Of a DNA stretch of 64,000 bases, positions 1-64,000 are shown piece after piece. The DNA comes from Chlamydia avium 10DC88. GTDB taxonomy: Bacteria > Chlamydiota > Chlamydiia > Chlamydiales > Chlamydiaceae. The number at the start of each line of letters is the position of its first letter. Positions within the stretch are counted from its first letter, which is position 1. The DNA lies in contig NZ_CP006571.1 in NCBI RefSeq assembly GCF_000583875.1, positions 661,416-725,415 of the forward strand, in the 5' to 3' direction. Position numbers and translations under genes: made by a program. A model generated the notes under the pieces. It was not told where the DNA came from, ran no database searches, and saw only the letters and a list, made by a program, of their open reading frames with translations.

Positions 1-291
1 AACAACTCCAGGGATTTCTCCCATAGAAGCCATCTGTCTAAAACAAATTCTAGAAATAGCAAACTTTCTTAAGTATCCTCGAGGACGTCCTGTTAGCAAG
101 CAACGATTATGTAGGCGTGATGGGGAAGTATCCCTCTTCATTTTGTTTAATGCTTCGCGTGCTCGTTCTCTTTCCTCTTCACTAACGGTTAAATCCTTAG
201 CAATTTTTCGAAGCTCCTCTCTCCTTTTATAATGTTTTGCTACTAGGAGACGTCGCTTATTTTCTCTTGCTATTGCTGACTTTTTCGCCAT
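1..291 (-). CDS. rpsN: 30S ribosomal protein S14, C-terminus cut by window edge
   Basis: Small-subunit ribosomal protein S14 of the 30S head. The reverse strand from 291 gives [15 protein letters not shown]..., the typical long bacterial S14 start, and the window edge falls after GEIPGVV, so 97 codons are present and only about four residues (normally ending in KASW) are missing. This is the zinc-free form: the four-cysteine motif of short S14 is absent. It lies 25 bp downstream of rpmJ on the same strand and is probably cotranscribed with it. It is not in the ORF set because no stop lies inside the window; I read it directly. Confidence 0.93.
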
Positions 292-316
292 GCGTTCTTA
301 CCTAAAATTATTAAAA

Positions 317-454
317 TTATTTTTTGCGTGCAGGTCCTGCTTGGCGCTGCTTACGATTAGGGTCCTTCTTATTGATAACATAAAGGCGACCCCTACGTCG
401 GACGAGCTTATCTCCCTTAGATGGATCTGCTTTGATAGATGAACTTACTTTCAT
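317..454 (-). CDS. rpmJ: 50S ribosomal protein L36
   Basis: Large-subunit ribosomal protein L36, 45 residues, read directly from the reverse strand (ATG at 454-452, TAA at 319-317). It starts [16 protein letters not shown] and ends AGPARKK. It resembles the longer L36 variant (about 45 residues, with a basic C-terminal tail) that lacks the full CxxC...CxxxxH zinc ribbon of the short form; no cysteine is seen. Upstream of rpsN by 25 bp, so a two-gene transcript is likely. The start is opposed to rpmH across about 260 bp that should hold both promoters. Confidence 0.93.
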
Positions 455-673
455 GAAAAACTACCTTGATAAACTCTCTGTTGAGAGAGATTCCTCAAAA
501 TTATAAGGAATTCCAATTAATGGACTAATTTAACCCGTTTGGCACTTTTTTACAACAATAGACTTAGAGAAAAACCCTAAAAGGAAACGTGAGTTCTCTT
601 GAACTTATTAATCCAATCCTATAAACTAGCGGCAAGTTTTGATAACTAATTTAGTTTTTTGATCTATCTGGAA

Positions 674-702
674 TTGACAAAACCCAACTTCAACAGTAAT
701 TA
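674..702 (+). promoter_or_regulatory. candidate promoter of rpmH-rnpA
   Basis: A perfect TTGACA at 674-679 is followed after 17 bp by TAATTA at 697-702, a sigma66/sigma70-like arrangement. It leaves only a very short leader before the rpmH start at 713, which has AAGGAA at 702-707 as ribosome binding site. The -10 match is partial, so this is a candidate only. Confidence 0.4.
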
Positions 703-712
703 AGGAAATATT

Positions 713-850
713 GTGAAACGTACTTATCAACCCAGTAAGAGAAAACGTAGAAATTCTGTAGGTTTCCGGACTCGTATGGCTACAAAAAATGGAAGAAACT
801 TATTGAATCGTCGCCGACGTCACGGTAGACATAATCTTGTCGACCTATAG
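713..850 (+). CDS. rpmH: 50S ribosomal protein L34
   Basis: Large-subunit ribosomal protein L34, 45 residues. The GTG at 713 follows AAGGAA by five bases and gives [14 protein letters not shown], then [13 protein letters not shown] and a basic tail ending RHNLVDL, which is the family signature. It is followed 23 bp later by rnpA, the near-universal rpmH-rnpA pair. It is too short for a usual ORF cutoff and was read directly. The GTG start rather than ATG is decided by the conserved N-terminus. Confidence 0.95.
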
Positions 851-873
851 GTCTAATATATAATTTTCTTATT

Positions 874-1209
874 GTGTGCCGTTCGACTTTACCTAAAAAT
901 TCTCGCATTCTAAAGAGGAAACAATTTATTTATGTTTCCCGATTTGGGTTATTTTGTCATGGAAGCCAGGTAGATTTTCTTGTGTCTCCATCTAGAAATT
1001 CTCGATGTTGTAAGTTGGGAATCACTGTGTCAAAGAAATTTGGCAAAGCTCATGAAAGAAATTACTTTAAACGTATTGTACGCGAAGCTTTTAGGCAACA
1101 GCGACATCAGTTGCCTGTGTGTCAAGTTGTGGTAATGCCCAAAAAAAACATATACCTAAGTTTCAAGGATTACTCCAAGACTTTATCAACTATATTCCCG
1201 ATGTTCTAA
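874..1209 (+). CDS. rnpA: RNase P protein component, C-terminus apparently frameshifted
   Basis: Protein subunit of RNase P, which helps the RNase P RNA remove 5' leaders from pre-tRNAs. The GTG-started frame (MCRSTLPKNSRILKRKQF) holds the family RNR region KFGKAHERNYFKRIVREAF at about residues 58-76. After VVVMPK at a run of eight A (1141-1148) the frame ends in an atypical SFKDYSKTLSTIFPMF. Adding one A there instead gives PKFQGLLQDF then a basic tail, stopping at 1244, which matches my memory of chlamydial RnpA C-termini. So the last 20 or so residues are probably wrong here. With the repaired frame it would overlap the convergent neighbour by 10 bp. GTG start chosen because LPKNSRILKR is the expected N-terminus. 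Confidence 0.88.
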   Translation: MCRSTLPKNSRILKRKQFIYVSRFGLFCHGSQVDFLVSPSRNSRCCKLGITVSKKFGKAHERNYFKRIVREAFRQQRHQLPVCQVVVMPKKNIYLSFKDYSKTLSTIFPMF

Positions 1210-1234
1210 AAAATAAGTTAGAAAAGAAAAGTGT

Positions 1235-2284
1235 CTATGACTGATGACGGATATAGTCTAAGGAATGAGAAATATGAGATTGAACTTCCTTAGGGGCAGT
1301 TTCGAAAGCGATTTCAGCATGTTGTAAGGCATTTTTCCACTGATCAAAGTCCAAATAGAATTGAGCAATCATCATCTCAATCCTCCATATATTTTCTTGA
1401 TCTTGCTGGCCAAACGCAGCTAAATAAGCCTCTAAAGGGGCAATTACTTTGCTAGCATCTTGACGGACACCTGCTTTAGATCTTTTCGCTAATTCTTGGA
1501 ATTCGATCAAAGCAACCGTAAAATGAGTATGTAGCTTATTCTCAGGATCTTTATTTAGCAATTTATGTTTAATTCTCTGACAATCTTCTGATTCCATCCG
1601 GCCACTTTCTACAAGTAGACGATATTTCTCTGATAGAAAAAAGTAATCATCATTACGGACGCCTAATTCTAGTGCCTTCTCCATAAAATCTCGACGTGAA
1701 ATTTCTTCCGCAAGACGGTAATATTTTTGTAGATCTTCCATGGATAATGTATGGATTATAGGACTAACGCTGTTAATGAAAAAGTCACTGTTAACTACAT
1801 GACATAGACTTTCCCCTAAATTTTCTCCTGTTTCATTTCCAAAAGATCCCATCCTATAAATTTCTCTACCATCATGAGAAATGACTAAAAGAGAGGGAAA
1901 CTCATCTACCTGAAATTTAACCTTCAATTCATTATTTTGTAGGCGTAAAGCGTTGCTTTGCTCAGAATGTCGAGGGAAATCCACTTCTAAACAAATAAAC
2001 TTACCAAGAATTTTTTGTGCAAATTCTAATGAAGTAAGAACTTCCTTACGAATTTTCATGCAAGAACCATTCCAATCAGATCCAGAGAAGAAGATCAGCA
2101 TAGGAAGTTCGGAATCCCGACTTTTCTTCACGGCTTCCTTATAATCTACATGCCAAAACAGCTGAGAAGAATTTTTATCTTGTACCGCACTTTGCAAATT
2201 CAAAGAACCTGCACCGAGTAGAAGCGTTGCGAATACCTTCAGTTGCTTAAAAGAACATTTCTTCACAATCTGCGATACGATCAT
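1235..2284 (-). CDS. thioredoxin-fold exported protein with degenerate active site
   Basis: Homolog of the chlamydial protein usually annotated thioredoxin disulfide isomerase (CT783 in C. trachomatis, from memory). 349 residues. An N-terminal hydrophobic stretch (about residues 15-30, VFATLLLGAGSLNL) suggests export. Residues about 40-160 form a thioredoxin-like domain: ELPMLIFFSGSDWNGSCMKI, then LEVDFP and EFPSLLVI with the cis-proline context. The usual WCxxC is WNGSC, so only the second cysteine remains; a dithiol oxidoreductase reaction is therefore unlikely. Residues about 170-349 are helical and resemble TPR-type repeats (YRLAEEISRR, KNALQHAEIAFETAP). SD-like GAGGG lies just upstream of the ATG. 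Role unknown; a chaperone or binding role is possible. Confidence 0.8.
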   Translation of the reverse strand: MIVSQIVKKCSFKQLKVFATLLLGAGSLNLQSAVQDKNSSQLFWHVDYKEAVKKSRDSELPMLIFFSGSDWNGSCMKIRKEVLTSLEFAQKILGKFICLEVDFPRHSEQSNALRLQNNELKVKFQVDEFPSLLVISHDGREIYRMGSFGNETGENLGESLCHVVNSDFFINSVSPIIHTLSMEDLQKYYRLAEEISRRDFMEKALELGVRNDDYFFLSEKYRLLVESGRMESEDCQRIKHKLLNKDPENKLHTHFTVALIEFQELAKRSKAGVRQDASKVIAPLEAYLAAFGQQDQENIWRIEMMIAQFYLDFDQWKNALQHAEIAFETAPKEVQSHISHSLDYIRHQS

Positions 2285-2693
2285 GGTTTCCCTCTCTTTT
2301 TCTCAGAATGCCACTCGTTTATTTAGGCACGACAAATAGCTCTCGGAGCATTCTGCCACTCGCTTCTTGTTGTATAGTCTTTTTTTTATTAAAACGAAAT
2401 AAAAAACACTACTTAAAATTTGTATCCTTGTCGCAGTAAAACCCTCTTGATCCCAACCAGATTAGCCAAGTAAAAATATTAAGAATATCGGTATTTATTT
2501 CTATGGTCTCCTACTCGTTGAGTTCTTACAAAGCTCAAAGAGTCAATAAACAACATGCTAGAAAAACCGTAGATTGTGAAACAATCTTATGTTAGCATTC
2601 TTCAAAAGTCTGATTAATTTGCTTGCTATTAAAACTTTCGTAATTTAGTGCACCTTTAAGACTTTTATCTTAGCAATATGAGAATCAACCCCA
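2285..2693. other. 409-bp divergent intergenic region
   Basis: No gene seen. It must hold the start signals of the leftward thioredoxin-fold gene and rightward cysS. A plausible cysS promoter is TTGCTT at 2619-2624, 16 bp, TAATTT at 2641-2646. Near the left end TGCCACTCG occurs twice (2309-2317 and 2354-2362) flanked by inverted CAGAATGC/GCATTCTG, within 80 bp of the leftward start. Confidence 0.5.
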
Positions 2694-4124
2694 ATGAGAC
2701 AATTATCTGAAAAACCCTATACCCTGTATTTATATAATACAGCATCGCGCACCAAAGAAGTATTTTCTCCCCTGCATGACCCTGTCAGATTATATACATG
2801 TGGCCCTACAGTCTATGACTATGCTCATATTGGAAACTTTCGTACGTATGTTTTTGAAGATTTATTAAAACGTACTCTGTTATTCTTTGGGTATTCAGTC
2901 AAACACGTGATGAATATCACCGATGTCGATGATAAAACCTTGATTGGAGCACAAAAAAAACAAATTGCTCTTGATGAATACACGGCTCCGTACATCCAGG
3001 CATTCTTTGAAGATCTCTCTACATTGAATATTCTTCCTGCGGATGTCTATCCCCGTGCTACACATTATATCCCTCAAATGATCCAAGCTATCCAACAACT
3101 TTTAGACATGGACATTGCTTATATTGGTCATGATCGTTCTATTTACTTTTCCATACAGAAGTTTCCTACCTATGGGAAATTGTCCCAATTAAAATTACAA
3201 GACCTACATTATTGCTCTCGAATTACTACAGATGAATATGACAAAGAAAATCTTGCAGATTTCGTCCTATGGAAAGCATACGATCCTGATCGCGATGGGA
3301 GTATTTATTGGGATAGTCCCTTTGGTAAGGGGCGTCCTGGATGGCATTTGGAATGTTCTATAATGGCTATGCAACTCCTAGGTGACTCTTTAGATATTCA
3401 TGCAGGTGGAGTTGATAATATTTTTCCACATCATGACAATGAAATTGCTCAATCAGAATCTCTATCAAAACAACCTTTCTCTCGTTACTGGGTTCATTCG
3501 GCACATCTTCTTGTTGATGGGAAAAAAATGTCCAAAAGTCTGGGGAACTTTTTTACGTTGCGCCAACTACTAGATCAAGGGTTTTCTGGTCATGAGTTGC
3601 GTTATATGCTCTTACAAAGCCATTATCGAACCCAATTTAACTTCACTAAAGAAGGTTTATTTTCTTGTCGTCAATCCTTAAAACGTCTGAGAGACTTTAT
3701 TTCTCGTTTAGAATATCCGTACCCTCTAGGAAAATCTGTTTCAGCAGAAGCGACAACCTATGGCGAAGAATTTCTAAACGCATTTACAGAAGGTTTAGCT
3801 AATGATCTAAATATTGCATCTTCATTGGCAGCACTATTTGATTTTATCCATCAAATTAATTCTCTGATTGATATAGGGAATTTTACAAAAACAGACGCTC
3901 AATATGTGTTAAATATTTTAAATACGATCAATGATGTTCTTGGGATCCTACCTGATTCTACTCATAAAGATATCCCTGAACACATTATGCTACTCGTGAA
4001 AGAACGCGAAATTGCCAGACAAGAGAAGAATTGGAGGAAAGCTGATGATCTTCGAAATCAAGTGGAGGCCCTTGGCTACACCATTGAAGATGCAAAATCA
4101 GGACCTCAACTGAAAAAAATCTAA
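2694..4124 (+). CDS. cysS: cysteinyl-tRNA synthetase
   Basis: Class I aminoacyl-tRNA synthetase that charges tRNA-Cys. 476 residues, normal family length. The zinc/active-site Cys36 in TCGPTVYDYAHIGN is followed by the HIGN motif at 45-48; the second zinc ligands are in WHLECSIM and GGVDNIFPHHDNE; KMSKS is at 278-282. The C-terminal DALR-like helical region reads through KEREIARQEKNWRKADDLR. No strong Shine-Dalgarno is visible; the ATG is chosen because the conserved YNTASR element begins at residue 14. Convergent with lysS, only 5 bp apart. The substrate tRNA-Cys is encoded in this window at 33.8 kb. Confidence 0.97.
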   Translation: MRQLSEKPYTLYLYNTASRTKEVFSPLHDPVRLYTCGPTVYDYAHIGNFRTYVFEDLLKRTLLFFGYSVKHVMNITDVDDKTLIGAQKKQIALDEYTAPYIQAFFEDLSTLNILPADVYPRATHYIPQMIQAIQQLLDMDIAYIGHDRSIYFSIQKFPTYGKLSQLKLQDLHYCSRITTDEYDKENLADFVLWKAYDPDRDGSIYWDSPFGKGRPGWHLECSIMAMQLLGDSLDIHAGGVDNIFPHHDNEIAQSESLSKQPFSRYWVHSAHLLVDGKKMSKSLGNFFTLRQLLDQGFSGHELRYMLLQSHYRTQFNFTKEGLFSCRQSLKRLRDFISRLEYPYPLGKSVSAEATTYGEEFLNAFTEGLANDLNIASSLAALFDFIHQINSLIDIGNFTKTDAQYVLNILNTINDVLGILPDSTHKDIPEHIMLLVKEREIARQEKNWRKADDLRNQVEALGYTIEDAKSGPQLKKI

Positions 4125-4129
4125 CTTCC

Positions 4130-5710
<1,581 letters not shown>

Positions 5711-5875
5711 TTATATTTATCCTTCTACGCATGATTTTGATTTTAGATGTACTCCGCTCGCTGAAAAACTAGCTTCCCGAAGCAAGTAGTCTCCCAAAGA
5801 GAACAATTCTATTTCAATACGAAGTAGGATTTTCTCAAAAATAAAAAAAAGATGAATGTTTAATTACAGGAAATA

Positions 5876-5907
5876 AACTTTAGAGAGGAAAATTCCTCTC
5901 TAAAGTT
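5876..5907 (-). terminator. hairpin terminator after dsbH
   Basis: A perfect 15-bp inverted repeat (5876-5890 with 5893-5907, two-base loop) lies just past the dsbH stop. Reading leftward it is followed by TTTATTTCC, only moderately U-rich, so it may act as terminator or as an mRNA-stabilising 3' hairpin. Confidence 0.6.
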
Positions 5908-5924
5908 CTCAAGGAAAGATGTGG

Positions 5925-6419
5925 CTATTTCTTATTCAATTTCATCTTTATTTTATTAACAAAATTCTCACCACCACCGTACTCAAATCCCATTTGGGCC
6001 TGCTCATTACCTTGACTATCAATAAATACTAATGTTGGGAATCCACGGACTTGATACTTATTCTTTAAGAATTGGTTTTCCTGTTTCACACTCTCTGATT
6101 GTTGCTTTGACTGAGGAAAATCGATCTCCACCATATACAAATTCTGAGAAGCAAATCGAATAAATTCTGGAGAACGTAAAATTTGATCTTCCATTTTCTT
6201 ACACCAAATGCACCAATCGGAACCAGTGAAAAATAATGCAATTGTTTTTTTGTCTTTCTCTGATTGCTCTATAGCTTCTTGATAAGTTAACCACTTGAGG
6301 CTTGTTGCTTTTACTAGATAGTTTGATGCATGCGTTTGAGAACATCTTCTCTCCCCAAAACATGGGAGAGTAGATAACAAGCAAAATACTATTAGACTGC
6401 CTTGTAATATGTGCTTCAT
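5925..6419 (-). CDS. dsbH: DsbH, periplasmic thioredoxin-like oxidoreductase
   Basis: Exported thiol-disulfide oxidoreductase of the DsbH type described for Chlamydia. 164 residues. A signal peptide (about 1-22, SLIVFCLLSTLPCFG) precedes a thioredoxin domain with SDWCIWCKKM as the active-site CxxC and VRGFPTLVFID carrying the cis-proline. Chlamydiae build a disulfide-cross-linked outer envelope in elementary bodies; a reducing or isomerising enzyme in the periplasm fits that, but the link is inference. It is close in domain to the degenerate paralog at 1235-2284. It faces a rightward gene across about 150 bp and is followed by a strong hairpin. Confidence 0.88.
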   Translation of the reverse strand: MKHILQGSLIVFCLLSTLPCFGERRCSQTHASNYLVKATSLKWLTYQEAIEQSEKDKKTIALFFTGSDWCIWCKKMEDQILRSPEFIRFASQNLYMVEIDFPQSKQQSESVKQENQFLKNKYQVRGFPTLVFIDSQGNEQAQMGFEYGGGENFVNKIKMKLNKK

Positions 6420-6573
6420 AATAATTTTCCCTTAAAATAATTCTCTTCGTTACTGAATGGATAGCACTGGCTATAAACATAAAATTTTCTATTTATGAAA
6501 TAAAGAACCTAGATGAATAAACTATCTGCATCTATAGTGAATTACAGATATCTTTTCTATTTTCATATCCACA

Positions 6574-7284
6574 ATGGAAAATTCTGACTCACCTGCATAC
6601 GTAATTTTAAAACAAATTGCTCATCGGTATTTAGATCACTACTATCCTACATTATCTCAACTGATTCCTTTGTGTTTCTCCAAACATTCGCTACCTACTC
6701 CCTATACCAATGAGAGTCCCGCTCCCAAACAACCTATAGAAAAAATCTCTAGTGAACCGGATAAAGCCTCAGAAATCATAATAAATAATTCAGAACCACA
6801 ACTACTTCCTATTCGTGATCAAAGGAAAACTTCTTCTTGGGAATATCATTCTCCTCATTCTGATCTTTCAAAAGTAGAAATCTTGAGATTAAGCTATCGT
6901 ACATTACACCCTTATGTTCTTTCTTCTCCAATGGAAATTCCCTGTAGGATTTTCGTAGATGAAGAAAAAAATGAAGAGATTTTATTTTTCAATCGACTTG
7001 CAAAAATTCTAACTCAGCAAATATTTCCTACAACACTTGTACTCTCTATAAGAAATAAGGATATTTTTCATAATCATGAAGGTTTTTCTTTATCTTTAGC
7101 ACCACTAACAATGATATATTATAAAATTCCCAATGCGCGTTATCATCAGCCATTCACAAAAAACGAGAGCACTTGGATTCCTATTTATTCTTCGGTATAC
7201 TATGAAAATGATCCGAAATTAAAACGAGATCTATGGGCTCGACTAAATCAACTTCCTTTCGCCTATACGCAGAAGTTATCGTAA
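6574..7284 (+). CDS. conserved chlamydial protein of unknown function
   Basis: 236 residues, equivalent by position to C. trachomatis CT779; I do not recognise a family. Residues 45-85 are Pro/Ser/Glu-rich and look disordered. The second half is more ordered (MEIPCRIFVDEEKNEEILFF, then FSLSLAPLTMIYY). No signal peptide, membrane segment or coiled coil is evident. Its last 52 bp overlap the start of priA in another frame, suggesting translational coupling. Starts at an ATG with no clear Shine-Dalgarno. Function unknown; co-expression with priA is the only contextual hint. Confidence 0.75.
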   Translation: MENSDSPAYVILKQIAHRYLDHYYPTLSQLIPLCFSKHSLPTPYTNESPAPKQPIEKISSEPDKASEIIINNSEPQLLPIRDQRKTSSWEYHSPHSDLSKVEILRLSYRTLHPYVLSSPMEIPCRIFVDEEKNEEILFFNRLAKILTQQIFPTTLVLSIRNKDIFHNHEGFSLSLAPLTMIYYKIPNARYHQPFTKNESTWIPIYSSVYYENDPKLKRDLWARLNQLPFAYTQKLS

Positions 7285-9482
7285 ACTCGAATATCAATAA
7301 GATATTAGACTACGGTCTTCCCAAAGATTTTGAACACATTACTGTAGGAACTGGTGTTAGTGTCTCCCTACGGGGAATAAAAACATATGGTATTGTTCAC
7401 AAAATCAAAACAACAAGTTCTTGTAAACAAGTTCTACCTATTTTAAATGTTATTGCTTCAGAAATTGTCATACCTTCTGACCTTTTACAACTAATGTTTT
7501 GGATGAGTCAGTACTACTTTACTCCTTTGGGGAGGATTGTGCGTCTAGTTCTTCCTGGAATTACATCACATATTATACAACCTAAACAACACTATCGTGT
7601 TGTCCTTAAACAAAATAAAACAAAAATCCAAGAAGCTATCCTTGCTATTAGTAAAGATTCTCCTGCACAAGCTGCCACGTTAAAAACACTGTTGTCTTGT
7701 TCATCTCCTCCAGGATTATCGGAACTTATGGAAAAAGCTAAGGTTTCCTCATCGCCTATTCATTCTCTAGAAAAACTGGGTTATTTAAAAATAGTCAACT
7801 CCACTGATTTAGAGCTTCAAGAAAATAAATTAACTTTTTTCCCTCCTAACTCCTATCCATTACACAAGCAACAACGTGATGCTTTGGATAAAATTTCTCT
7901 TTCCTTATCTTCTGGAAAATTTCAAACGCATCTTCTTTTTGGTGTCACAGGAAGTGGAAAAACAGAAGTCTATTTTCAGGCTGTGCAAGAAGCTAGAAAA
8001 TTAAATAAAAGTGTTATCCTATTAGTTCCAGAAATTGCTTTAACAACACAAATTGTTACCTTATTTAAAGCACATTTTAGAGAAAAAGTTGGCATTCTTC
8101 ACTATAAGTTGTCTAATAGTGATAGAAATAAAGTGTGGCGAGACGCTTCTAAAGGAAAACTCAATATCATTATTGGTCCGAGATCTGCTCTATTCTGTCC
8201 CGTACAAAACTTAGGATTGATTATCGTCGATGAAGAACACGACTCAGCATACAAACATAGTGAAAGTCATCCGTGTTACCATGCACGCGATGTGGCTGTT
8301 ATGCGAGGAAAATTGGCGCAAGCTACCGTTATATTGGGTAGTGCTACGCCGAGCTTAGAAAGCTATACGAATGCATTGTCTGGGAAATATATTCTCTCTG
8401 AGCTTACCTTTCGAGCTTCTGCAAGCTCTACAGTAAAAGTGTCTCTTATTGACATGAATCTGGAAATGGAAAAACACAAAACAAAAACGTTATTTTCACA
8501 AGCAGTTATTCGCAGCATTGAAAAACGACTAGCTATTGGTGAACAATCATTAATTTTTTTTAATCGTCGCGGATACCACACTAATGTTTCCTGTTCATCG
8601 TGTAAGCATGTATTGAAATGTCCTCGTTGTGACATGGTATTAACTTTTCATAAATATGCTAATGTTCTTCTCTGCCACTTATGTAATTCTTCTCTAAAAG
8701 AACCACAAACTTCTTGTCCCAAATGTCACGGAACATTGACATTGCAATATCGTGGATCAGGAACAGAAAAAATCGAACGGATGCTCCATAGTCTTTTTCC
8801 TCAAGCTCGTACACTACGTATTGACTCGGATACTACTAAACTTCGTGGAAGCCATGAGGTACTATTAAAACAATTTGCTACAGGGAAAGCTGATATTCTC
8901 ATTGGTACGCAAATGATTGCTAAAGGGATGCATTTTCCTGCAGTAACTCTAGCTGTCATTCTTAATGGGGATTCTGGACTATATATTCCTGATTTTCGTG
9001 CTTCAGAACAAGTATTTCAATTGATTACTCAAGTCATGGGAAGATCTGGGCGTAGTTATCTCCCTGGAGAAGTTTTTATTCAGTCTTTTCTCACCGAGAA
9101 CAGTACTATTCGTTGTGCTATGCAACAAGATTATTCAGCCTTTTATTCTCAAGAAATCTCTGGTAGAGAAATATGCGTTTATCCTCCATTTACACGTTTA
9201 ATTCGATGTATCTTTCTAGGGAAATGTCCTCAGTTAACCAGATCGGAAGCCGAACGTATTCACAGCATACTAAAGGAAAAATTAGACACACAGGCTAAAG
9301 TTATGGAAATTACCCCCTGTGGTCATTTTAAAATCAGAGATGTCTTTCGTTATCAATTCTTAATAAAAAGTAAACAAGTACTTCCTGTAAATCAAAAACT
9401 CCACGAAACATTAGTGATTACAAAATTATCTCCGAAAGTTAAATTTACTATCGACGTGGATCCCATAACCACATTTTTCTAA
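7233..9482 (+). CDS. priA: primosomal protein N' (replication restart helicase)
   Basis: DNA helicase that recognises stalled forks and reloads the replisome. 749 residues. N-terminal 3'-end-binding domain (about 1-110, LYAEVIVNSNINKILDYGLP), then Walker A GVTGSGKTE at 237-245, DEEH box IIVDEEHDSAYK, GSATPSLESY, a zinc region with eight cysteines from about residue 454 to 500 (CSSC, KCPRC, CHLC, CPKC), and GTQMIAKGMHFP. The histidine more usual in AKGHDFP is methionine here. Start overlaps the preceding gene by 52 bp; the N-terminal SFRLYAEVIV supports a start at or very near 7233. The 3' end overlaps the convergent bioF-like gene by 57 bp. Confidence 0.95.
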   Translation: MGSTKSTSFRLYAEVIVNSNINKILDYGLPKDFEHITVGTGVSVSLRGIKTYGIVHKIKTTSSCKQVLPILNVIASEIVIPSDLLQLMFWMSQYYFTPLGRIVRLVLPGITSHIIQPKQHYRVVLKQNKTKIQEAILAISKDSPAQAATLKTLLSCSSPPGLSELMEKAKVSSSPIHSLEKLGYLKIVNSTDLELQENKLTFFPPNSYPLHKQQRDALDKISLSLSSGKFQTHLLFGVTGSGKTEVYFQAVQEARKLNKSVILLVPEIALTTQIVTLFKAHFREKVGILHYKLSNSDRNKVWRDASKGKLNIIIGPRSALFCPVQNLGLIIVDEEHDSAYKHSESHPCYHARDVAVMRGKLAQATVILGSATPSLESYTNALSGKYILSELTFRASASSTVKVSLIDMNLEMEKHKTKTLFSQAVIRSIEKRLAIGEQSLIFFNRRGYHTNVSCSSCKHVLKCPRCDMVLTFHKYANVLLCHLCNSSLKEPQTSCPKCHGTLTLQYRGSGTEKIERMLHSLFPQARTLRIDSDTTKLRGSHEVLLKQFATGKADILIGTQMIAKGMHFPAVTLAVILNGDSGLYIPDFRASEQVFQLITQVMGRSGRSYLPGEVFIQSFLTENSTIRCAMQQDYSAFYSQEISGREICVYPPFTRLIRCIFLGKCPQLTRSEAERIHSILKEKLDTQAKVMEITPCGHFKIRDVFRYQFLIKSKQVLPVNQKLHETLVITKLSPKVKFTIDVDPITTFF

Positions 9483-10523
9483 ACAGCTATTGAGTGTGTT
9501 TACAAGAATATCGACTTCGCTCTCAGTATTATATGCATGAAAATTAATGCGAATACAAGGTCGTTTAACAAAATGAATTTTCCCCACATGTACATTAGCA
9601 ACACGGAGCTCAGAAATCAGAAGTTCCATAATATGATCAGGGAAAAACATAGGGACTCCCCCACCAAGAACATGGATATCACAATGTTTTGTGAAATAAG
9701 CTTGTAGCTCCATAAGACGACTACGTGCTAGCACTCCCTCAATAGGAAGATGATCATAGGCTGTTCCTATCGTCAACAATGTATGGGGAGCCATAGTCGT
9801 TGTGTAACGCAATAGAGGGACCTTATTCATTAAATCTGCTTTTACCTCTATAGAAGAAAGAATAGCGGCACCTACTGCTCCCATAGCCTTGCCATACGTT
9901 ACTAAAACAGCATAGAAATTCTCATATCCCCATTGGTGGCATAAACCACGGCCATCCTCTCCGAAAAGTCCTAAAGCATGAGCTTCATCTACAATTAAAA
10001 AAGCATTATACCTGCTTGCGAGTATAAGTAGTTCTTCTAGAGGAGCTATCGTTCCCAAACAAGAGTATACTGAACATACAAAAATAAAAATTCTTCCAGA
10101 AGATGCGGACCTATGAGCAAGTAATAAAGATTCTAGAGTATGGAGATCATTATTAGGAAACGATTTATGGTTCCCCGAGATTACTCGCAAGCTACTATGA
10201 ACAGAGATATGAACACCTTCATCCCAAAAGATCATATCCGTGTTTTCTGTAATATGGTAACATAGCCCAAGGTTAGCCATAGAACCACTATTAATCACGA
10301 ATGCAGCTTCTACATCATGGAAACGAGAAATCTTTTCTTCTAAATCATTTAGAATAGGTGAAGATCCCAAAGTAGCTCGCGATCCACATGCCCCTAATTG
10401 TGCGTGAGGGAATTCTTTGCAATACAAGCGATAGCGCTGTTCAACATCATTAATCAATTTGTTAGATCGAGCGAAACCTAAAAAATCATTAGTTATAAAA
10501 TCTATCGAAGAAGTATTTATCAT
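9426..10523 (-). CDS. bioF: BioF-like PLP-dependent alpha-oxoamine synthase
   Basis: Family of PLP enzymes that join an acyl thioester to an amino acid with loss of CO2 (8-amino-7-oxononanoate synthase, serine palmitoyltransferase, KBL, ALA synthase). 365 residues. Visible motifs: GSRATLGSSPILNDLE for glycine-rich entry, DEAHALGLFG for the PLP-nitrogen Asp, and VTYGKAMGAVGAA with Lys212 as the likely Schiff-base lysine. Usually annotated bioF, but no other biotin-synthesis gene is near; it sits 26 bp downstream of an acyl-ACP synthetase and an acyltransferase, so another acyl-ketone product is possible. The 3' end overlaps priA by 57 bp on the opposite strand. Enzyme class sure, substrate not. 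Confidence 0.82.
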   Translation of the reverse strand: MINTSSIDFITNDFLGFARSNKLINDVEQRYRLYCKEFPHAQLGACGSRATLGSSPILNDLEEKISRFHDVEAAFVINSGSMANLGLCYHITENTDMIFWDEGVHISVHSSLRVISGNHKSFPNNDLHTLESLLLAHRSASSGRIFIFVCSVYSCLGTIAPLEELLILASRYNAFLIVDEAHALGLFGEDGRGLCHQWGYENFYAVLVTYGKAMGAVGAAILSSIEVKADLMNKVPLLRYTTTMAPHTLLTIGTAYDHLPIEGVLARSRLMELQAYFTKHCDIHVLGGGVPMFFPDHIMELLISELRVANVHVGKIHFVKRPCIRINFHAYNTESEVDILVNTLNSCLEKCGYGIHVDSKFNFRR

Positions 10524-10549
10524 AAAGATCTCTGTAAACTTTAGTATCG

Positions 10550-12169
10550 CTAACTTTTCTTCTCACGGAATAACGTACCTGCCAGTGTGTTCAACACGCG
10601 ATAATCAGGCTTCCCAGCCCCTAACATAGGGATGGATTCTAACTGATGGTGATAGGAGATTTTCATTATGTTACTCGCTTCTAAGTTTTTTAGAATACGA
10701 TTTACTTCTCCACATGTAGTAGGAAATGTAGTAAATAAGCATAACTTACCGCCACTATCAGGAACCTCACATACAATTAATGAAACTCCTTCTTGGTCTT
10801 GGGGAATACCAAAGCCCTGTGATAGCAAACTTTCTACAGCGCCTAAACTTATCATCTCTCCACCAATTTTTACAAAACGACTCAGTCTGCCTTGTAGAAA
10901 CAACTCTCCCCGCTTATCAACGTATCCTAGATCTCCAGTAACATACCAATCTTCTCCTCCGAGGCAAATAAACCCTTGATGAGGATCTGCCCGCAAATAA
11001 CCAGAAAATAAAGAAGTACCTCGAATGACAACTAGTCCTGTCTCCCCAGAAGAAACAGGGACATGAGTGTCTTCTGAAATGATTAATACATCCATTCCAT
11101 CGATAGGAATACCTACACAAGATGCTTTTTCAGGACTATTCTCATCATTAATCGTCACAACTGGCGAACACTCTGTGGTCCCATATCCCTGACGGAGAAT
11201 AATATGGGGAAAATCTTTTTTTGTTCTCTCTCTTAAAGAATCTTTAAAAGTATCTCCGCCTAAAATAACAAATCTTAACGAACGTAATGAAGCTCGACAT
11301 TTTTTTGCAGTTTTAATGAGATAATCGAAAAATACTGGTGTGCTTCCTAAAAAGGTAACTTTCATTTTTTCAATACTCCTAACGACCTTTTTAGGTTGTA
11401 AAGGATTATAAGAAAAAACAATAGGGACGCCATTCAGCATGGGAAATAAAGAACAGCAGTTAAATCCATATGCATGGAAAGGAGGAAGGAAAGAAAGCAT
11501 AACATCTGTCTCTTTAGGATCAAAAAAACTCAAACATGCTTTTAAATTAGCCAAAAGATTACTATGAGTTAGAGGTACTCCCTTGGGAAGGTTTTCTGTC
11601 CCTGATGTAAATAAAATAACAGCAATATCTTCAGCATTTTGGTTTGCAACACCAAATATACGTGTTAACCACCGAGTAGAAAGAGAAAAATATATACCTA
11701 TGCGTAACTTATCCCATAGGGAAAGTGTCTTACGTATATTCTCCATATAGATCAACTCAGCAGGATATTTCCCTCCGTGCAGTTGACGCAAACGACTTAC
11801 TAACTTCTTAGAAGTAAGAATGTAGCGAACTTCTGCCAGCTCTAAACATGACTGCATTTCTTTAATACCATGGCTCCAATTCACCATAACTGGGATTTTC
11901 CCTGAGAGAAGAATTGCAAAATAAGCAATAAAAGCTCCTGCAGATGCGGGCATCATTACTCCTATGCAATGATCAGGATAACGAGAAATCTTAACAGCTA
12001 GAGCGATAACGGATTTAAGCATATCGTTATATGATAGAACACCTAACTGCTCGTCCCAACAAATAGCATCAGAAGTTAATTCAGAACATAGCGCTAAAAA
12101 TCTTTCTAAAACCGTATCCCCTTCGCGTGATTTAATACGCTGTTTGTCTGAAAGATTCCATGCATGCAT
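10550..12169 (-). CDS. aasC: acyl-ACP synthetase (AMP-binding enzyme)
   Basis: Adenylate-forming enzyme that loads fatty acids onto acyl carrier protein; the C. trachomatis counterpart (CT776, AasC) lets the parasite use host fatty acids. 539 residues from the ATG. AMP-binding P-loop ILFTSGTENLPKGVPLTHSN, then GYGTTECSP, and the hinge TGDLGYVDKRGELFLQGR. A longer TTG-started frame exists, but GGAGGA at 12178-12183 stands eight bases before the ATG at 12169, so I take that start. The Shine-Dalgarno lies next to the plsC stop, indicating translational coupling. Often labelled Aas in databases, but no acyltransferase domain is fused here; that activity is the separate upstream plsC. Confidence 0.9.
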   Translation of the reverse strand: MHAWNLSDKQRIKSREGDTVLERFLALCSELTSDAICWDEQLGVLSYNDMLKSVIALAVKISRYPDHCIGVMMPASAGAFIAYFAILLSGKIPVMVNWSHGIKEMQSCLELAEVRYILTSKKLVSRLRQLHGGKYPAELIYMENIRKTLSLWDKLRIGIYFSLSTRWLTRIFGVANQNAEDIAVILFTSGTENLPKGVPLTHSNLLANLKACLSFFDPKETDVMLSFLPPFHAYGFNCCSLFPMLNGVPIVFSYNPLQPKKVVRSIEKMKVTFLGSTPVFFDYLIKTAKKCRASLRSLRFVILGGDTFKDSLRERTKKDFPHIILRQGYGTTECSPVVTINDENSPEKASCVGIPIDGMDVLIISEDTHVPVSSGETGLVVIRGTSLFSGYLRADPHQGFICLGGEDWYVTGDLGYVDKRGELFLQGRLSRFVKIGGEMISLGAVESLLSQGFGIPQDQEGVSLIVCEVPDSGGKLCLFTTFPTTCGEVNRILKNLEASNIMKISYHHQLESIPMLGAGKPDYRVLNTLAGTLFREKKS

Positions 12170-12177
12170 AAGATGGT

Positions 12178-12183
12178 TCCTCC
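12178..12183 (-). promoter_or_regulatory. ribosome binding site deciding the aasC start
   Basis: GGAGGA on the reverse strand, eight bases before ATG 12169. It lies inside the longer TTG-started frame, so the ATG is preferred. Confidence 0.75.
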
Positions 12184-12186
12184 GAG

Positions 12187-12948
12187 TCAATTGTAAGGAA
12201 CTTCTATAGGTAGGTCTACTTGTCCTTCATTAAACCAAGAAGATAAAAAAGCATTGAGGTCGCGTTTGTTAGAAAACTGAGTTAGATATTCGTAACTTAT
12301 TTGATGTATAGTGACCTTAACTGTACGCTTGGGGAGGAAGAATATCCCACGACGTAACAGAGCTTTCAATGCCATTTTAAACACCTTACCTAATTTGGGT
12401 GACATTTGCGTTTTGTATCGAGAGAAAGCACTGCCCCATAAACCAGAAATCCGTACTAGAAATACATTACACTCTTTAGATCTATGCAATATCACATATG
12501 CTGAATACTGATTAATGATTTCTTCTTTACCATTCCTTGACAACTTTCCTGAAGGATAAAGTAAAAGGCTTCCACAATTATTGAGAATCTGGCTTGCCTC
12601 AGTATAGAAAGCATCCATCTGTTTTAATGTATCTTCACCTGCTTTTCCCAAAACGAAAGAGGGGACAGGAATTGCACGTACTGAGTTTAAAAACCACCGA
12701 ACTACAGGATCTTTAAATAAATAATCAACAGCCAAAGGGCGGACATGAAAACGATGCCAAAAAAGATACTCCAAAATAACGGGATCAATTTCTGCTACAT
12801 GGTTGGATAAAAATAAGCATCCTTGATTAGGATGAGGATTTAAGGATTTTTCTCCTTCTACTTGAATTCGATAACGCAATTTTAAAGCCGAACCAATTAG
12901 AAAACCATAAATTGCATAAATAGCCCGCCATAACTTGCATATCTTCAT
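12187..12948 (-). CDS. plsC: 1-acylglycerol-3-phosphate acyltransferase (PlsC family)
   Basis: Membrane-associated acyltransferase of phospholipid synthesis. 253 residues from ATG 12948; a TTG 18 bp upstream would add six residues, but the AGGGATAGG just before the ATG favours the shorter form. Catalytic block I is SNHVAEIDPV (NHxxxxD), followed by AIPVPSF (block II region) and YPSGKLSRNGKEEI (block III, with the usual EGT replaced by SGK). An N-terminal hydrophobic segment AIYAIYGFLIGSALKL may anchor it to the inner membrane. Directly upstream of aasC, so an acyl-ACP made next door could be its donor. Confidence 0.87.
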   Translation of the reverse strand: MKICKLWRAIYAIYGFLIGSALKLRYRIQVEGEKSLNPHPNQGCLFLSNHVAEIDPVILEYLFWHRFHVRPLAVDYLFKDPVVRWFLNSVRAIPVPSFVLGKAGEDTLKQMDAFYTEASQILNNCGSLLLYPSGKLSRNGKEEIINQYSAYVILHRSKECNVFLVRISGLWGSAFSRYKTQMSPKLGKVFKMALKALLRRGIFFLPKRTVKVTIHQISYEYLTQFSNKRDLNAFLSSWFNEGQVDLPIEVPYN

Positions 12949-13045
12949 TTTCCTATCCCTTTGCAATAAATAGGCTTTCTAGTTAGTTTAACATAATCCT
13001 ATCTTTTGATAACATGGCTTAGTTTTACCTGTGGGGAAAATAACT

Positions 13046-14038
13046 ATGCCCTCTCATTTATTAGACTATCAAACAGTCGCAGAAGACATAATTGAGAAAA
13101 CAATTACTGAGTTACTTCGTTACCGAACTCGTTTACCTATAGTTCCTTTTTGGACAAAATCAGATGGTTCATTTGTCACTCCTGCCGATTATGGGGTGCA
13201 GTTCTGTTTACAGAAAAAACTCTGTTTAGCCTTCCCCCATATTCCCTTTATAGGTGAGGAAATCCTTGATCCTACTCATGATCAACATAAATGTTCTAAA
13301 ATCTTAGAATTTATACATGCTCTTGATCCTGAAGTTACTGATCAAGATCTCTTAGAAACACCTTTGACAGAGCAAGATCCTTCTTCTTTATACTGGCTTG
13401 TAGATCCTATTGATGGCACGGCAGGATTTATTAAAAACCGATTCTTTGCCATAGCGCTATCTTTGATTCATAATAATCAACCAATTCTTGCTGTAATGGC
13501 ATGTCCATCTCCCGATTTACATACATTTAAAATTTATTCTGCAGCTAAGAATTATGGAGCCTCCTTATTTGGTTCCGCCATACAAGGGCGGCGTTGTCTA
13601 GAGGCCGGGAAAACAATGACAGGAAAATTTTGCGAGGCTTCACTGGCCGCACGAAACCAACAACATCACTCTACAAGATTATTGAGTTTATCTCTTCCAG
13701 GTCAACCTCAGGCTTATCGTGTAGATAGCCAATATAAATATGCTATGGTCGCTGAGGGTATAGTAGATTTCTTTATTCGTTATCCCTTTGCGATCTCGCA
13801 TACACGTGCCTGGGATCATATTCCAGGGGCCTTTTTAGTAGAAGAAGCAGGAGGCGTGGTTACAGATATATTTGGTCATGCTTTGAACTCTAGAAAAGAC
13901 AATTTTACTTTAGAAAATCACCCTGTTATCTTAGCTTCAGGGAATGCACAAATACATAGCACAACCTTAGAAAAGCTACAGAAACAATATACTCACTTTC
14001 ATCAAGAAAACTCCCTGATATCTAAGCATATGTATTAA
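13046..14038 (+). CDS. cysQ: CysQ-like inositol-phosphatase family enzyme
   Basis: Mg-dependent phosphatase of the inositol monophosphatase superfamily, annotated 3'(2'),5'-bisphosphate nucleotidase. 330 residues. Metal site: IGEE at about residue 72, DPIDGTAGF, and WDHIPGAFLVEEAGG near the C-terminus. A longer GTG frame starts at 13031, but that GTG is part of GTGGGGA, a good Shine-Dalgarno eight bases before ATG 13046. Chlamydiae have no evident sulfate assimilation, so the real substrate may be PAP released by phosphopantetheinyl transfer to ACP; this is inference. Its end overlaps ldh by 17 bp on the opposite strand. Confidence 0.85.
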   Translation: MPSHLLDYQTVAEDIIEKTITELLRYRTRLPIVPFWTKSDGSFVTPADYGVQFCLQKKLCLAFPHIPFIGEEILDPTHDQHKCSKILEFIHALDPEVTDQDLLETPLTEQDPSSLYWLVDPIDGTAGFIKNRFFAIALSLIHNNQPILAVMACPSPDLHTFKIYSAAKNYGASLFGSAIQGRRCLEAGKTMTGKFCEASLAARNQQHHSTRLLSLSLPGQPQAYRVDSQYKYAMVAEGIVDFFIRYPFAISHTRAWDHIPGAFLVEEAGGVVTDIFGHALNSRKDNFTLENHPVILASGNAQIHSTTLEKLQKQYTHFHQENSLISKHMY

Positions 14039-15071
14039 GTTTCGTTTGTACAATAGCATCCGACAGCATTACGGTATCTTGATCTAGATTATTGCTTGTC
14101 TCGTAGATATCCCGAAGAATAACAGGAAGACGGTTTACTTTTTGTAGAACTGTTTTAGGACAATAGGTTGTTCCCACAGCACAAGCAACATTTAACAAGC
14201 CACCAGCATTTACCAAATAATCGGGAGCATAAAGAATTCCCTGCTCATGTAACACTTTCCCTAAAGAAGAATCTTCTAACTGATTATTTGCCGAACCAAC
14301 AATTGCCTGACAGCGCAAAGAAGAAACATTATTCCTATGAATTACACCACCAAAAGCACAAGGAGAAAAAATATCACATTCTAGTAGAGGTAAATTTTCT
14401 GGGGGGACTATCGTAGCACCATAGAACTGAGTTGCTTCATCTAAAACACTTTGATTTACGTCAGAAACATACAGCTCTGCGCCTTCAAAAAATAAGAGAT
14501 GAAGTAGTTTTCTCCCTACAGAACCAATACCTTGAATTGCAATTTTCTTACCTTGTAAACAAGGAGTTCCCCATAATTGCTTAGCTGTTTCTTTGATACA
14601 TAAAAATACACCATGAGCAGTGAAAATTGCTGGATCTCCGCTAATACTTTCTATACCACAGACCCAAGGAGTCTCTTGATGAATAATATGAATATCTTTG
14701 GTAGATATTCCAATATCTTCAGCAGCTATATACTTTCCTCCTAGAGAATCTATGGCTTGACCAAAAGCTCTAAGCATATCTTCTGTAGCACGGGACATCC
14801 CCTTAGGAAGAATGATGACACTTTTTCCTCCTCCTGTACCGACATCGCTAAGAAGAGATTTATACGTCATACCTTTAGATAAGCGTAAAACATCGTTTAA
14901 AGCATCATCAAAAGTAGAATAAGCAAATGCTCGAACTCCTCCTAAAGCGGGACCCACTAATGTTTGGTGAATCGCTATTAATGCGTGCAGCTGTATACTC
15001 TCACAAGTAACTTCTATTACACGCTCATAATCTTTTATATTTATGTCTTTAAACACTAATGGGTATTTCAT
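14022..15071 (-). CDS. ldh: leucine dehydrogenase (Glu/Leu/Phe/Val dehydrogenase family)
   Basis: NAD-dependent oxidative deaminase of branched-chain amino acids, or the reverse. 349 residues, normal for leucine dehydrogenase and shorter than glutamate dehydrogenases. The N-terminal domain carries LGGVRAF and KGMTYKSLLSDVGTGGGKSV with the catalytic lysine; the Rossmann domain shows KIAIQGIGSVGRKLL (GxGxxG). No strong Shine-Dalgarno before the ATG. Monocistronic by layout, divergent from ppa and convergent with cysQ. Substrate specificity within the family cannot be decided from sequence alone. Confidence 0.9.
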   Translation of the reverse strand: MKYPLVFKDINIKDYERVIEVTCESIQLHALIAIHQTLVGPALGGVRAFAYSTFDDALNDVLRLSKGMTYKSLLSDVGTGGGKSVIILPKGMSRATEDMLRAFGQAIDSLGGKYIAAEDIGISTKDIHIIHQETPWVCGIESISGDPAIFTAHGVFLCIKETAKQLWGTPCLQGKKIAIQGIGSVGRKLLHLLFFEGAELYVSDVNQSVLDEATQFYGATIVPPENLPLLECDIFSPCAFGGVIHRNNVSSLRCQAIVGSANNQLEDSSLGKVLHEQGILYAPDYLVNAGGLLNVACAVGTTYCPKTVLQKVNRLPVILRDIYETSNNLDQDTVMLSDAIVQTKLNTYA

Positions 15072-15241
15072 AATTTTTGAATATTACTACAATTATGATG
15101 AATAAAGTATTCTATAAAATTAATTAAAAGTCAATTACCTCCCTCCGGCTTACCCTTCTCTTAAAATTCCTCAAATGCTACCCTAAATCCTTAGACATAA
15201 CTATAAAAAATACAAATCCTAATATGGAGTGAGAGTCATCT

Positions 15242-15892
15242 ATGTTGAATTATCAACCATCAGCAATTGTACATCCTTGGCACGGACCTGTCCTAACTGA
15301 AGATAATTATGAATCCTTGTGTTGTTATATAGAAATCACTCCTCAGGATTCTGTGAAATTCGAATTAGATAAAACTTCGGGACTACTCAAAGTAGATCGA
15401 CCACAAAAATTCTCTAACTTCTGTCCTTGTTTATACGGCTTATTACCGAGAACCTATTGTGGGGACTTGTCTGGGAAATACAGTGGGGAACAAAGTCTCA
15501 GAGAAAATATCCAAGGAGATAAAGATCCTCTAGACGTTTGTGTTCTTACTGAGAAGAACATCACCCATGGGAATATTTTACTCCAAGCGAAACCTATTGG
15601 AGGATTACGAATTATTGATTCCGGAGAAGCTGACGACAAGATTATTGCTGTTCTTGAAGATGACTTAGTATTTTCAGAAATTGAAGATATCTCGGATTGC
15701 CCAGGGACAGTACTAGATATGATCCAGCACTACTTTCTTACTTACAAAGCAACTCCCGAGCATCTAATGAATGCCAAACCTGCAAAAATTGAAATTATTG
15801 GTATTTATGGGAAAAAAGAAGCTCAAAAAGTAATTCAATTGGCTCACCAGGACTACTTAAACGTTTTTTCCCAAGAAAAAACTTCTATCTAA
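15242..15892 (+). CDS. ppa: inorganic pyrophosphatase, family I
   Basis: Hydrolyses pyrophosphate and so pulls nucleic-acid and aminoacyl-tRNA synthesis forward. 216 residues. The family signature is [10 protein letters not shown] (three metal-binding aspartates), preceded by [17 protein letters not shown] and followed by [18 protein letters not shown]. Length is slightly above the usual 175-200, with an N-terminal extension typical of chlamydial forms. Followed at once by a strong bidirectional hairpin. Its promoter should lie in the 170 bp shared with ldh, but I see no clean hexamers. Confidence 0.93.
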
Positions 15893-15923
15893 TTTTTGAG
15901 GAGAGAGCTTCTCCTCAAAAATT
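15891..15923. terminator. bidirectional terminator between ppa and the Nudix gene
   Basis: Perfect 14-bp stem: AATTTTTGAGGAGA at 15891-15904 with its complement at 15910-15923, loop GAGCT. Both arms end in A/T runs, so each strand reads GC stem plus U-run. It overlaps the ppa stop codon and lies 21 bp from the Nudix stop, serving both convergent genes. Confidence 0.85.
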
Positions 15924-15944
15924 AATTATTCATAATATAAGTTT

Positions 15945-16394
15945 TTAAGAAAAAAGATAGTTATTAATAAATTTATCGGCTTCCACGGTAATCTCCCTTA
16001 ACTCTGGGAAATTTAATAAACGCAAGCCTTCTTGGAAACTTAGCCATTGACTATCACAAATTTCATTAGGGTCTGCATGTACATTCCCTCGCACTTCTGC
16101 TAGAAAATATACAACTTCCTTACGAATAAATGTTTCCTCATGATCATTAAAGGAATAGTGTTCTACTAATACCTTGGGGAAGAAATGTACTACACTTAAT
16201 CCAGTTTCTTCTACTAGTTCTCTTTCTGCCGCTTCTTGGGGCCCTTCTTTTTCTTCCGAATGACCTTTAGGAAATCCCCAATGCTTACCTTGGGTGTGGC
16301 AAATAAAACATGCTTTTATCGTACTGCGATCTGGAGTACCGAAAAATTTAATAGGAATTACACCAAAAGAATACTCATACTTTGTCTTAGTCAT
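15945..16394 (-). CDS. Nudix hydrolase (diadenosine tetraphosphate type)
   Basis: 149 residues. Full Nudix box: starting [17 protein letters not shown] and ending VEETGL, matching Gx5Ex7REuxEExGu. Homologous to C. trachomatis CT771, annotated as asymmetric Ap4A hydrolase (nudH-like); the KHWGFPKGH lead-in is typical for that subgroup. Such enzymes clear alarmone-like dinucleotides made by aminoacyl-tRNA synthetases. It is separated from upstream fabF by two bases and so is cotranscribed with it. Confidence 0.88.
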
Positions 16395-16396
16395 AA

Positions 16397-17647
16397 TCAG
16401 GGTATGTACCTCGAGAATAATATCGTTGAATTATGTCCACCAAAACCAAAAGAATTTGACATAGCAACGTCAATATCCCAATCCTGGGCTTTATTTGCAA
16501 CCACATCAAAATCATCTATTTCTGCAATAGGATTCTCTAGATTAATTGTGGGGTGCAATTTCCCAGTTTGGATCGCTTGAATTGTGACTACAGCTTCAAC
16601 CCCTCCGGCTGCTCCCAAGCAATGGCCTATAAGAGATTTTGTAGAATTCATACGCAAATTCTTAATATGGCTTCCAAAAGATTTTTTCACTGCTAATACT
16701 TCAGAAATATCGCCTAGAGGCGTTGAGGTCCCATGAGCATTGATATAGTTCACTCGTTCCTTAGCTAACCCCGCCTGTTGTAAAGCTCCAAGAATACATG
16801 AAGTAATTCCTTCGCCATCATCTCTAGGTGCTGTGATATGAAAAGCATCGCAAGTAGTATAAGAGCCAAGAATTTCAGCAAATATAGGGGCATCTCGTTT
16901 TAAAGCGTTTTCTAAGGTCTCTAAAACTAAAACTCCTGCACCTTCTCCGATAACAAATCCATCACGATCTCTATCCCAAGGACGAGATGCTTCTTGAGGA
17001 GCATCATTTCTTTCAGAAAGTGCACGATTCGCAATGAATCCTGCCAAACCTACACGATTCACAGCAGCCTCGGTTCCACCGCAAACAATCATATCTGCAC
17101 GTCCAGAGACCAAATGATGATATGCAGCGTCTATGCAATAATTCGCTGTTGCACATGCTGTAGATATGGAATAATTTGGTCCCATAAGACCAAAATCCAT
17201 CGCAATGAGTGCGGGTGCCATATTGGTAATAATATAAGGAATGAAAAATGGAGAGAGTTTTTTATTTGCAAGAATCAGGCGTTCCATACCTTCATCTAAA
17301 GTCTGTAATCCACCCATGCCAGAACCAATAATCACACCGCAACGCAGAGGATCTGCTGGAAGATTCTCTTTATCCCACCGGGACATAGCGATAGCTTTTT
17401 TGGCTGCAACTACAGCATAAATAATAAAAGGATCGACTCTACGTGCTTGCTTTTTATCTAGATAGGGCTCGGGATTAAACTCTGGAACCCAGGCTGCAAA
17501 ACGGGTAGCATAATCTTCACACGGGAAGGATGTAATATTACGTACACCACTCTTCCCAGCTAATAAATTGTCGTAAAGAGTGTCTACTTCGTTCCCAAAA
17601 CAAGAAACAACACCTAAACCGGTAACTACGACACGTTTTTTACTCAT
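16397..17647 (-). CDS. fabF: 3-oxoacyl-ACP synthase II
   Basis: Condensing enzyme of type II fatty-acid elongation (malonyl-ACP plus acyl-ACP). 416 residues. Thiolase fold with the nucleophile Cys165 in [12 protein letters not shown] and the two histidines in [11 protein letters not shown] and [13 protein letters not shown]; the C-terminal NSFGFGGHN is also standard. Begins [15 protein letters not shown]. Second gene of a leftward run rsfS-fabF-Nudix with gaps of 15 and 2 bp. Confidence 0.96.
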
Positions 17648-17662
17648 AAAGTACTCTACCTC

Positions 17663-18022
17663 TCAAGAAGCTAGGAGTTTCGATGTAATGATAGAACCGT
17701 CTTTCCAGAGCTCTTCCAATCTATACTGTTCTCTAATCGAAGCGACAAAAAGATGGATGACGATATATCCACAATCTATAACTACCCAGTCACCATGATG
17801 TAACCCCTCTATGCATAGAGGAGAGACATTATGTGTTTTTAATTCCTGTACAATAGCATCTGCCAATGCCCTGACATGTATTCCAACATTTCCTTCAGCA
17901 AAAACAAAATAATCCGTGAACTGGGAAATGGCGCGAACATCCAGAACAACAGGGTTATTTCCCTTTTTTTTATCAATAGCCTTGGCAATTACTTTTAATA
18001 AGTTAAAGCAAAATAATTCCAT
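17663..18022 (-). CDS. rsfS: ribosomal silencing factor RsfS (YbeB/Iojap)
   Basis: Binds ribosomal protein L14 and blocks subunit joining during starvation or stationary phase. 119 residues. Family signature ISQFTDYFVFAEG and GLHHGDWVVIDCGYIVIHLF, ending with YRLEELWKD. The start codon ATG gives MELFCFNLLK. It sits 15 bp upstream of fabF and 57 bp downstream of the HAD gene on the same strand. Confidence 0.93.
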   Translation of the reverse strand: MELFCFNLLKVIAKAIDKKKGNNPVVLDVRAISQFTDYFVFAEGNVGIHVRALADAIVQELKTHNVSPLCIEGLHHGDWVVIDCGYIVIHLFVASIREQYRLEELWKDGSIITSKLLAS

Positions 18023-18079
18023 AGGATCTGGTAAGAGAATACTCGATTATCTAGGATAAGGTCGAGCTTTTTTCTTCTA

Positions 18080-18718
18080 TTAAATGATATTCCAATAATA
18101 CTTTTTAGCCATCTTTCTCAGTCTCCCTCTGGGACGCACTACAGTCTTTTCCTCTCCTAAAAGCAGAAAAGGAAGATCAACAATGCTGTCTGAAAATGTA
18201 TGGCTCCTTGCTCGGCCTATTTTCTTTAGGTAACTAAGAATCCGTGCTTTATTATCTCCGGTTAAGCATTGATTTTCAACCATTTGCCTTTCAGAAAATC
18301 CTTGAAAATAAGAAGCATACCACATATTTGCCCCTAATTTTTGGGCTATGGGTCCTACAATAAAATCAGGAGACGAGGAAAAAATCATTACCTCTCCAAG
18401 AGGATCATCCAAAGCTTCATAAAATTTTTCCATTGTTGGGGAGTAAAAATCTTTTTGACATAATTTTTTAGAAAAATCCCAAGCAACAGAAACAAGATCT
18501 GCGAAAGGAACTTTAGAAAGCAATGAAGAAACAATACGCGAATAAAAGGCAGATAAATCTAAAAATGTTGAAAAACAAAAAAAGTACAGGCAACAGGAAG
18601 GCAACGTTTTGTAAGAAAAAACACCTCGCTGTAGTGCATATCTATAAAACCCTATACTGCTTGTTCCTCTAAGCAACGTACCATCTAAATCAAAAGCATA
18701 TATACAAGATTGTCTCAT
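18080..18718 (-). CDS. HAD-superfamily phosphatase (subfamily IB-like)
   Basis: 212 residues. Motif I is AFDLDGTLLRG with the nucleophile Asp near residue 10, motif II is MIFSSSPDF, and motif IV lies in HTFSDSIVDLPFLL. The helical cap between residues about 25 and 105 suits subclass IB (phosphoserine-phosphatase or 1-acyl-glycerol-like HAD), though the substrate is not predictable. Its ATG overlaps the stop of the upstream coiled-coil gene in ATGA, so the two are translationally coupled. Confidence 0.82.
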   Translation of the reverse strand: MRQSCIYAFDLDGTLLRGTSSIGFYRYALQRGVFSYKTLPSCCLYFFCFSTFLDLSAFYSRIVSSLLSKVPFADLVSVAWDFSKKLCQKDFYSPTMEKFYEALDDPLGEVMIFSSSPDFIVGPIAQKLGANMWYASYFQGFSERQMVENQCLTGDNKARILSYLKKIGRARSHTFSDSIVDLPFLLLGEEKTVVRPRGRLRKMAKKYYWNII

Positions 18719-20342
18719 GAGGATAGTTGCTGAATTTTCTGCTTCAATTCCAAAATTGCTTCATCAAGCTCCTCTAAGGCACGTTTATCTTGTTCAACTA
18801 ATTCACTGTACTGCATAGCACAATCAAAATCCAACCCAGAGGATCCCAACAATTTTTTATCTTGCTCTAATTTATATTTCAGTTCCTTACGACGTTCTTG
18901 CCTTTGAGCTAATATCTGTCGCATATTAGCAAGTTTTTCATCAGAGCCCGAAGTTGACAATAACTGCTCTTCTAAAAAGGAGATGATATGTTGTAAAACA
19001 ATGTTTAACTGATTTTCCAAAGGAAATTTTTCTGAAGCAGTTAAAAAATTTGCTTTATTCAACATATTTTTGAGCTCTTTCCATTCTGAATGAGATTCGC
19101 TAGTCACATTTCCAGAAAAACATTTCTTCGAAAATGCTTCAATTTTTTCTGTTAACTCTTTAATAGCCTCTTGTTGGATCTGTTTATTTCGAATAGCTTG
19201 TTCTTGTAAGCGCTTGTCTTCTATTTCTTGTTTTTCTTTTATCTTATCAAATAGATCCTGCAGCTCAGCTTTCAAAGCAACGACATCTTCATGAGTTAAA
19301 TCCAAAGATCGCATGCGTTTAGAGACCATATCCAACTCCTTACGCAACTTAGATAAATCTCGACCTTCCTCTAAAAATTGAACTAACTGCGACAATTGTT
19401 CACGTATTTCTTTAGAGTTCTCTATAGAAGCAGTCTTCAATCGGCTCTGCTCCTGACGAATTTCTTTCTCTAAACCTTTTAATTGATCCCAACACTTACT
19501 TAAGTGCAGACGCGTAGAGGAAAATACCTCAGAAGAAATAGCTAAATACTTAGCAGCTTGTTGAAGGTTTTTTATTTCCTTCCTTAAAAAAAAACAACAC
19601 GCTTCAGTGGGTTTCTATTATTATTTGAGAAATATTTAGCAATAAAAGACTCAACATCTTTAGCAAATGCTACACTCACTTGTTCAATAAGCTCTTTTCT
19701 CTTTGGGAATACCTGATTACCTAAAGAAGATAGGCGCTTAAAAAACTTACTCTTCAAGCGCATGCGCATGCCTACGTTCATCAACTCTTTACGTAAATCA
19801 ATGATCCTTGTGGAAAAATTGTTTAACCAAACAAGTGCAAAATGTGATTCTCTGTAGAATTCTCTTTGTTTTTCTAAAGTCTGTATCTCTAAAAAATCTG
19901 GTAGCTCTTCTTGTTGCGCAGAAGCAGAATTCCCGCTGAAAAAGTTCAGAATATCCTGATCTAAGCAAGATATTGCCAACTCAATCTGTCCAACAACAAA
20001 AGATCCTTCTTCATCTTGCAAAGATTTAACATGACGACCTTCTTTAGTTAAATCAATGTATCGATTCCAAAAATCTGCACGCTTGCTCACATTTTCGACC
20101 TGTTGAAACAAGGGGAGACAGTGTTTGCGTATACTCCAAAATAGCCTAAGATTCATACGCTCCTCTAGAGCCTTCTCCATTTGTTCCAAACTAAAAGCTA
20201 TCTGATCTTCTATCGATGAAATCTGAGACAAATTTTGAGTAAATGCAGTAAAGGAACTCTCTACAGAGGGATTCTCATTAGAAACTACTAGAGAACCTTG
20301 TTCTTTTTCCGGGGAATGAAAGCTGCCGTCTGAAATATCCAT
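18715..20342 (-). pseudogene. coiled-coil protein gene split by a frameshift
   Basis: Two leftward frames, 20342-19584 (252 residues) and 19440-18715 (241 residues), together match one chlamydial coiled-coil protein of about 540-560 residues (CT768 in C. trachomatis, from memory). The first stops at TAA inside a run of nine T (reverse strand; A run 19586-19594). Adding one T gives RKEIKNLQQAAKYLA and then an uninterrupted frame through the spacer into the second ORF, making about 542 residues. The protein is highly charged with heptad-like Glu/Lys helices, no signal peptide and no known domain. Function unknown. Either the assembly missed one base or the gene is broken or slippage-expressed. 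Confidence 0.75.
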
Positions 20343-20428
20343 AATAACAACTTAGGGTGTAAGGCTTGACAAAGAAATGAATAGAAAATAAAGTTTGCTT
20401 TCCTGGTACATTATCGTCAATCGTTTTT

Positions 20429-21487
20429 ATGTGTGCTTTCCCTAGAATCTCTTTTAATGAAGGACTGGAGCTATTTAGAAAAAGTCCCTTAAAAGACCTC
20501 CAAGAGATCGCGAACTCTATACGCAAACAACGCTATCCTGATGATAGAGTAACTTATGTTTTAGATGCCAATCCTAATTATACAAATATTTGTAAAATTG
20601 ATTGTTCATTTTGTGCCTTCTATCGTAAGCCTCACTCCCCTGATGCCTATCTTCTTTCTTTTCAAGAATTTTCTTCTTTGTTGCATCGCTATGTAGGGTT
20701 AGGTGTGAAAACAGTTCTCCTCCAAGGAGGAGTTCATCCAAAGATTGGTATTGATTACCTTGAGGAACTTGTAAAAATTACCGTTCGGGATTTCCCTCAA
20801 ATCCATCCTCATTTTTTCTCAGCTGTAGAGATTTCTCACGCTGCTCGTGTATCAGGAATTAGCGACGAAGAGGCTTTAATTCGACTTTGGGATGCGGGGC
20901 AAAGGACAATTCCTGGGGGTGGTGCTGAGATTCTTTCTGAAAAAGTCCGCAAAGTTATATCTCCTAAAAAAATGGGACCTAATGGATGGATACAATTCCA
21001 TAAGTTAGCTCATCATTTAGGGTTCCGCACTACAGCAACAATGATGTTCGGTCATATAGAGACTGCTGAAGACATCTTAATACATCTGGATACTTTAAGA
21101 CAGGCTCAAGATGAGAACCCAGGATTTTATAGCTTCATCCCCTGGAGTTATAAGCCAGGGAATACAGCTTTAGGGCGTAAAATCTCGCACTTTGCTCCAC
21201 CTGAAATGTATTATCGTATTCTTGCGTTATCACGTATTTTCTTAGATAATTTTGATCATATAGCTGCCTCTTGGTTTGGTGAAGGCAAAGAAAATGGAGT
21301 TCGTGGTCTACACTATGGGGCAGATGATTTTGGTGGAACGATTATTGATGAAAGTGTGCACAAATGCACAGGATGGACAATTCAAAGCTCAGAAAAAGAG
21401 ATACGAGAGCTTATCACTTCAGAAGGATTTATCCCCATGGAAAGAAACACATTTTATACTACTCTTTCTCATCCATGTAAAAAGTAA
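20429..21487 (+). CDS. mqnC: cyclic dehypoxanthinylfutalosine synthase, radical SAM
   Basis: Radical S-adenosylmethionine enzyme of the futalosine route to menaquinone, which chlamydiae are thought to use. 352 residues. The [4Fe-4S] cysteines are Cys55, Cys59 and Cys62 in NICKIDCSFCAF. LLQGGVHPKIGIDYLEEL, RTIPGGGAEILS and MFGHIETAEDIL follow, as in MqnC/CofH proteins. The other futalosine genes are not in this window. Divergent from the coiled-coil gene; the 3' end overlaps miaA by 19 bp on the opposite strand. MqnE, the sister family, is less likely given the length and the DFGGTIIDE motif. Confidence 0.87.
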   Translation: MCAFPRISFNEGLELFRKSPLKDLQEIANSIRKQRYPDDRVTYVLDANPNYTNICKIDCSFCAFYRKPHSPDAYLLSFQEFSSLLHRYVGLGVKTVLLQGGVHPKIGIDYLEELVKITVRDFPQIHPHFFSAVEISHAARVSGISDEEALIRLWDAGQRTIPGGGAEILSEKVRKVISPKKMGPNGWIQFHKLAHHLGFRTTATMMFGHIETAEDILIHLDTLRQAQDENPGFYSFIPWSYKPGNTALGRKISHFAPPEMYYRILALSRIFLDNFDHIAASWFGEGKENGVRGLHYGADDFGGTIIDESVHKCTGWTIQSSEKEIRELITSEGFIPMERNTFYTTLSHPCKK

Positions 21488-22494
21488 TCTTCAGCAATTT
21501 TCTGAGCAATTTCTTCAGCAGACATTCCTAGGGTAGGAAGTTCACGAAATATAGGATAACGTTTAAACCACGTTCTTTGTTTTTTAGTATATTGCCAAGT
21601 ATTCGTTATAAACTTTTGTTTTGTAACCTCATAATTTTCTTGCAAAGATCCACGATCGAAAAACTCTATCCATTCTCTATAACCTATAGCGCGAGATGCT
21701 GAAGTATTTTCTCGTATTCCCTGTTGTAATAATTGCTGTACTTCACCAAGTAAATCTTCTTCAAGCATTCTATGACATCGATAATGGATATTGGCATGCA
21801 ATATATCTTGGGGAGGGGAAAGAAACCATCCACGAAAATAATATTCTCTGGATTCTGGCAATTTAGAATTCCAATGATGATCTGATACCTTTTTCCCTGT
21901 AAGATGGATAATTTCCAATGCACGAATAACTTTATTCCTATCATTTTTCGTAATTGTGCATGCATATTTTGGATCTTTATTACAAAGACTTTCGTATAAG
22001 CATTCTATACCATGATCTTGGGCATACTGAGATAATTGCTCTCTCAATACCCTATCTGCAGGAGGACCTTGAGGAACTCCAGAGAGAAACGTATGAAAAT
22101 AAAATCCTGATCCCCCTACAAGAATAGGGACTTTATTTCTTGCTAAGATGCTTTGGCAAGCGTGTATAGCTTGATAGTAAAAATCAACAACATTAAATGG
22201 TTCTTGGATATGACAAATATCAATTAAATGATGAGGGATTCTCTCTCTATCTTTTAAAGATACTTTTGCTGTGCCAATGTCCATTCCTCGATACACTTGC
22301 ATGGAATCAACAGATATAATTTCTCCATCAATCATGGGAGCTAGGCATAGAGAAACTGTGGTTTTCCCTGATCCTGTAGGCCCTGCAAGTAAAATTACTG
22401 TCCGTTTAAATAACTTTATGAATGACTTTTGAGGATCTAAACAAACATCACATCCTACGGCAACATCGTCTGCTTGAAATTCAGGAATACGCAT
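21469..22494 (-). CDS. miaA: tRNA dimethylallyltransferase
   Basis: Adds a dimethylallyl group to A37 of tRNAs reading codons that begin with U. 341 residues. P-loop LLAGPTGSGKTTVSL, ISVDSMQVYRGMDIGTAK with the catalytic Asp, PHHLID, and VGGSGFYF are all present; C-terminal WFKRYP is typical. The N-terminus is about 30 residues longer than in E. coli. Ten bp downstream of rsbV in the same direction. Confidence 0.95.
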   Translation of the reverse strand: MRIPEFQADDVAVGCDVCLDPQKSFIKLFKRTVILLAGPTGSGKTTVSLCLAPMIDGEIISVDSMQVYRGMDIGTAKVSLKDRERIPHHLIDICHIQEPFNVVDFYYQAIHACQSILARNKVPILVGGSGFYFHTFLSGVPQGPPADRVLREQLSQYAQDHGIECLYESLCNKDPKYACTITKNDRNKVIRALEIIHLTGKKVSDHHWNSKLPESREYYFRGWFLSPPQDILHANIHYRCHRMLEEDLLGEVQQLLQQGIRENTSASRAIGYREWIEFFDRGSLQENYEVTKQKFITNTWQYTKKQRTWFKRYPIFRELPTLGMSAEEIAQKIAEDYFLHG

Positions 22495-22504
22495 ATACTA
22501 CACG

Positions 22505-22837
22505 TTAAAATCTAGAGAAACATTCTTGTTCCGAATGACATACAGGCAATACCTGATTGACTCCTGCGATCTTAAGAACTTCTGCAACATTATCTTGAGC
22601 ACAGCATAAGCATACAAGGCCCTGATAAGATTGTGCCAATTTTGCTATGGAGAATATCAGACGGATACCTGCGCTGCTCATATAAAAGACATTTTGTAAG
22701 TTTAATACAATTTTATTCTTACCTTCTTGAAGTTTACTTTCTAGAAATGCTTCTGTATGTGGTACAGAAACAGCATCCAAATCCCCATTTAATGTAACAA
22801 CAAGAATACCTCCATACTGTTTAACTAACCAATCCAT
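22505..22837 (-). CDS. rsbV: STAS-domain anti-anti-sigma factor (RsbV-like)
   Basis: 110 residues, a single STAS domain. The phosphorylatable serine is in FYMSSAGIRL; N-terminal GGILVVTLNGDLDA is typical. In the partner-switch model it would bind an RsbW-type kinase in the unphosphorylated state; chlamydiae have two RsbV paralogs and this is the one next to miaA. GGAG stands eight bases upstream of the ATG. No kinase, phosphatase or sigma gene is adjacent, so the partner must be elsewhere. Confidence 0.88.
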   Translation of the reverse strand: MDWLVKQYGGILVVTLNGDLDAVSVPHTEAFLESKLQEGKNKIVLNLQNVFYMSSAGIRLIFSIAKLAQSYQGLVCLCCAQDNVAEVLKIAGVNQVLPVCHSEQECFSRF

Positions 22838-22911
22838 AAAAACATCTCCAAATAGTACCTGAAAATATTAGCGATATTATTTACGATAAAAATAAAAGAC
22901 AACGTACACCC

Positions 22912-23699
22912 ATGGCAAGGAGTTATATAAAAATCTTATTTTCCCCAGGACCGAAATATTCTTTTTCTTACTCTGTATTATGTATATTTCTTAGTATTCT
23001 CATTTTTATTCCTCCTCTCCATTGGTTTTTATTTCCTGAAGCCTATACATTCTTTTCAAAAAAAACCTTCCTATTAAAAATATCTTTTTAGTTTCTTCTT
23101 CTCCCTGTAAACTTCCTGTGATTCTTTTCTCGGAAATCCTGGGGTTATCGGCAGATCATCCGACATTTTTACATCAATTTTCTGTTAAGCATGCGGAAAC
23201 TACTTTAAATAATATTGGTATCTTTACTTCGCTTTCTGTACAAAAGGTTCCTGATAATAAGGGAATTCTTATTTTCTATGATCTACACACTCCCTTGGGT
23301 TACTTGGGGAACAAAACAAACACATTAATTAATTCCTCGGGGCATCGGTTTCCATCACAACCTTTTTTTAAATCTTTAAATCTTCCTAAAATATTTTTTT
23401 CTCAACAAGATATAGAAGAACCTTCATTACCTTCATGGAAGATTGCTATTGCAGAACTCCTGATTAAAGAACTTCATTTGGATCCTCCTGAGATCATTGA
23501 CATGTCCTGTACAGACATCTACCCCATGGAAATAGTAGTAACCTTACGTTCAGGTCACCTACTTAGGTTTCACTACCATGCTCTCCAATTAGGATTAGAA
23601 AATTATCACCGTATGCAAGTTAGTATGGGAATAGAAGAAAAATCTCGCTATATTTATGATTTGAGATTCCCTCACTGTGTGTTGTTTAGTAAGTTATGA
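22912..23699 (+). pseudogene. membrane-anchored chlamydial protein, split by a frameshift
   Basis: The upstream frame from ATG 22912 encodes 59 residues: MARSYIKILFSPGPK, a transmembrane helix around residues 21-43, then stops at 23089-23091. The downstream frame, open from before GTG 23118 to 23699 (193 residues from that GTG), encodes LPVILFSEILGLSADHP onward. Adding one A to the run of eight at 23058-23065 joins them without a stop into about 262 residues, which agrees in layout with C. trachomatis CT764 as I remember it. Bitopic inner-membrane topology with a large extracytoplasmic or cytoplasmic domain; no known family. The stop overlaps cutA in ATGA. Confidence 0.7.
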
Positions 23700-24022
23700 C
23701 TCCTGTACTTATTTTAACCCAAGTGCCTTCTGAACAAGAAGCTGAACATATAGCAACTACTTTAATTACACAAAAACTTGCTGCTTGTGTACATATTTTT
23801 CCTCAAGGGAAGTCTATCTATACGTGGGATGGAGTTCTGCAATCTTCTTTAGAACATCATTTGCAAATCAAAACATTGTGTTCACAATTTATTCCAGTGT
23901 CGCAAGTTATTCATTCATTATGTTCTTATGAAGTTCCTGAAATTCTTTTAATAGAAATTACCTCTTGTGATAAGGAATACTTGCACTGGTTATCCTCAGC
24001 AAGCTCTCCTAAAACGACTTAG
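23696..24022 (+). CDS. cutA: CutA1-type protein
   Basis: Small trimeric protein historically linked to divalent-cation tolerance; its biochemical role is unsettled. 108 residues. The family pattern is clear: LTQVPSEQEAEHIATTLI, KLAACVHIFP, YTWDGVLQSSLEHHLQIKT, and YEVPEILLIEI. The ATG overlaps the preceding stop in ATGA, so translation is coupled to the membrane-anchored gene. Confidence 0.88.
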   Translation: MTPVLILTQVPSEQEAEHIATTLITQKLAACVHIFPQGKSIYTWDGVLQSSLEHHLQIKTLCSQFIPVSQVIHSLCSYEVPEILLIEITSCDKEYLHWLSSASSPKTT

Positions 24023-24123
24023 CACTACATACTAGTCTTGCTATTATTTTCTAATTTAGTACAATTTCTCTAGAATTTTAAAGACGAATCAACATTATTT
24101 CTTATCTTATTAGTTTGGATCTT

Positions 24124-24537
24124 ATGGAAGAATTTGTAGCATATATCGTGAAAAATTTAGTTGCTAATCCTGAAGCTGTAGAAATTCGCTCTATACAGGA
24201 TGAAACTGGCGAGTCCATTAAATTAGAAGTCCGTGTTTCTCCTGATGATATTGGGAAAATCATAGGTAGAAGAGGAAGCACCATACATGCTTTAAGGACA
24301 ATTCTTAGACGTGTATGCTCTAGATTAAAAAAGAAAGTACAAATTGACTTAGTTCAGCCCGAGGGGACTAAACTACCTTCTGACGAAACTGAAGAAGATT
24401 GCTGTGATTTTAACGATTTAGATATGGAGAGTCAATGTTGTCATGAAAGCGGCAGCTGCTGCTCATCTCATCAAGAAGAGGAACCTCAAGACATGTCTTC
24501 TGTTCACCATGAGTGTTCGTATCATGGCCATGGGTGA
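24124..24537 (+). CDS. KH-domain RNA-binding protein (KhpA-like) with Cys/His-rich tail
   Basis: 137 residues from ATG 24124 (a TTG three codons upstream is possible). Residues 1-80 are a KhpA-type single KH domain: MEEFVAYIVKNLVANPEAVE at the start and the GRRG loop at 48-51 in IGKIIGRRGSTIHALR. Residues 91-137 are an unusual acidic extension with seven cysteines, three times as CC pairs (93-94, 105-106, 112-113), and six histidines, ending HGHG. The tail could bind metal or respond to redox; that is inference. Followed by a strong terminator. Confidence 0.85.
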   Translation: MEEFVAYIVKNLVANPEAVEIRSIQDETGESIKLEVRVSPDDIGKIIGRRGSTIHALRTILRRVCSRLKKKVQIDLVQPEGTKLPSDETEEDCCDFNDLDMESQCCHESGSCCSSHQEEEPQDMSSVHHECSYHGHG

Positions 24538-24569
24538 GTAGGCTTTAATATCAAAATTCCTATGAGTAT

Positions 24570-24608
24570 AGCTAAAACTTCCTTCGAGGAGGAGGTTTTA
24601 GCTTTTTT
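24570..24608. terminator. bidirectional terminator overlapping the murC-ddl stop
   Basis: Stem AGCTAAAACTTCCT at 24570-24583 pairs with 24590-24603 (13 Watson-Crick pairs and one wobble, six-base loop) and is followed by five T at 24604-24608. It ends the KH gene. The murC-ddl stop codon (24598-24600) lies inside the 3' arm, so the same hairpin closes the leftward mur operon. Confidence 0.85.
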
Positions 24609-27036
24609 GTGATACTGTTTTGATTAGTTCTATATTATTTATTGAGATTGAGTGTTTACGTTCAAAATGATGTAATCCCGAAATAATTATTTCATGAATT
24701 ATTTGTTCAGCACTCCATCCCAAATGTAGAAAATTATGTAAAAAAGGACTTGCTTTAGTCATTCCTGGGATAGGATTAACTTCAGAAAGCCAAAAGTTCC
24801 CTTCATTATCTAAAAAGAAATCTATCCTACAAGAACCTTGGCCTCGCAGCACACGGTATACTCGTTCAGCAAATTCTTTAACCGTGCTCTTTTCTTTTGA
24901 AGAAAGATCAGGATTATAGTTTATTTTTACATCGACTTTGTCATTTAAACCATATTTGGTCTCATAATCAATGAATTGTTGTGATCCACGTTCATGGGGA
25001 TCTGCCATATAATAACAACTGTCTGCATTGCCTATACAAGACACCTCAATTTCTCTAGATCCCAAACGACTCTCTTCGATGAACACATCTGTATCATATA
25101 AAAAAGCTTCAGAAATTTTCTCTTGTAATTCTTGTTCATTGTGGACTTCAAAAATTCCTATACTTGATCCTAAATGGGCTGTTTTTACAAACATGGGGAA
25201 AGAGAAAGCTATTAAAATATTTCGCAGACATAATTCGGGAGATCTTTTCCAAGCTCTCAGGGTTAATGCTTGATAAGGAACTACAGGGACGCCTACCGAA
25301 GCTGCAAGAAGTTTCGTAATAATTTTATCCATGCCTATGGATGCACTGAGTAGAGAAGGTCCTCCATAAGGTTTCCCGATCATGTCTAAAAATCCTTGGA
25401 GAGTTCCATCCTCTCCAAAAGGGCCGTGTAAAATAGGGAAAAGACAATCCATATCGTCAAGAGAATTAGCAATCTCCGCAGATAGAATAGGGAAGAACTC
25501 ATCTTCCCCATCATGTATTTCATTGTCAAGATGAGGCACTTTTTTCCATAGTCCCTTGCGATTAATGACGAAATAATTCACATCATAATACTCAGGAGAA
25601 AAATAAGAAGCGGCATTCTTAGCAGATAGTAAAGAAATATCACGCTCGCAAGATTTTCCTCCGCATATAATGCCTATAGAAAGCTTCTTGGGTTCGAAAT
25701 TTCTTAAAGCATTGCCTACGGCACAAATATTTCCTGCTCCTAATGATACACAGACATCATGAACACGAATGTTCTGCTTCAAATAACTAGTAATGTGATC
25801 ATAAGGAATATACTGACACCGTACAAAGGATAATTTAGAAAGTGTAGTGGCTATCTCTTTCAAATCTGGTAATGTTATAGGTGTTTCCCCAGCGCTATAT
25901 ACATCGGTAAGTATCACTTCATCAACATCTCGAAACGCAACATAAAAATCGTCCAAACAAGCATGAAATCGTGAAAATCTGTGAGGTTGAAATAAAGCAA
26001 TAATACGTCGCAATCCTACAGCATCACGAACTCCTTGCAATGTACAAGAGACTTCCCGAGGGTGGTGAGCATAGTCTTCAAGAAATAGGAATCTCTCTGA
26101 AAGATTTTTTCTCTCTAAACGCCTTTGGATCCCTGAGAAATTCTTCAATCCAGTACGTATACTATCCTCATCTATACCAAATGTTAATGCTACACCCATA
26201 GCAACTGCTGCGTTGGTTATGTTGTGCTTCCCTACAAGCTGCACATCTATATCTCGGTATTCTTTACCTAAAAATTTTATCGAGAACGTTGATCGCCATC
26301 CCTGCTGACTATAGGAAGAAATATAGAGGTCATACTCATCAGAAAATCCATAGGAAACTCCTTGGATTTTTCGTTCATATAATTCTGAGCAATCACCACA
26401 GTAAAAACAATAGCGGGGATCTTGTACCTTTCTAGCGAATGCCTCTAGAGAACTTACTAACTGAGTTCTATCGTTTTCGAAATTATTTAAATGCTCATTA
26501 TCGATGTTAGTAATTACAACAGCTGTGGGAGAATAATTTCGTAAAGACCCATCACTTTCATCAGCCTCTGCTATGAAATATTTCGTACGGCCTGAATATC
26601 CATTCAATGATTCTGTATTTAGCCCTCCAATAGCGTAGGAAGGGTCTTGATTTGCTTCTTGGAAAATTGCAGTAATTAATGAGGATACTGTTGTTTTCCC
26701 ATGGCTCCCTGAAACAAGAATACTTGTATAATTTTCCATTAATTGTGCTAATAATAAAGAACGGTGGAGCACAGGAAGTCCTCGGAACTTTGCCTCTTGA
26801 TATTCTACATTATCTTCTGTGATTCCTGAACTATAGATTACATAACCATTTTCTGGGACATGGTGCTTACTGTGTCCTAGGAAACATGACGCCCCTTTAG
26901 CATTTAAAGAATCTATGATCTCATTCTTGGATAAATCACTTCCAGAAACACTATGTCCTCTATCTAACAAAATATGTGCCAATGCACTCATTCCTATTCC
27001 ACCGATACCAATGAAATGGTAATGGACTTTACTCAT
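24598..27036 (-). CDS. murC/ddl: MurC-Ddl fusion: UDP-MurNAc L-alanine ligase / D-Ala-D-Ala ligase
   Basis: Bifunctional cytoplasmic enzyme, a chlamydial hallmark. 812 residues. Residues 1 to about 450 are MurC: FIGIGGIGMSALAHILLDRG, the ATP site SGSHGKTTVSSLI, and EDYAHHPREV. From about 455 on is Ddl, an ATP-grasp ligase: IGIICGGKSCERDISLLSA, HGPFGEDGTLQGFLDMIG, GSREIEVSCIG and the metal ligands in FWLSEVNPIPGMTKASP. It adds the first amino acid of the stem peptide and makes the terminal dipeptide. Last gene of the operon, 9 bp after murG; its stop lies within the terminator hairpin. Confidence 0.96.
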   Translation of the reverse strand: MSKVHYHFIGIGGIGMSALAHILLDRGHSVSGSDLSKNEIIDSLNAKGASCFLGHSKHHVPENGYVIYSSGITEDNVEYQEAKFRGLPVLHRSLLLAQLMENYTSILVSGSHGKTTVSSLITAIFQEANQDPSYAIGGLNTESLNGYSGRTKYFIAEADESDGSLRNYSPTAVVITNIDNEHLNNFENDRTQLVSSLEAFARKVQDPRYCFYCGDCSELYERKIQGVSYGFSDEYDLYISSYSQQGWRSTFSIKFLGKEYRDIDVQLVGKHNITNAAVAMGVALTFGIDEDSIRTGLKNFSGIQRRLERKNLSERFLFLEDYAHHPREVSCTLQGVRDAVGLRRIIALFQPHRFSRFHACLDDFYVAFRDVDEVILTDVYSAGETPITLPDLKEIATTLSKLSFVRCQYIPYDHITSYLKQNIRVHDVCVSLGAGNICAVGNALRNFEPKKLSIGIICGGKSCERDISLLSAKNAASYFSPEYYDVNYFVINRKGLWKKVPHLDNEIHDGEDEFFPILSAEIANSLDDMDCLFPILHGPFGEDGTLQGFLDMIGKPYGGPSLLSASIGMDKIITKLLAASVGVPVVPYQALTLRAWKRSPELCLRNILIAFSFPMFVKTAHLGSSIGIFEVHNEQELQEKISEAFLYDTDVFIEESRLGSREIEVSCIGNADSCYYMADPHERGSQQFIDYETKYGLNDKVDVKINYNPDLSSKEKSTVKEFAERVYRVLRGQGSCRIDFFLDNEGNFWLSEVNPIPGMTKASPFLHNFLHLGWSAEQIIHEIIISGLHHFERKHSISINNIELIKTVSQKS

Positions 27037-27045
27037 AGTTTACCT

Positions 27046-28119
27046 TTACAAGCATTCACAGATAAATTGATAAAAAGACTTCGAGGACTTGTTCTGATAG
27101 TATTGTTGAAGAGCCTTTTGCCTATTCTTCATGATTTCAAAATCTAGAGCAAGAAAAATGTGTTGTTCTAAAACCTCCTGAGACAAGTGTTTATCTAAAA
27201 TCATGGATCCTCCACCTACTTGGTAGACAAAAAATTTTGCGTTTACTTCTTGATGTCCACAAGCCCCTGGATAAGGGATCAATATAGCTGGAACTTTTGC
27301 CCAAAAAATTTCATCTAAAATTGTTGCTCCTGCGCGGCTAATGACAAGATCCGCCGAAAGCAAAATGTCGAGCATATTATCTTCAAAAGGTTTTACACAA
27401 AAGGCTATGCCTCCTCGACGATAGACTTGTTGTATAGAAATAATATCTCCTCGAAATCCAGCAAGATGATGAACATACATATTTGGATAGTCTCTGGCAA
27501 CAGCCACTAAAGCACCGGGGACTTGAAGATTCAGTCTTCTTGCTCCCTGGGATCCCCCTACAACACAAATTATTGGAGAATACACAGAATGGTCAACTAT
27601 AGGATTAACAGGAGAAATAGGGCGCTTAGGCAAAGTAACTTCTTGAGCAGGACAAGGAAACTGTGTGATCACTGGAGAAAATGCGACCCCGACTCCTTTA
27701 GCAAAGTGAGAGAATAACCGATTTACCCTGCCAGGGGAAAGATTTTGCTCATGTAGAAATATAGGGATTTTGTTCCTTAATGCTGCAAGCAATATGGGGA
27801 GAGAATGATAACTTCCAAACCCTATAACAAGATCTGGAGAGAAATCTTTCAATTCCTTTGTTGCTTTACTATATCCTCTGTATAGAGAATATATATTTTT
27901 TAAGGAACTTAGGGGTTGTCTGAGTGAGGGTAATCCTGAGGGGATTTCTTTATAACATATACTGTATCCACAAAGGCTAGGATGGTTTTGTAATCCCTTA
28001 CCTAATAATAAAACATCTGCACCATGTGCACAAAATACTTCTCTCGTTGCAAGAGCAGGGACAATGTGTCCCCCCGATCCCCCTGCTGCTAGAATTACTT
28101 TATTAATTTCCTTCATCAC
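27046..28119 (-). CDS. murG: MurG, lipid II-forming GlcNAc transferase
   Basis: Peripheral inner-membrane glycosyltransferase that adds GlcNAc to lipid I. 357 residues, GT28 family. [14 protein letters not shown] is the donor-phosphate loop (usual GGTGGH), [29 protein letters not shown], then the C-domain [11 protein letters not shown] and [11 protein letters not shown]. Overlaps ftsW by 17 bp. A second Met follows the first, so the start may be one codon later. Confidence 0.95.
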
Positions 28120-29182
28120 CTACTCTTAATAGCAAGGTAACACCGCACATGTTTGCAATCAGAGAAGATCCTCCCTGACTAAAAAAGGGAAGGTTGACTC
28201 CTTTACTAGGTAATAATCCTGATACCACTCCCAAATTCATAAAAGCTTGCATACCAATGATTACTGTAATTGCTATTGCCAATGAAGCACCTTCTAAAGA
28301 AGGCGATTTCATGGCAATAACATAACCACTATAGACAAAACACATATACAAAAGGATTAACAACAACATACCAACAAAGCCAAACTCTTCAGCATAAATG
28401 GCTGCGATGTAATCATTTTGCGCTTCTGGAAGATATGTGAGTTTTTGTAAGCTTGCTCCGGGTCCTTTTCCGAGTAATCTTCCAGATCCTGCTGCAATTT
28501 TTGCCTGATATGGCTGATGTCCTCGACCTTTAATATCTAATTCTGGGTGGAGATAAACATTTAATCGATGGCGTACATAGGGCATACGATATGCAAAAGC
28601 TCCCCCTAAAATAAGGATGCATGTTAGGGGGAACAACCAGTAGCGCAAATTCACAGAAGTCATGATAAATACAGGAATCAAGGAAAATGCAATCACAGCA
28701 GCAGAACCATTATCAGGTTCTATGGCGATAAGCAAGATAGGTAAGAATAATGCGGATGTTAGCTTTAAAAAGAGTAAAAAATTTTTCCGATATTGAGGGC
28801 GAAAAACAAGATATTCGATAGCTACACAAGGAACAAGATACTTTACAAATTCTGAAGGTTGCAACGTTAACTGGCCGATTCCTAGCCAACGTCGTGCACC
28901 ATTTCTACATACACCGATACCTGGGATTAACACCATGATTAGAATACATCCGGCACCTAGTAGAAGAGAGGGGCTAATTTTAAGAAAATCTTTCCATCCT
29001 GTTGTATACACAACAATTGAGAGGCACAACCCTAGAATAAGATAAATAATTTGACGAATCAATGCTTTATGCGTACTACAGGACAAGGAACGATCCAGCA
29101 CCTCTGCAGAAGAGGTATCGAATACCATAATTAGCCCTAAGAAAAAAATCCCTAATAAACATGAAATAATAAACCACTTCAT
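28103..29182 (-). CDS. ftsW: FtsW-type SEDS peptidoglycan polymerase
   Basis: Polytopic membrane protein of the SEDS family, thought to polymerise lipid II at the division site with a class B PBP. 359 residues with about ten hydrophobic segments. Conserved stretches include [33 protein letters not shown], and the C-terminal [18 protein letters not shown]. Chlamydiae lack FtsZ and divide by a polarised, MreB-linked process, so this is part of that machinery. FtsW rather than RodA follows from the mur operon context. Twenty bases downstream of nlpD. Confidence 0.93.
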
Positions 29183-29201
29183 AAGGGCTTAGACCGTTTC
29201 A

Positions 29202-29906
29202 TTATTTTATACGCAACTGATCTCCTGGACGTAAACGGCGTGCTTTTTGTTCATCAAGGTCATTCATCTTTAACAAATCTTCTAAACGGATTCCATTGCG
29301 TAAAGCTATTGTCCAAGGACTATCTCCTTCCTGAACAGTATAATAATCATCTGCAGAAGCTATTTTAGCCTTCTTAGTATCGTCCTGTTTATCTGATACA
29401 GGGACTTTGATTACCTGACCTATTTTTAATTGTGTTGAAGATAAATCGTTTAATTGCATCAGGGCACTCACTGTAGTGTGATTTGCTCTAGCAATACGCT
29501 CCAGAAAATCCCCTTTCTTGACGATGACTGTTGTATAGGCTTCTTTATCGGACTGAGGCTTAGGTTCAGTAGATGTAGTAGTCTCTACAGAAATTGGCTG
29601 AGGAGCTTGTTTCGAAGGAGAAGGAGGTGAGCTCTTTACTTTAAGCTCTTCTTCAACAAAACTTGATGCTAATTCTTCTTTGGATATTTTTTTGGGGGCA
29701 ACAACAACAGGACTTTCATTTTTCTCCATTTTTTCCTGTTTTTTTTCTGAAACTGTGATGGGTACAGATTCGACTAATTTAGCTGGCATCATAGGAAGCA
29801 CACTGTCCATATGCTTCTTATCTGTCTGCTTTGCAGTAGCAAAGAGAACAACAACTAATACAACATTAACTAACGTTGCAACTATAATTGTATCTCTACG
29901 ATTCAT
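29202..29906 (-). CDS. nlpD: LysM-repeat envelope protein annotated NlpD
   Basis: 234 residues. An N-terminal membrane anchor (about 6-24, IIVATLVNVVLVVVLFATA) is followed by a Lys/Pro/Ser-rich linker to about residue 120, then two LysM peptidoglycan-binding domains (TVIVKKGDFLERIARANHTT and DYYTVQEGDSPWTIALRNG). It ends in the second LysM; no M23 peptidase domain is present, unlike E. coli NlpD. It probably binds chlamydial peptidoglycan and may activate the amidase. Start overlaps the murD stop in ATGA. Confidence 0.88.
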   Translation of the reverse strand: MNRRDTIIVATLVNVVLVVVLFATAKQTDKKHMDSVLPMMPAKLVESVPITVSEKKQEKMEKNESPVVVAPKKISKEELASSFVEEELKVKSSPPSPSKQAPQPISVETTTSTEPKPQSDKEAYTTVIVKKGDFLERIARANHTTVSALMQLNDLSSTQLKIGQVIKVPVSDKQDDTKKAKIASADDYYTVQEGDSPWTIALRNGIRLEDLLKMNDLDEQKARRLRPGDQLRIK

Positions 29907-31162
29907 ATCCTTAATGCCTCCACATCACCAACTAATTGCTTGAAGAAGTCTCCTCTCTCTTCAAAGCTTTGAAATTGATCAAAACTTGTACAACCTGGAG
30001 ATAATAAAATAGTATCTCCAGGTTGTGCTACTTTCTGAGCCAAAATTACAGCTTCTTGTAGATCTCGGGCTTGAGTTAAAGGAAAACTATTAGATAAAGC
30101 TTGTGCTATTTCTTTTCGACATTCTCCCATAGCTACAATATGTTTTGCTGTTTGAGTAAGAGTAGGAATTAAAGAAGTAAAATCACTGCCTTTATTCCTT
30201 CCTCCTAAAATAATGATGATATTTTCTTTAACAGCTGCAAGAGCTTTTTCCACAGCGCTCATTGTCGTGGCTTTACTATCATTGATATAACGCACACCAC
30301 CTTTTTCTCCCAGATATTCTATTCTATGCGAAGGCTTTTCGAAAGTCTGCATTGCGTACAGAAATGCTTCTGGAGCAACATGCACTATTTCATTAGCCAA
30401 TACATAAGCAGCAAAATAGTTGTGTCTATCATGCAAGTATACTGGTTTTAATGCACTTTCTTTATCTATAACTTCTTGGATTTCCTTTGCATATTCTAAA
30501 TAAGACTTCCCTATGGAGATGTTTTCTCCTGACCACAAGGATTTAGGATTTTTCAAACATTTAATAATATTAGCTTTTGCTTCATAATATTCCTGCATAG
30601 TTTGATGATAATCTAGATGATTGGGAGAAATATTTAAAATAACGCCTCCCGATAGTACAGGGATGAAAATTTCCTGCCCTACCAATTGAAATGAACTCAT
30701 TTCTACAACACGTATACCGGAATAATGCATAGCTTGAAGTATTGGGATGCCAATGTTCCCCATAGCATGAGCAGGAATACCTAAAATATGGAATAAATGG
30801 ACGAGAAATAAAGCTGTGGTAGTTTTCCCATTGGATCCTGTAATCCCTAGAGAAGGGTGGGTGTTGAATTTCTCATCTTGCAAAGCAAGTTGAACATCAG
30901 AAAGGATAGGGATTTTCCTACGTTTTGCTTCAATTACCCAAGGATGTGAGATCTTGATCCCTGGAGAACGTATACAAAAGTCTACGTTTTCTGGAAATTC
31001 CTCAACATAATCGAGGTAATATTCATGGAAAAAAGGGCATGTTTCAAGAGTATGGATATCTTTATCCAATCCCAGAACATAGTCACCTCTATTGTAGAGA
31101 AACTCTGCAGCAGATTTCCCTGTTACACCAGCGCCTAGTATAACTACCCGTCGATGATTCAT
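29903..31162 (-). CDS. murD: UDP-MurNAc-L-Ala D-glutamate ligase
   Basis: ATP-dependent cytoplasmic ligase adding D-Glu to the stem peptide. 419 residues. N-terminal UDP-binding VVILGAGVTGKSAAEFL, the P-loop GITGSNGKTTTALFLV, NISPNHLDYH, and the C-domain RYINDSKATTMSAVE and LSPGCTSFDQF. With the repaired mraY frame there would be one base between the mraY stop and this ATG. Overlaps nlpD by four bases. Confidence 0.96.
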   Translation of the reverse strand: MNHRRVVILGAGVTGKSAAEFLYNRGDYVLGLDKDIHTLETCPFFHEYYLDYVEEFPENVDFCIRSPGIKISHPWVIEAKRRKIPILSDVQLALQDEKFNTHPSLGITGSNGKTTTALFLVHLFHILGIPAHAMGNIGIPILQAMHYSGIRVVEMSSFQLVGQEIFIPVLSGGVILNISPNHLDYHQTMQEYYEAKANIIKCLKNPKSLWSGENISIGKSYLEYAKEIQEVIDKESALKPVYLHDRHNYFAAYVLANEIVHVAPEAFLYAMQTFEKPSHRIEYLGEKGGVRYINDSKATTMSAVEKALAAVKENIIIILGGRNKGSDFTSLIPTLTQTAKHIVAMGECRKEIAQALSNSFPLTQARDLQEAVILAQKVAQPGDTILLSPGCTSFDQFQSFEERGDFFKQLVGDVEALRI

Positions 31163-31198
31163 ATTATTTTCCTAAAATAGCGGCAGCTATCCCTAATA

Positions 31199-32212
31199 TC
31201 ATACAAAAAAACCAGCTATCCAAAAATTCCTTACGACTATTTTTTCTTCTACTCCTTGATATTCATAATGATGATGCAAAGGAGAACAAAAGAAAATACG
31301 TTTTTTTCTCAAACGCCAACTCATCACCTGCAAAATCACGGACCCTGCTTCAGCAACAAAGACTCCCCCACATAAAATCAAAAAAAGCTCTGCACGCAAC
31401 ATGACAGCACAACTACCTAATATTCCCCCGATTAAAAGAGACCCTGTATCTCCCATAAAAACTTTTGCAGGAGGGAGGTTATATTTTAAAAAGGCGAGAC
31501 AGACTCCTATTAAAGCTGTGAGGATCACAGCAATGTTGATAGCCAGAGGTGTCGTGATATGAAGAATAGCAATAACTAGGCAGCTTAATGCAGCCATGCT
31601 TACAGTGCCTGAAGCTAAGCCATCTAGTCCATCCGTGAGATTTACGGCATTACTTGTTCCTACGATAGCGAGAATAGCTAGGATGAAACATAAAAATTTC
31701 TCTAAAAAAGAACTGCCCAAAGATACCGTGCCATAAAAAGGTACATTTAATGTGTAGAACTTACTGGGTTCATCATAAGTATACAAAACTATGACTACAG
31801 TAACAGCAGCGATAAGAAATTGTATTATGAATTTTTGTTGTACTGTGATTCCATGACCTTTTTTCTTTCTTTTCTTCACTATATCATCATACCATCCTAA
31901 GCCTCCCCAACTTACAATCAGAAATAAGGAAAGCCATGTAATCGGATTACGTAAAGGCAGCCATAAAATAACTGCTGTGAGTAGAACAATAATAAAAAGT
32001 ATCCCCCCTGCTGTGGGTGTGGAAGCCTTATCACAATGAAGTGCTTCTAGTTTCTCACAGTGGGCTTTTTGTAATTGATTATAATGGTTTTGACGTCTAA
32101 GCCAATGAATTACGGGATGTCCTAAAATCCATCCTTGAGCCAAAGCAACACAAAAAACTAAGGTTAAAAATAAATACGGAGCATCATGAAAACATGAAAA
32201 CATAAAATTCAT
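31199..32212 (-). CDS. mraY: MraY, phospho-MurNAc-pentapeptide translocase, C-terminus apparently frameshifted
   Basis: Integral membrane enzyme that makes lipid I from UDP-MurNAc-pentapeptide and undecaprenyl phosphate. Motifs: DKASTPTAGGILFI, WGGLGWYDDIVKKR (catalytic Asp pair), NAVNLTDGLDGLASG, FMGDTGSLLIGG and SPLHHHYE. The frame stops early after WIAGFFV. Adding one T (run of seven at 31205-31211, A on the plus strand) gives WIAGFFCMILGIAAAILGK and a stop at 31164, a normal final helix, and places the end one base from murD. I use ATG 32212; a TTG at 32230 or ATG 32203 is possible. If the shift is real, the last helix is lost. Confidence 0.9.
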   Translation of the reverse strand: MNFMFSCFHDAPYLFLTLVFCVALAQGWILGHPVIHWLRRQNHYNQLQKAHCEKLEALHCDKASTPTAGGILFIIVLLTAVILWLPLRNPITWLSLFLIVSWGGLGWYDDIVKKRKKKGHGITVQQKFIIQFLIAAVTVVIVLYTYDEPSKFYTLNVPFYGTVSLGSSFLEKFLCFILAILAIVGTSNAVNLTDGLDGLASGTVSMAALSCLVIAILHITTPLAINIAVILTALIGVCLAFLKYNLPPAKVFMGDTGSLLIGGILGSCAVMLRAELFLILCGGVFVAEAGSVILQVMSWRLRKKRIFFCSPLHHHYEYQGVEEKIVVRNFWIAGFFV

Positions 32213-32230
32213 AACATTCTGACAATACAA

Positions 32231-33577
32231 TTAAAAACAGCTTAATAGAGATTCTAAAGCTAGAGAACGAGATCCTTTCAACAAGACAATATCCCCTTGC
32301 TGAACGACATTTCTTAATGCCTGCTCAATGTCTTGAGCTGATGGATAAAAAAAAACTTCACAAAGGCTATTTTTGACAAGATATTGTATAGGAAGCCATT
32401 TCTCCCCAATAAAGAAGATAATATTGGCTTTTGATAAAGCCTTCTCTGCTACAATTAAATGTCCCTCCTCGGAATAATTGCCCAATTCTGCCATATGTCC
32501 AAGGATGAGAACAACTTTTTTCCCTTCTGGAGGATGAGGAATAGCATCTAAAGCAGCTAACATAGCTTCGGGACATGCATTATAAGCATCATTAATCACT
32601 TGTATCCCGTTACGTATACTTTGCTCAAAACGCATGGGTGGGATTTGCAAGGAAGAGCAAGAATAAATAATTTTATCGGTAGGGATATCTAGCAGCCACG
32701 CTAAAGAAAAAGCTATTAATAAATTACTATAAGCAGGCTTGTAGGGAAGAGAAATAGCAAATTCAATATCCTCTTCTGGAGTATGTACGACTACATGATC
32801 TTGCCCAAGAAACTTATAATAAAAATCTGCAGTTTCATCATAAAAAGCAAACGAGAATTTTTCTGAGAAAGAAGATTGTTTGACGAAATAGGGGTACCAC
32901 GGGGAATCCTTAGGGAAAAGCTGAATACGACTTTTTTGTAATATGAGACTTTTTTCTTCAACAATACCTTGTATTCCTTTGTCAGAAAAATTGATAGTAT
33001 GTTGATCTGCTATATGAGTGATAATTGCGATTTCAGGTTCTACAACAGAAAGAAGATTACGCATATTGTTAGGTTCAGAAACACCCATTTCTAAAATAAG
33101 AAAATCCTCATCACCATCGGATAAAAGCAAACTTAAAGGTACTGTTAACTGCGAATTATAACTTTTAGGGCTAGCATAGACTTTGTAAGTTGAAGAGAGA
33201 AATGTTTTTGAAAAGGCTTTTGTTGTTGTTTTCCCTACGGAGCCTGTGATCCCTATGATAGTGCCGGGGAATAAATGAGCTTGATTTTCTCCAGCTTCTC
33301 TTAAAGCCATTGTGGTATCTTGAACGACAATCAAGTCCAAACCAAAAGCATCGCCTTGATAATCTCTAGAAACTACAGCAGCTACAGCGCCTGCGTCTGC
33401 AGCATCACGTAGGAATCGATGACCATCCGTACAATTTCCATTTAGTGCAAAAAATACATCCCCTGGGCGAACTTGACGACTATCAATAGCCACTCCGGAG
33501 ATTTTTTTCCCTGATCTAGGAAATTTAGCATCGGATAACATTGACGACACCCAATCTTCTAGTAAAATAGATCGCAT
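32231..33577 (-). CDS. murF: MurF, UDP-MurNAc-tripeptide D-Ala-D-Ala ligase
   Basis: Adds the D-Ala-D-Ala made by the Ddl half of MurC-Ddl to the stem tripeptide. 448 residues. VAIDSRQVRPGDVFFAL is the substrate-binding start, GITGSVGKTTTKAF the P-loop, LEMGVSEPNNM and NDAYNACPEAMLAAL the conserved core. First gene of the leftward murF-mraY-murD-nlpD-ftsW-murG-murC/ddl operon. The 210 bp upstream, before tRNA-Cys, should hold the operon promoter; no clear hexamers seen. Confidence 0.96.
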   Translation of the reverse strand: MRSILLEDWVSSMLSDAKFPRSGKKISGVAIDSRQVRPGDVFFALNGNCTDGHRFLRDAADAGAVAAVVSRDYQGDAFGLDLIVVQDTTMALREAGENQAHLFPGTIIGITGSVGKTTTKAFSKTFLSSTYKVYASPKSYNSQLTVPLSLLLSDGDEDFLILEMGVSEPNNMRNLLSVVEPEIAIITHIADQHTINFSDKGIQGIVEEKSLILQKSRIQLFPKDSPWYPYFVKQSSFSEKFSFAFYDETADFYYKFLGQDHVVVHTPEEDIEFAISLPYKPAYSNLLIAFSLAWLLDIPTDKIIYSCSSLQIPPMRFEQSIRNGIQVINDAYNACPEAMLAALDAIPHPPEGKKVVLILGHMAELGNYSEEGHLIVAEKALSKANIIFFIGEKWLPIQYLVKNSLCEVFFYPSAQDIEQALRNVVQQGDIVLLKGSRSLALESLLSCF

Positions 33578-33739
33578 AGCATTGCCTTAATTATTTGCTT
33601 AACAATATGCCAGTAGACACGTGGGTGTAATGCATTTCCCCAAACAAACCTGAAGAACTCTTCAAATATTCTATTCACAAATATAAATAAATATCCCACA
33701 TCAATGCAAGTGGGGTCGTCTGAATACCGAGATTTACTA

Positions 33740-33769
33740 CTGACTAGAAAATCATCTTTCGCTTAAACT
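33740..33769 (+). promoter_or_regulatory. candidate tRNA-Cys promoter
   Basis: CTGACT at 33740-33745 and TAAACT at 33764-33769, 18 bp apart, 20 bp before the tRNA. Weak match; position is the main support. Confidence 0.3.
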
Positions 33770-33789
33770 AAAGCTGTTTTGTAACTCTT

Positions 33790-33860
33790 GGTGGCATAGC
33801 CAAGCGGTAAGGCCGAGGCCTGCAAAGCCTCTATCCCCGGTTCGATTCCGGGTGCCACCT
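33790..33860 (+). tRNA. tRNA-Cys (GCA)
   Basis: 71 bases fold as a cloverleaf: acceptor GGTGGCA with TGCCACC, anticodon stem GAGGC/GCCTC around loop CTGCAAA (anticodon GCA), T arm CCCGG/CCGGG with TTCGATT loop. CCA is not encoded; a T-run follows at once. It sits between the mur operon and groEL3. Confidence 0.96.
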
Positions 33861-33925
33861 TTTTATCTTAAGATATTGTACACTAAAAAATGACTTGGTA
33901 GTGTGGAAATTTCCCAAGAATTTCT

Positions 33926-33930
33926 GGAGG
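33926..33930 (+). promoter_or_regulatory. ribosome binding site deciding the groEL3 start
   Basis: GGAGG six bases before ATG 33937. A GTG-started frame 42 bp longer lacks such a site, so the ATG is preferred. Confidence 0.75.
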
Positions 33931-33936
33931 CTATCA

Positions 33937-35454
33937 ATGTTCGACAAGGAAAAATTCCTGTATAATTCAGATAAAAAACTTTTCCTTGGGGTGGATAAAG
34001 TCTTTCACTTACTTAAAGATCATTATGGTCCAAATTCAAGTCACTCCCTAGAAAATTCAAGTTACTCTCTTCTAAGTAAAACTGTATTATCAGATCCTTA
34101 TGAAAACATTGGTGTAGATTTTGTAAAAAGCTTATCGAACAAAATCTATAAAAAATACAACGACGGCATTACTACTGCTGTTCTTTTACTTCACTCTTTC
34201 TTGAAAAACAGCTATTGCTTGTGTGATCAGGAAATATCTCCTTATCGGCTTAGTATTGCCTTAAAGAAAATGGGGGATATTCTATTATCTGCTCTAAGAA
34301 ACCAGTCTTTGCCTTTAAAAGATAAGACAAAGGCCAAAAACATTGTTTTTTCTGCTCTCCCTGACCTAGAGATTGCTACAGAGATATCAGAGGCATTTTC
34401 ACAAGTGGGATCTGAAGGATTTATCTCCGTATCTCATAGAGAATCTACATCTATGTATATTACACAAGGACTCTACGTTCCTTATGGCTACGTCTCCCCT
34501 CATTTTCTTGTACAATCTTTACCATGTTCTTTTACGCTTTCACAACCTCGAGTTTTTGTTACTGATAAAGATATCTCTACTATTTTGCATTTTCTTCCTT
34601 TGTTTCAAGAACTACAAGAACATCAGGAACACTTACTTCTTGTATGCAAAGATATAGATCCGGATGTTCTTTCGACTCTTACTCTAAATAAATTAGAAAA
34701 ACTCCTACATATCGTAGTTGTATGTATCCCCTCAACTTCTTCGGAAGAAAATTCTTTCTTTGAAGATATTAGTTTATTTACAGGGACGAATGTATTTTCT
34801 CATTCAACTTCTCCCATGGGTCCGATACCGGAACGTTCATCTCTAGGTTCGTGTGATTTTGTAGAGATTTCTGAGAAACACACTATGTTTATGCATGATA
34901 ATGGTGTATCAGAATGCTTAAAGCTTAAAATTCATCAATTAGACGAGGAAATTCGCACGAATAGCTGTCAGAATAAAAAGGTTAAACTTATACAAAGAAA
35001 GCGCCGACTCCAAAGTTCCGTTGCTATTCTTCCTATTAAAGAAACACTCTCTTTTTCTTACTCCATAGCACTGTCTACATTAACTTCTGCTATAGAATCA
35101 GGATATATTCCTGGTGGAGGAGCAGGAATATTCTACGCAGCTTTACAATTGAACAATGAAAAAGAACTTTCTGAGGAAGAAAAAGCGGCGAAAACTATTT
35201 TACAAACGAGTGCACTCATACTTATAGAACAATTAGCAAATACAGCTCAATTGGATGGTGCAGCAATCATAGATAAACTTATTACTTTAGCAACACCTAG
35301 TTTAGGGATTAATGTTCTATCAAAACAGATAGAAGATCTCATTGCTTCTGGGGTTTTGGATCCTCTAGGGAAAACAGAGGACATCTTCTCATTTGCATTA
35401 GAAACAGCAATAACTATACTATCAACCAAGGGAGTCATTCATGCGCCATTGTAG
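33937..35454 (+). CDS. groEL3: GroEL3, divergent chaperonin-60 paralog
   Basis: 505 residues, one of three Cpn60 paralogs known in Chlamydia. It keeps the overall Hsp60 outline: KTVLSDPYENIGVDFVKSL, NDGITTAVLLLHSF (GroEL DGTTT), SEGFISV and SGYIPGGGAGIFYAAL. Key differences: the GPKGRN nucleotide loop is GPNSSHS, the catalytic Asp near GroEL 398 aligns with a hydrophobic residue in FSYSIALSTL, and the C-terminal GGM tail is missing. Canonical ATP-driven folding is therefore doubtful. No groES is adjacent. ATG chosen for its GGAGG. Confidence 0.88.
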   Translation: MFDKEKFLYNSDKKLFLGVDKVFHLLKDHYGPNSSHSLENSSYSLLSKTVLSDPYENIGVDFVKSLSNKIYKKYNDGITTAVLLLHSFLKNSYCLCDQEISPYRLSIALKKMGDILLSALRNQSLPLKDKTKAKNIVFSALPDLEIATEISEAFSQVGSEGFISVSHRESTSMYITQGLYVPYGYVSPHFLVQSLPCSFTLSQPRVFVTDKDISTILHFLPLFQELQEHQEHLLLVCKDIDPDVLSTLTLNKLEKLLHIVVVCIPSTSSEENSFFEDISLFTGTNVFSHSTSPMGPIPERSSLGSCDFVEISEKHTMFMHDNGVSECLKLKIHQLDEEIRTNSCQNKKVKLIQRKRRLQSSVAILPIKETLSFSYSIALSTLTSAIESGYIPGGGAGIFYAALQLNNEKELSEEEKAAKTILQTSALILIEQLANTAQLDGAAIIDKLITLATPSLGINVLSKQIEDLIASGVLDPLGKTEDIFSFALETAITILSTKGVIHAPL

Positions 35455-35597
35455 TTAGTGACTACAATCTGAAGTCAATAAGTATTACAATTATGTCTAC
35501 AAAAGTTTATTTTTAATTATTTAATACTCAGCTTTATATTGTCTTATTACCGATGAAGAGAACTCCATAAAAGTTCCCTGTTTAAGGAGAAGAAAAT

Positions 35598-36473
35598 ATG
35601 GATAATAAACCGCCTGGAGCACATCGTCTTCTCCATATCTCTGATGTGCATTTTGCTATTTTCCCTACGAATCCTTTAACTCTTATGAATAAAAGATTTA
35701 AGGGTATGCTGCGTCAAGTTTTTGGTCGTGTGAATTTCCAGTCGAAGGCAATTGCAGAGGGTTTCCCTACTTTAGCTAAACAATTACAAGCAAATAGTAT
35801 TTGTATTACGGGAGACTTTTCTCTAACTGCTCTAAACCAAGAATTTGCACTAGCTAAACAATTTGTTCATACATTAGAGACACAGGCATCTGTTTACGTC
35901 CTTCCTGGGAATCATGATGTATATACTCAACGTTCTTTGATTCAACAAACCTTTTATCAATATTTCCCAAATATTCAATTACAAAATGAAGGTATTGCTT
36001 TCCATAAACTTTTAGATAACTGGTGGTTAGTCTTATTGGATTGCTCGTGTTTAAACGGATGGTTTTCAGCTAATGGTATGATCAAATCATCTCAGATTTC
36101 TATTTTAGAAAACTTTATTCTTAACCACTCCGTTCAAGAGAATATCATTATTGCCAATCACTACCCTCTGTTATCGACATCAGAGCCTTCTCATGATTTA
36201 ATCAATAACACAAGTTTACAAAACGCATTAAAGAAGTACTCCAATGTACATTTATATCTGCATGGGCATGATCATCAATCTGCTATGTACCACAATAAAA
36301 ATTATGCTCCCCACCTAATTTTAAACAGCGGTTCTATTTCTCTACCTTCGAATGCTAGCTTCCATATCATTGATCTATATCCGCAAGGATACCGTATTCA
36401 TACAGCAACAATTACAAATCTTACTTCTGGAAAACCTTTAGAAATTTCTGTAGTTGCAACACACTTAGGATAG
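35598..36473 (+). CDS. calcineurin-like metallophosphoesterase
   Basis: 291 residues. Metal-binding motifs in order: HISDVHF (DxH), ITGDFSL (GD), LPGNHDVY (GNHD), ANHYPLL and HGHDHQS (GHxH). These bind two metal ions for phosphoester hydrolysis; UDP-diacylglucosamine, cyclic nucleotide or other substrates cannot be told apart. GGAG eight bases before the ATG. No signal peptide, so probably cytoplasmic. Equivalent to C. trachomatis CT754. Confidence 0.85.
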   Translation: MDNKPPGAHRLLHISDVHFAIFPTNPLTLMNKRFKGMLRQVFGRVNFQSKAIAEGFPTLAKQLQANSICITGDFSLTALNQEFALAKQFVHTLETQASVYVLPGNHDVYTQRSLIQQTFYQYFPNIQLQNEGIAFHKLLDNWWLVLLDCSCLNGWFSANGMIKSSQISILENFILNHSVQENIIIANHYPLLSTSEPSHDLINNTSLQNALKKYSNVHLYLHGHDHQSAMYHNKNYAPHLILNSGSISLPSNASFHIIDLYPQGYRIHTATITNLTSGKPLEISVVATHLG

Positions 36474-36500
36474 GAGAACATGCTGGGAGACAGGATAAAT

Positions 36501-36528
36501 AGAGAGTGTGAAAACCTACACACCCTCT
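36501..36528. terminator. hairpin between convergent genes
   Basis: AGAGAGTGTG (36501-36510) pairs with 36519-36528, nine of ten positions, loop of eight. It spans the stop of the leftward small gene. No strong U-run on either side, so termination is tentative. Confidence 0.4.
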
Positions 36529-36737
36529 TCACAAATTTTCTCTGCAATGGCTTTAAATATTTCGGGAGTATCAAAAACTACATTATGAGAGACATCCCGA
36601 GTAGATTCAGGAAGAGAAATTAATTTTTCTACCCAAACCTTACGTTTTTTCTGTTCCTCAATAGAAACAGCTCGATCACGCATTTTCTTTAATAGCTCTA
36701 TCTCTGAAGATAGCTCTTTTTTCTTTGTTGTTTCCAT
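36516..36737 (-). CDS. small conserved chlamydial protein
   Basis: 73 residues from ATG 36737; a TTG would add 12. Lys/Glu-rich helix at the start (KKKELSSEIELLKKMRDRAV, about 4-23) and a conserved middle, KVWVEKLISLPESTRDVSHN. Equivalent by position to CT753. No known family, no signal or membrane segment. It lies 59 bp downstream of efp and could share its transcript. Confidence 0.7.
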   Translation of the reverse strand: METTKKKELSSEIELLKKMRDRAVSIEEQKKRKVWVEKLISLPESTRDVSHNVVFDTPEIFKAIAEKICEEGV

Positions 36738-36796
36738 ATTGTAGAAATTAAGGGAACTCTTCTTTTTATACAATAGGGCTTGGGATACATACTACA

Positions 36797-37369
36797 TTAC
36801 TTAGAAACACGAGAATCATAACTTCCTGTGCGTGTATCAATTCTGACTACTTCACCTTCTTCAATAAAAATAGGGACCATAACTTTGGCACCGGTGTTTG
36901 TTACAGCTGGTTTTAAGACTCTTCCTGATGCAGTGTCTCCACGTACGCCAGGTACTGTTTCCGTAATTGTTAACTCCATGAAAATAGGAGGTTCTACAGC
37001 GATAACATTACCATTGTATAAAACTAGTGTGTAAATAGTATCTTCTAATAACCATGGTCGGATATTCTCAATTTTATCCCAAAAGATGACTTCCTGATCG
37101 AAAGTTTCATCATCCATGAATGTAGCACCTTCTTGATCGGAATAAAGAAAACGCATTTGTTGTTCACGGACATCAGCAGTTTCTACAGACTCCCCGGATT
37201 TAAACGTTTTTTCAATAACTCTTCCTGTTAAGAAGTTTTTTACTTTAATCCTATTAAAAGCCTGCCCTTTCCCAGGTTTTACAAAATCATTTTGTAAAAT
37301 TAAATAGGGCTGTCCATCAATTTCTATTCTTAATCCTACACGGAAATCGCTTGTACTTACACGAACCAT
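36797..37369 (-). CDS. efp: elongation factor P
   Basis: Relieves ribosome stalling at polyproline. 190 residues in three beta domains. The modification-site loop is DFVKPGKGQAFNRI, with the lysine in PGKGQ. C-terminal PIFIEEGEVVRIDTRTGSYDSR is the family signature. Chlamydiae carry two EF-P genes; this is the one upstream of amn. Modification enzymes are not seen here. Confidence 0.95.
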   Translation of the reverse strand: MVRVSTSDFRVGLRIEIDGQPYLILQNDFVKPGKGQAFNRIKVKNFLTGRVIEKTFKSGESVETADVREQQMRFLYSDQEGATFMDDETFDQEVIFWDKIENIRPWLLEDTIYTLVLYNGNVIAVEPPIFMELTITETVPGVRGDTASGRVLKPAVTNTGAKVMVPIFIEEGEVVRIDTRTGSYDSRVSK

Positions 37370-37554
37370 GGCTATTAATCTTTAAAATTCTCTCCTTCAT
37401 ATTATAACCGTGTTCTTTCCTTTGTCCAGAAGAATGTCTTACTACAGCAGTTATAATTAAGAATAACATGATAAACAAATGTATAAAATTTTCTAGACAC
37501 GAATATTTCAAGTAATTATGGAACTGAGCAAAATCAATTACATAAGGCTGCAAC

Positions 37555-38421
37555 ATGTCGGATACAAATAAACAAATTAATGAAAGAAAAATTGCTCAAG
37601 ACATGTTGGAGAGATATTCTGGATCTACGATTGAAGAATTTTGCCCCTATTTACTCTTAACTAATTTCACACACTACACTCATGTATTTGCAGAAACATA
37701 CCAAGTTCCTATTTCCAAAGGTTCGATGTTTTCTGCCTCCCATGCTCCTCAAATTAACGTCTCTATTTTAGATTTTAAATTAGGGTCTCCAGGAGCTGCT
37801 TTAACAATGGATTTATGTTCTTTTCTTCCTAATGCAAAAGCTGCGGTTATGTTAGGCATGTGTGGGGGACTACGTTCGCATTATCAAGTTGGGGATTATT
37901 TTGTTCCTATAGCTAGCATTCGAGGAGAAGGAACTTCTGATATTTACTTTCCTCCTGAAGTTCCAGCATTAGCAAATTTCATCGTGCAAAAAACCATTTC
38001 CGAAGTATTAGAAGAAAGAAAGGCTAGCTATCACATTGGCATCACGCAAACAACAAACATTCGTTTTTGGGAATTTAACACAGAATTTCGAAAAAAATTA
38101 TACGAAAATAAAGCGCAAACTATAGAAATGGAATGCGCAACACTATTTTCTGCAGGCTATAGAAGAAACTTACCTATAGGAGCTTTGCTCATTATCTCAG
38201 ATTTACCTTTAAGAAAAGAAGGCATAAAAACCAAAAAGAGTGGAAAATTCGTACTGGATACATTCACGCATGATCATATCGATGTAGGAGTAAAAGTCGT
38301 CTCAAAACTCGATTTTGTACTAAAGAACCGCGTAAAATCAAAAGGTTTTCCTCATATGGAACCTGGGGAATCTGATGATATCATGCCCCCAGGATCAGGA
38401 ATTTCAGACAATGACTATTGA
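37555..38421 (+). CDS. amn: AMP nucleosidase
   Basis: Cleaves AMP to adenine and ribose 5-phosphate. 288 residues, the short catalytic form without the N-terminal regulatory domain of E. coli Amn (484). PNP/UDP fold: MLGMCGGLRSHYQVGDYFVP, RGEGTSD, and the purine site IEMECATLFSAGY with IISDLPLR. Together with transketolase next door the ribose 5-phosphate could enter the pentose pathway. Convergent overlap with tkt of 7 bp. Confidence 0.9.
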   Translation: MSDTNKQINERKIAQDMLERYSGSTIEEFCPYLLLTNFTHYTHVFAETYQVPISKGSMFSASHAPQINVSILDFKLGSPGAALTMDLCSFLPNAKAAVMLGMCGGLRSHYQVGDYFVPIASIRGEGTSDIYFPPEVPALANFIVQKTISEVLEERKASYHIGITQTTNIRFWEFNTEFRKKLYENKAQTIEMECATLFSAGYRRNLPIGALLIISDLPLRKEGIKTKKSGKFVLDTFTHDHIDVGVKVVSKLDFVLKNRVKSKGFPHMEPGESDDIMPPGSGISDNDY

Positions 38422-40415
38422 GAGAGTATCCTTTGTACTATACAGTCTGTAGTAAATCCACAAGCTTCTGTGACATCTGCAGGAGCTCCAGAATATCCAA
38501 ATCTATCCATAGCAATAGCCAAGCCATTAGCACCAATGTACTTATGCCATCCTAATGCAGATCCTGCTTCTATGGACACACGCATGCCCAAATCCCCTCC
38601 AATAACATGAGAACGATATTCAGCATCTTGCTTTTCAAATAGCTCCCAACAAGGGAAGGAAACTACTCGAACATTCTTATCTAAATACATGAGTTCCTTA
38701 GCCACAGCTAAAGCTAAATGCAATTCTGACCCTGTAGCAAACAAAGTGTAATCAATGGGTACTCCATGGGCTTCATGCAATACAATATAGGCTCCACGTC
38801 CTATACCTTCTTCAAATGACACTTTTGTCTGGGATAGTGTGGGGAGATTCTGCCGAGAAAGAATCAAAGCTGTAGGGCCCATATATTTCAATGCTGCAAG
38901 CCAAGCACCCTTAACTTCATTAGCATCTCCTGGGCGGATCACTTGCAAACCGGGGATCATCCTTAACGACATAATTTGTTCTATAGGCTGATGTGTAGGG
39001 CCGTCTTCTCCAACGACAATTGAATCATGAGTAAAGTGATAAATTACGGGTAACTTTGCCAATGCAGCTAGGCGAATGGCATTTCTTAAATAATCAGAGA
39101 AAACTAAGAATGTCCCACAAAAAGGGCGGAATACTTGAGAATAAGCAATACCGTTAGCAATCGCTCCCATACCGAATTCACGAACGCCATATTTAATATT
39201 CCTTCCAGAAAAATCCTGACGATTAATTTCTTTAGCATCCGTTATCCATGTACCATCTGAACTAGATAGATCCGCTGATCCTCCAATCAAAGCAGGGATA
39301 TACCGAGCTAAGCTCTGAATTACCTTATTAGATGCTGCACGACCTGCTATTGTTTCTGGCATATCTATATTTTCAAGAATAGTTTCTAGTTCATCTGAAA
39401 CTACGGGGACCTTAAGTGAAAGAAATTCTTGATGTAAATCAGGGAATTGTCGCGACCATACACAAAAGTTATCTTGCCACGCTTCCTGCATTTTACGATC
39501 TTTCTGTAGTTTTTGCGTAAAAAATGTCTTTACTGCTGGAGACACAAAAAACTTCTCATCAGGAAGGTGCCAAAAACGCTTTGTTTGCTCGACGCCACTT
39601 TCTCCTAGAGGAGAGCCATGAGCCTTATGACTACCCTCTTTAGGAGAACCATGGCCTATGATCGTATGTGCAATGACTAGTGTAGGACGTTGTTGAGATT
39701 GTTTAATCTTAGTAAATGTTTCATGCATCCCCAAGAAGTCATAGCCATCGATTTCAAAAACTTCCCAACCGTAAGATTCGAATCTTTTCTTTACGTCCTC
39801 ACAACTAACTTCTCCTAAAAATCCATCTAAAACTATATTATTATAGTCATAAATGAGGACAAGATTATCTAAACTTAAGGTTCCAGCAAAACTACAAGCT
39901 TCGTGGCTCACGCCCTCCATCATGCAGCCGTCACCGGCTAAACAATACACTTTACCATTGAAGATTTCATGTTCCGGCCGATTAAAGCGTACAGCAAGCA
40001 TCTTCATAGATAAAGCCATACCGACAGCATTCCCAACCCCTTGCCCTAAAGGCCCCGTGGTTGCTTCAACACCGCTAGTTTCTCCAAACTCAGGATGGCC
40101 TGGGGTATGCGAGTGTAATTGACGAAATTGTTGGAGATCTTCTAAAGATACATTATATCCCGCAAGATGTAAGCACGCATACAATAAAGCAGATCCGTGT
40201 CCTGCAGACAAAACAAAACGGTCTCTATTTATCCATAAAGGATCTTTGGGATTATGTCTTAAAACATAGCCATAGAGGTAGGCAGCAAGTTCTGCACACC
40301 CCAAAGGCAAGCCAGGATGTCCAGATCCGGCTTTTTGAATCATCTCTATACTTAATTGTTTTAGAGTCCCAGATATCTTTTCTAAGATATCTATATCTAC
40401 TCCCTTATTCATCAT
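38415..40415 (-). CDS. tkt: transketolase
   Basis: Thiamine-diphosphate enzyme of the non-oxidative pentose phosphate pathway. 666 residues. AGHGSALLYACLHLAGY, the TPP motif LAGDGCMMEGVSHEA with YDYNNI, and the pyrimidine domain REFGMGAIANGIA and HDSIVVGEDGPTHQP. A second Met follows the first. No partner gene next to it except amn. Length and motifs are normal. Confidence 0.96.
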   Translation of the reverse strand: MMNKGVDIDILEKISGTLKQLSIEMIQKAGSGHPGLPLGCAELAAYLYGYVLRHNPKDPLWINRDRFVLSAGHGSALLYACLHLAGYNVSLEDLQQFRQLHSHTPGHPEFGETSGVEATTGPLGQGVGNAVGMALSMKMLAVRFNRPEHEIFNGKVYCLAGDGCMMEGVSHEACSFAGTLSLDNLVLIYDYNNIVLDGFLGEVSCEDVKKRFESYGWEVFEIDGYDFLGMHETFTKIKQSQQRPTLVIAHTIIGHGSPKEGSHKAHGSPLGESGVEQTKRFWHLPDEKFFVSPAVKTFFTQKLQKDRKMQEAWQDNFCVWSRQFPDLHQEFLSLKVPVVSDELETILENIDMPETIAGRAASNKVIQSLARYIPALIGGSADLSSSDGTWITDAKEINRQDFSGRNIKYGVREFGMGAIANGIAYSQVFRPFCGTFLVFSDYLRNAIRLAALAKLPVIYHFTHDSIVVGEDGPTHQPIEQIMSLRMIPGLQVIRPGDANEVKGAWLAALKYMGPTALILSRQNLPTLSQTKVSFEEGIGRGAYIVLHEAHGVPIDYTLFATGSELHLALAVAKELMYLDKNVRVVSFPCWELFEKQDAEYRSHVIGGDLGMRVSIEAGSALGWHKYIGANGLAIAMDRFGYSGAPADVTEACGFTTDCIVQRILSQ

Positions 40416-40650
40416 TTTCCAGACCTAAATGCGCTATGTAAAGAAACAAAGTCAAGATTATAGCATCTAATACCAAAAAAGCAAGTTACGCAATTTATAT
40501 GAATACCCGAACTCAGTAGCCAACACACTAAAGACTATTTCTCAACACATAGTTAAAAAATAGCATTAAAAAGACAGACTAGAGACTAAAATGAACAACT
40601 CCCATATAATTGCAATCAACCTAATACTTTTGACACTAAAGTTCCATCCT

Positions 40651-43281
40651 ATGTTAAGTAATACTTTGCGATCTAACTTCTTAAAGTTCTATGCTAATCG
40701 GAATCATACTATTGTTCCTTCATCTCCTGTCTTTCCTCATAATGACCCATCAATCCTCTTTACTAATGCAGGAATGAATCAATTTAAGAATGTCTTTTTA
40801 AACAAAGAAAAAACAAGCTACTCTCGAGCGACAACCTCACAAAAATGCATCCGTGCGGGGGGAAAGCACAATGACCTAAATAATGTAGGTCATACTTCAC
40901 GTCATCTCACGTTCTTTGAAATGCTAGGGAACTTTTCTTTCGGTGATTACTTTAAATCTCAAGCTATTGCTTTTGCCTGGGAAGTATCTCTTTCTGTTTT
41001 CAACTTTAACCCTCAACAAATTTATGCCACTGTGCATGAAAAAGATGATGAGGCTTTTGCTCTTTGGGAAGAGTTCTTGCCTTCTAATCGCATTTTTCGC
41101 TTAACAGACAAAGATAATTTCTGGAGCATGGCAGATGTCGGCCCCTGTGGATATTGTTCTGAACTCTTATTTGATAGAGGAGAGAAATTTAGCAAAGCAT
41201 CTTCACCTCTAGAAGATGTCGAGGGTGAACGCTTTTTAGAGTACTGGAATCTTGTTTTTATGGAGTTTAACCGTGCTGCAGACGGTTCTCTTCTCTCGCT
41301 CCCCAATAAACATGTAGATACAGGAGCAGGTTTAGAACGTTTAGTTGCGATTATTTCAGGTACGGATACTATTTTCGAGGCAGATGTTTTACACCTACTT
41401 ATCAAACAGACAGAACAATTATCAAGGAAAACATATCAACCACACCATCCTTTAGGTGCTGCTTTCAGAGTAATTGCTGATCATACGCGCTCCCTATCTT
41501 TTGCTATTGCTGATGGTTTGCTTCCTGGAAACACAGAACGCGGTTATGTATTAAGAAAAATTCTACGTAGAGCAGTCAACTATGGGAAACGTCTAGGACT
41601 TACCCAACCATTTTTAGCAGATATTGTTCCTTCTTTAGTTGATGCAATGGGAGATGCCTATCCTGAACTTCGACTTTCTTTATCTCAAATTCAAGAAGTC
41701 GTGACTGCAGAAGAAGAAAATTACCTAAGATCGCTTAATCGCGGAGGAAGTTTACTCCATCAGGTGATAAAAACATCCTCTTCTGTAATCTCTGGGCAAG
41801 ATGCTTTTAAATTAAAAGATACTTATGGTCTTCCCATTGATGAAATAGCTTTATTAGCAAAAGACCATAATCTCTCTGTAGATCTGGAGACTTTCGATCA
41901 ATTAGAAAAAGAAGCTAAAGAACGTTCTAAGAAAAACGCAGCGAAAACTCGCAACTTAACAGATAAAGACGAAGCTTTTTATGATACGTTATCTCTAAAA
42001 GAAAACTCTGAGTTCTTAGGATACACTACGCTATCTTGCGATACATTTATTGAAGCACTCCTGCATGATAGTCAACAAGTCCCCACTCTGAAAGAAAAAC
42101 AAAAAGGTGTCATAGTCTTAAAATCAACTCCTTTCTATGCAGAGAAAGGTGGGCAAGTTGGGGATTCTGGAGAGATTTTCTGTTCAGAAGGGACATTCTT
42201 AGTAACTCATACCACATCTCCAAAGCCAGGGATTATCTTACATCACGGAGAGGTAACACAGGGGTACCTCTCTCAAGGTTCAGCTATAACAGCACAAGTA
42301 CACTGTATCCGAAGAACAAATATTAGCAATAACCATACAGGATGCCACCTTTTGCACAAGGCTTTAGAGATGACTTTAGGCGATCATATTCGCCAAGCTG
42401 GATCTTACGTTGATGATACAAAAATACGTCTAGATTTTACTCATCCCAAGGCCATATCTCCCGATGATTTAACAGCGATAGAGCTGCTAGTAAATGAAAA
42501 AATTCGAGAAAATCATCGCGTTGAAATCCGCGAAGCTCTGTACTCTGATGTTATGAGTTCTAAAGAGATCAAACAATTCTTTGGAGACAAATATGGTGAT
42601 ATTGTACGAGTAGTTTCTGCTGGATTTTCCCATGAGTTATGTGGAGGGACCCATGCTGAGCATACAGGAGACCTTGGATACTTTCGTATTATTAAAGAAC
42701 ACGCTGTTGCTACAGGAATTCGTCGTATAGAAGCTGTCACGGGGAAAGAAGCTGAGCTCTTAGCACATCGAGATCATGAAGACCTCAATGAAATCTCTTT
42801 GGTTTTACAGTCTCCTCGTGATCAAATTGTGCACAAGTTACAAAATGTATTAGAAGAGAAAAAACTCCAAAGCAAACAGATCACTGAATTAGAAACTCAG
42901 TTAGTCAATGTACAATTAGATAAAATCATTGAGAAACGTCAACATATTGATGACATTTCTTATATAGTACACCACCTAGATGAATCAGAAAGTCATCGCC
43001 TACAACAATATGCAAATTGTTTTCACCAAAGAATCCCTAATCGCTGTATTTCTTTATGGATTACTCGAAAACAGGGCAAGCATATTCTTTTTTCTAGGCT
43101 CTCTAATGACCTTGTCCAACAAGGATTACAAGCAAAAAATCTTTTAGAACAATTACTCGCACCTTGTGGGGGGCGCTGGGGAGGACGAGACACATTTGCT
43201 CAGGGTAGCACAGATATTCTCCCACAAACAGACACAGTAAACACAGTTTTATGGCAATGGATTTCAACACAGCTAACTTAG
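40651..43281 (+). CDS. alaS: alanyl-tRNA synthetase
   Basis: Class II synthetase charging tRNA-Ala, with editing. 876 residues from ATG 40651; a frame open 20 codons further upstream begins with a non-conserved hydrophobic stretch, and family members start [17 protein letters not shown]. Catalytic core [15 protein letters not shown] motif ([12 protein letters not shown]), [11 protein letters not shown]; editing domain [13 protein letters not shown] and the metal site [12 protein letters not shown]-Ala domain with [13 protein letters not shown]. The 3' end overlaps mfd by 31 bp. Confidence 0.96.
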
Positions 43282-46200
43282 CCTCACCTCTTTTTTCTAA
43301 ACTAGCTCATGCCTCTACTCCACTATTAATAGAAAATATCCACTCAGGGGCACGTGCATTTTTAGCGGCTCAATTTTTTTATAAAAAAAATACTTCTGTT
43401 GTCATGGTGACAACATGTTCTCGACTAGATGATCTTTTTGAAGATCTTTCTGCGTTTTTAGAAATCCCTCCCTTAGAGTTCCCATCATCAGAAATCGATC
43501 TGTCTCCTGAACTAGTTAATATTGATGCTGTAGGCAAGCGTGATAAAATACTTTATGAACTTTGTAAACAAAATAAGCCTGTATTTTGTGTTACTACATT
43601 AAAAGCATTACTAGAAAAAACACGTTCTCCTAAAGATCTGATGAACCAATGCCTAGATATTCAAGTAGGAGATCTCCTAGACCCAGATATGATGATAGAC
43701 TTATGTAAAAATTTAGGCTATCGCCATACGACTCTTACTAGTGATAAAGGAGAGTTTGCTTATCGTGGTGGAATTGTTGATATTTTTCCCTTATCCTCTC
43801 CCGAACCTTTTCGAATAGAATTCTGGGGAGAAAAAATTATTTCCATACGTCCCTTTAACCCTTCAGATCAACTATCTACAGGGAAAACTTCTAAACTCTC
43901 CATATCTCCAGCGATACAAAATTCTGGGGAGTCCTTGGAGTACAGCCTTTTGGATTATTTTCCCTCTCCTCCTGCATTTGTTTTCGACAGTTTAACAAAT
44001 CTAGAAGATGATTTTGCTGAAATTTCGGGGACGCTCTCCTCACTGCCTAAACGTTTTTTACCAATTAAGGAATTTTGTGAACGTGCTTTTCTATCTCCTA
44101 CAATTTTCTTTGAGGAAAAAACCTTCCCCAATGCTCAAATTAAAAAAAATCAAGAAGTTCACGTAGAAGTTTTCCATTGCCATATTGCAACATCACGTGT
44201 TGCAGCTCCCTTTATCTATCCTAATGAAATTTTTGCTGGTGAAGGAAATCCTCTTTTAGACTTCTTACAGAAACTACATGAGTATACTCCTAATTCAGAA
44301 TTTCCGTTCCACATAGCGATCTATAATACCAATACAAAATCTCTAAAAGAAGCTCGTGTACTTATAGAAACCCTCCAACATCACAATTGGAAGATTTACG
44401 AAAAACGTAATAACCTGTCATCAAGCTTTGCTCTTGTAGAAGAGCATTTTGTTGCTATCTCGCTATCCGAATTTGCATCGACAAAAATCTTACGAAGACA
44501 AAAACAACGAAATTATTCTTCTGTGGCTACTGAAGAAGTCTTTGTCCCAGTCCCGGGGGAAACTGTTGTGCATCTTCACAATGGTATTGGGAAGTTCATC
44601 GGGATAGAAAAAAACCTAACCATTTAAATATTGAAACAGACTATCTTGTGATTGAATATGCGGATCGTGCAAGACTTTATGTACCTTCTGATCAGGCTTA
44701 TTTAATTTCTCGTTATGTAGGGGCTTCTGAAAAAACTCCCGAGTTACACAATCTTAACGGCTCTAAATGGAAAAGATCTCGCGATCTGTCTGAAAAGTCT
44801 CTTATTCTTTATGCCGAAAAACTTCTTCAACTTGAAGCTCAACGTTCGACATCAGCGGCATTTACCTACCCTCCTCATGGAGAAGAAGTCATAAAATTTG
44901 AAGAAAGCTTCCCCTACGAAGAAACTCCTGATCAATTAAAAGCTATTGAACAAATTTACAGTGACATGATGTCGGATAAACTTATGGATCGCCTCATTTG
45001 TGGTGATGCTGGATTTGGAAAGACCGAAGTTATCATGCGTGCTGCTGTAAAAACTGTTTGTGACGGTCATCGTCAAGTGATTGTCATGGTCCCAACAACA
45101 ATTCTAGCAACCCAACATTACGAAACATTCACCCAACGCATGGCAGGGCTGCCTATAAATATCGCAGTCCTATCTCGCTTTTCAGACAACAAGACAACAA
45201 AAAAAATATTTGAAGGCGTGTCTAATGGAGATATTGATATCCTCATTGGCACACATAAACTTATCAACAAGAATTTGGAATTTAAAAATCCTGGCTTGCT
45301 TGTCATTGATGAAGAACAACGGTTTGGTGTTAAAGTAAAAGACTTTTTAAAAGAGCGCTATCCTACCGTAAATTGTCTCACTGTATCTGCAACACCTATT
45401 CCCAGAACTCTATACATGTCATTATCAGGAGCCCGTGATCTTTCTCTTATCACTATGCCTCCCTTGGATAGACTTCCTGTTAGCACATTCGTTTTAGAAT
45501 ATAGTGATGAAACGTTAACGGCTGCTTTACGCCATGAGCTACTCCGTGGTGGGCAAGCCTATGTAATCCATAATCGGATAGAAAGTATTTTTAGATTAGC
45601 AAACACCATTCGCTCGTTAATTCCTGAAGCACGTATTGCTGTTGCCCATGGCCAAATGTCGTCAGAAGAACTCGCTGTTATTTTTCAGAAATTCAAAGAT
45701 CAACAAATCAATATTCTTGTAGCTACTGCATTAATTGAAAACGGGATCGATATTCCCAATGCCAATACTATTCTAGTTGACCAAGCAGATAAATTTGGTA
45801 TGGCTGACTTATATCAAATGAAAGGACGTGTAGGAAGATGGAACCGAAAAGCTTATTGTTACTTTTTAGTATCACATTTAGACAGGCTATCTAGCCCTGC
45901 TGCTAAGCGCTTGGAAGCCCTCAATAAACAAGAATATGGGGGAGGGATGAAAATCGCTCTACATGATTTGGAAATTCGAGGAGCGGGGAACATCTTGGGA
46001 ACCGATCAATCGGGGCACATTAGCGCTATAGGATTCAATTTATATTGTAAATTATTAAAAAAGGCCGTAGCTGCATTAAAAAACAACTCATCCCCACTAT
46101 TATTTAACGATGATGTAAAAATTGAATTCCCCTATAACTCTCGTATTCCTGATACCTATATAGAGTTAGCATCGATGCGTATAGAGTTCTATCAAAAAAT

Positions 46201-46492
46201 AGGCAATGCGGAAAATGTAGAACAATTATCTTGTATACAAGAAGAGATGCGCGATCGCTTCGGCCCTCTTCCTGACGAAGTTTTATGGTTGTTTGCCTTA
46301 GCAAAAATACGTATATTCTCTCTTGAACGAAATATTACTAGTATCAAAGGGACCTCAAACGCCTTATATATCCAACAGTACCAAGAAAAAACAGAAAAAA
46401 TTAAAAAGGTATTACCCTATTCCCTATCACCTACTCCGGAATTATTAGTATCAGAAGTTTTAGAATCTTTAGAGAAAGCATTCCCCACATAA
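43251..46492 (+). pseudogene. mfd: transcription-repair coupling factor Mfd, split by a frameshift
   Basis: Moves stalled RNA polymerase and recruits UvrA. The first frame (43251-44627, 458 residues) has the UvrB-like part (YRGGIVDIFPLSSPEPFRIE) and reaches VHLHNGIGKFIGIEK, then stops. The second (to 46492, 614 residues from ATG 44648) starts IEYADRARLYVPSDQAY and holds the translocase: GDAGFGKTEV, DEEQRFG, TATPIPRTL-type SATPIPRTLYMSL, ATALIENGIDIPNA. Adding one A to the seven at 44608-44614 gives EKKPNHLNIETDYLVIEYAD, the usual CarD-like sequence, and a normal protein of about 1080 residues. So an indel in the RNAP-interacting domain splits an otherwise intact gene. Confidence 0.88.
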
Positions 46493-46514
46493 GCCTCTTT
46501 GCTAGAGAGATATC

Positions 46515-47516
46515 ATGTCACAGTTTTACGAACTCATTAAACCCAAGACTCCTCGTCCACCTGTATGGCTACTTAGACAAGTAGGGCGTTATATGCCCCA
46601 ATATAAAGAACTCAAAGGCTCCCGAACATTGAAAGAATTGTTTCATGATACTGAAGCTATTGTTGAGGCGACCCTTCTAGGTCCAGAATTATTGCAAGTG
46701 GATGCTGCTATTCTTTTTGCTGACATTCTTTCTATATTGGACGGCTTTGCAATTCCTTATGATTTCTCTCCTGGGCCTAAAATTGATTTTTCTCCTCAGA
46801 AACAATACTTATTCACACAGCATCCCGAAGAACATTTCTCTTATCTTTTAGAAGCTATCCGCTGTCTTGTTCAACGTTTATCTGTGCCTCTCATTATTTT
46901 TGCTGCTTCTCCGTTTACACTAGCTAACTACCTGCTAGATGGAGGAAATACAAAAGACTCCCCCAAGACAATGGCATTTCTATACCAATATCCTGAAAAA
47001 TTTGATTCTCTTTTATCGCAACTGGCCTCAGCTACAATCTCTTACTTAAAAGCACAAATTCAAGCAGGAGCTGCTGCTATTCAACTATTTGAATCCTCCA
47101 GTTTGCGACTCCCCTCAGCACTATTTTCTCGTTACATCACTAGACCTAATACCCGACTGATTTCTCAAATAAAGCAAGAAATCTCTGCTCCTATTAGTCT
47201 GTTTTGCCGATGCTTTTATGAAAATTTCATTGATCTATACACTACGGGAGCAGATACCTTACACCCCGATTATCACGTGGACCTTGCTCATCTTTATGCT
47301 ACTCTACCGCAGCCAGGCTCTCTACAAGGGAATTTAGATCCTGCTCTTCTTCTTCTCTCTCAAGATAAACTTCTCCGTTATGTTGAACGATACCTTATTC
47401 CTTTAAAATCACAACCTCATTACATTTTCAACTTAGGACATGGTATCCTCCCTGAAACCCCTTTAGAAAACGTCCAAGCTATGTTATTATGTTTAACCTC
47501 AACTTTAAATTCTTAG
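46515..47516 (+). CDS. hemE: uroporphyrinogen decarboxylase
   Basis: Converts uroporphyrinogen III to coproporphyrinogen III in heme synthesis. 333 residues. N-terminal signature PPVWLLRQVGRYMPQYKEL with the active-site arginines, FADILSI for the catalytic Asp, and the C-terminal FNLGHGILPETPLENV. Follows mfd by 22 bp with GAGAGA upstream. First of a hemE-hemN-hemG run; the end overlaps hemN by 28 bp. Confidence 0.96.
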   Translation: MSQFYELIKPKTPRPPVWLLRQVGRYMPQYKELKGSRTLKELFHDTEAIVEATLLGPELLQVDAAILFADILSILDGFAIPYDFSPGPKIDFSPQKQYLFTQHPEEHFSYLLEAIRCLVQRLSVPLIIFAASPFTLANYLLDGGNTKDSPKTMAFLYQYPEKFDSLLSQLASATISYLKAQIQAGAAAIQLFESSSLRLPSALFSRYITRPNTRLISQIKQEISAPISLFCRCFYENFIDLYTTGADTLHPDYHVDLAHLYATLPQPGSLQGNLDPALLLLSQDKLLRYVERYLIPLKSQPHYIFNLGHGILPETPLENVQAMLLCLTSTLNS

Positions 47517-48862
47517 AAGGTCTTCATCAACCGGCACCTAGATATACTAGCTATCCTACTGTTTTAGAATGGGAAGATTCGGATACACAACCTGCTTATC
47601 AAGCTTTTCGTCTTCTCCAACAAGATGATCAGCCTTTATCCTTATATTTTCATATTCCTTTTTGCCAATCTATGTGTCTGTATTGTGGATGTTCTGTTGT
47701 ACTTAACCGCCGTGAAGATATCGTAGAACAGTATATTGATACCTTGATCCAAGAAATGGAATTGATCTATTCTCTCCTTGGGAAGAGGAGGGTATCTCGT
47801 ATCCATTTTGGAGGAGGAACACCTAGTCGTCTGTCTCGTAAGCTTTTTGATAAGCTCTTCTCTGCCATTCATCGCCTGTTCAATCTTTCAGAAGCACAAG
47901 AAATTGCTATTGAATTTGATCCCCGTTCTTTAAGGGACGACCAAGATAAACCCCAATTTCTTCAGTCTTTAGGATTTAACCGAGTCAGCTTAGGAATACA
48001 AGATACCAATCCCTCTGTTCAAGAAGCTGTGCGCCGACGCCAAAGTCACCAAGAGTCATTGCAAGCTTATGAAAAATTCCGTCAACTAAATTTTGAAAGT
48101 ATTAATATCGACTTAATTTACGGGCTTCCAAAACAAACAAAAGCAACCTTTGCGCAAACAATTTCTGATATTTTGCACATGCGTCCAGATCGTTTGGCTC
48201 TATTTTCTTTTGCTTTTGTCCCTTGGGCGAAACCTCATCAAAAAGCTATCAAACAAGTCTCTTTACCATCTATGGAAGAAAAATTTGCAATATACTCTCA
48301 TGCAAGGCACACATTAATAAAAGCAGGATATCAAGCAGTCGGTTTAGATCATTTTTCTCTTCCTGAAGACCCTCTAAGCATTGCCTTTAACAACAAAACA
48401 TTAATCCGCAATTTCCAGGGCTATTCTCTACCTCCTGAGGAAGACTTAATAGGATTAGGAATCACTGCGACAAGTTTCATCCGAGGGATCTATTTACAAA
48501 ATACAAAGACATTGCAATCTTATCATGAGAAGATAGCCGCAGGCTCTCTAGCAACAAGTAAAAGTAAGATCCTATCTGAAGATGATAAAATCCGAAAATG
48601 GGTAATCCATAAGTTAATGTGTACATTCCATGTATCCAAAGAAGAGTTTTTTAATCTCCATGGCCATCATTTTGATACTTACTTCTCTGCAAGCCATGAG
48701 AGGATCTCTAGTATGGCATCCACAGGCCTCTTACACAATAGCTCATCATCCATAACTGTAACTCCTTTAGGAGAAATATTTGTCCGAGTTATTGCTACAG
48801 CCTTCGATAATTATTTTCTAAAATCCACATCTTCAATTCCCAAGTTTTCAGGATCAATATGA
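47489..48862 (+). CDS. hemN: oxygen-independent coproporphyrinogen III oxidase
   Basis: Radical SAM enzyme making protoporphyrinogen IX. 457 residues, full-length HemN class. The cluster motif is FHIPFCQSMCLYCGC (Cys59, Cys63, Cys66), followed by HFGGGTPSRLS, FDPRSL, RVSLGIQD and DLIYGLPKQT. The C-terminal HemN domain reads GLGITATSFI and KWVIHKLMCTFHV. Overlaps hemE by 28 bp and hemG by 4 (ATGA). Confidence 0.95.
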   Translation: MFNLNFKFLEGLHQPAPRYTSYPTVLEWEDSDTQPAYQAFRLLQQDDQPLSLYFHIPFCQSMCLYCGCSVVLNRREDIVEQYIDTLIQEMELIYSLLGKRRVSRIHFGGGTPSRLSRKLFDKLFSAIHRLFNLSEAQEIAIEFDPRSLRDDQDKPQFLQSLGFNRVSLGIQDTNPSVQEAVRRRQSHQESLQAYEKFRQLNFESINIDLIYGLPKQTKATFAQTISDILHMRPDRLALFSFAFVPWAKPHQKAIKQVSLPSMEEKFAIYSHARHTLIKAGYQAVGLDHFSLPEDPLSIAFNNKTLIRNFQGYSLPPEEDLIGLGITATSFIRGIYLQNTKTLQSYHEKIAAGSLATSKSKILSEDDKIRKWVIHKLMCTFHVSKEEFFNLHGHHFDTYFSASHERISSMASTGLLHNSSSSITVTPLGEIFVRVIATAFDNYFLKSTSSIPKFSGSI

Positions 48863-50163
48863 GAAAAATCCTTATCATAGGTGCAGGAATTTCAGGATTA
48901 TCCACAGCCTGGTGGCTGAAACAAAAATTCCCAAATACCGAATGCCTTATTCTGGAGAAATCTCCTCAACCAGGAGGATTACTACATACCAAATATCATG
49001 ATGATTTTGCTTTAGATTTAGGGCCTAAAGGATTTCTGACCCAAGGGGAAGGTAAATACACTCTAAGACTAATTCAAGAATTGGGACTATACCCTCTGCT
49101 TGTAACTAGCAACAAAACAGCGAAAACGCGATTCATTCATTACAAGGGAAAAACCAGAAAAATTTCTTTATGGACCCTAATGAAAGAAGGGTTACCTCTA
49201 GCGATAGTTAAAGATTTGTTTGCCTCTCGATACTATAAAGATAGTTCCGTAAGGGAGTTTTTACAACGACATAGTACGAAATCTCTTGTTCATCATATCT
49301 TTAATCCCATTGTTCTAGCTACCCGCGCAGGGCATAGCCACCTTCTTTCTGCCCACATGGCCTTTCCTTCTCTTTCTCAATACGAAGCACAAACAGGTTC
49401 CCTACTACGAAGCTATCTCAAAAAATCCTCAACAAAAATTAAGCAAGAGCCCTACCTTGCCTCATTAAAACCTAATTTTGGTGTTCTTATCGATACACTA
49501 GTAAAAAAACTATCTGTAACATGGAGATTCTCCTCTCCCGTGACTAAAATCGAATGTTCATCTTCTTCAGTTACTATCAGCACAGAAAAAGAAACTTTTT
49601 CTGGAGACCTAGCTATTTATACAGGTCCATTATCCTTACTTCCCCGACTTATCAATATCCGAGGAATATCTCATCTTGCTAAAAAAACTATTTCTTTGGA
49701 TCTCTCATGTATAACTTTAGGATGGAAAACACAACGACCAAATCTACCTAAAGGATACGGCATGTTATTTTCTGATGAGCCCCCCCTATTAGGAATAATT
49801 TTTAATTCCCAAGTTTTCCCAGAACAACTCCCCGAGAAAACTGTTCTTTCTCTACTTCTAGAAAACCGTTGGCATGAAGAAGATGCTTATGCTTTTTCCC
49901 TAGCAGCAATTTCTGAGTATCTCCATATCACACATAAACCCGATGTCTTCTCATTATTTTCTCCAGAAGAAGGTCTACCTCAACATTGTGTAGGATTTTT
50001 GGAAATGAAAAACCAAATTCTCCCCTACATCCCTCAAAATCTAAAGATTGTTGGGCAAAATTTTTCAGGGCCCGGAGTTAACCGATGTGTTGCATCAGCC
50101 TATCATACTGTTGCTGCCCTCTGTAACGAGAAAACGCTCACAAAGGGCTACTGTCTTCATTAA
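48859..50163 (+). CDS. hemG: protoporphyrinogen oxidase (HemY-type flavoprotein)
   Basis: Last oxidation before iron insertion. 434 residues. N-terminal FAD site ILIIGAGISGLSTAWWL with the acidic end LILEKSPQPGGLL; C-terminal IVGQNFSGPGVNRCVASAY. Although called hemG in chlamydial annotations, the fold is the oxygen- or quinone-dependent HemY/PPOX type, not the small flavodoxin HemG. Starts inside the hemN stop (ATGA). The last 69 bp overlap the opposing gene. Confidence 0.9.
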   Translation: MRKILIIGAGISGLSTAWWLKQKFPNTECLILEKSPQPGGLLHTKYHDDFALDLGPKGFLTQGEGKYTLRLIQELGLYPLLVTSNKTAKTRFIHYKGKTRKISLWTLMKEGLPLAIVKDLFASRYYKDSSVREFLQRHSTKSLVHHIFNPIVLATRAGHSHLLSAHMAFPSLSQYEAQTGSLLRSYLKKSSTKIKQEPYLASLKPNFGVLIDTLVKKLSVTWRFSSPVTKIECSSSSVTISTEKETFSGDLAIYTGPLSLLPRLINIRGISHLAKKTISLDLSCITLGWKTQRPNLPKGYGMLFSDEPPLLGIIFNSQVFPEQLPEKTVLSLLLENRWHEEDAYAFSLAAISEYLHITHKPDVFSLFSPEEGLPQHCVGFLEMKNQILPYIPQNLKIVGQNFSGPGVNRCVASAYHTVAALCNEKTLTKGYCLH

Positions 50164-52608
50164 CATTTCCCCGACATATTCTCTACGCAAAGAATGGTTT
50201 AACAAACGCTTTTCAATGTGTTCTAAAAGATGGTGTATCAAAAGATTTCTTTCCTGTAGTCTTTCATACACATAAGCTAAACCTATTACCCAACGCATCT
50301 CCATTGAAATACGAACACAAGAATCTTCAATAAAAGTCAACTGTGGGTGATTAGGAACAGTCCAATCTTGCTTAACCTCTTCAAAAACTTCTTTAGCTCG
50401 CGTAGTCTCTCCTAAAGCAAGATAGGCATTTGCGAGATCTAACTTCACTGTATAATATATGTATGCCCAAGGTTTCGCATTTTCTCCAGACAAAGTAATT
50501 TCGGAAAATTCCTGCAATGCCCTTGTCAGCCAACTAATTTTTCTCATTAAAGTATCCTCTGCGCAACTTTGGAAATAATAGGCGGCAGGCAATAATGAAG
50601 AATTAGGGAAAAAGTCAGAAAATGCAGATAAATGCGTCAAAGCTTGTTCATTCTTTGAAAAATATTCCTGAACGTCATAAGCAAGTAGGTATAACCGATC
50701 TCCAAAAGGACGTAGGGACAAATGCTCACAATAGCGCCTTAACTCTTCTTGATTACAGGAGGACCTTGTTAACGCCCATACCCAACGGATAACAGATTGT
50801 AAAGAAGAACATTCTGAAGAAAATACCTGAGATAAAGCATCTCCAGATACAGAATCGCTGCTATATAAAGCATAAAAACAACACAAAGCAATTTCTTCTA
50901 AAGACTCAGGATGAGTCAAAGATATATCCCTAGTATGCTCTACTGGTAACTTCCCTCCGCGAAAATCTAACCAGAATGTTAATGCTCGACGAAAATCAGA
51001 ATCTCGTATGGTATCTTGAATTTTTTCAAAATACTCTTGCTCAGCATGCACAAGCTGTAGATCAATAAGAGAAAGTATAGGATGCGAATGGCAAATGGGG
51101 TACCTCTTTATCATATCGTAAATACAATGATAATAAATGTCCGAAAGAGAAACATGTTGATCACGATGTAACATTGTACAAACTTTAACAAAAGGAGATA
51201 GAGAAGCGTCCTCACGTTTTAAAAATGATGAAGTAATTGATTTCACAATATTGTGATACGCAAAAGAAAAAGATGAACGAGAGAGAAATTCTTCACACAA
51301 TGTAGATTTCCCTTGCAGAGCGTAGGTAAGAAACAAACCCAAACCTGCTTCCTGACGATTCCAACCTTTATATGCTTTGAGGAAAAAATCTTCAGCCTCA
51401 CTATATTGCTTATGTAGGCAATGAATACAACCAAGATACTCATATACTCTTGCTAAAGTAACTCCTAATTTTACAGCATACTTTAAAATCGATAAGAAGA
51501 TTTCTTGTGATTTTTCATAATCCTGTTTTTCATAATGATAACTAGCAAGGAAAAAACTATACTCGGGGAAATATGGATGATTTGAAAGAAAAACTTTTTC
51601 TCCTGCACAGAGCAATTTACGAATTGCTTCGAAATTTTTATTTTGATAATGAATTTCTAATAAAGAAAAATATCCGTAACACAATAATGTTGATTGTAAA
51701 TAATTCCCATGATCGATGAGTACCTCTAACTCATGAATTGCCTGTTTTTGATCCCAGGGAAGTGTATATAAAGCATGCGCTAAAAGAACAACGTCAACTT
51801 CATTAGCTCGATTGACTTCTCCTTGAGATATTCTCAATACCAAACTCTCTATAGATTGCACGTAATCCTTTTCCGCACGACAATAAGATAGCAATAACGA
51901 TGCACACAATTCTATGTCATCTCGAGATTTCTCTAACTGTAAAGCGAGGATCGTCTTATTTAAAAAAAATCTCTCCGTAGCAAGGATATCAGGATGAGGG
52001 CTGCAAACCCCTGCTTCTATACTCTCCTTTAATTGATGACACAATCGTAAGGCTTCATCATAGTCACCTCGTTCCTTCGCCAAAAGAACCTCTTGTTTTC
52101 GATCATCATAACTACTGTGCAAAGTCATATTGTACAACTGAAGTAGAAGATGATCTTCTAATGTGGCTTGAAAATTATTAACATCATGTAATCTCGCTGT
52201 TAGTTCCCTTAGAGGAACTCCATCAGGGTTGAGCTTTTGCCATGAAAGACGTATAGAAGATTTAATCTGATAAGGCATAGAAGCAACAGAAAGTAATTTC
52301 TTCAAAATCTCTGCGCTAGCTGTATGATTCTCTTGTTTTATTCTTATTTGAACATAATCCCGAACTAAAAATGCAATGGTCTCCCAATCTCTCAGAGATA
52401 GTTCTGTTTTATCTTCAATAATACGATCTACAAATTTAGAAAAAACTTCATCACACGCTTTTCCTGATTTTAATGCTGTGTGTACATCAGCACAATAATG
52501 ACCAAACGGGAGCTTCTGAGGTGGGGTAGCACAAACACTCAGAAATCCCACAACTAAAATACAACAACTCTGAACAAAACGTATGAATAAGGCGCAATAG
52601 ATTTTCAT
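50095..52608 (-). CDS. large exported TPR-like repeat protein
   Basis: 837 residues, equivalent by position to C. trachomatis CT744. A signal-like segment at about 10-27 (FVQSCCILVVGFLSVCAT) suggests export, possibly as a lipoprotein-like or periplasmic protein. The rest is alpha-helical with many TPR-type pairs (QKAIHELEVLIDHGNYLQS, YEKSQEIFLSILKYAV, YSEAEDFFLKAYKGW, TRAKEVFEEVKQDW). Rich in Cys for a helical repeat protein. No enzymatic motif. Likely a scaffold for envelope or secretion components; this is inference. Opposite-strand overlap of 69 bp with hemG. Confidence 0.75.
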   Translation of the reverse strand: MKIYCALFIRFVQSCCILVVGFLSVCATPPQKLPFGHYCADVHTALKSGKACDEVFSKFVDRIIEDKTELSLRDWETIAFLVRDYVQIRIKQENHTASAEILKKLLSVASMPYQIKSSIRLSWQKLNPDGVPLRELTARLHDVNNFQATLEDHLLLQLYNMTLHSSYDDRKQEVLLAKERGDYDEALRLCHQLKESIEAGVCSPHPDILATERFFLNKTILALQLEKSRDDIELCASLLLSYCRAEKDYVQSIESLVLRISQGEVNRANEVDVVLLAHALYTLPWDQKQAIHELEVLIDHGNYLQSTLLCYGYFSLLEIHYQNKNFEAIRKLLCAGEKVFLSNHPYFPEYSFFLASYHYEKQDYEKSQEIFLSILKYAVKLGVTLARVYEYLGCIHCLHKQYSEAEDFFLKAYKGWNRQEAGLGLFLTYALQGKSTLCEEFLSRSSFSFAYHNIVKSITSSFLKREDASLSPFVKVCTMLHRDQHVSLSDIYYHCIYDMIKRYPICHSHPILSLIDLQLVHAEQEYFEKIQDTIRDSDFRRALTFWLDFRGGKLPVEHTRDISLTHPESLEEIALCCFYALYSSDSVSGDALSQVFSSECSSLQSVIRWVWALTRSSCNQEELRRYCEHLSLRPFGDRLYLLAYDVQEYFSKNEQALTHLSAFSDFFPNSSLLPAAYYFQSCAEDTLMRKISWLTRALQEFSEITLSGENAKPWAYIYYTVKLDLANAYLALGETTRAKEVFEEVKQDWTVPNHPQLTFIEDSCVRISMEMRWVIGLAYVYERLQERNLLIHHLLEHIEKRLLNHSLRREYVGEMLMKTVALCERFLVTEGSNSMIG

Positions 52609-52987
52609 CGAAATTGATTTACCATAGCCTCGAAGAGAAGTAAAAACAAAATAAGTGTATTAAAAAATAAATCCTATGCAAATATCAAAAAACTAGAAAA
52701 GATTGATGCTACCAAAAAATTACAATCACCAATACCTCAAGCACCGAAACTACCACATAACACTCCCTTTACCTAGAACTTAAAATTACCTGCATGAAAA
52801 AAGATAAGTAGAGTCTTTTTAAAATAACATATTGATAAACAAAGAACTATATGTCGTATAAAAATCTATCGAGGATTGTCCTTATTGTTTTCTCTAAAAA
52901 AAATGTTGCATGAATTTGAACAAACAAACTAATTAAAAATTAAAACAAGTAAAAATAGTTTAAAACTACAACTAGAGGACGCTTTTC
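52609..52987. other. 379-bp AT-rich region upstream of hctA
   Basis: No ORF of note. It separates two divergent genes and should hold both promoters. Candidate hctA elements are TTGAAC at 52916-52921 and ATTAAA at 52939-52944 (17 bp), in strongly A-rich DNA; a second reading is TTGCAT at 52906. In C. trachomatis hctA mRNA is also silenced by the small RNA IhtA, but I do not recognise an ihtA gene here. Confidence 0.4.
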
Positions 52988-53338
52988 ATGGCGCTAAAAG
53001 ATACGGCAAAAAAAATGAGAGATCTGTTGGAAAGTATCCAACATGACTTAGATAAAGCCGAAAAAGGAAATAAAGCAGCGGCTCAGCGAGTTCGTACAGA
53101 CTCTATCAAATTAGAAAAAATTGCAAAGCTATATCGAAAAGAATCAATCAAAGCTGAAAAAGCTGGTTTGATGAAACGTAAACCTGCAATTAAAAAGACT
53201 GCTGCTAAAAAACCAATAAAAACTACTGCTAAAAAAACAGCAGCAAAAGCAAAACCAAAAATAAGGACCTCAGCTAAAAAAGCTCCTGTAAAAGCAAAAG
53301 GGAAAAAAGGTTCTAAATCCCATCTCCTAAGAAAATAA
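52988..53338 (+). CDS. hctA: histone H1-like protein Hc1
   Basis: DNA-binding protein that condenses the nucleoid when reticulate bodies become elementary bodies. 116 residues. N-terminal conserved part MALKDTAKKMRDLLESIQHD and KAAAQRVRTDSIKLEKIA (to about residue 65, coiled-coil-forming), then a Lys/Ala/Pro/Thr-rich tail of about 50 residues with KKTAAKKP-type units, shorter than in some species. AGAGGA stands eight bases before the ATG. Expression is late in the cycle and, in C. trachomatis, repressed by IhtA near the start codon. A strong terminator follows. Confidence 0.95.
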   Translation: MALKDTAKKMRDLLESIQHDLDKAEKGNKAAAQRVRTDSIKLEKIAKLYRKESIKAEKAGLMKRKPAIKKTAAKKPIKTTAKKTAAKAKPKIRTSAKKAPVKAKGKKGSKSHLLRK

Positions 53339-53361
53339 TTTCTCCCCCATCTTGGTTTTGA

Positions 53362-53400
53362 GAGGGTAATTATAATTTTGTTACAATTATCCTCTTTTTT
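53362..53400 (+). terminator. intrinsic terminator of hctA
   Basis: 14-bp stem (53362-53375 with 53381-53394, one mismatch and one wobble), loop TTTTG, followed by six T. Classic rho-independent form, 23 bp after the stop. Confidence 0.88.
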
Positions 53401-53515
53401 ATGTAAATCATTCAAAGTATTATCATCGTCTTTCTACAATCTAGTTTAACTTAAGTATAAATCTATATTTTCATAGCGTAATTTTCTCTCGATATGTAGT
53501 AATATCATTGACTTT

Positions 53516-53519
53516 GGAG
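53516..53519 (+). promoter_or_regulatory. ribosome binding site deciding the rlmD start
   Basis: GGAG six bases before ATG 53526, inside a TTG-started frame 18 bp longer; the ATG is preferred. Confidence 0.7.
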
Positions 53520-53525
53520 TTTGCT

Positions 53526-54728
53526 ATGGCCACACAAGTCAATTGTAAACATTTTCCTGTTTGCGGGGGATGCTCCTCTCCACAATCTGATTATCAAAAT
53601 TCTCTAAAAGTAAAAGAGCAACTTCTTCATCAGTTATTTGCTCCTATCTTCCCGGATAAAGATATTCTTCCTATCATTCCTTGTGAGCCCCTCTTAAGGG
53701 GAAGAAACAAAATGGAATTTTCTTTTTACCAGACCTATGATGGAGAAAAAAGCTTAGGATTCATTACTCCCACCAAACCTAAAAAAGGCATTCCCATTAC
53801 AGAATGTCTAATGATCCATAAAGATGCTATGGATGTCCTCCAGTTAACACGATCGTGGTGGGAAGCTTATCCCGAACTCCAAGCATACTACCCCCCACTA
53901 AATAAAGGATCATTATGCACTCTAACAGTACGCATTGGAGGCCCTGAGCACCATCTTATGGTTATTCTTACTACATCTGCAAGGAAGGAGTACGCTGTAG
54001 ATAGGGCAATCATAGAAAAATGGAAATACTCTCTTATAACCTCTTCTCTACCCATAACATCTATCATCTGGGAAGAAAAATTTAGTGAAAAAAACACACC
54101 AACGTATTTCCTCTCCCATCTTCTCTATGGAAATGCTTTTATTACACAAAAACTAACATTACCTAAGGATGGAAATTCAGCAACTTTTCACATATATCCC
54201 CGAAGCTTTTTTCAACCTCAAAGTCTTCAAAATGCAAAAATCATCGAAGTTATTAAGGAATTTATAAAACCTCAAGGCCAAGAAACCATATTAGATCTCT
54301 ATTGTGGAGCAGGAACCATAGGGATTATGCTTTCTGCCTATGTAAAAAAAGTTATTGGTGTAGAAATTGTTCCTGACGCTATAGACTCAGCAAAAGAAAA
54401 TATCATTGTAAATGATAGAAAATCTCGTGTCGAAGTTTATCTAGAAGATGTAAAAACTTTTTGCAAACGCCAACAAGATAAACTCCCTCCTGATATTGCC
54501 ATCATTGATCCTCCCCGCTGTGGTTTGCAAAATAAAACTCTTAAGTATCTTTTAAGAATTGCACCAAAAAAACTTGTTTATGTCTCTTGTAACCCCAAAA
54601 TACAATTTCAAGAGTGTCGTTATTTAATAGCTGAGGGATACTCAATAAAAAAAATGCAACCCATCGATCAATTTCCTCACTCTCCTCATCTAGAAAATAT
54701 TATTTTACTAGAAAGAGAAGACCCCTAG
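53526..54728 (+). CDS. rlmD: 23S rRNA m5U methyltransferase (RlmD/YgcA family)
   Basis: SAM-dependent methylation of a uridine in rRNA (family also includes RlmC and TrmA; exact target not decidable). 400 residues. N-terminal iron-sulfur cysteines in NCKHFPVCGGCSSP with the fourth probably in IPCEPLLRG. SAM site DLYCGAGTIGIML, then IIDPPRCGLQ and the catalytic YVSCNPKIQ. The TRAM domain found in E. coli RlmD is lacking at the N-terminus, so the protein is shorter than the 433 of E. coli. Monocistronic, between hctA and yajC. Confidence 0.88.
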   Translation: MATQVNCKHFPVCGGCSSPQSDYQNSLKVKEQLLHQLFAPIFPDKDILPIIPCEPLLRGRNKMEFSFYQTYDGEKSLGFITPTKPKKGIPITECLMIHKDAMDVLQLTRSWWEAYPELQAYYPPLNKGSLCTLTVRIGGPEHHLMVILTTSARKEYAVDRAIIEKWKYSLITSSLPITSIIWEEKFSEKNTPTYFLSHLLYGNAFITQKLTLPKDGNSATFHIYPRSFFQPQSLQNAKIIEVIKEFIKPQGQETILDLYCGAGTIGIMLSAYVKKVIGVEIVPDAIDSAKENIIVNDRKSRVEVYLEDVKTFCKRQQDKLPPDIAIIDPPRCGLQNKTLKYLLRIAPKKLVYVSCNPKIQFQECRYLIAEGYSIKKMQPIDQFPHSPHLENIILLEREDP

Positions 54729-54799
54729 GAAAAGCATTGAACGTACCCTCCCTAATGTGTTAACCTTCTCTCTGGATTAATCGAAGTATAGGTGGTTGA

Positions 54800-55153
54800 A
54801 TGTTAGCTCGTGTATGCATGTTTTTGCTATTTATCAGCAGTTGTTCTTCTCTCTTAGCAAATGAAGATAGTGCTTCTGGAAGGAATACCTTTGCTCAACC
54901 TGCTATCATGCTAGGAATTGCTATTTTATTCTTCTACTTCATTTTATGGCGCCCTGAACAAAAACGTAAAAAAGCCATGGAAAAACGAAGAAATGAGCTT
55001 GCCCGTGGGGATAAGGTCACAGCTATGGGTATTGTGGGCACCATTGATGAAATTCGTGAACATACCGTAGTTCTTAATATTGCCTCAGGGAAAATTGAAA
55101 TATTAAAAGCTGCTATTTCCGAAGTATTAAAACCAGACGGAACTAAAGGATAA
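54800..55153 (+). CDS. yajC: YajC, Sec translocon accessory subunit
   Basis: 117 residues. An N-terminal signal-like segment (1-20) and a transmembrane helix (about 35-52, MLGIAILFFYFILW) followed by the family hallmark RPEQKRKKAMEKRR, then a small cytoplasmic domain LARGDKVTAMGIVGTIDEI. Binds SecDF in other bacteria. The chlamydial form has an extra hydrophobic N-terminus compared with E. coli. Stands alone, about 120 bp from nqrF. Confidence 0.88.
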   Translation: MLARVCMFLLFISSCSSLLANEDSASGRNTFAQPAIMLGIAILFFYFILWRPEQKRKKAMEKRRNELARGDKVTAMGIVGTIDEIREHTVVLNIASGKIEILKAAISEVLKPDGTKG

Positions 55154-55271
55154 TCTTTAAAATACAAAGAGTTGCCTTCTGCTATCCACAAGAGATCTAC
55201 ATTGATTTTTTATAAGCCAAGTTATAACTTGACCCTATAAGCTATTCATAAAATCGGGGATTCTCACGATC

Positions 55272-56567
55272 ATGGCTTGGCTTCCAGGTCTATATTTTGT
55301 TGGTATTGCAAGTGTAATCTTTTCTATTATAGGCTTGATGCTTTCTGGAATTATTCTCATTGCTCGGAAGCTTCTTATCAAAAAGTGCCCTTGTAAACTA
55401 AAAATCAATAATGATGATTCTTTAACAAAAACAGTAAATAGCGGAAGTGTTCTTTTATCCTCACTCTTAGATTCAGGTATAGCTATACCTTCTCCTTGTG
55501 GGGGTAAAGCAACTTGCAAACAATGCAAGGTAAAAATTGTAAAAAATGCTGATTCTCCTTTAGAAACAGATCTTGCTACTTTTTCTAAAAAGCAAATAGA
55601 ACAAGGATGGCGTCTTGCCTGTCAAACTAAAGTTCAACACGATTTAAGTTTAGAAATTGAAGAACGCTACCTACATGCTTCCTCTTGGGAAGGTACAGTA
55701 ATTTCTAACAACAATGTAGCTACATTTATTAAAGAACTTATTGTTTCCATTGATCCTAATCATCCTATCCCATTTAAGCCTGGGGGATATTTACAAATCA
55801 GTGTACCTCCATACCAAACACAAACTTCAGATTGGAAACAAACTATGGATCCCCAATACTACAATGATTGGGAGAAATTCCATTTATTTAACACAACTAT
55901 TAATAATAGTTCTTTAGAACCAAATTCTGCAAATAAGGCTTATTCATTAGCCTCATATCCTGCAGAGCTTCCTTTAATTAAATTTAATATACGTATTGCT
56001 ACTCCTCCTATAATTAACGATGCTCCTAACCCCAATATTCCTTGGGGGATATGCTCATCTTACATTTTTTCTTTGAAACCTGGTGATAAAATTACAGTAT
56101 CAGGTCCCTATGGGGAATCTTTTATGCAAGATAATGCTCGTCCTTTAATTTTTCTTATTGGAGGTGCAGGATCCTCGTTTGGAAGAAGTCATATTTTAGA
56201 TCTATTATTAGATAAACACTCACAAAGAGAAATCACACTTTGGTATGGGGCTCGTTCTTTAAAAGAAAATATTTACCAAGAAGAATATGAAAATCTAGAT
56301 AAAAAGTTTCCTAACTTTCATTATCATTTAGTTTTATCAGAACCCCTTCCTGAAGATATTGCCTCTGGTTGGCCAAAAAATGATCCTGAAAAAACAAATT
56401 TCTTATATCGAGCTTTTGAGCTTGGGCAGTTAAGTAAGCTAAGCAACCCTGAAGATTACTTATATTATGTATGTGGCCCACCGTTGCATAACAGTAGCAT
56501 TTTGAAACTTTTAGATAATTATGGAGTTGAGCGCTCTTCAATTATTCTTGATGATTTTGGTAGTTAA
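55272..56567 (+). CDS. nqrF: Na+-translocating NADH:quinone reductase subunit F
   Basis: Electron-entry subunit of the sodium pump Na+-NQR. 431 residues. One membrane helix (about 8-31), a [2Fe-2S] ferredoxin domain with Cys76, Cys82, Cys85 and Cys117 (PSPCGGKATCKQCK and RLACQ), then an FAD domain (KAYSLASYPAE) and an NADH domain (LIFLIGGAGSSFGRSH, YYVCGPPLHNSSI). Other nqr genes lie elsewhere in chlamydial genomes. A strong hairpin follows, shared with the rRNA operon arriving from the right. Confidence 0.95.
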   Translation: MAWLPGLYFVGIASVIFSIIGLMLSGIILIARKLLIKKCPCKLKINNDDSLTKTVNSGSVLLSSLLDSGIAIPSPCGGKATCKQCKVKIVKNADSPLETDLATFSKKQIEQGWRLACQTKVQHDLSLEIEERYLHASSWEGTVISNNNVATFIKELIVSIDPNHPIPFKPGGYLQISVPPYQTQTSDWKQTMDPQYYNDWEKFHLFNTTINNSSLEPNSANKAYSLASYPAELPLIKFNIRIATPPIINDAPNPNIPWGICSSYIFSLKPGDKITVSGPYGESFMQDNARPLIFLIGGAGSSFGRSHILDLLLDKHSQREITLWYGARSLKENIYQEEYENLDKKFPNFHYHLVLSEPLPEDIASGWPKNDPEKTNFLYRAFELGQLSKLSNPEDYLYYVCGPPLHNSSILKLLDNYGVERSSIILDDFGS

Positions 56568-56586
56568 CCCTTATATATAAGCTAAG

Positions 56587-56633
56587 AAGGCTTTCTTGTT
56601 ACTTTTTGTATGCTCTCGTAATAAGAAAGCCTT
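56587..56633. terminator. bidirectional hairpin between nqrF and the rRNA operon
   Basis: AAGGCTTTCTT at 56587-56597 pairs perfectly with 56623-56633, extended inward by TTAC/GTAA. Rightward it is followed by TGTCTTTTACC. It lies 20 bp past nqrF and about 30 bp past the 5S 3' end, so it can serve both. Confidence 0.75.
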
Positions 56634-56661
56634 TGTCTTTTACCGGGAAATATATCTAAAT

Positions 56662-56778
56662 ACATGTTCCCTTCGTACGTATTAAGCATATGAAATCTTC
56701 TCACCCATAGATAAAAAGCTTAACTTCTGAGTTCGGAATGGTATCAGGTGTACCCCTTTTTCCATTATCACCAAGCAA
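56662..56778 (-). rRNA. rrf: 5S ribosomal RNA
   Basis: Leftward, last gene of the operon. The 5' half is clear: GCTTGGTGATAATGG, helix II AAAAAG/CTTTTT, helix III and the conserved loop CCATTCCGAACTCAGAAG. The 3' half contains GGGAACATG, comparable to E. coli GGGAACTGCC, but I cannot find the 3' strand of helix I. Ends are therefore estimates based on a length of about 117. Confidence 0.75.
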
Positions 56779-56834
56779 ACTTTTGTAACGTAAATTCACG
56801 CATACTAATAGACGTGTAAGGACGTCTTTATCGC

Positions 56835-56848
56835 AACTTACATTGATC
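56835..56848 (-). repeat. 23S processing stem, 3' arm
   Basis: AACTTACATTGATC on the plus strand, nearly the sequence needed to pair with the 5' arm at 59843-59856 (12 of 14 positions, one of the two differences being a wobble). It flanks the 23S gene, consistent with an RNase III substrate. Confidence 0.55.
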
Positions 56849-56862
56849 GTTTTATTTCAACT

Positions 56863-56883
56863 AAAAAGCCTATAGGGCTTTTT
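56863..56883. other. hairpin in the 23S-5S spacer
   Basis: AAAAAGCC/GGCTTTTT 8-bp stem with a five-base loop at 56863-56883. It may be a pause or processing element; a full terminator here would block 5S. Confidence 0.5.
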
Positions 56884-56892
56884 ATATGATAA

Positions 56893-59830
<2,938 letters not shown>

Positions 59831-59842
59831 CTGTAAATTATT

Positions 59843-59856
59843 GATCCATGCAAGTT
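59843..59856 (-). repeat. 23S processing stem, 5' arm
   Basis: Reads AACTTGCATGGATC in the transcript, just before the 23S 5' end, and pairs with 56835-56848. Confidence 0.55.
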
Positions 59857-59967
59857 AACTCTTAACTAAAGACATATATCCTTAAACGTCTATTATTATA
59901 TGTGAATTATACTTGTTACCATTATTTACAATAACACTTGATTAACTAAATGTCTCGAAAACAAACG

Positions 59968-59994
59968 CTTAACAATGCAAAAGAAATAGAATAC
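59968..59994 (-). repeat. 16S processing stem, 3' arm
   Basis: 27-base arm about 60 bp past the 16S 3' end. Against the 5' arm at 61664-61690 it forms 24 Watson-Crick pairs, two G-U pairs and one mismatch, the expected RNase III substrate around pre-16S. Confidence 0.85.
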
Positions 59995-60055
59995 AAACTT
60001 TTAAATGCCTGCCCAACCTAGTCTAGCTATCCTAAGACAGCTATCCTTATCCTTA

Positions 60056-61605
<1,550 letters not shown>

Positions 61606-61663
61606 AATAAATCTTAAAAATTAACGGATTTTTAAAATCCAAAACAAGCATTTATACTGGCCT

Positions 61664-61690
61664 GCATTCTATCTCATTTGCATTGTTAAG
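61664..61690 (-). repeat. 16S processing stem, 5' arm
   Basis: 27-base arm in the rRNA leader, about 60 bp before mature 16S; partner of 59968-59994. Confidence 0.85.
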
Positions 61691-61742
61691 AAGGAAGCTT
61701 AACTAAACTTCCATTTTCTTGCTCACATCGAAGTGTGGACTC

Positions 61743-61776
61743 TTTCTTCTTTTCGTGATTCTCAAAAAAGAAGAAA
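61743..61776 (-). other. inverted repeat at the start of the rRNA transcript
   Basis: TTTCTTCTTTT at 61743-61753 and its complement at 61766-61776, 11 bp, loop of 12. If the promoter at 61784-61810 is right, it forms within the first 35 bases of the RNA. Confidence 0.5.
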
Positions 61777-61783
61777 TCAACAT

Positions 61784-61810
61784 CTTATAAAAAGCCTATT
61801 TTTTGCACAA
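61784..61810 (-). promoter_or_regulatory. candidate rRNA operon promoter
   Basis: Leftward TATAAG (61784-61789) as -10 and TTGTGC (61805-61810) as -35, 15 bp apart, the spacer being A/T-rich as reported for the chlamydial rRNA P1 promoter. Gives a leader of about 170 bases to 16S that includes the processing arm. Confidence 0.45.
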
Positions 61811-62242
61811 CCCATTTCGCATCATTTTTTTTAGATCAGAAAATTCAATTAAGGAAATATTCAGCTTCTGAATATGTTTTGAGCGAGAAAATAAACACTG
61901 CATTCTTTTCCCTATTTTTTTGTTTTTGATCGATTTACGGTTTAAAATTCCTATATTTTGTCAGTGTAAAAAAATTTTTGCTTTTTAACCGCTATTTTGC
62001 TCCTTCATTAGACAGGGTTCCCTATATATCCCATAGAATTTCCCAGCACTTAAATAGAAAACCGAATTATTTGTTTATGGACATTGAGAACTAATAATTT
62101 TAGGGATTTGGCAAGGGAGCTCGTGCTTTATATTTTAGAGATGGGGTTTGTAAAAATAATCCTCAATAATGGAAGAAGCTATCTTTGAATGATGGATTTT
62201 CTCTTGTTTATCGTACTATCTTGCTTATGTTCAGGTTTTATC
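61811..62242. other. intergenic region between the rRNA promoter and tRNA-His
   Basis: About 430 bp, AT-rich, no credible gene. It contains a perfect dyad ATATTCAG-CTT-CTGAATAT at 61857-61875, about 47 bp upstream of the candidate rRNA -35. Confidence 0.5.
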
Positions 62243-62271
62243 TTGGATAAATATTATTTTCGGGATAATAT
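62243..62271 (+). promoter_or_regulatory. candidate tRNA-His promoter
   Basis: TTGGAT (62243-62248), 17-bp A/T-rich spacer, TAATAT (62266-62271), 12 bp before the tRNA. Good spacing and -10. Confidence 0.55.
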
Positions 62272-62283
62272 TTTGTGCTTTAT

Positions 62284-62358
<75 letters not shown>

Positions 62359-62448
62359 CATGTTTATCTTCTTTGTTTCTTTTTGCCGTTCTTGCTATAA
62401 CCAGTATTAGAATAAAGTTTCACCTCACTTAAAACTTAGTGTTTATTC

Positions 62449-64000
62449 ATGGCGAAAGAACAGAAAAAGTCTAAATGTTCCCTATGGCCTTCAATATCTT
62501 GTACAGTAAAAGCTAGTGCTTATTTATTTTTAGCTTGTTTCTCAGGACTAAGCTTATGGAGTTTTCACAATAACCAACCATGTACTCAGAATTGGATTGG
62601 TTTATTAGGTTGGTCACTAAGTTCTTTTCTATTATATAGCTTTGGAATAGCTTCTTTTCTGATCCCTCTATATTTTTTGTGGCTATCCTTCTTAAATTTT
62701 AAAAATACTCCAGCGAGAATTCAGCATCGTAAAGCGCTTGCATTTGCATCTATTCCTGTCTGCTCTTCGATACTTCTATCTATGTTGTCTCCCGTACAAA
62801 CTCTTCCTCAATTTTTAGACTCGCGTCTTCCTAAAATAATTCTGGGGATGAATCCTCCGGTTTCTTATTTAGGGGGTATTCCTTTTTATATTCTTTATTC
62901 TGGTCAATCTTTTTGCTTAAAGCATTTGATTGGTTCTGTGGGTACAGCACTGATTTTTTCTTTTGTTCTCTTTTTTTCTGTTTTCTATCTTTGCGGAGGA
63001 ATCGTCTTAATTAAAAAAAAAATACTGCAAAGATTTCTCAAAAACAAATTACATTCTTTTCGTCATTTCTGCAAAATCTCCTTAAAAAAACTCTTAAATA
63101 AGCAAAATTATCTCCCTAAACCCTCACTTAAGGTGCCTTCTTCTGCGCCTACAAAAACGCATTTACGTTCATTTCCTATACCTACAGTATCTTTGCCCAT
63201 TAAGAAAAATGAGCAAATGAATTATCAAAACTCTTCTAATCCTGAGGATTCAGCAACATTTTTATTAACCCCTCACCCTCAAAAACGCGTTTTACCTCCT
63301 ACAAATAGAATTCAGTTTCCTTCATCAGAATCAAAAATTCTAGTGTTGCCAAAATCCTCACATTCAAAAGTTATTCAACCTTCTTCTCCTTCACCTGTCT
63401 TAGAAGGGAAGAAATCTGAATTACCTCAATATCACTTATTGAGTAAGAGCGATAATATCAAACCCGAAACTCTTCTTGAGGAACTTCAGAAAAAAGCTGT
63501 TCTTTTGCAACAGACGCTAGAAAGTTTTGGGATCGAGGCAGTAATAGGGAATATTTCTTTTGGTCCAACACTAGCGGCATTTGAGGTTCAACCTAATACA
63601 GGAGTAAAGGTTCAGAAAATCAAAGCTTTAGAAAACGATATCGCTTTAAATTTACAAGCCTCGAGCATTCGAATTATTGCACCGATTCCAGGCAAAGCTG
63701 CTGTAGGAATTGAAATTCCTAATCCTTATCCTCAACCTGTAAATTTTCGTGATTTACTAGAAGATTATCAAAAACACCATCGTAAGCTACAGATTCCTCT
63801 TTTGCTTGGGAAAAAGGCAAATGGGGAGAATTTTTTAGCAGATTTAGCCACAATGCCTCATTTAATTATTGCTGGGACTACTGGCTCAGGAAAATCTGTG
63901 TGTATTAACACAATTGTCATGTCATTAATTATGACATCACTCCCTTCGGATATTAAATTAGTGATTGTCGACCCTAAAAAAGTAGAATTAACAGGCTATT
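62449..64000 (+). CDS. ftsK: FtsK/SpoIIIE DNA translocase, C-terminus beyond the window
   Basis: ATP-driven DNA pump for chromosome segregation at division. ATG 62449 opens a frame still open at the window edge (517 codons). N-terminal region with about four membrane helices (from ASAYLFLACFSGLSLW to FVLFFSVFYLCGGIVL), a Pro/Ser/Lys linker of about 150 residues, then the alpha domain (LQASSIRIIAPIPGKAAVGI) and the Walker A motif IIAGTTGSGKSVCI, LVIVDPKKVEL following. The motor's end and gamma domain are missing only because of the edge. A run of ten A (63013-63022) is in frame here. Confidence 0.95.
   Translation, partial: MAKEQKKSKCSLWPSISCTVKASAYLFLACFSGLSLWSFHNNQPCTQNWIGLLGWSLSSFLLYSFGIASFLIPLYFLWLSFLNFKNTPARIQHRKALAFASIPVCSSILLSMLSPVQTLPQFLDSRLPKIILGMNPPVSYLGGIPFYILYSGQSFCLKHLIGSVGTALIFSFVLFFSVFYLCGGIVLIKKKILQRFLKNKLHSFRHFCKISLKKLLNKQNYLPKPSLKVPSSAPTKTHLRSFPIPTVSLPIKKNEQMNYQNSSNPEDSATFLLTPHPQKRVLPPTNRIQFPSSESKILVLPKSSHSKVIQPSSPSPVLEGKKSELPQYHLLSKSDNIKPETLLEELQKKAVLLQQTLESFGIEAVIGNISFGPTLAAFEVQPNTGVKVQKIKALENDIALNLQASSIRIIAPIPGKAAVGIEIPNPYPQPVNFRDLLEDYQKHHRKLQIPLLLGKKANGENFLADLATMPHLIIAGTTGSGKSVCINTIVMSLIMTSLPSDIKLVIVDPKKVELTGY

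What the first reader, a model, noticed from the sequence alone, without database searches (positions are those of the whole stretch)
874..46492. Five genes each broken by one missing A:T in a homopolymer
rnpA (A8, 1141-1148), the coiled-coil gene (A9, 19586-19594), the membrane-anchored gene (A8, 23058-23065), mraY (A7, 31205-31211) and mfd (A7, 44608-44614) all lose frame at an A or T run, on both strands, and one added A:T restores a family-typical protein in every case. The uniform sign (always one base short) points first to homopolymer under-calling in the assembly. Against a blanket error, an A10 in ftsK (63013-63022) and an A8 near 43383-43392 in mfd are in frame. Poly(A) slippage rescuing genes is known in AT-rich endosymbionts, but A7 runs are short for it.
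Basis: partly seen in the sequence, partly recalled or inferred. Interest (0 to 1): 0.75.

Follow-up and report, generated by a model that had tools for sequence, protein, structure and literature searches.

The report
Frame breaks; one conserved slippery run
Five genes in this bird Chlamydia sequence are broken at runs of A or T, most likely because the sequencing lost a base in each run, but one of the five runs lies at a site that 14 related species keep letter for letter, as if the cell uses it.

Summary
The five breaks are real in the printed sequence. They are the only internal frame breaks that I found among 47 genes. All lie in A/T runs of 7 or more (5 of 43 such coding runs) and all have one sign. 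The window is most likely Chlamydia avium: a C. avium MraY from another record matches the window's 5' piece 333 of 333 and its 3' piece 13 of 13, so an intact copy exists in the species. All five genes are open in 18 of 18 Chlamydia genomes searched. Homopolymer under-calling is the best account of the set.

One run is special. In the coiled-coil gene the homologous site is exactly G-T10-A in 14 of 18 relatives, one whole clade, with no codon change where about 14 are expected: the only case among 1318 comparable codon tetrads in 46 genes. The 12-mer occurs 31 times in 18 genomes, 14 of them here. This fits a maintained slippage site, though nothing here shows slippage. No C. avium protein of this gene was found, so its break may be real.

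The parts
874..1235 (+). rnpA, frame broken at the A8 run 1141-1148; first frame 874-1209
   Evidence: RNase P protein by Pfam and NCBIfam; 18 of 18 relatives open
18715..20342 (-). coiled-coil gene, about 550 codons in relatives; pieces 19584-20342 and 18715-19440
   Evidence: C. gallinacea protein matches in two frames meeting at the run; 18 of 18 relatives open
19586..19594 (-). the run in the coiled-coil gene (T on the coding strand); homologous site is G-T10-A in 14 of 18 relatives, with no codon change in those 14
22912..23699 (+). membrane-anchored gene of unknown function, broken at the A8 run 23058-23065; downstream piece 23118-23699
   Evidence: 18 of 18 relatives open
31163..32230 (-). 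mraY, broken at the A7 run 31205-31211, 13 residues before the end of the intact C. avium copy
   Evidence: P0001 333 of 333 identical 5', 13 of 13 identical 3'; 18 of 18 relatives open
43251..46498 (+). mfd, broken at the A7 run 44608-44614; pieces 43251-44627 and 44648-46492
   Evidence: 18 of 18 relatives open; A run of 7 or 8 at this site in 13 of 18 relatives
63013..63022 (+). A10 in ftsK, in frame (control)
   Evidence: open frame 62449-64000

Best explanation
The window is from a Chlamydia avium assembly in which long A/T runs are sometimes read one base short. At least mraY, and most likely also mfd, rnpA and the membrane gene, are whole in the organism; the breaks are sequencing or assembly errors. 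The coiled-coil gene is a separate case: its run lies at a site that the rest of its clade keeps as exactly ten T. There the break is either the same kind of error at the most error-prone run, or a real C. avium allele of a maintained slippery run. Shown: the breaks, their confinement to long A/T runs, intact relatives, the intact C. avium MraY, the conserved T10. Inferred: the error itself (no reads were seen) and any use of the T10.
For: Breaks only in A/T runs of 7 or more, none in C. gallinacea. Intact C. avium MraY identical on both sides of the break. All five genes open in 18 of 18 genus genomes searched. Seven pieces are under ordinary constraint: dN/dS against C. gallinacea 0.049 (rnpA), 0.110 and 0.074 (coil), 0.067 (membrane, downstream piece only), 0.101 (mraY), 0.106 and 0.017 (mfd), against a median of 0.095 in 42 intact genes (dS is near 1, so the ratios are rough). 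Conserved coding resumes at the run, not at a new start codon (coil, mfd).
Against: No reads and no other C. avium DNA could be seen. The platform behind the window is unknown. The sign alone is weak (five of five, two-sided p 0.06). For the coil gene no C. avium protein was found, although the C. avium MraY cluster counts 4 members on 3 contigs, the longest 1,041,101 bases. A strain difference could also explain mraY.
Confidence: 0.75

Rival explanations
1. (Not exclusive of the best explanation for the other four genes.) The coiled-coil break is real in C. avium and lies at a transcriptional slippage site that its clade maintains: RNA polymerase slips on the ten-T run, so each cell makes some full-length protein and some cut at about half length. 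A C. avium template of another length would still give some full-length product by slippage.
For: G-T10-A in 14 of 14 species of one clade, 0 codon changes against 13.7 expected, first of 1318 tetrads. The conserved block is just the 12 bases; flanking codons vary. 14 of 31 genus-wide copies of the 12-mer are here and in 7 genomes it is the only copy; the pattern read backwards occurs 9 times in the same 18 genomes. No C. avium protein of this gene found. Both slipped frames stop within 22 codons in 14 of 14. The run codes residues 260-263, at the start of a predicted helix.
Against: No RNA or protein evidence. Stops come quickly in most wrong frames. Neighbouring codons are correlated in conservation, so a naive probability is too small. 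Four relatives and 16 of 16 loci outside the genus lack the run, so the gene can do without it.
Confidence: 0.3
2. The coiled-coil run is a phase-variation switch: replication slippage turns the gene on and off, and C. avium was sequenced in the off state.
For: Homopolymer switches are reported or proposed in Chlamydia (PMC6740158, PMC4514472, passages). The run is long and maintained.
Against: All 14 relatives show the same length, in frame. No protein cut at the run was seen among the 3 hits, though clustering and pseudogene rules may hide such forms. The variable tracts in the passages I saw are poly-G or poly-C in genes and a poly-A in a promoter.
Confidence: 0.12
3. The coiled-coil run is a -1 ribosomal frameshift site: its end reads U UUU UUA in frame, a classical slippery heptamer (recalled).
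For: The final TTA is kept in 14 of 14.
Against: No consensus stem downstream in 14 species, although single sequences fold somewhat better than shuffles (mean z -1.6, mononucleotide shuffles). The GTT before the heptamer is kept too, in a residue whose codon seldom stays fixed (3 of 206 other Val columns), which favours run length over heptamer.
Confidence: 0.08
4. All five are real indels in C. avium, as pseudogenes or as frames rescued by polymerase slippage, as in some insect endosymbionts.
For: A/T runs and uniform sign fit. The downstream coil piece has 16 C. avium-only against 10 C. gallinacea-only residue changes (p 0.065) and the membrane piece 11 against 7 (p 0.125).
Against: Intact C. 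avium MraY. Two of the runs are only 7 long. rnpA and mraY are essential in bacteria generally (recalled). mfd downstream piece 97% identical to C. gallinacea, with 3 against 9 lineage changes.
Confidence: 0.07

Closest known systems
Homopolymer under-calling in assemblies
   Same: One sign, long A/T runs only, conserved genes
   Different: Not provable here without reads; the coil run lies at a conserved site
Transcriptional slippage in Thermus thermophilus dnaX (described in PMC1088944, passages)
   Same: A run of nine or more identical bases inside a coding gene, two product lengths possible
   Different: T run not A run, other gene, slippage not measured
Frameshifted poly(A) genes of Blochmannia (PMC3017870, passages)
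   Same: Obligate intracellular bacterium, single frameshift in an A/T tract, otherwise normal gene
   Different: There tracts reach 12 bp and 8 genes are hit in B. vafer; here runs are 7-9, and one gene has an intact copy in the species
Homopolymer phase variation in Chlamydia (PmpG poly-G, cytotoxin poly-G, lpxC promoter poly-A; PMC6740158 and PMC4514472, passages)
   Same: Chlamydia, homopolymer in or near a gene
   Different: Here poly-T, same length in 14 species, no on/off mixture seen

Membership tests
Homopolymer under-call | Breaks confined to long homopolymers | tested here: met
   5 of 5 in A/T runs of 7 or more
Homopolymer under-call | One sign in all cases | tested here: met
   Same shift in all five; weak on its own
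Homopolymer under-call | Intact copy in the same species | tested here: inconclusive
   Met for mraY; rnpA, mfd and membrane gene not looked up; coil none found
Homopolymer under-call | Raw reads show other run lengths | not testable with these tools
   No reads held
Programmed transcriptional slippage (coil gene) | Homopolymer long enough to slip (about nine A/T) | tested here: met
   Ten T in 14 of 18 relatives; threshold from PMC1088944 abstract as shown
Programmed transcriptional slippage (coil gene) | Run length conserved beyond what the protein needs | tested here: met
   Only codon-perfect tetrad of 1318; 0 changes against 13.7 expected
Programmed transcriptional slippage (coil gene) | mRNA with mixed run lengths and two products | not testable with these tools
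   No RNA or protein data
Phase variation (coil gene) | Run length differs between isolates | tested here: inconclusive
   One length in 14 species, one genome each; isolates within a species not available
-1 ribosomal frameshift (coil gene) | Conserved stimulatory structure downstream | tested here: not met
   No consensus stem in 14 species; pseudoknots not tested
Intrinsic terminator (coil gene) | Hairpin just before the T run | tested here: not met
   No consensus stem upstream
Endosymbiont-type poly(A) rescue of all five | Tracts of nine or more | tested here: not met
   Four of the five runs are 7 or 8

The most novel reading that the evidence does not exclude
It works as a transcriptional slippage site that gives every cell a mix of the full protein and its N-terminal half. 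C. avium carries a real length variant of this run and depends on slippage for any full-length product. I know of no slippage-recoded gene described in Chlamydia.
Probability: 0.25. Interest if true: 0.7.

Novelty: new member of a known kind. Interest (0 to 1): 0.45.

Why it matters
For the window, it warns that rnpA, mraY and mfd must not be called lost in C. avium on this record. For the field, the ten-T run is a precise, cheap-to-test candidate for recoding or switching in Chlamydia. A search for papers holding both 'Chlamydia' and 'transcriptional slippage' gave 7, in none of which Chlamydia occurs more than twice (listing). One of them, PMC3711429 (passages), counts 1720 predicted frame transitions in 15 Chlamydiae genomes; whether this gene is among them I could not see. 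If RNA reads vary at the run, two protein forms would follow from one gene.

Tried and rejected
Split genes with re-initiation: rejected for coil and mfd, since conserved coding resumes at the run, ahead of the next start codon. Conserved frameshift in all five: rejected, 18 of 18 relatives are open in one frame. Terminator or frameshift-stimulating stem at the T10: no consensus stem. Whole-window count of single-base gaps against C. gallinacea as a test of under-calling: too noisy to use; at runs of 5 or more the window was shorter 3 times and longer 2 times in genes, 4 and 4 between genes, 1 and 0 in rRNA. Known fold for the coil protein: no PDB match at E 0.001 or better. Coil family: none in Pfam; in NCBIfam one weak hit far below its cut-off. 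P0127 as a C. avium copy of the coil gene: rejected, 73% and 77% identical to the window pieces. P0121, same length as the broken piece: it ends elsewhere with another tail. Platform of C. avium 10DC88: not found in the searches and passages seen; PV 4360/2 was Illumina (PMC7163028, whole text).
Full report
What the window is. The MraY piece of the window (31199-32230) finds a protein named from Chlamydia avium, P0001, with 333 of 333 aligned residues identical. I take the window to be C. avium on this. The nearest genome that I could fetch, G006, has a contig of 1,059,583 bases, the length given for C. gallinacea 08-1274/3 in the abstract of PMC4956461. It is collinear with nearly the whole window at about 80-98% identity. 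No genome is held for the window itself. C. psittaci, of the same genus, is on control lists (recalled), so I put no base back and searched the pieces apart.

The observation. C. gallinacea ORFs compared with the window show frame breaks in the coiled-coil, membrane and mfd genes as two matches in different frames. A closer look adds mraY near its end and, by its 3' piece, rnpA. Other flags are weak paralogue matches and one short antisense frame. Of 47 genes counted, five are broken. Coding A/T runs of 7 or more number 43; 5 are broken. Of 388 coding A/T runs of 5 or 6, none was found broken. Two genes, 13031-14038 and 24598-27036, diverge in their last residues. In the reverse comparison C. 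gallinacea shows no such break; its assembly is from Illumina reads (PMC4956461, passages).

Are the genes dead? dN/dS against C. gallinacea is ordinary for the seven pieces tested: 0.017 to 0.110, against a median of 0.095 (range 0.014-0.279) in 42 intact genes (dS near 1, so rough; the upstream membrane piece was not tested). Residue changes on the C. avium branch are not in excess in mfd (14 against 21 upstream, 3 against 9 downstream), mraY (15 against 13) or the upstream coil piece (19 against 22). The downstream coil piece (16 against 10, p 0.065) and the membrane piece (11 against 7, p 0.125) lean upward without significance; rnpA was not in this test. In mfd and the coil gene conserved coding resumes at the run, not at the next start codon.

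Intact copies. All five genes are open through the site in 18 of 18 genomes of the genus searched (mfd; rnpA; coil; membrane; mraY; sites looked at one by one). For mraY there is a C. avium copy: P0001 is identical to the window's 5' piece and, read alone, the window's 3' piece gives the last 13 residues of P0001. Its cluster has 4 members on 3 contigs, the longest 1,041,101 bases. This is the strongest single evidence for error, though a strain difference is not excluded.

The coiled-coil gene is different. Its upstream piece had 3 hits among 375 candidates of about 139-441 residues, none close to identical. The full C. gallinacea protein found 78 proteins of about 304-966 residues (which scored only the 7993 candidates sharing most words); most have no name, none is named C. 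avium, and by identity to C. gallinacea only P0127 (78%) lies where C. avium should. It is 73% and 77% identical to the two window pieces, so another species. A gene that NCBI marks as pseudogene has no protein record (recalled), so the absence fits a break in other C. avium assemblies too, but does not prove it. The downstream piece alone was not searched in the protein database.

At the homologous site, 14 of 18 relatives carry exactly ten T between G and A (codons GTT TTT TTT TTA); the other four (G008, G014, G016, G017) have a longest A/T run of 5 to 7 in that stretch. On a tree from 11,567 protein columns those four fall on one side and the 14 on the other (I rooted it between them, in line with the first split, trachomatis group against the rest, told in PMC7694038). 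One search found the gene in 89 of 105 genomes of the order and gave loci for the best 30; the 16 of these outside the genus have no A/T run above 6 at the aligned place.

Is this more than the protein requires? A first look at five genes gave 1 codon-perfect tetrad of 235. In 46 genes fetched from the same region of the 18 genomes (some genes found in only 13-17 genomes), 5694 columns are residue-invariant in the 14 species, Met and Trp left out; 248 of these are codon-invariant. Among 1318 tetrads of such columns one is codon-perfect, and it is this one. Outside the site, 3 of 206 Val, 42 of 409 Phe and 8 of 817 Leu columns are codon-invariant. Independence would give 0.004 perfect tetrads, but neighbours are correlated (24 perfect pairs against 5.7 expected, 4 perfect triplets against 0.14), so I rely on the rank and not on that figure. 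On the tree, 0 changes are seen where 13.7 are expected; the next two tetrads have 1 change each and lie near gene ends. Of 287 places with an A/T run of 7 or more in some species, this one holds the longest run kept at one length in most species (T10 in 14 of 18). Other runs recur too: A8 in 13 species in gene 52988-53338, A7-A8 in 14 species in gene 20429-21487, A7-A8 in 13 species at the mfd site itself. Across whole genomes the 12-mer GTTTTTTTTTTA occurs 31 times in 18 genomes, against 9 for the pattern read backwards; 14 of the 31 are this site, and in 7 genomes it is the only copy.

What it may do. The conserved block is the 12 bases and little more; there is no consensus stem before it (against a terminator) or after it (against a stimulated ribosomal frameshift), though single downstream stretches fold a little better than shuffles (mean z -1.6). 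One base fewer in the message gives a stop at once in 8 of 14 species and after 14 codons in 6; one base more gives a stop after 1 to 22 codons. Either way the product would end at about residue 260-290 of about 552. In the model of the C. gallinacea protein (mean pLDDT 85.9, pTM 0.55) the run codes residues 260-263, at the start of helix 260-276, after the long helix 204-248 and a short one. No PDB entry matches at E 0.001 or better. I think slippage by RNA polymerase is the likeliest use, since the length of the run is kept and PMC1088944 (passages) names conserved run length as a mark of purposeful slippage. Phase switching and a UUUUUUA ribosomal site are weaker rivals. None is shown.

Verdict.

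Noticed in passing
window 18080-18718 (HAD-like gene just downstream of the coil gene): In 9 of the 14 relatives in which this gene was found, a T run of 9 to 11 stands at one site, in frame, with differing lengths.
   Followed up: no
window 44608-44614 (mfd): The broken mfd run is itself a recurrent A-run site: A8 in 12 and A7 in 1 of 18 relatives.
   Followed up: partly
P0125: A C. gallinacea-like coil protein of 523 residues lacks 29 residues around the T10 site, between two AKY stretches; a real deletion or an assembly collapse.
   Followed up: no
window 16397-17647 and 24115-24537: Near the 3' end of the first and the start of the second, codons are unusually conserved in 14 species; perhaps overlap with signals of neighbouring genes.
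   Followed up: no
window 24598-27036 and 13031-14038: The last 11-15 residues differ from C. gallinacea; read as ordinary end divergence.
   Followed up: partly
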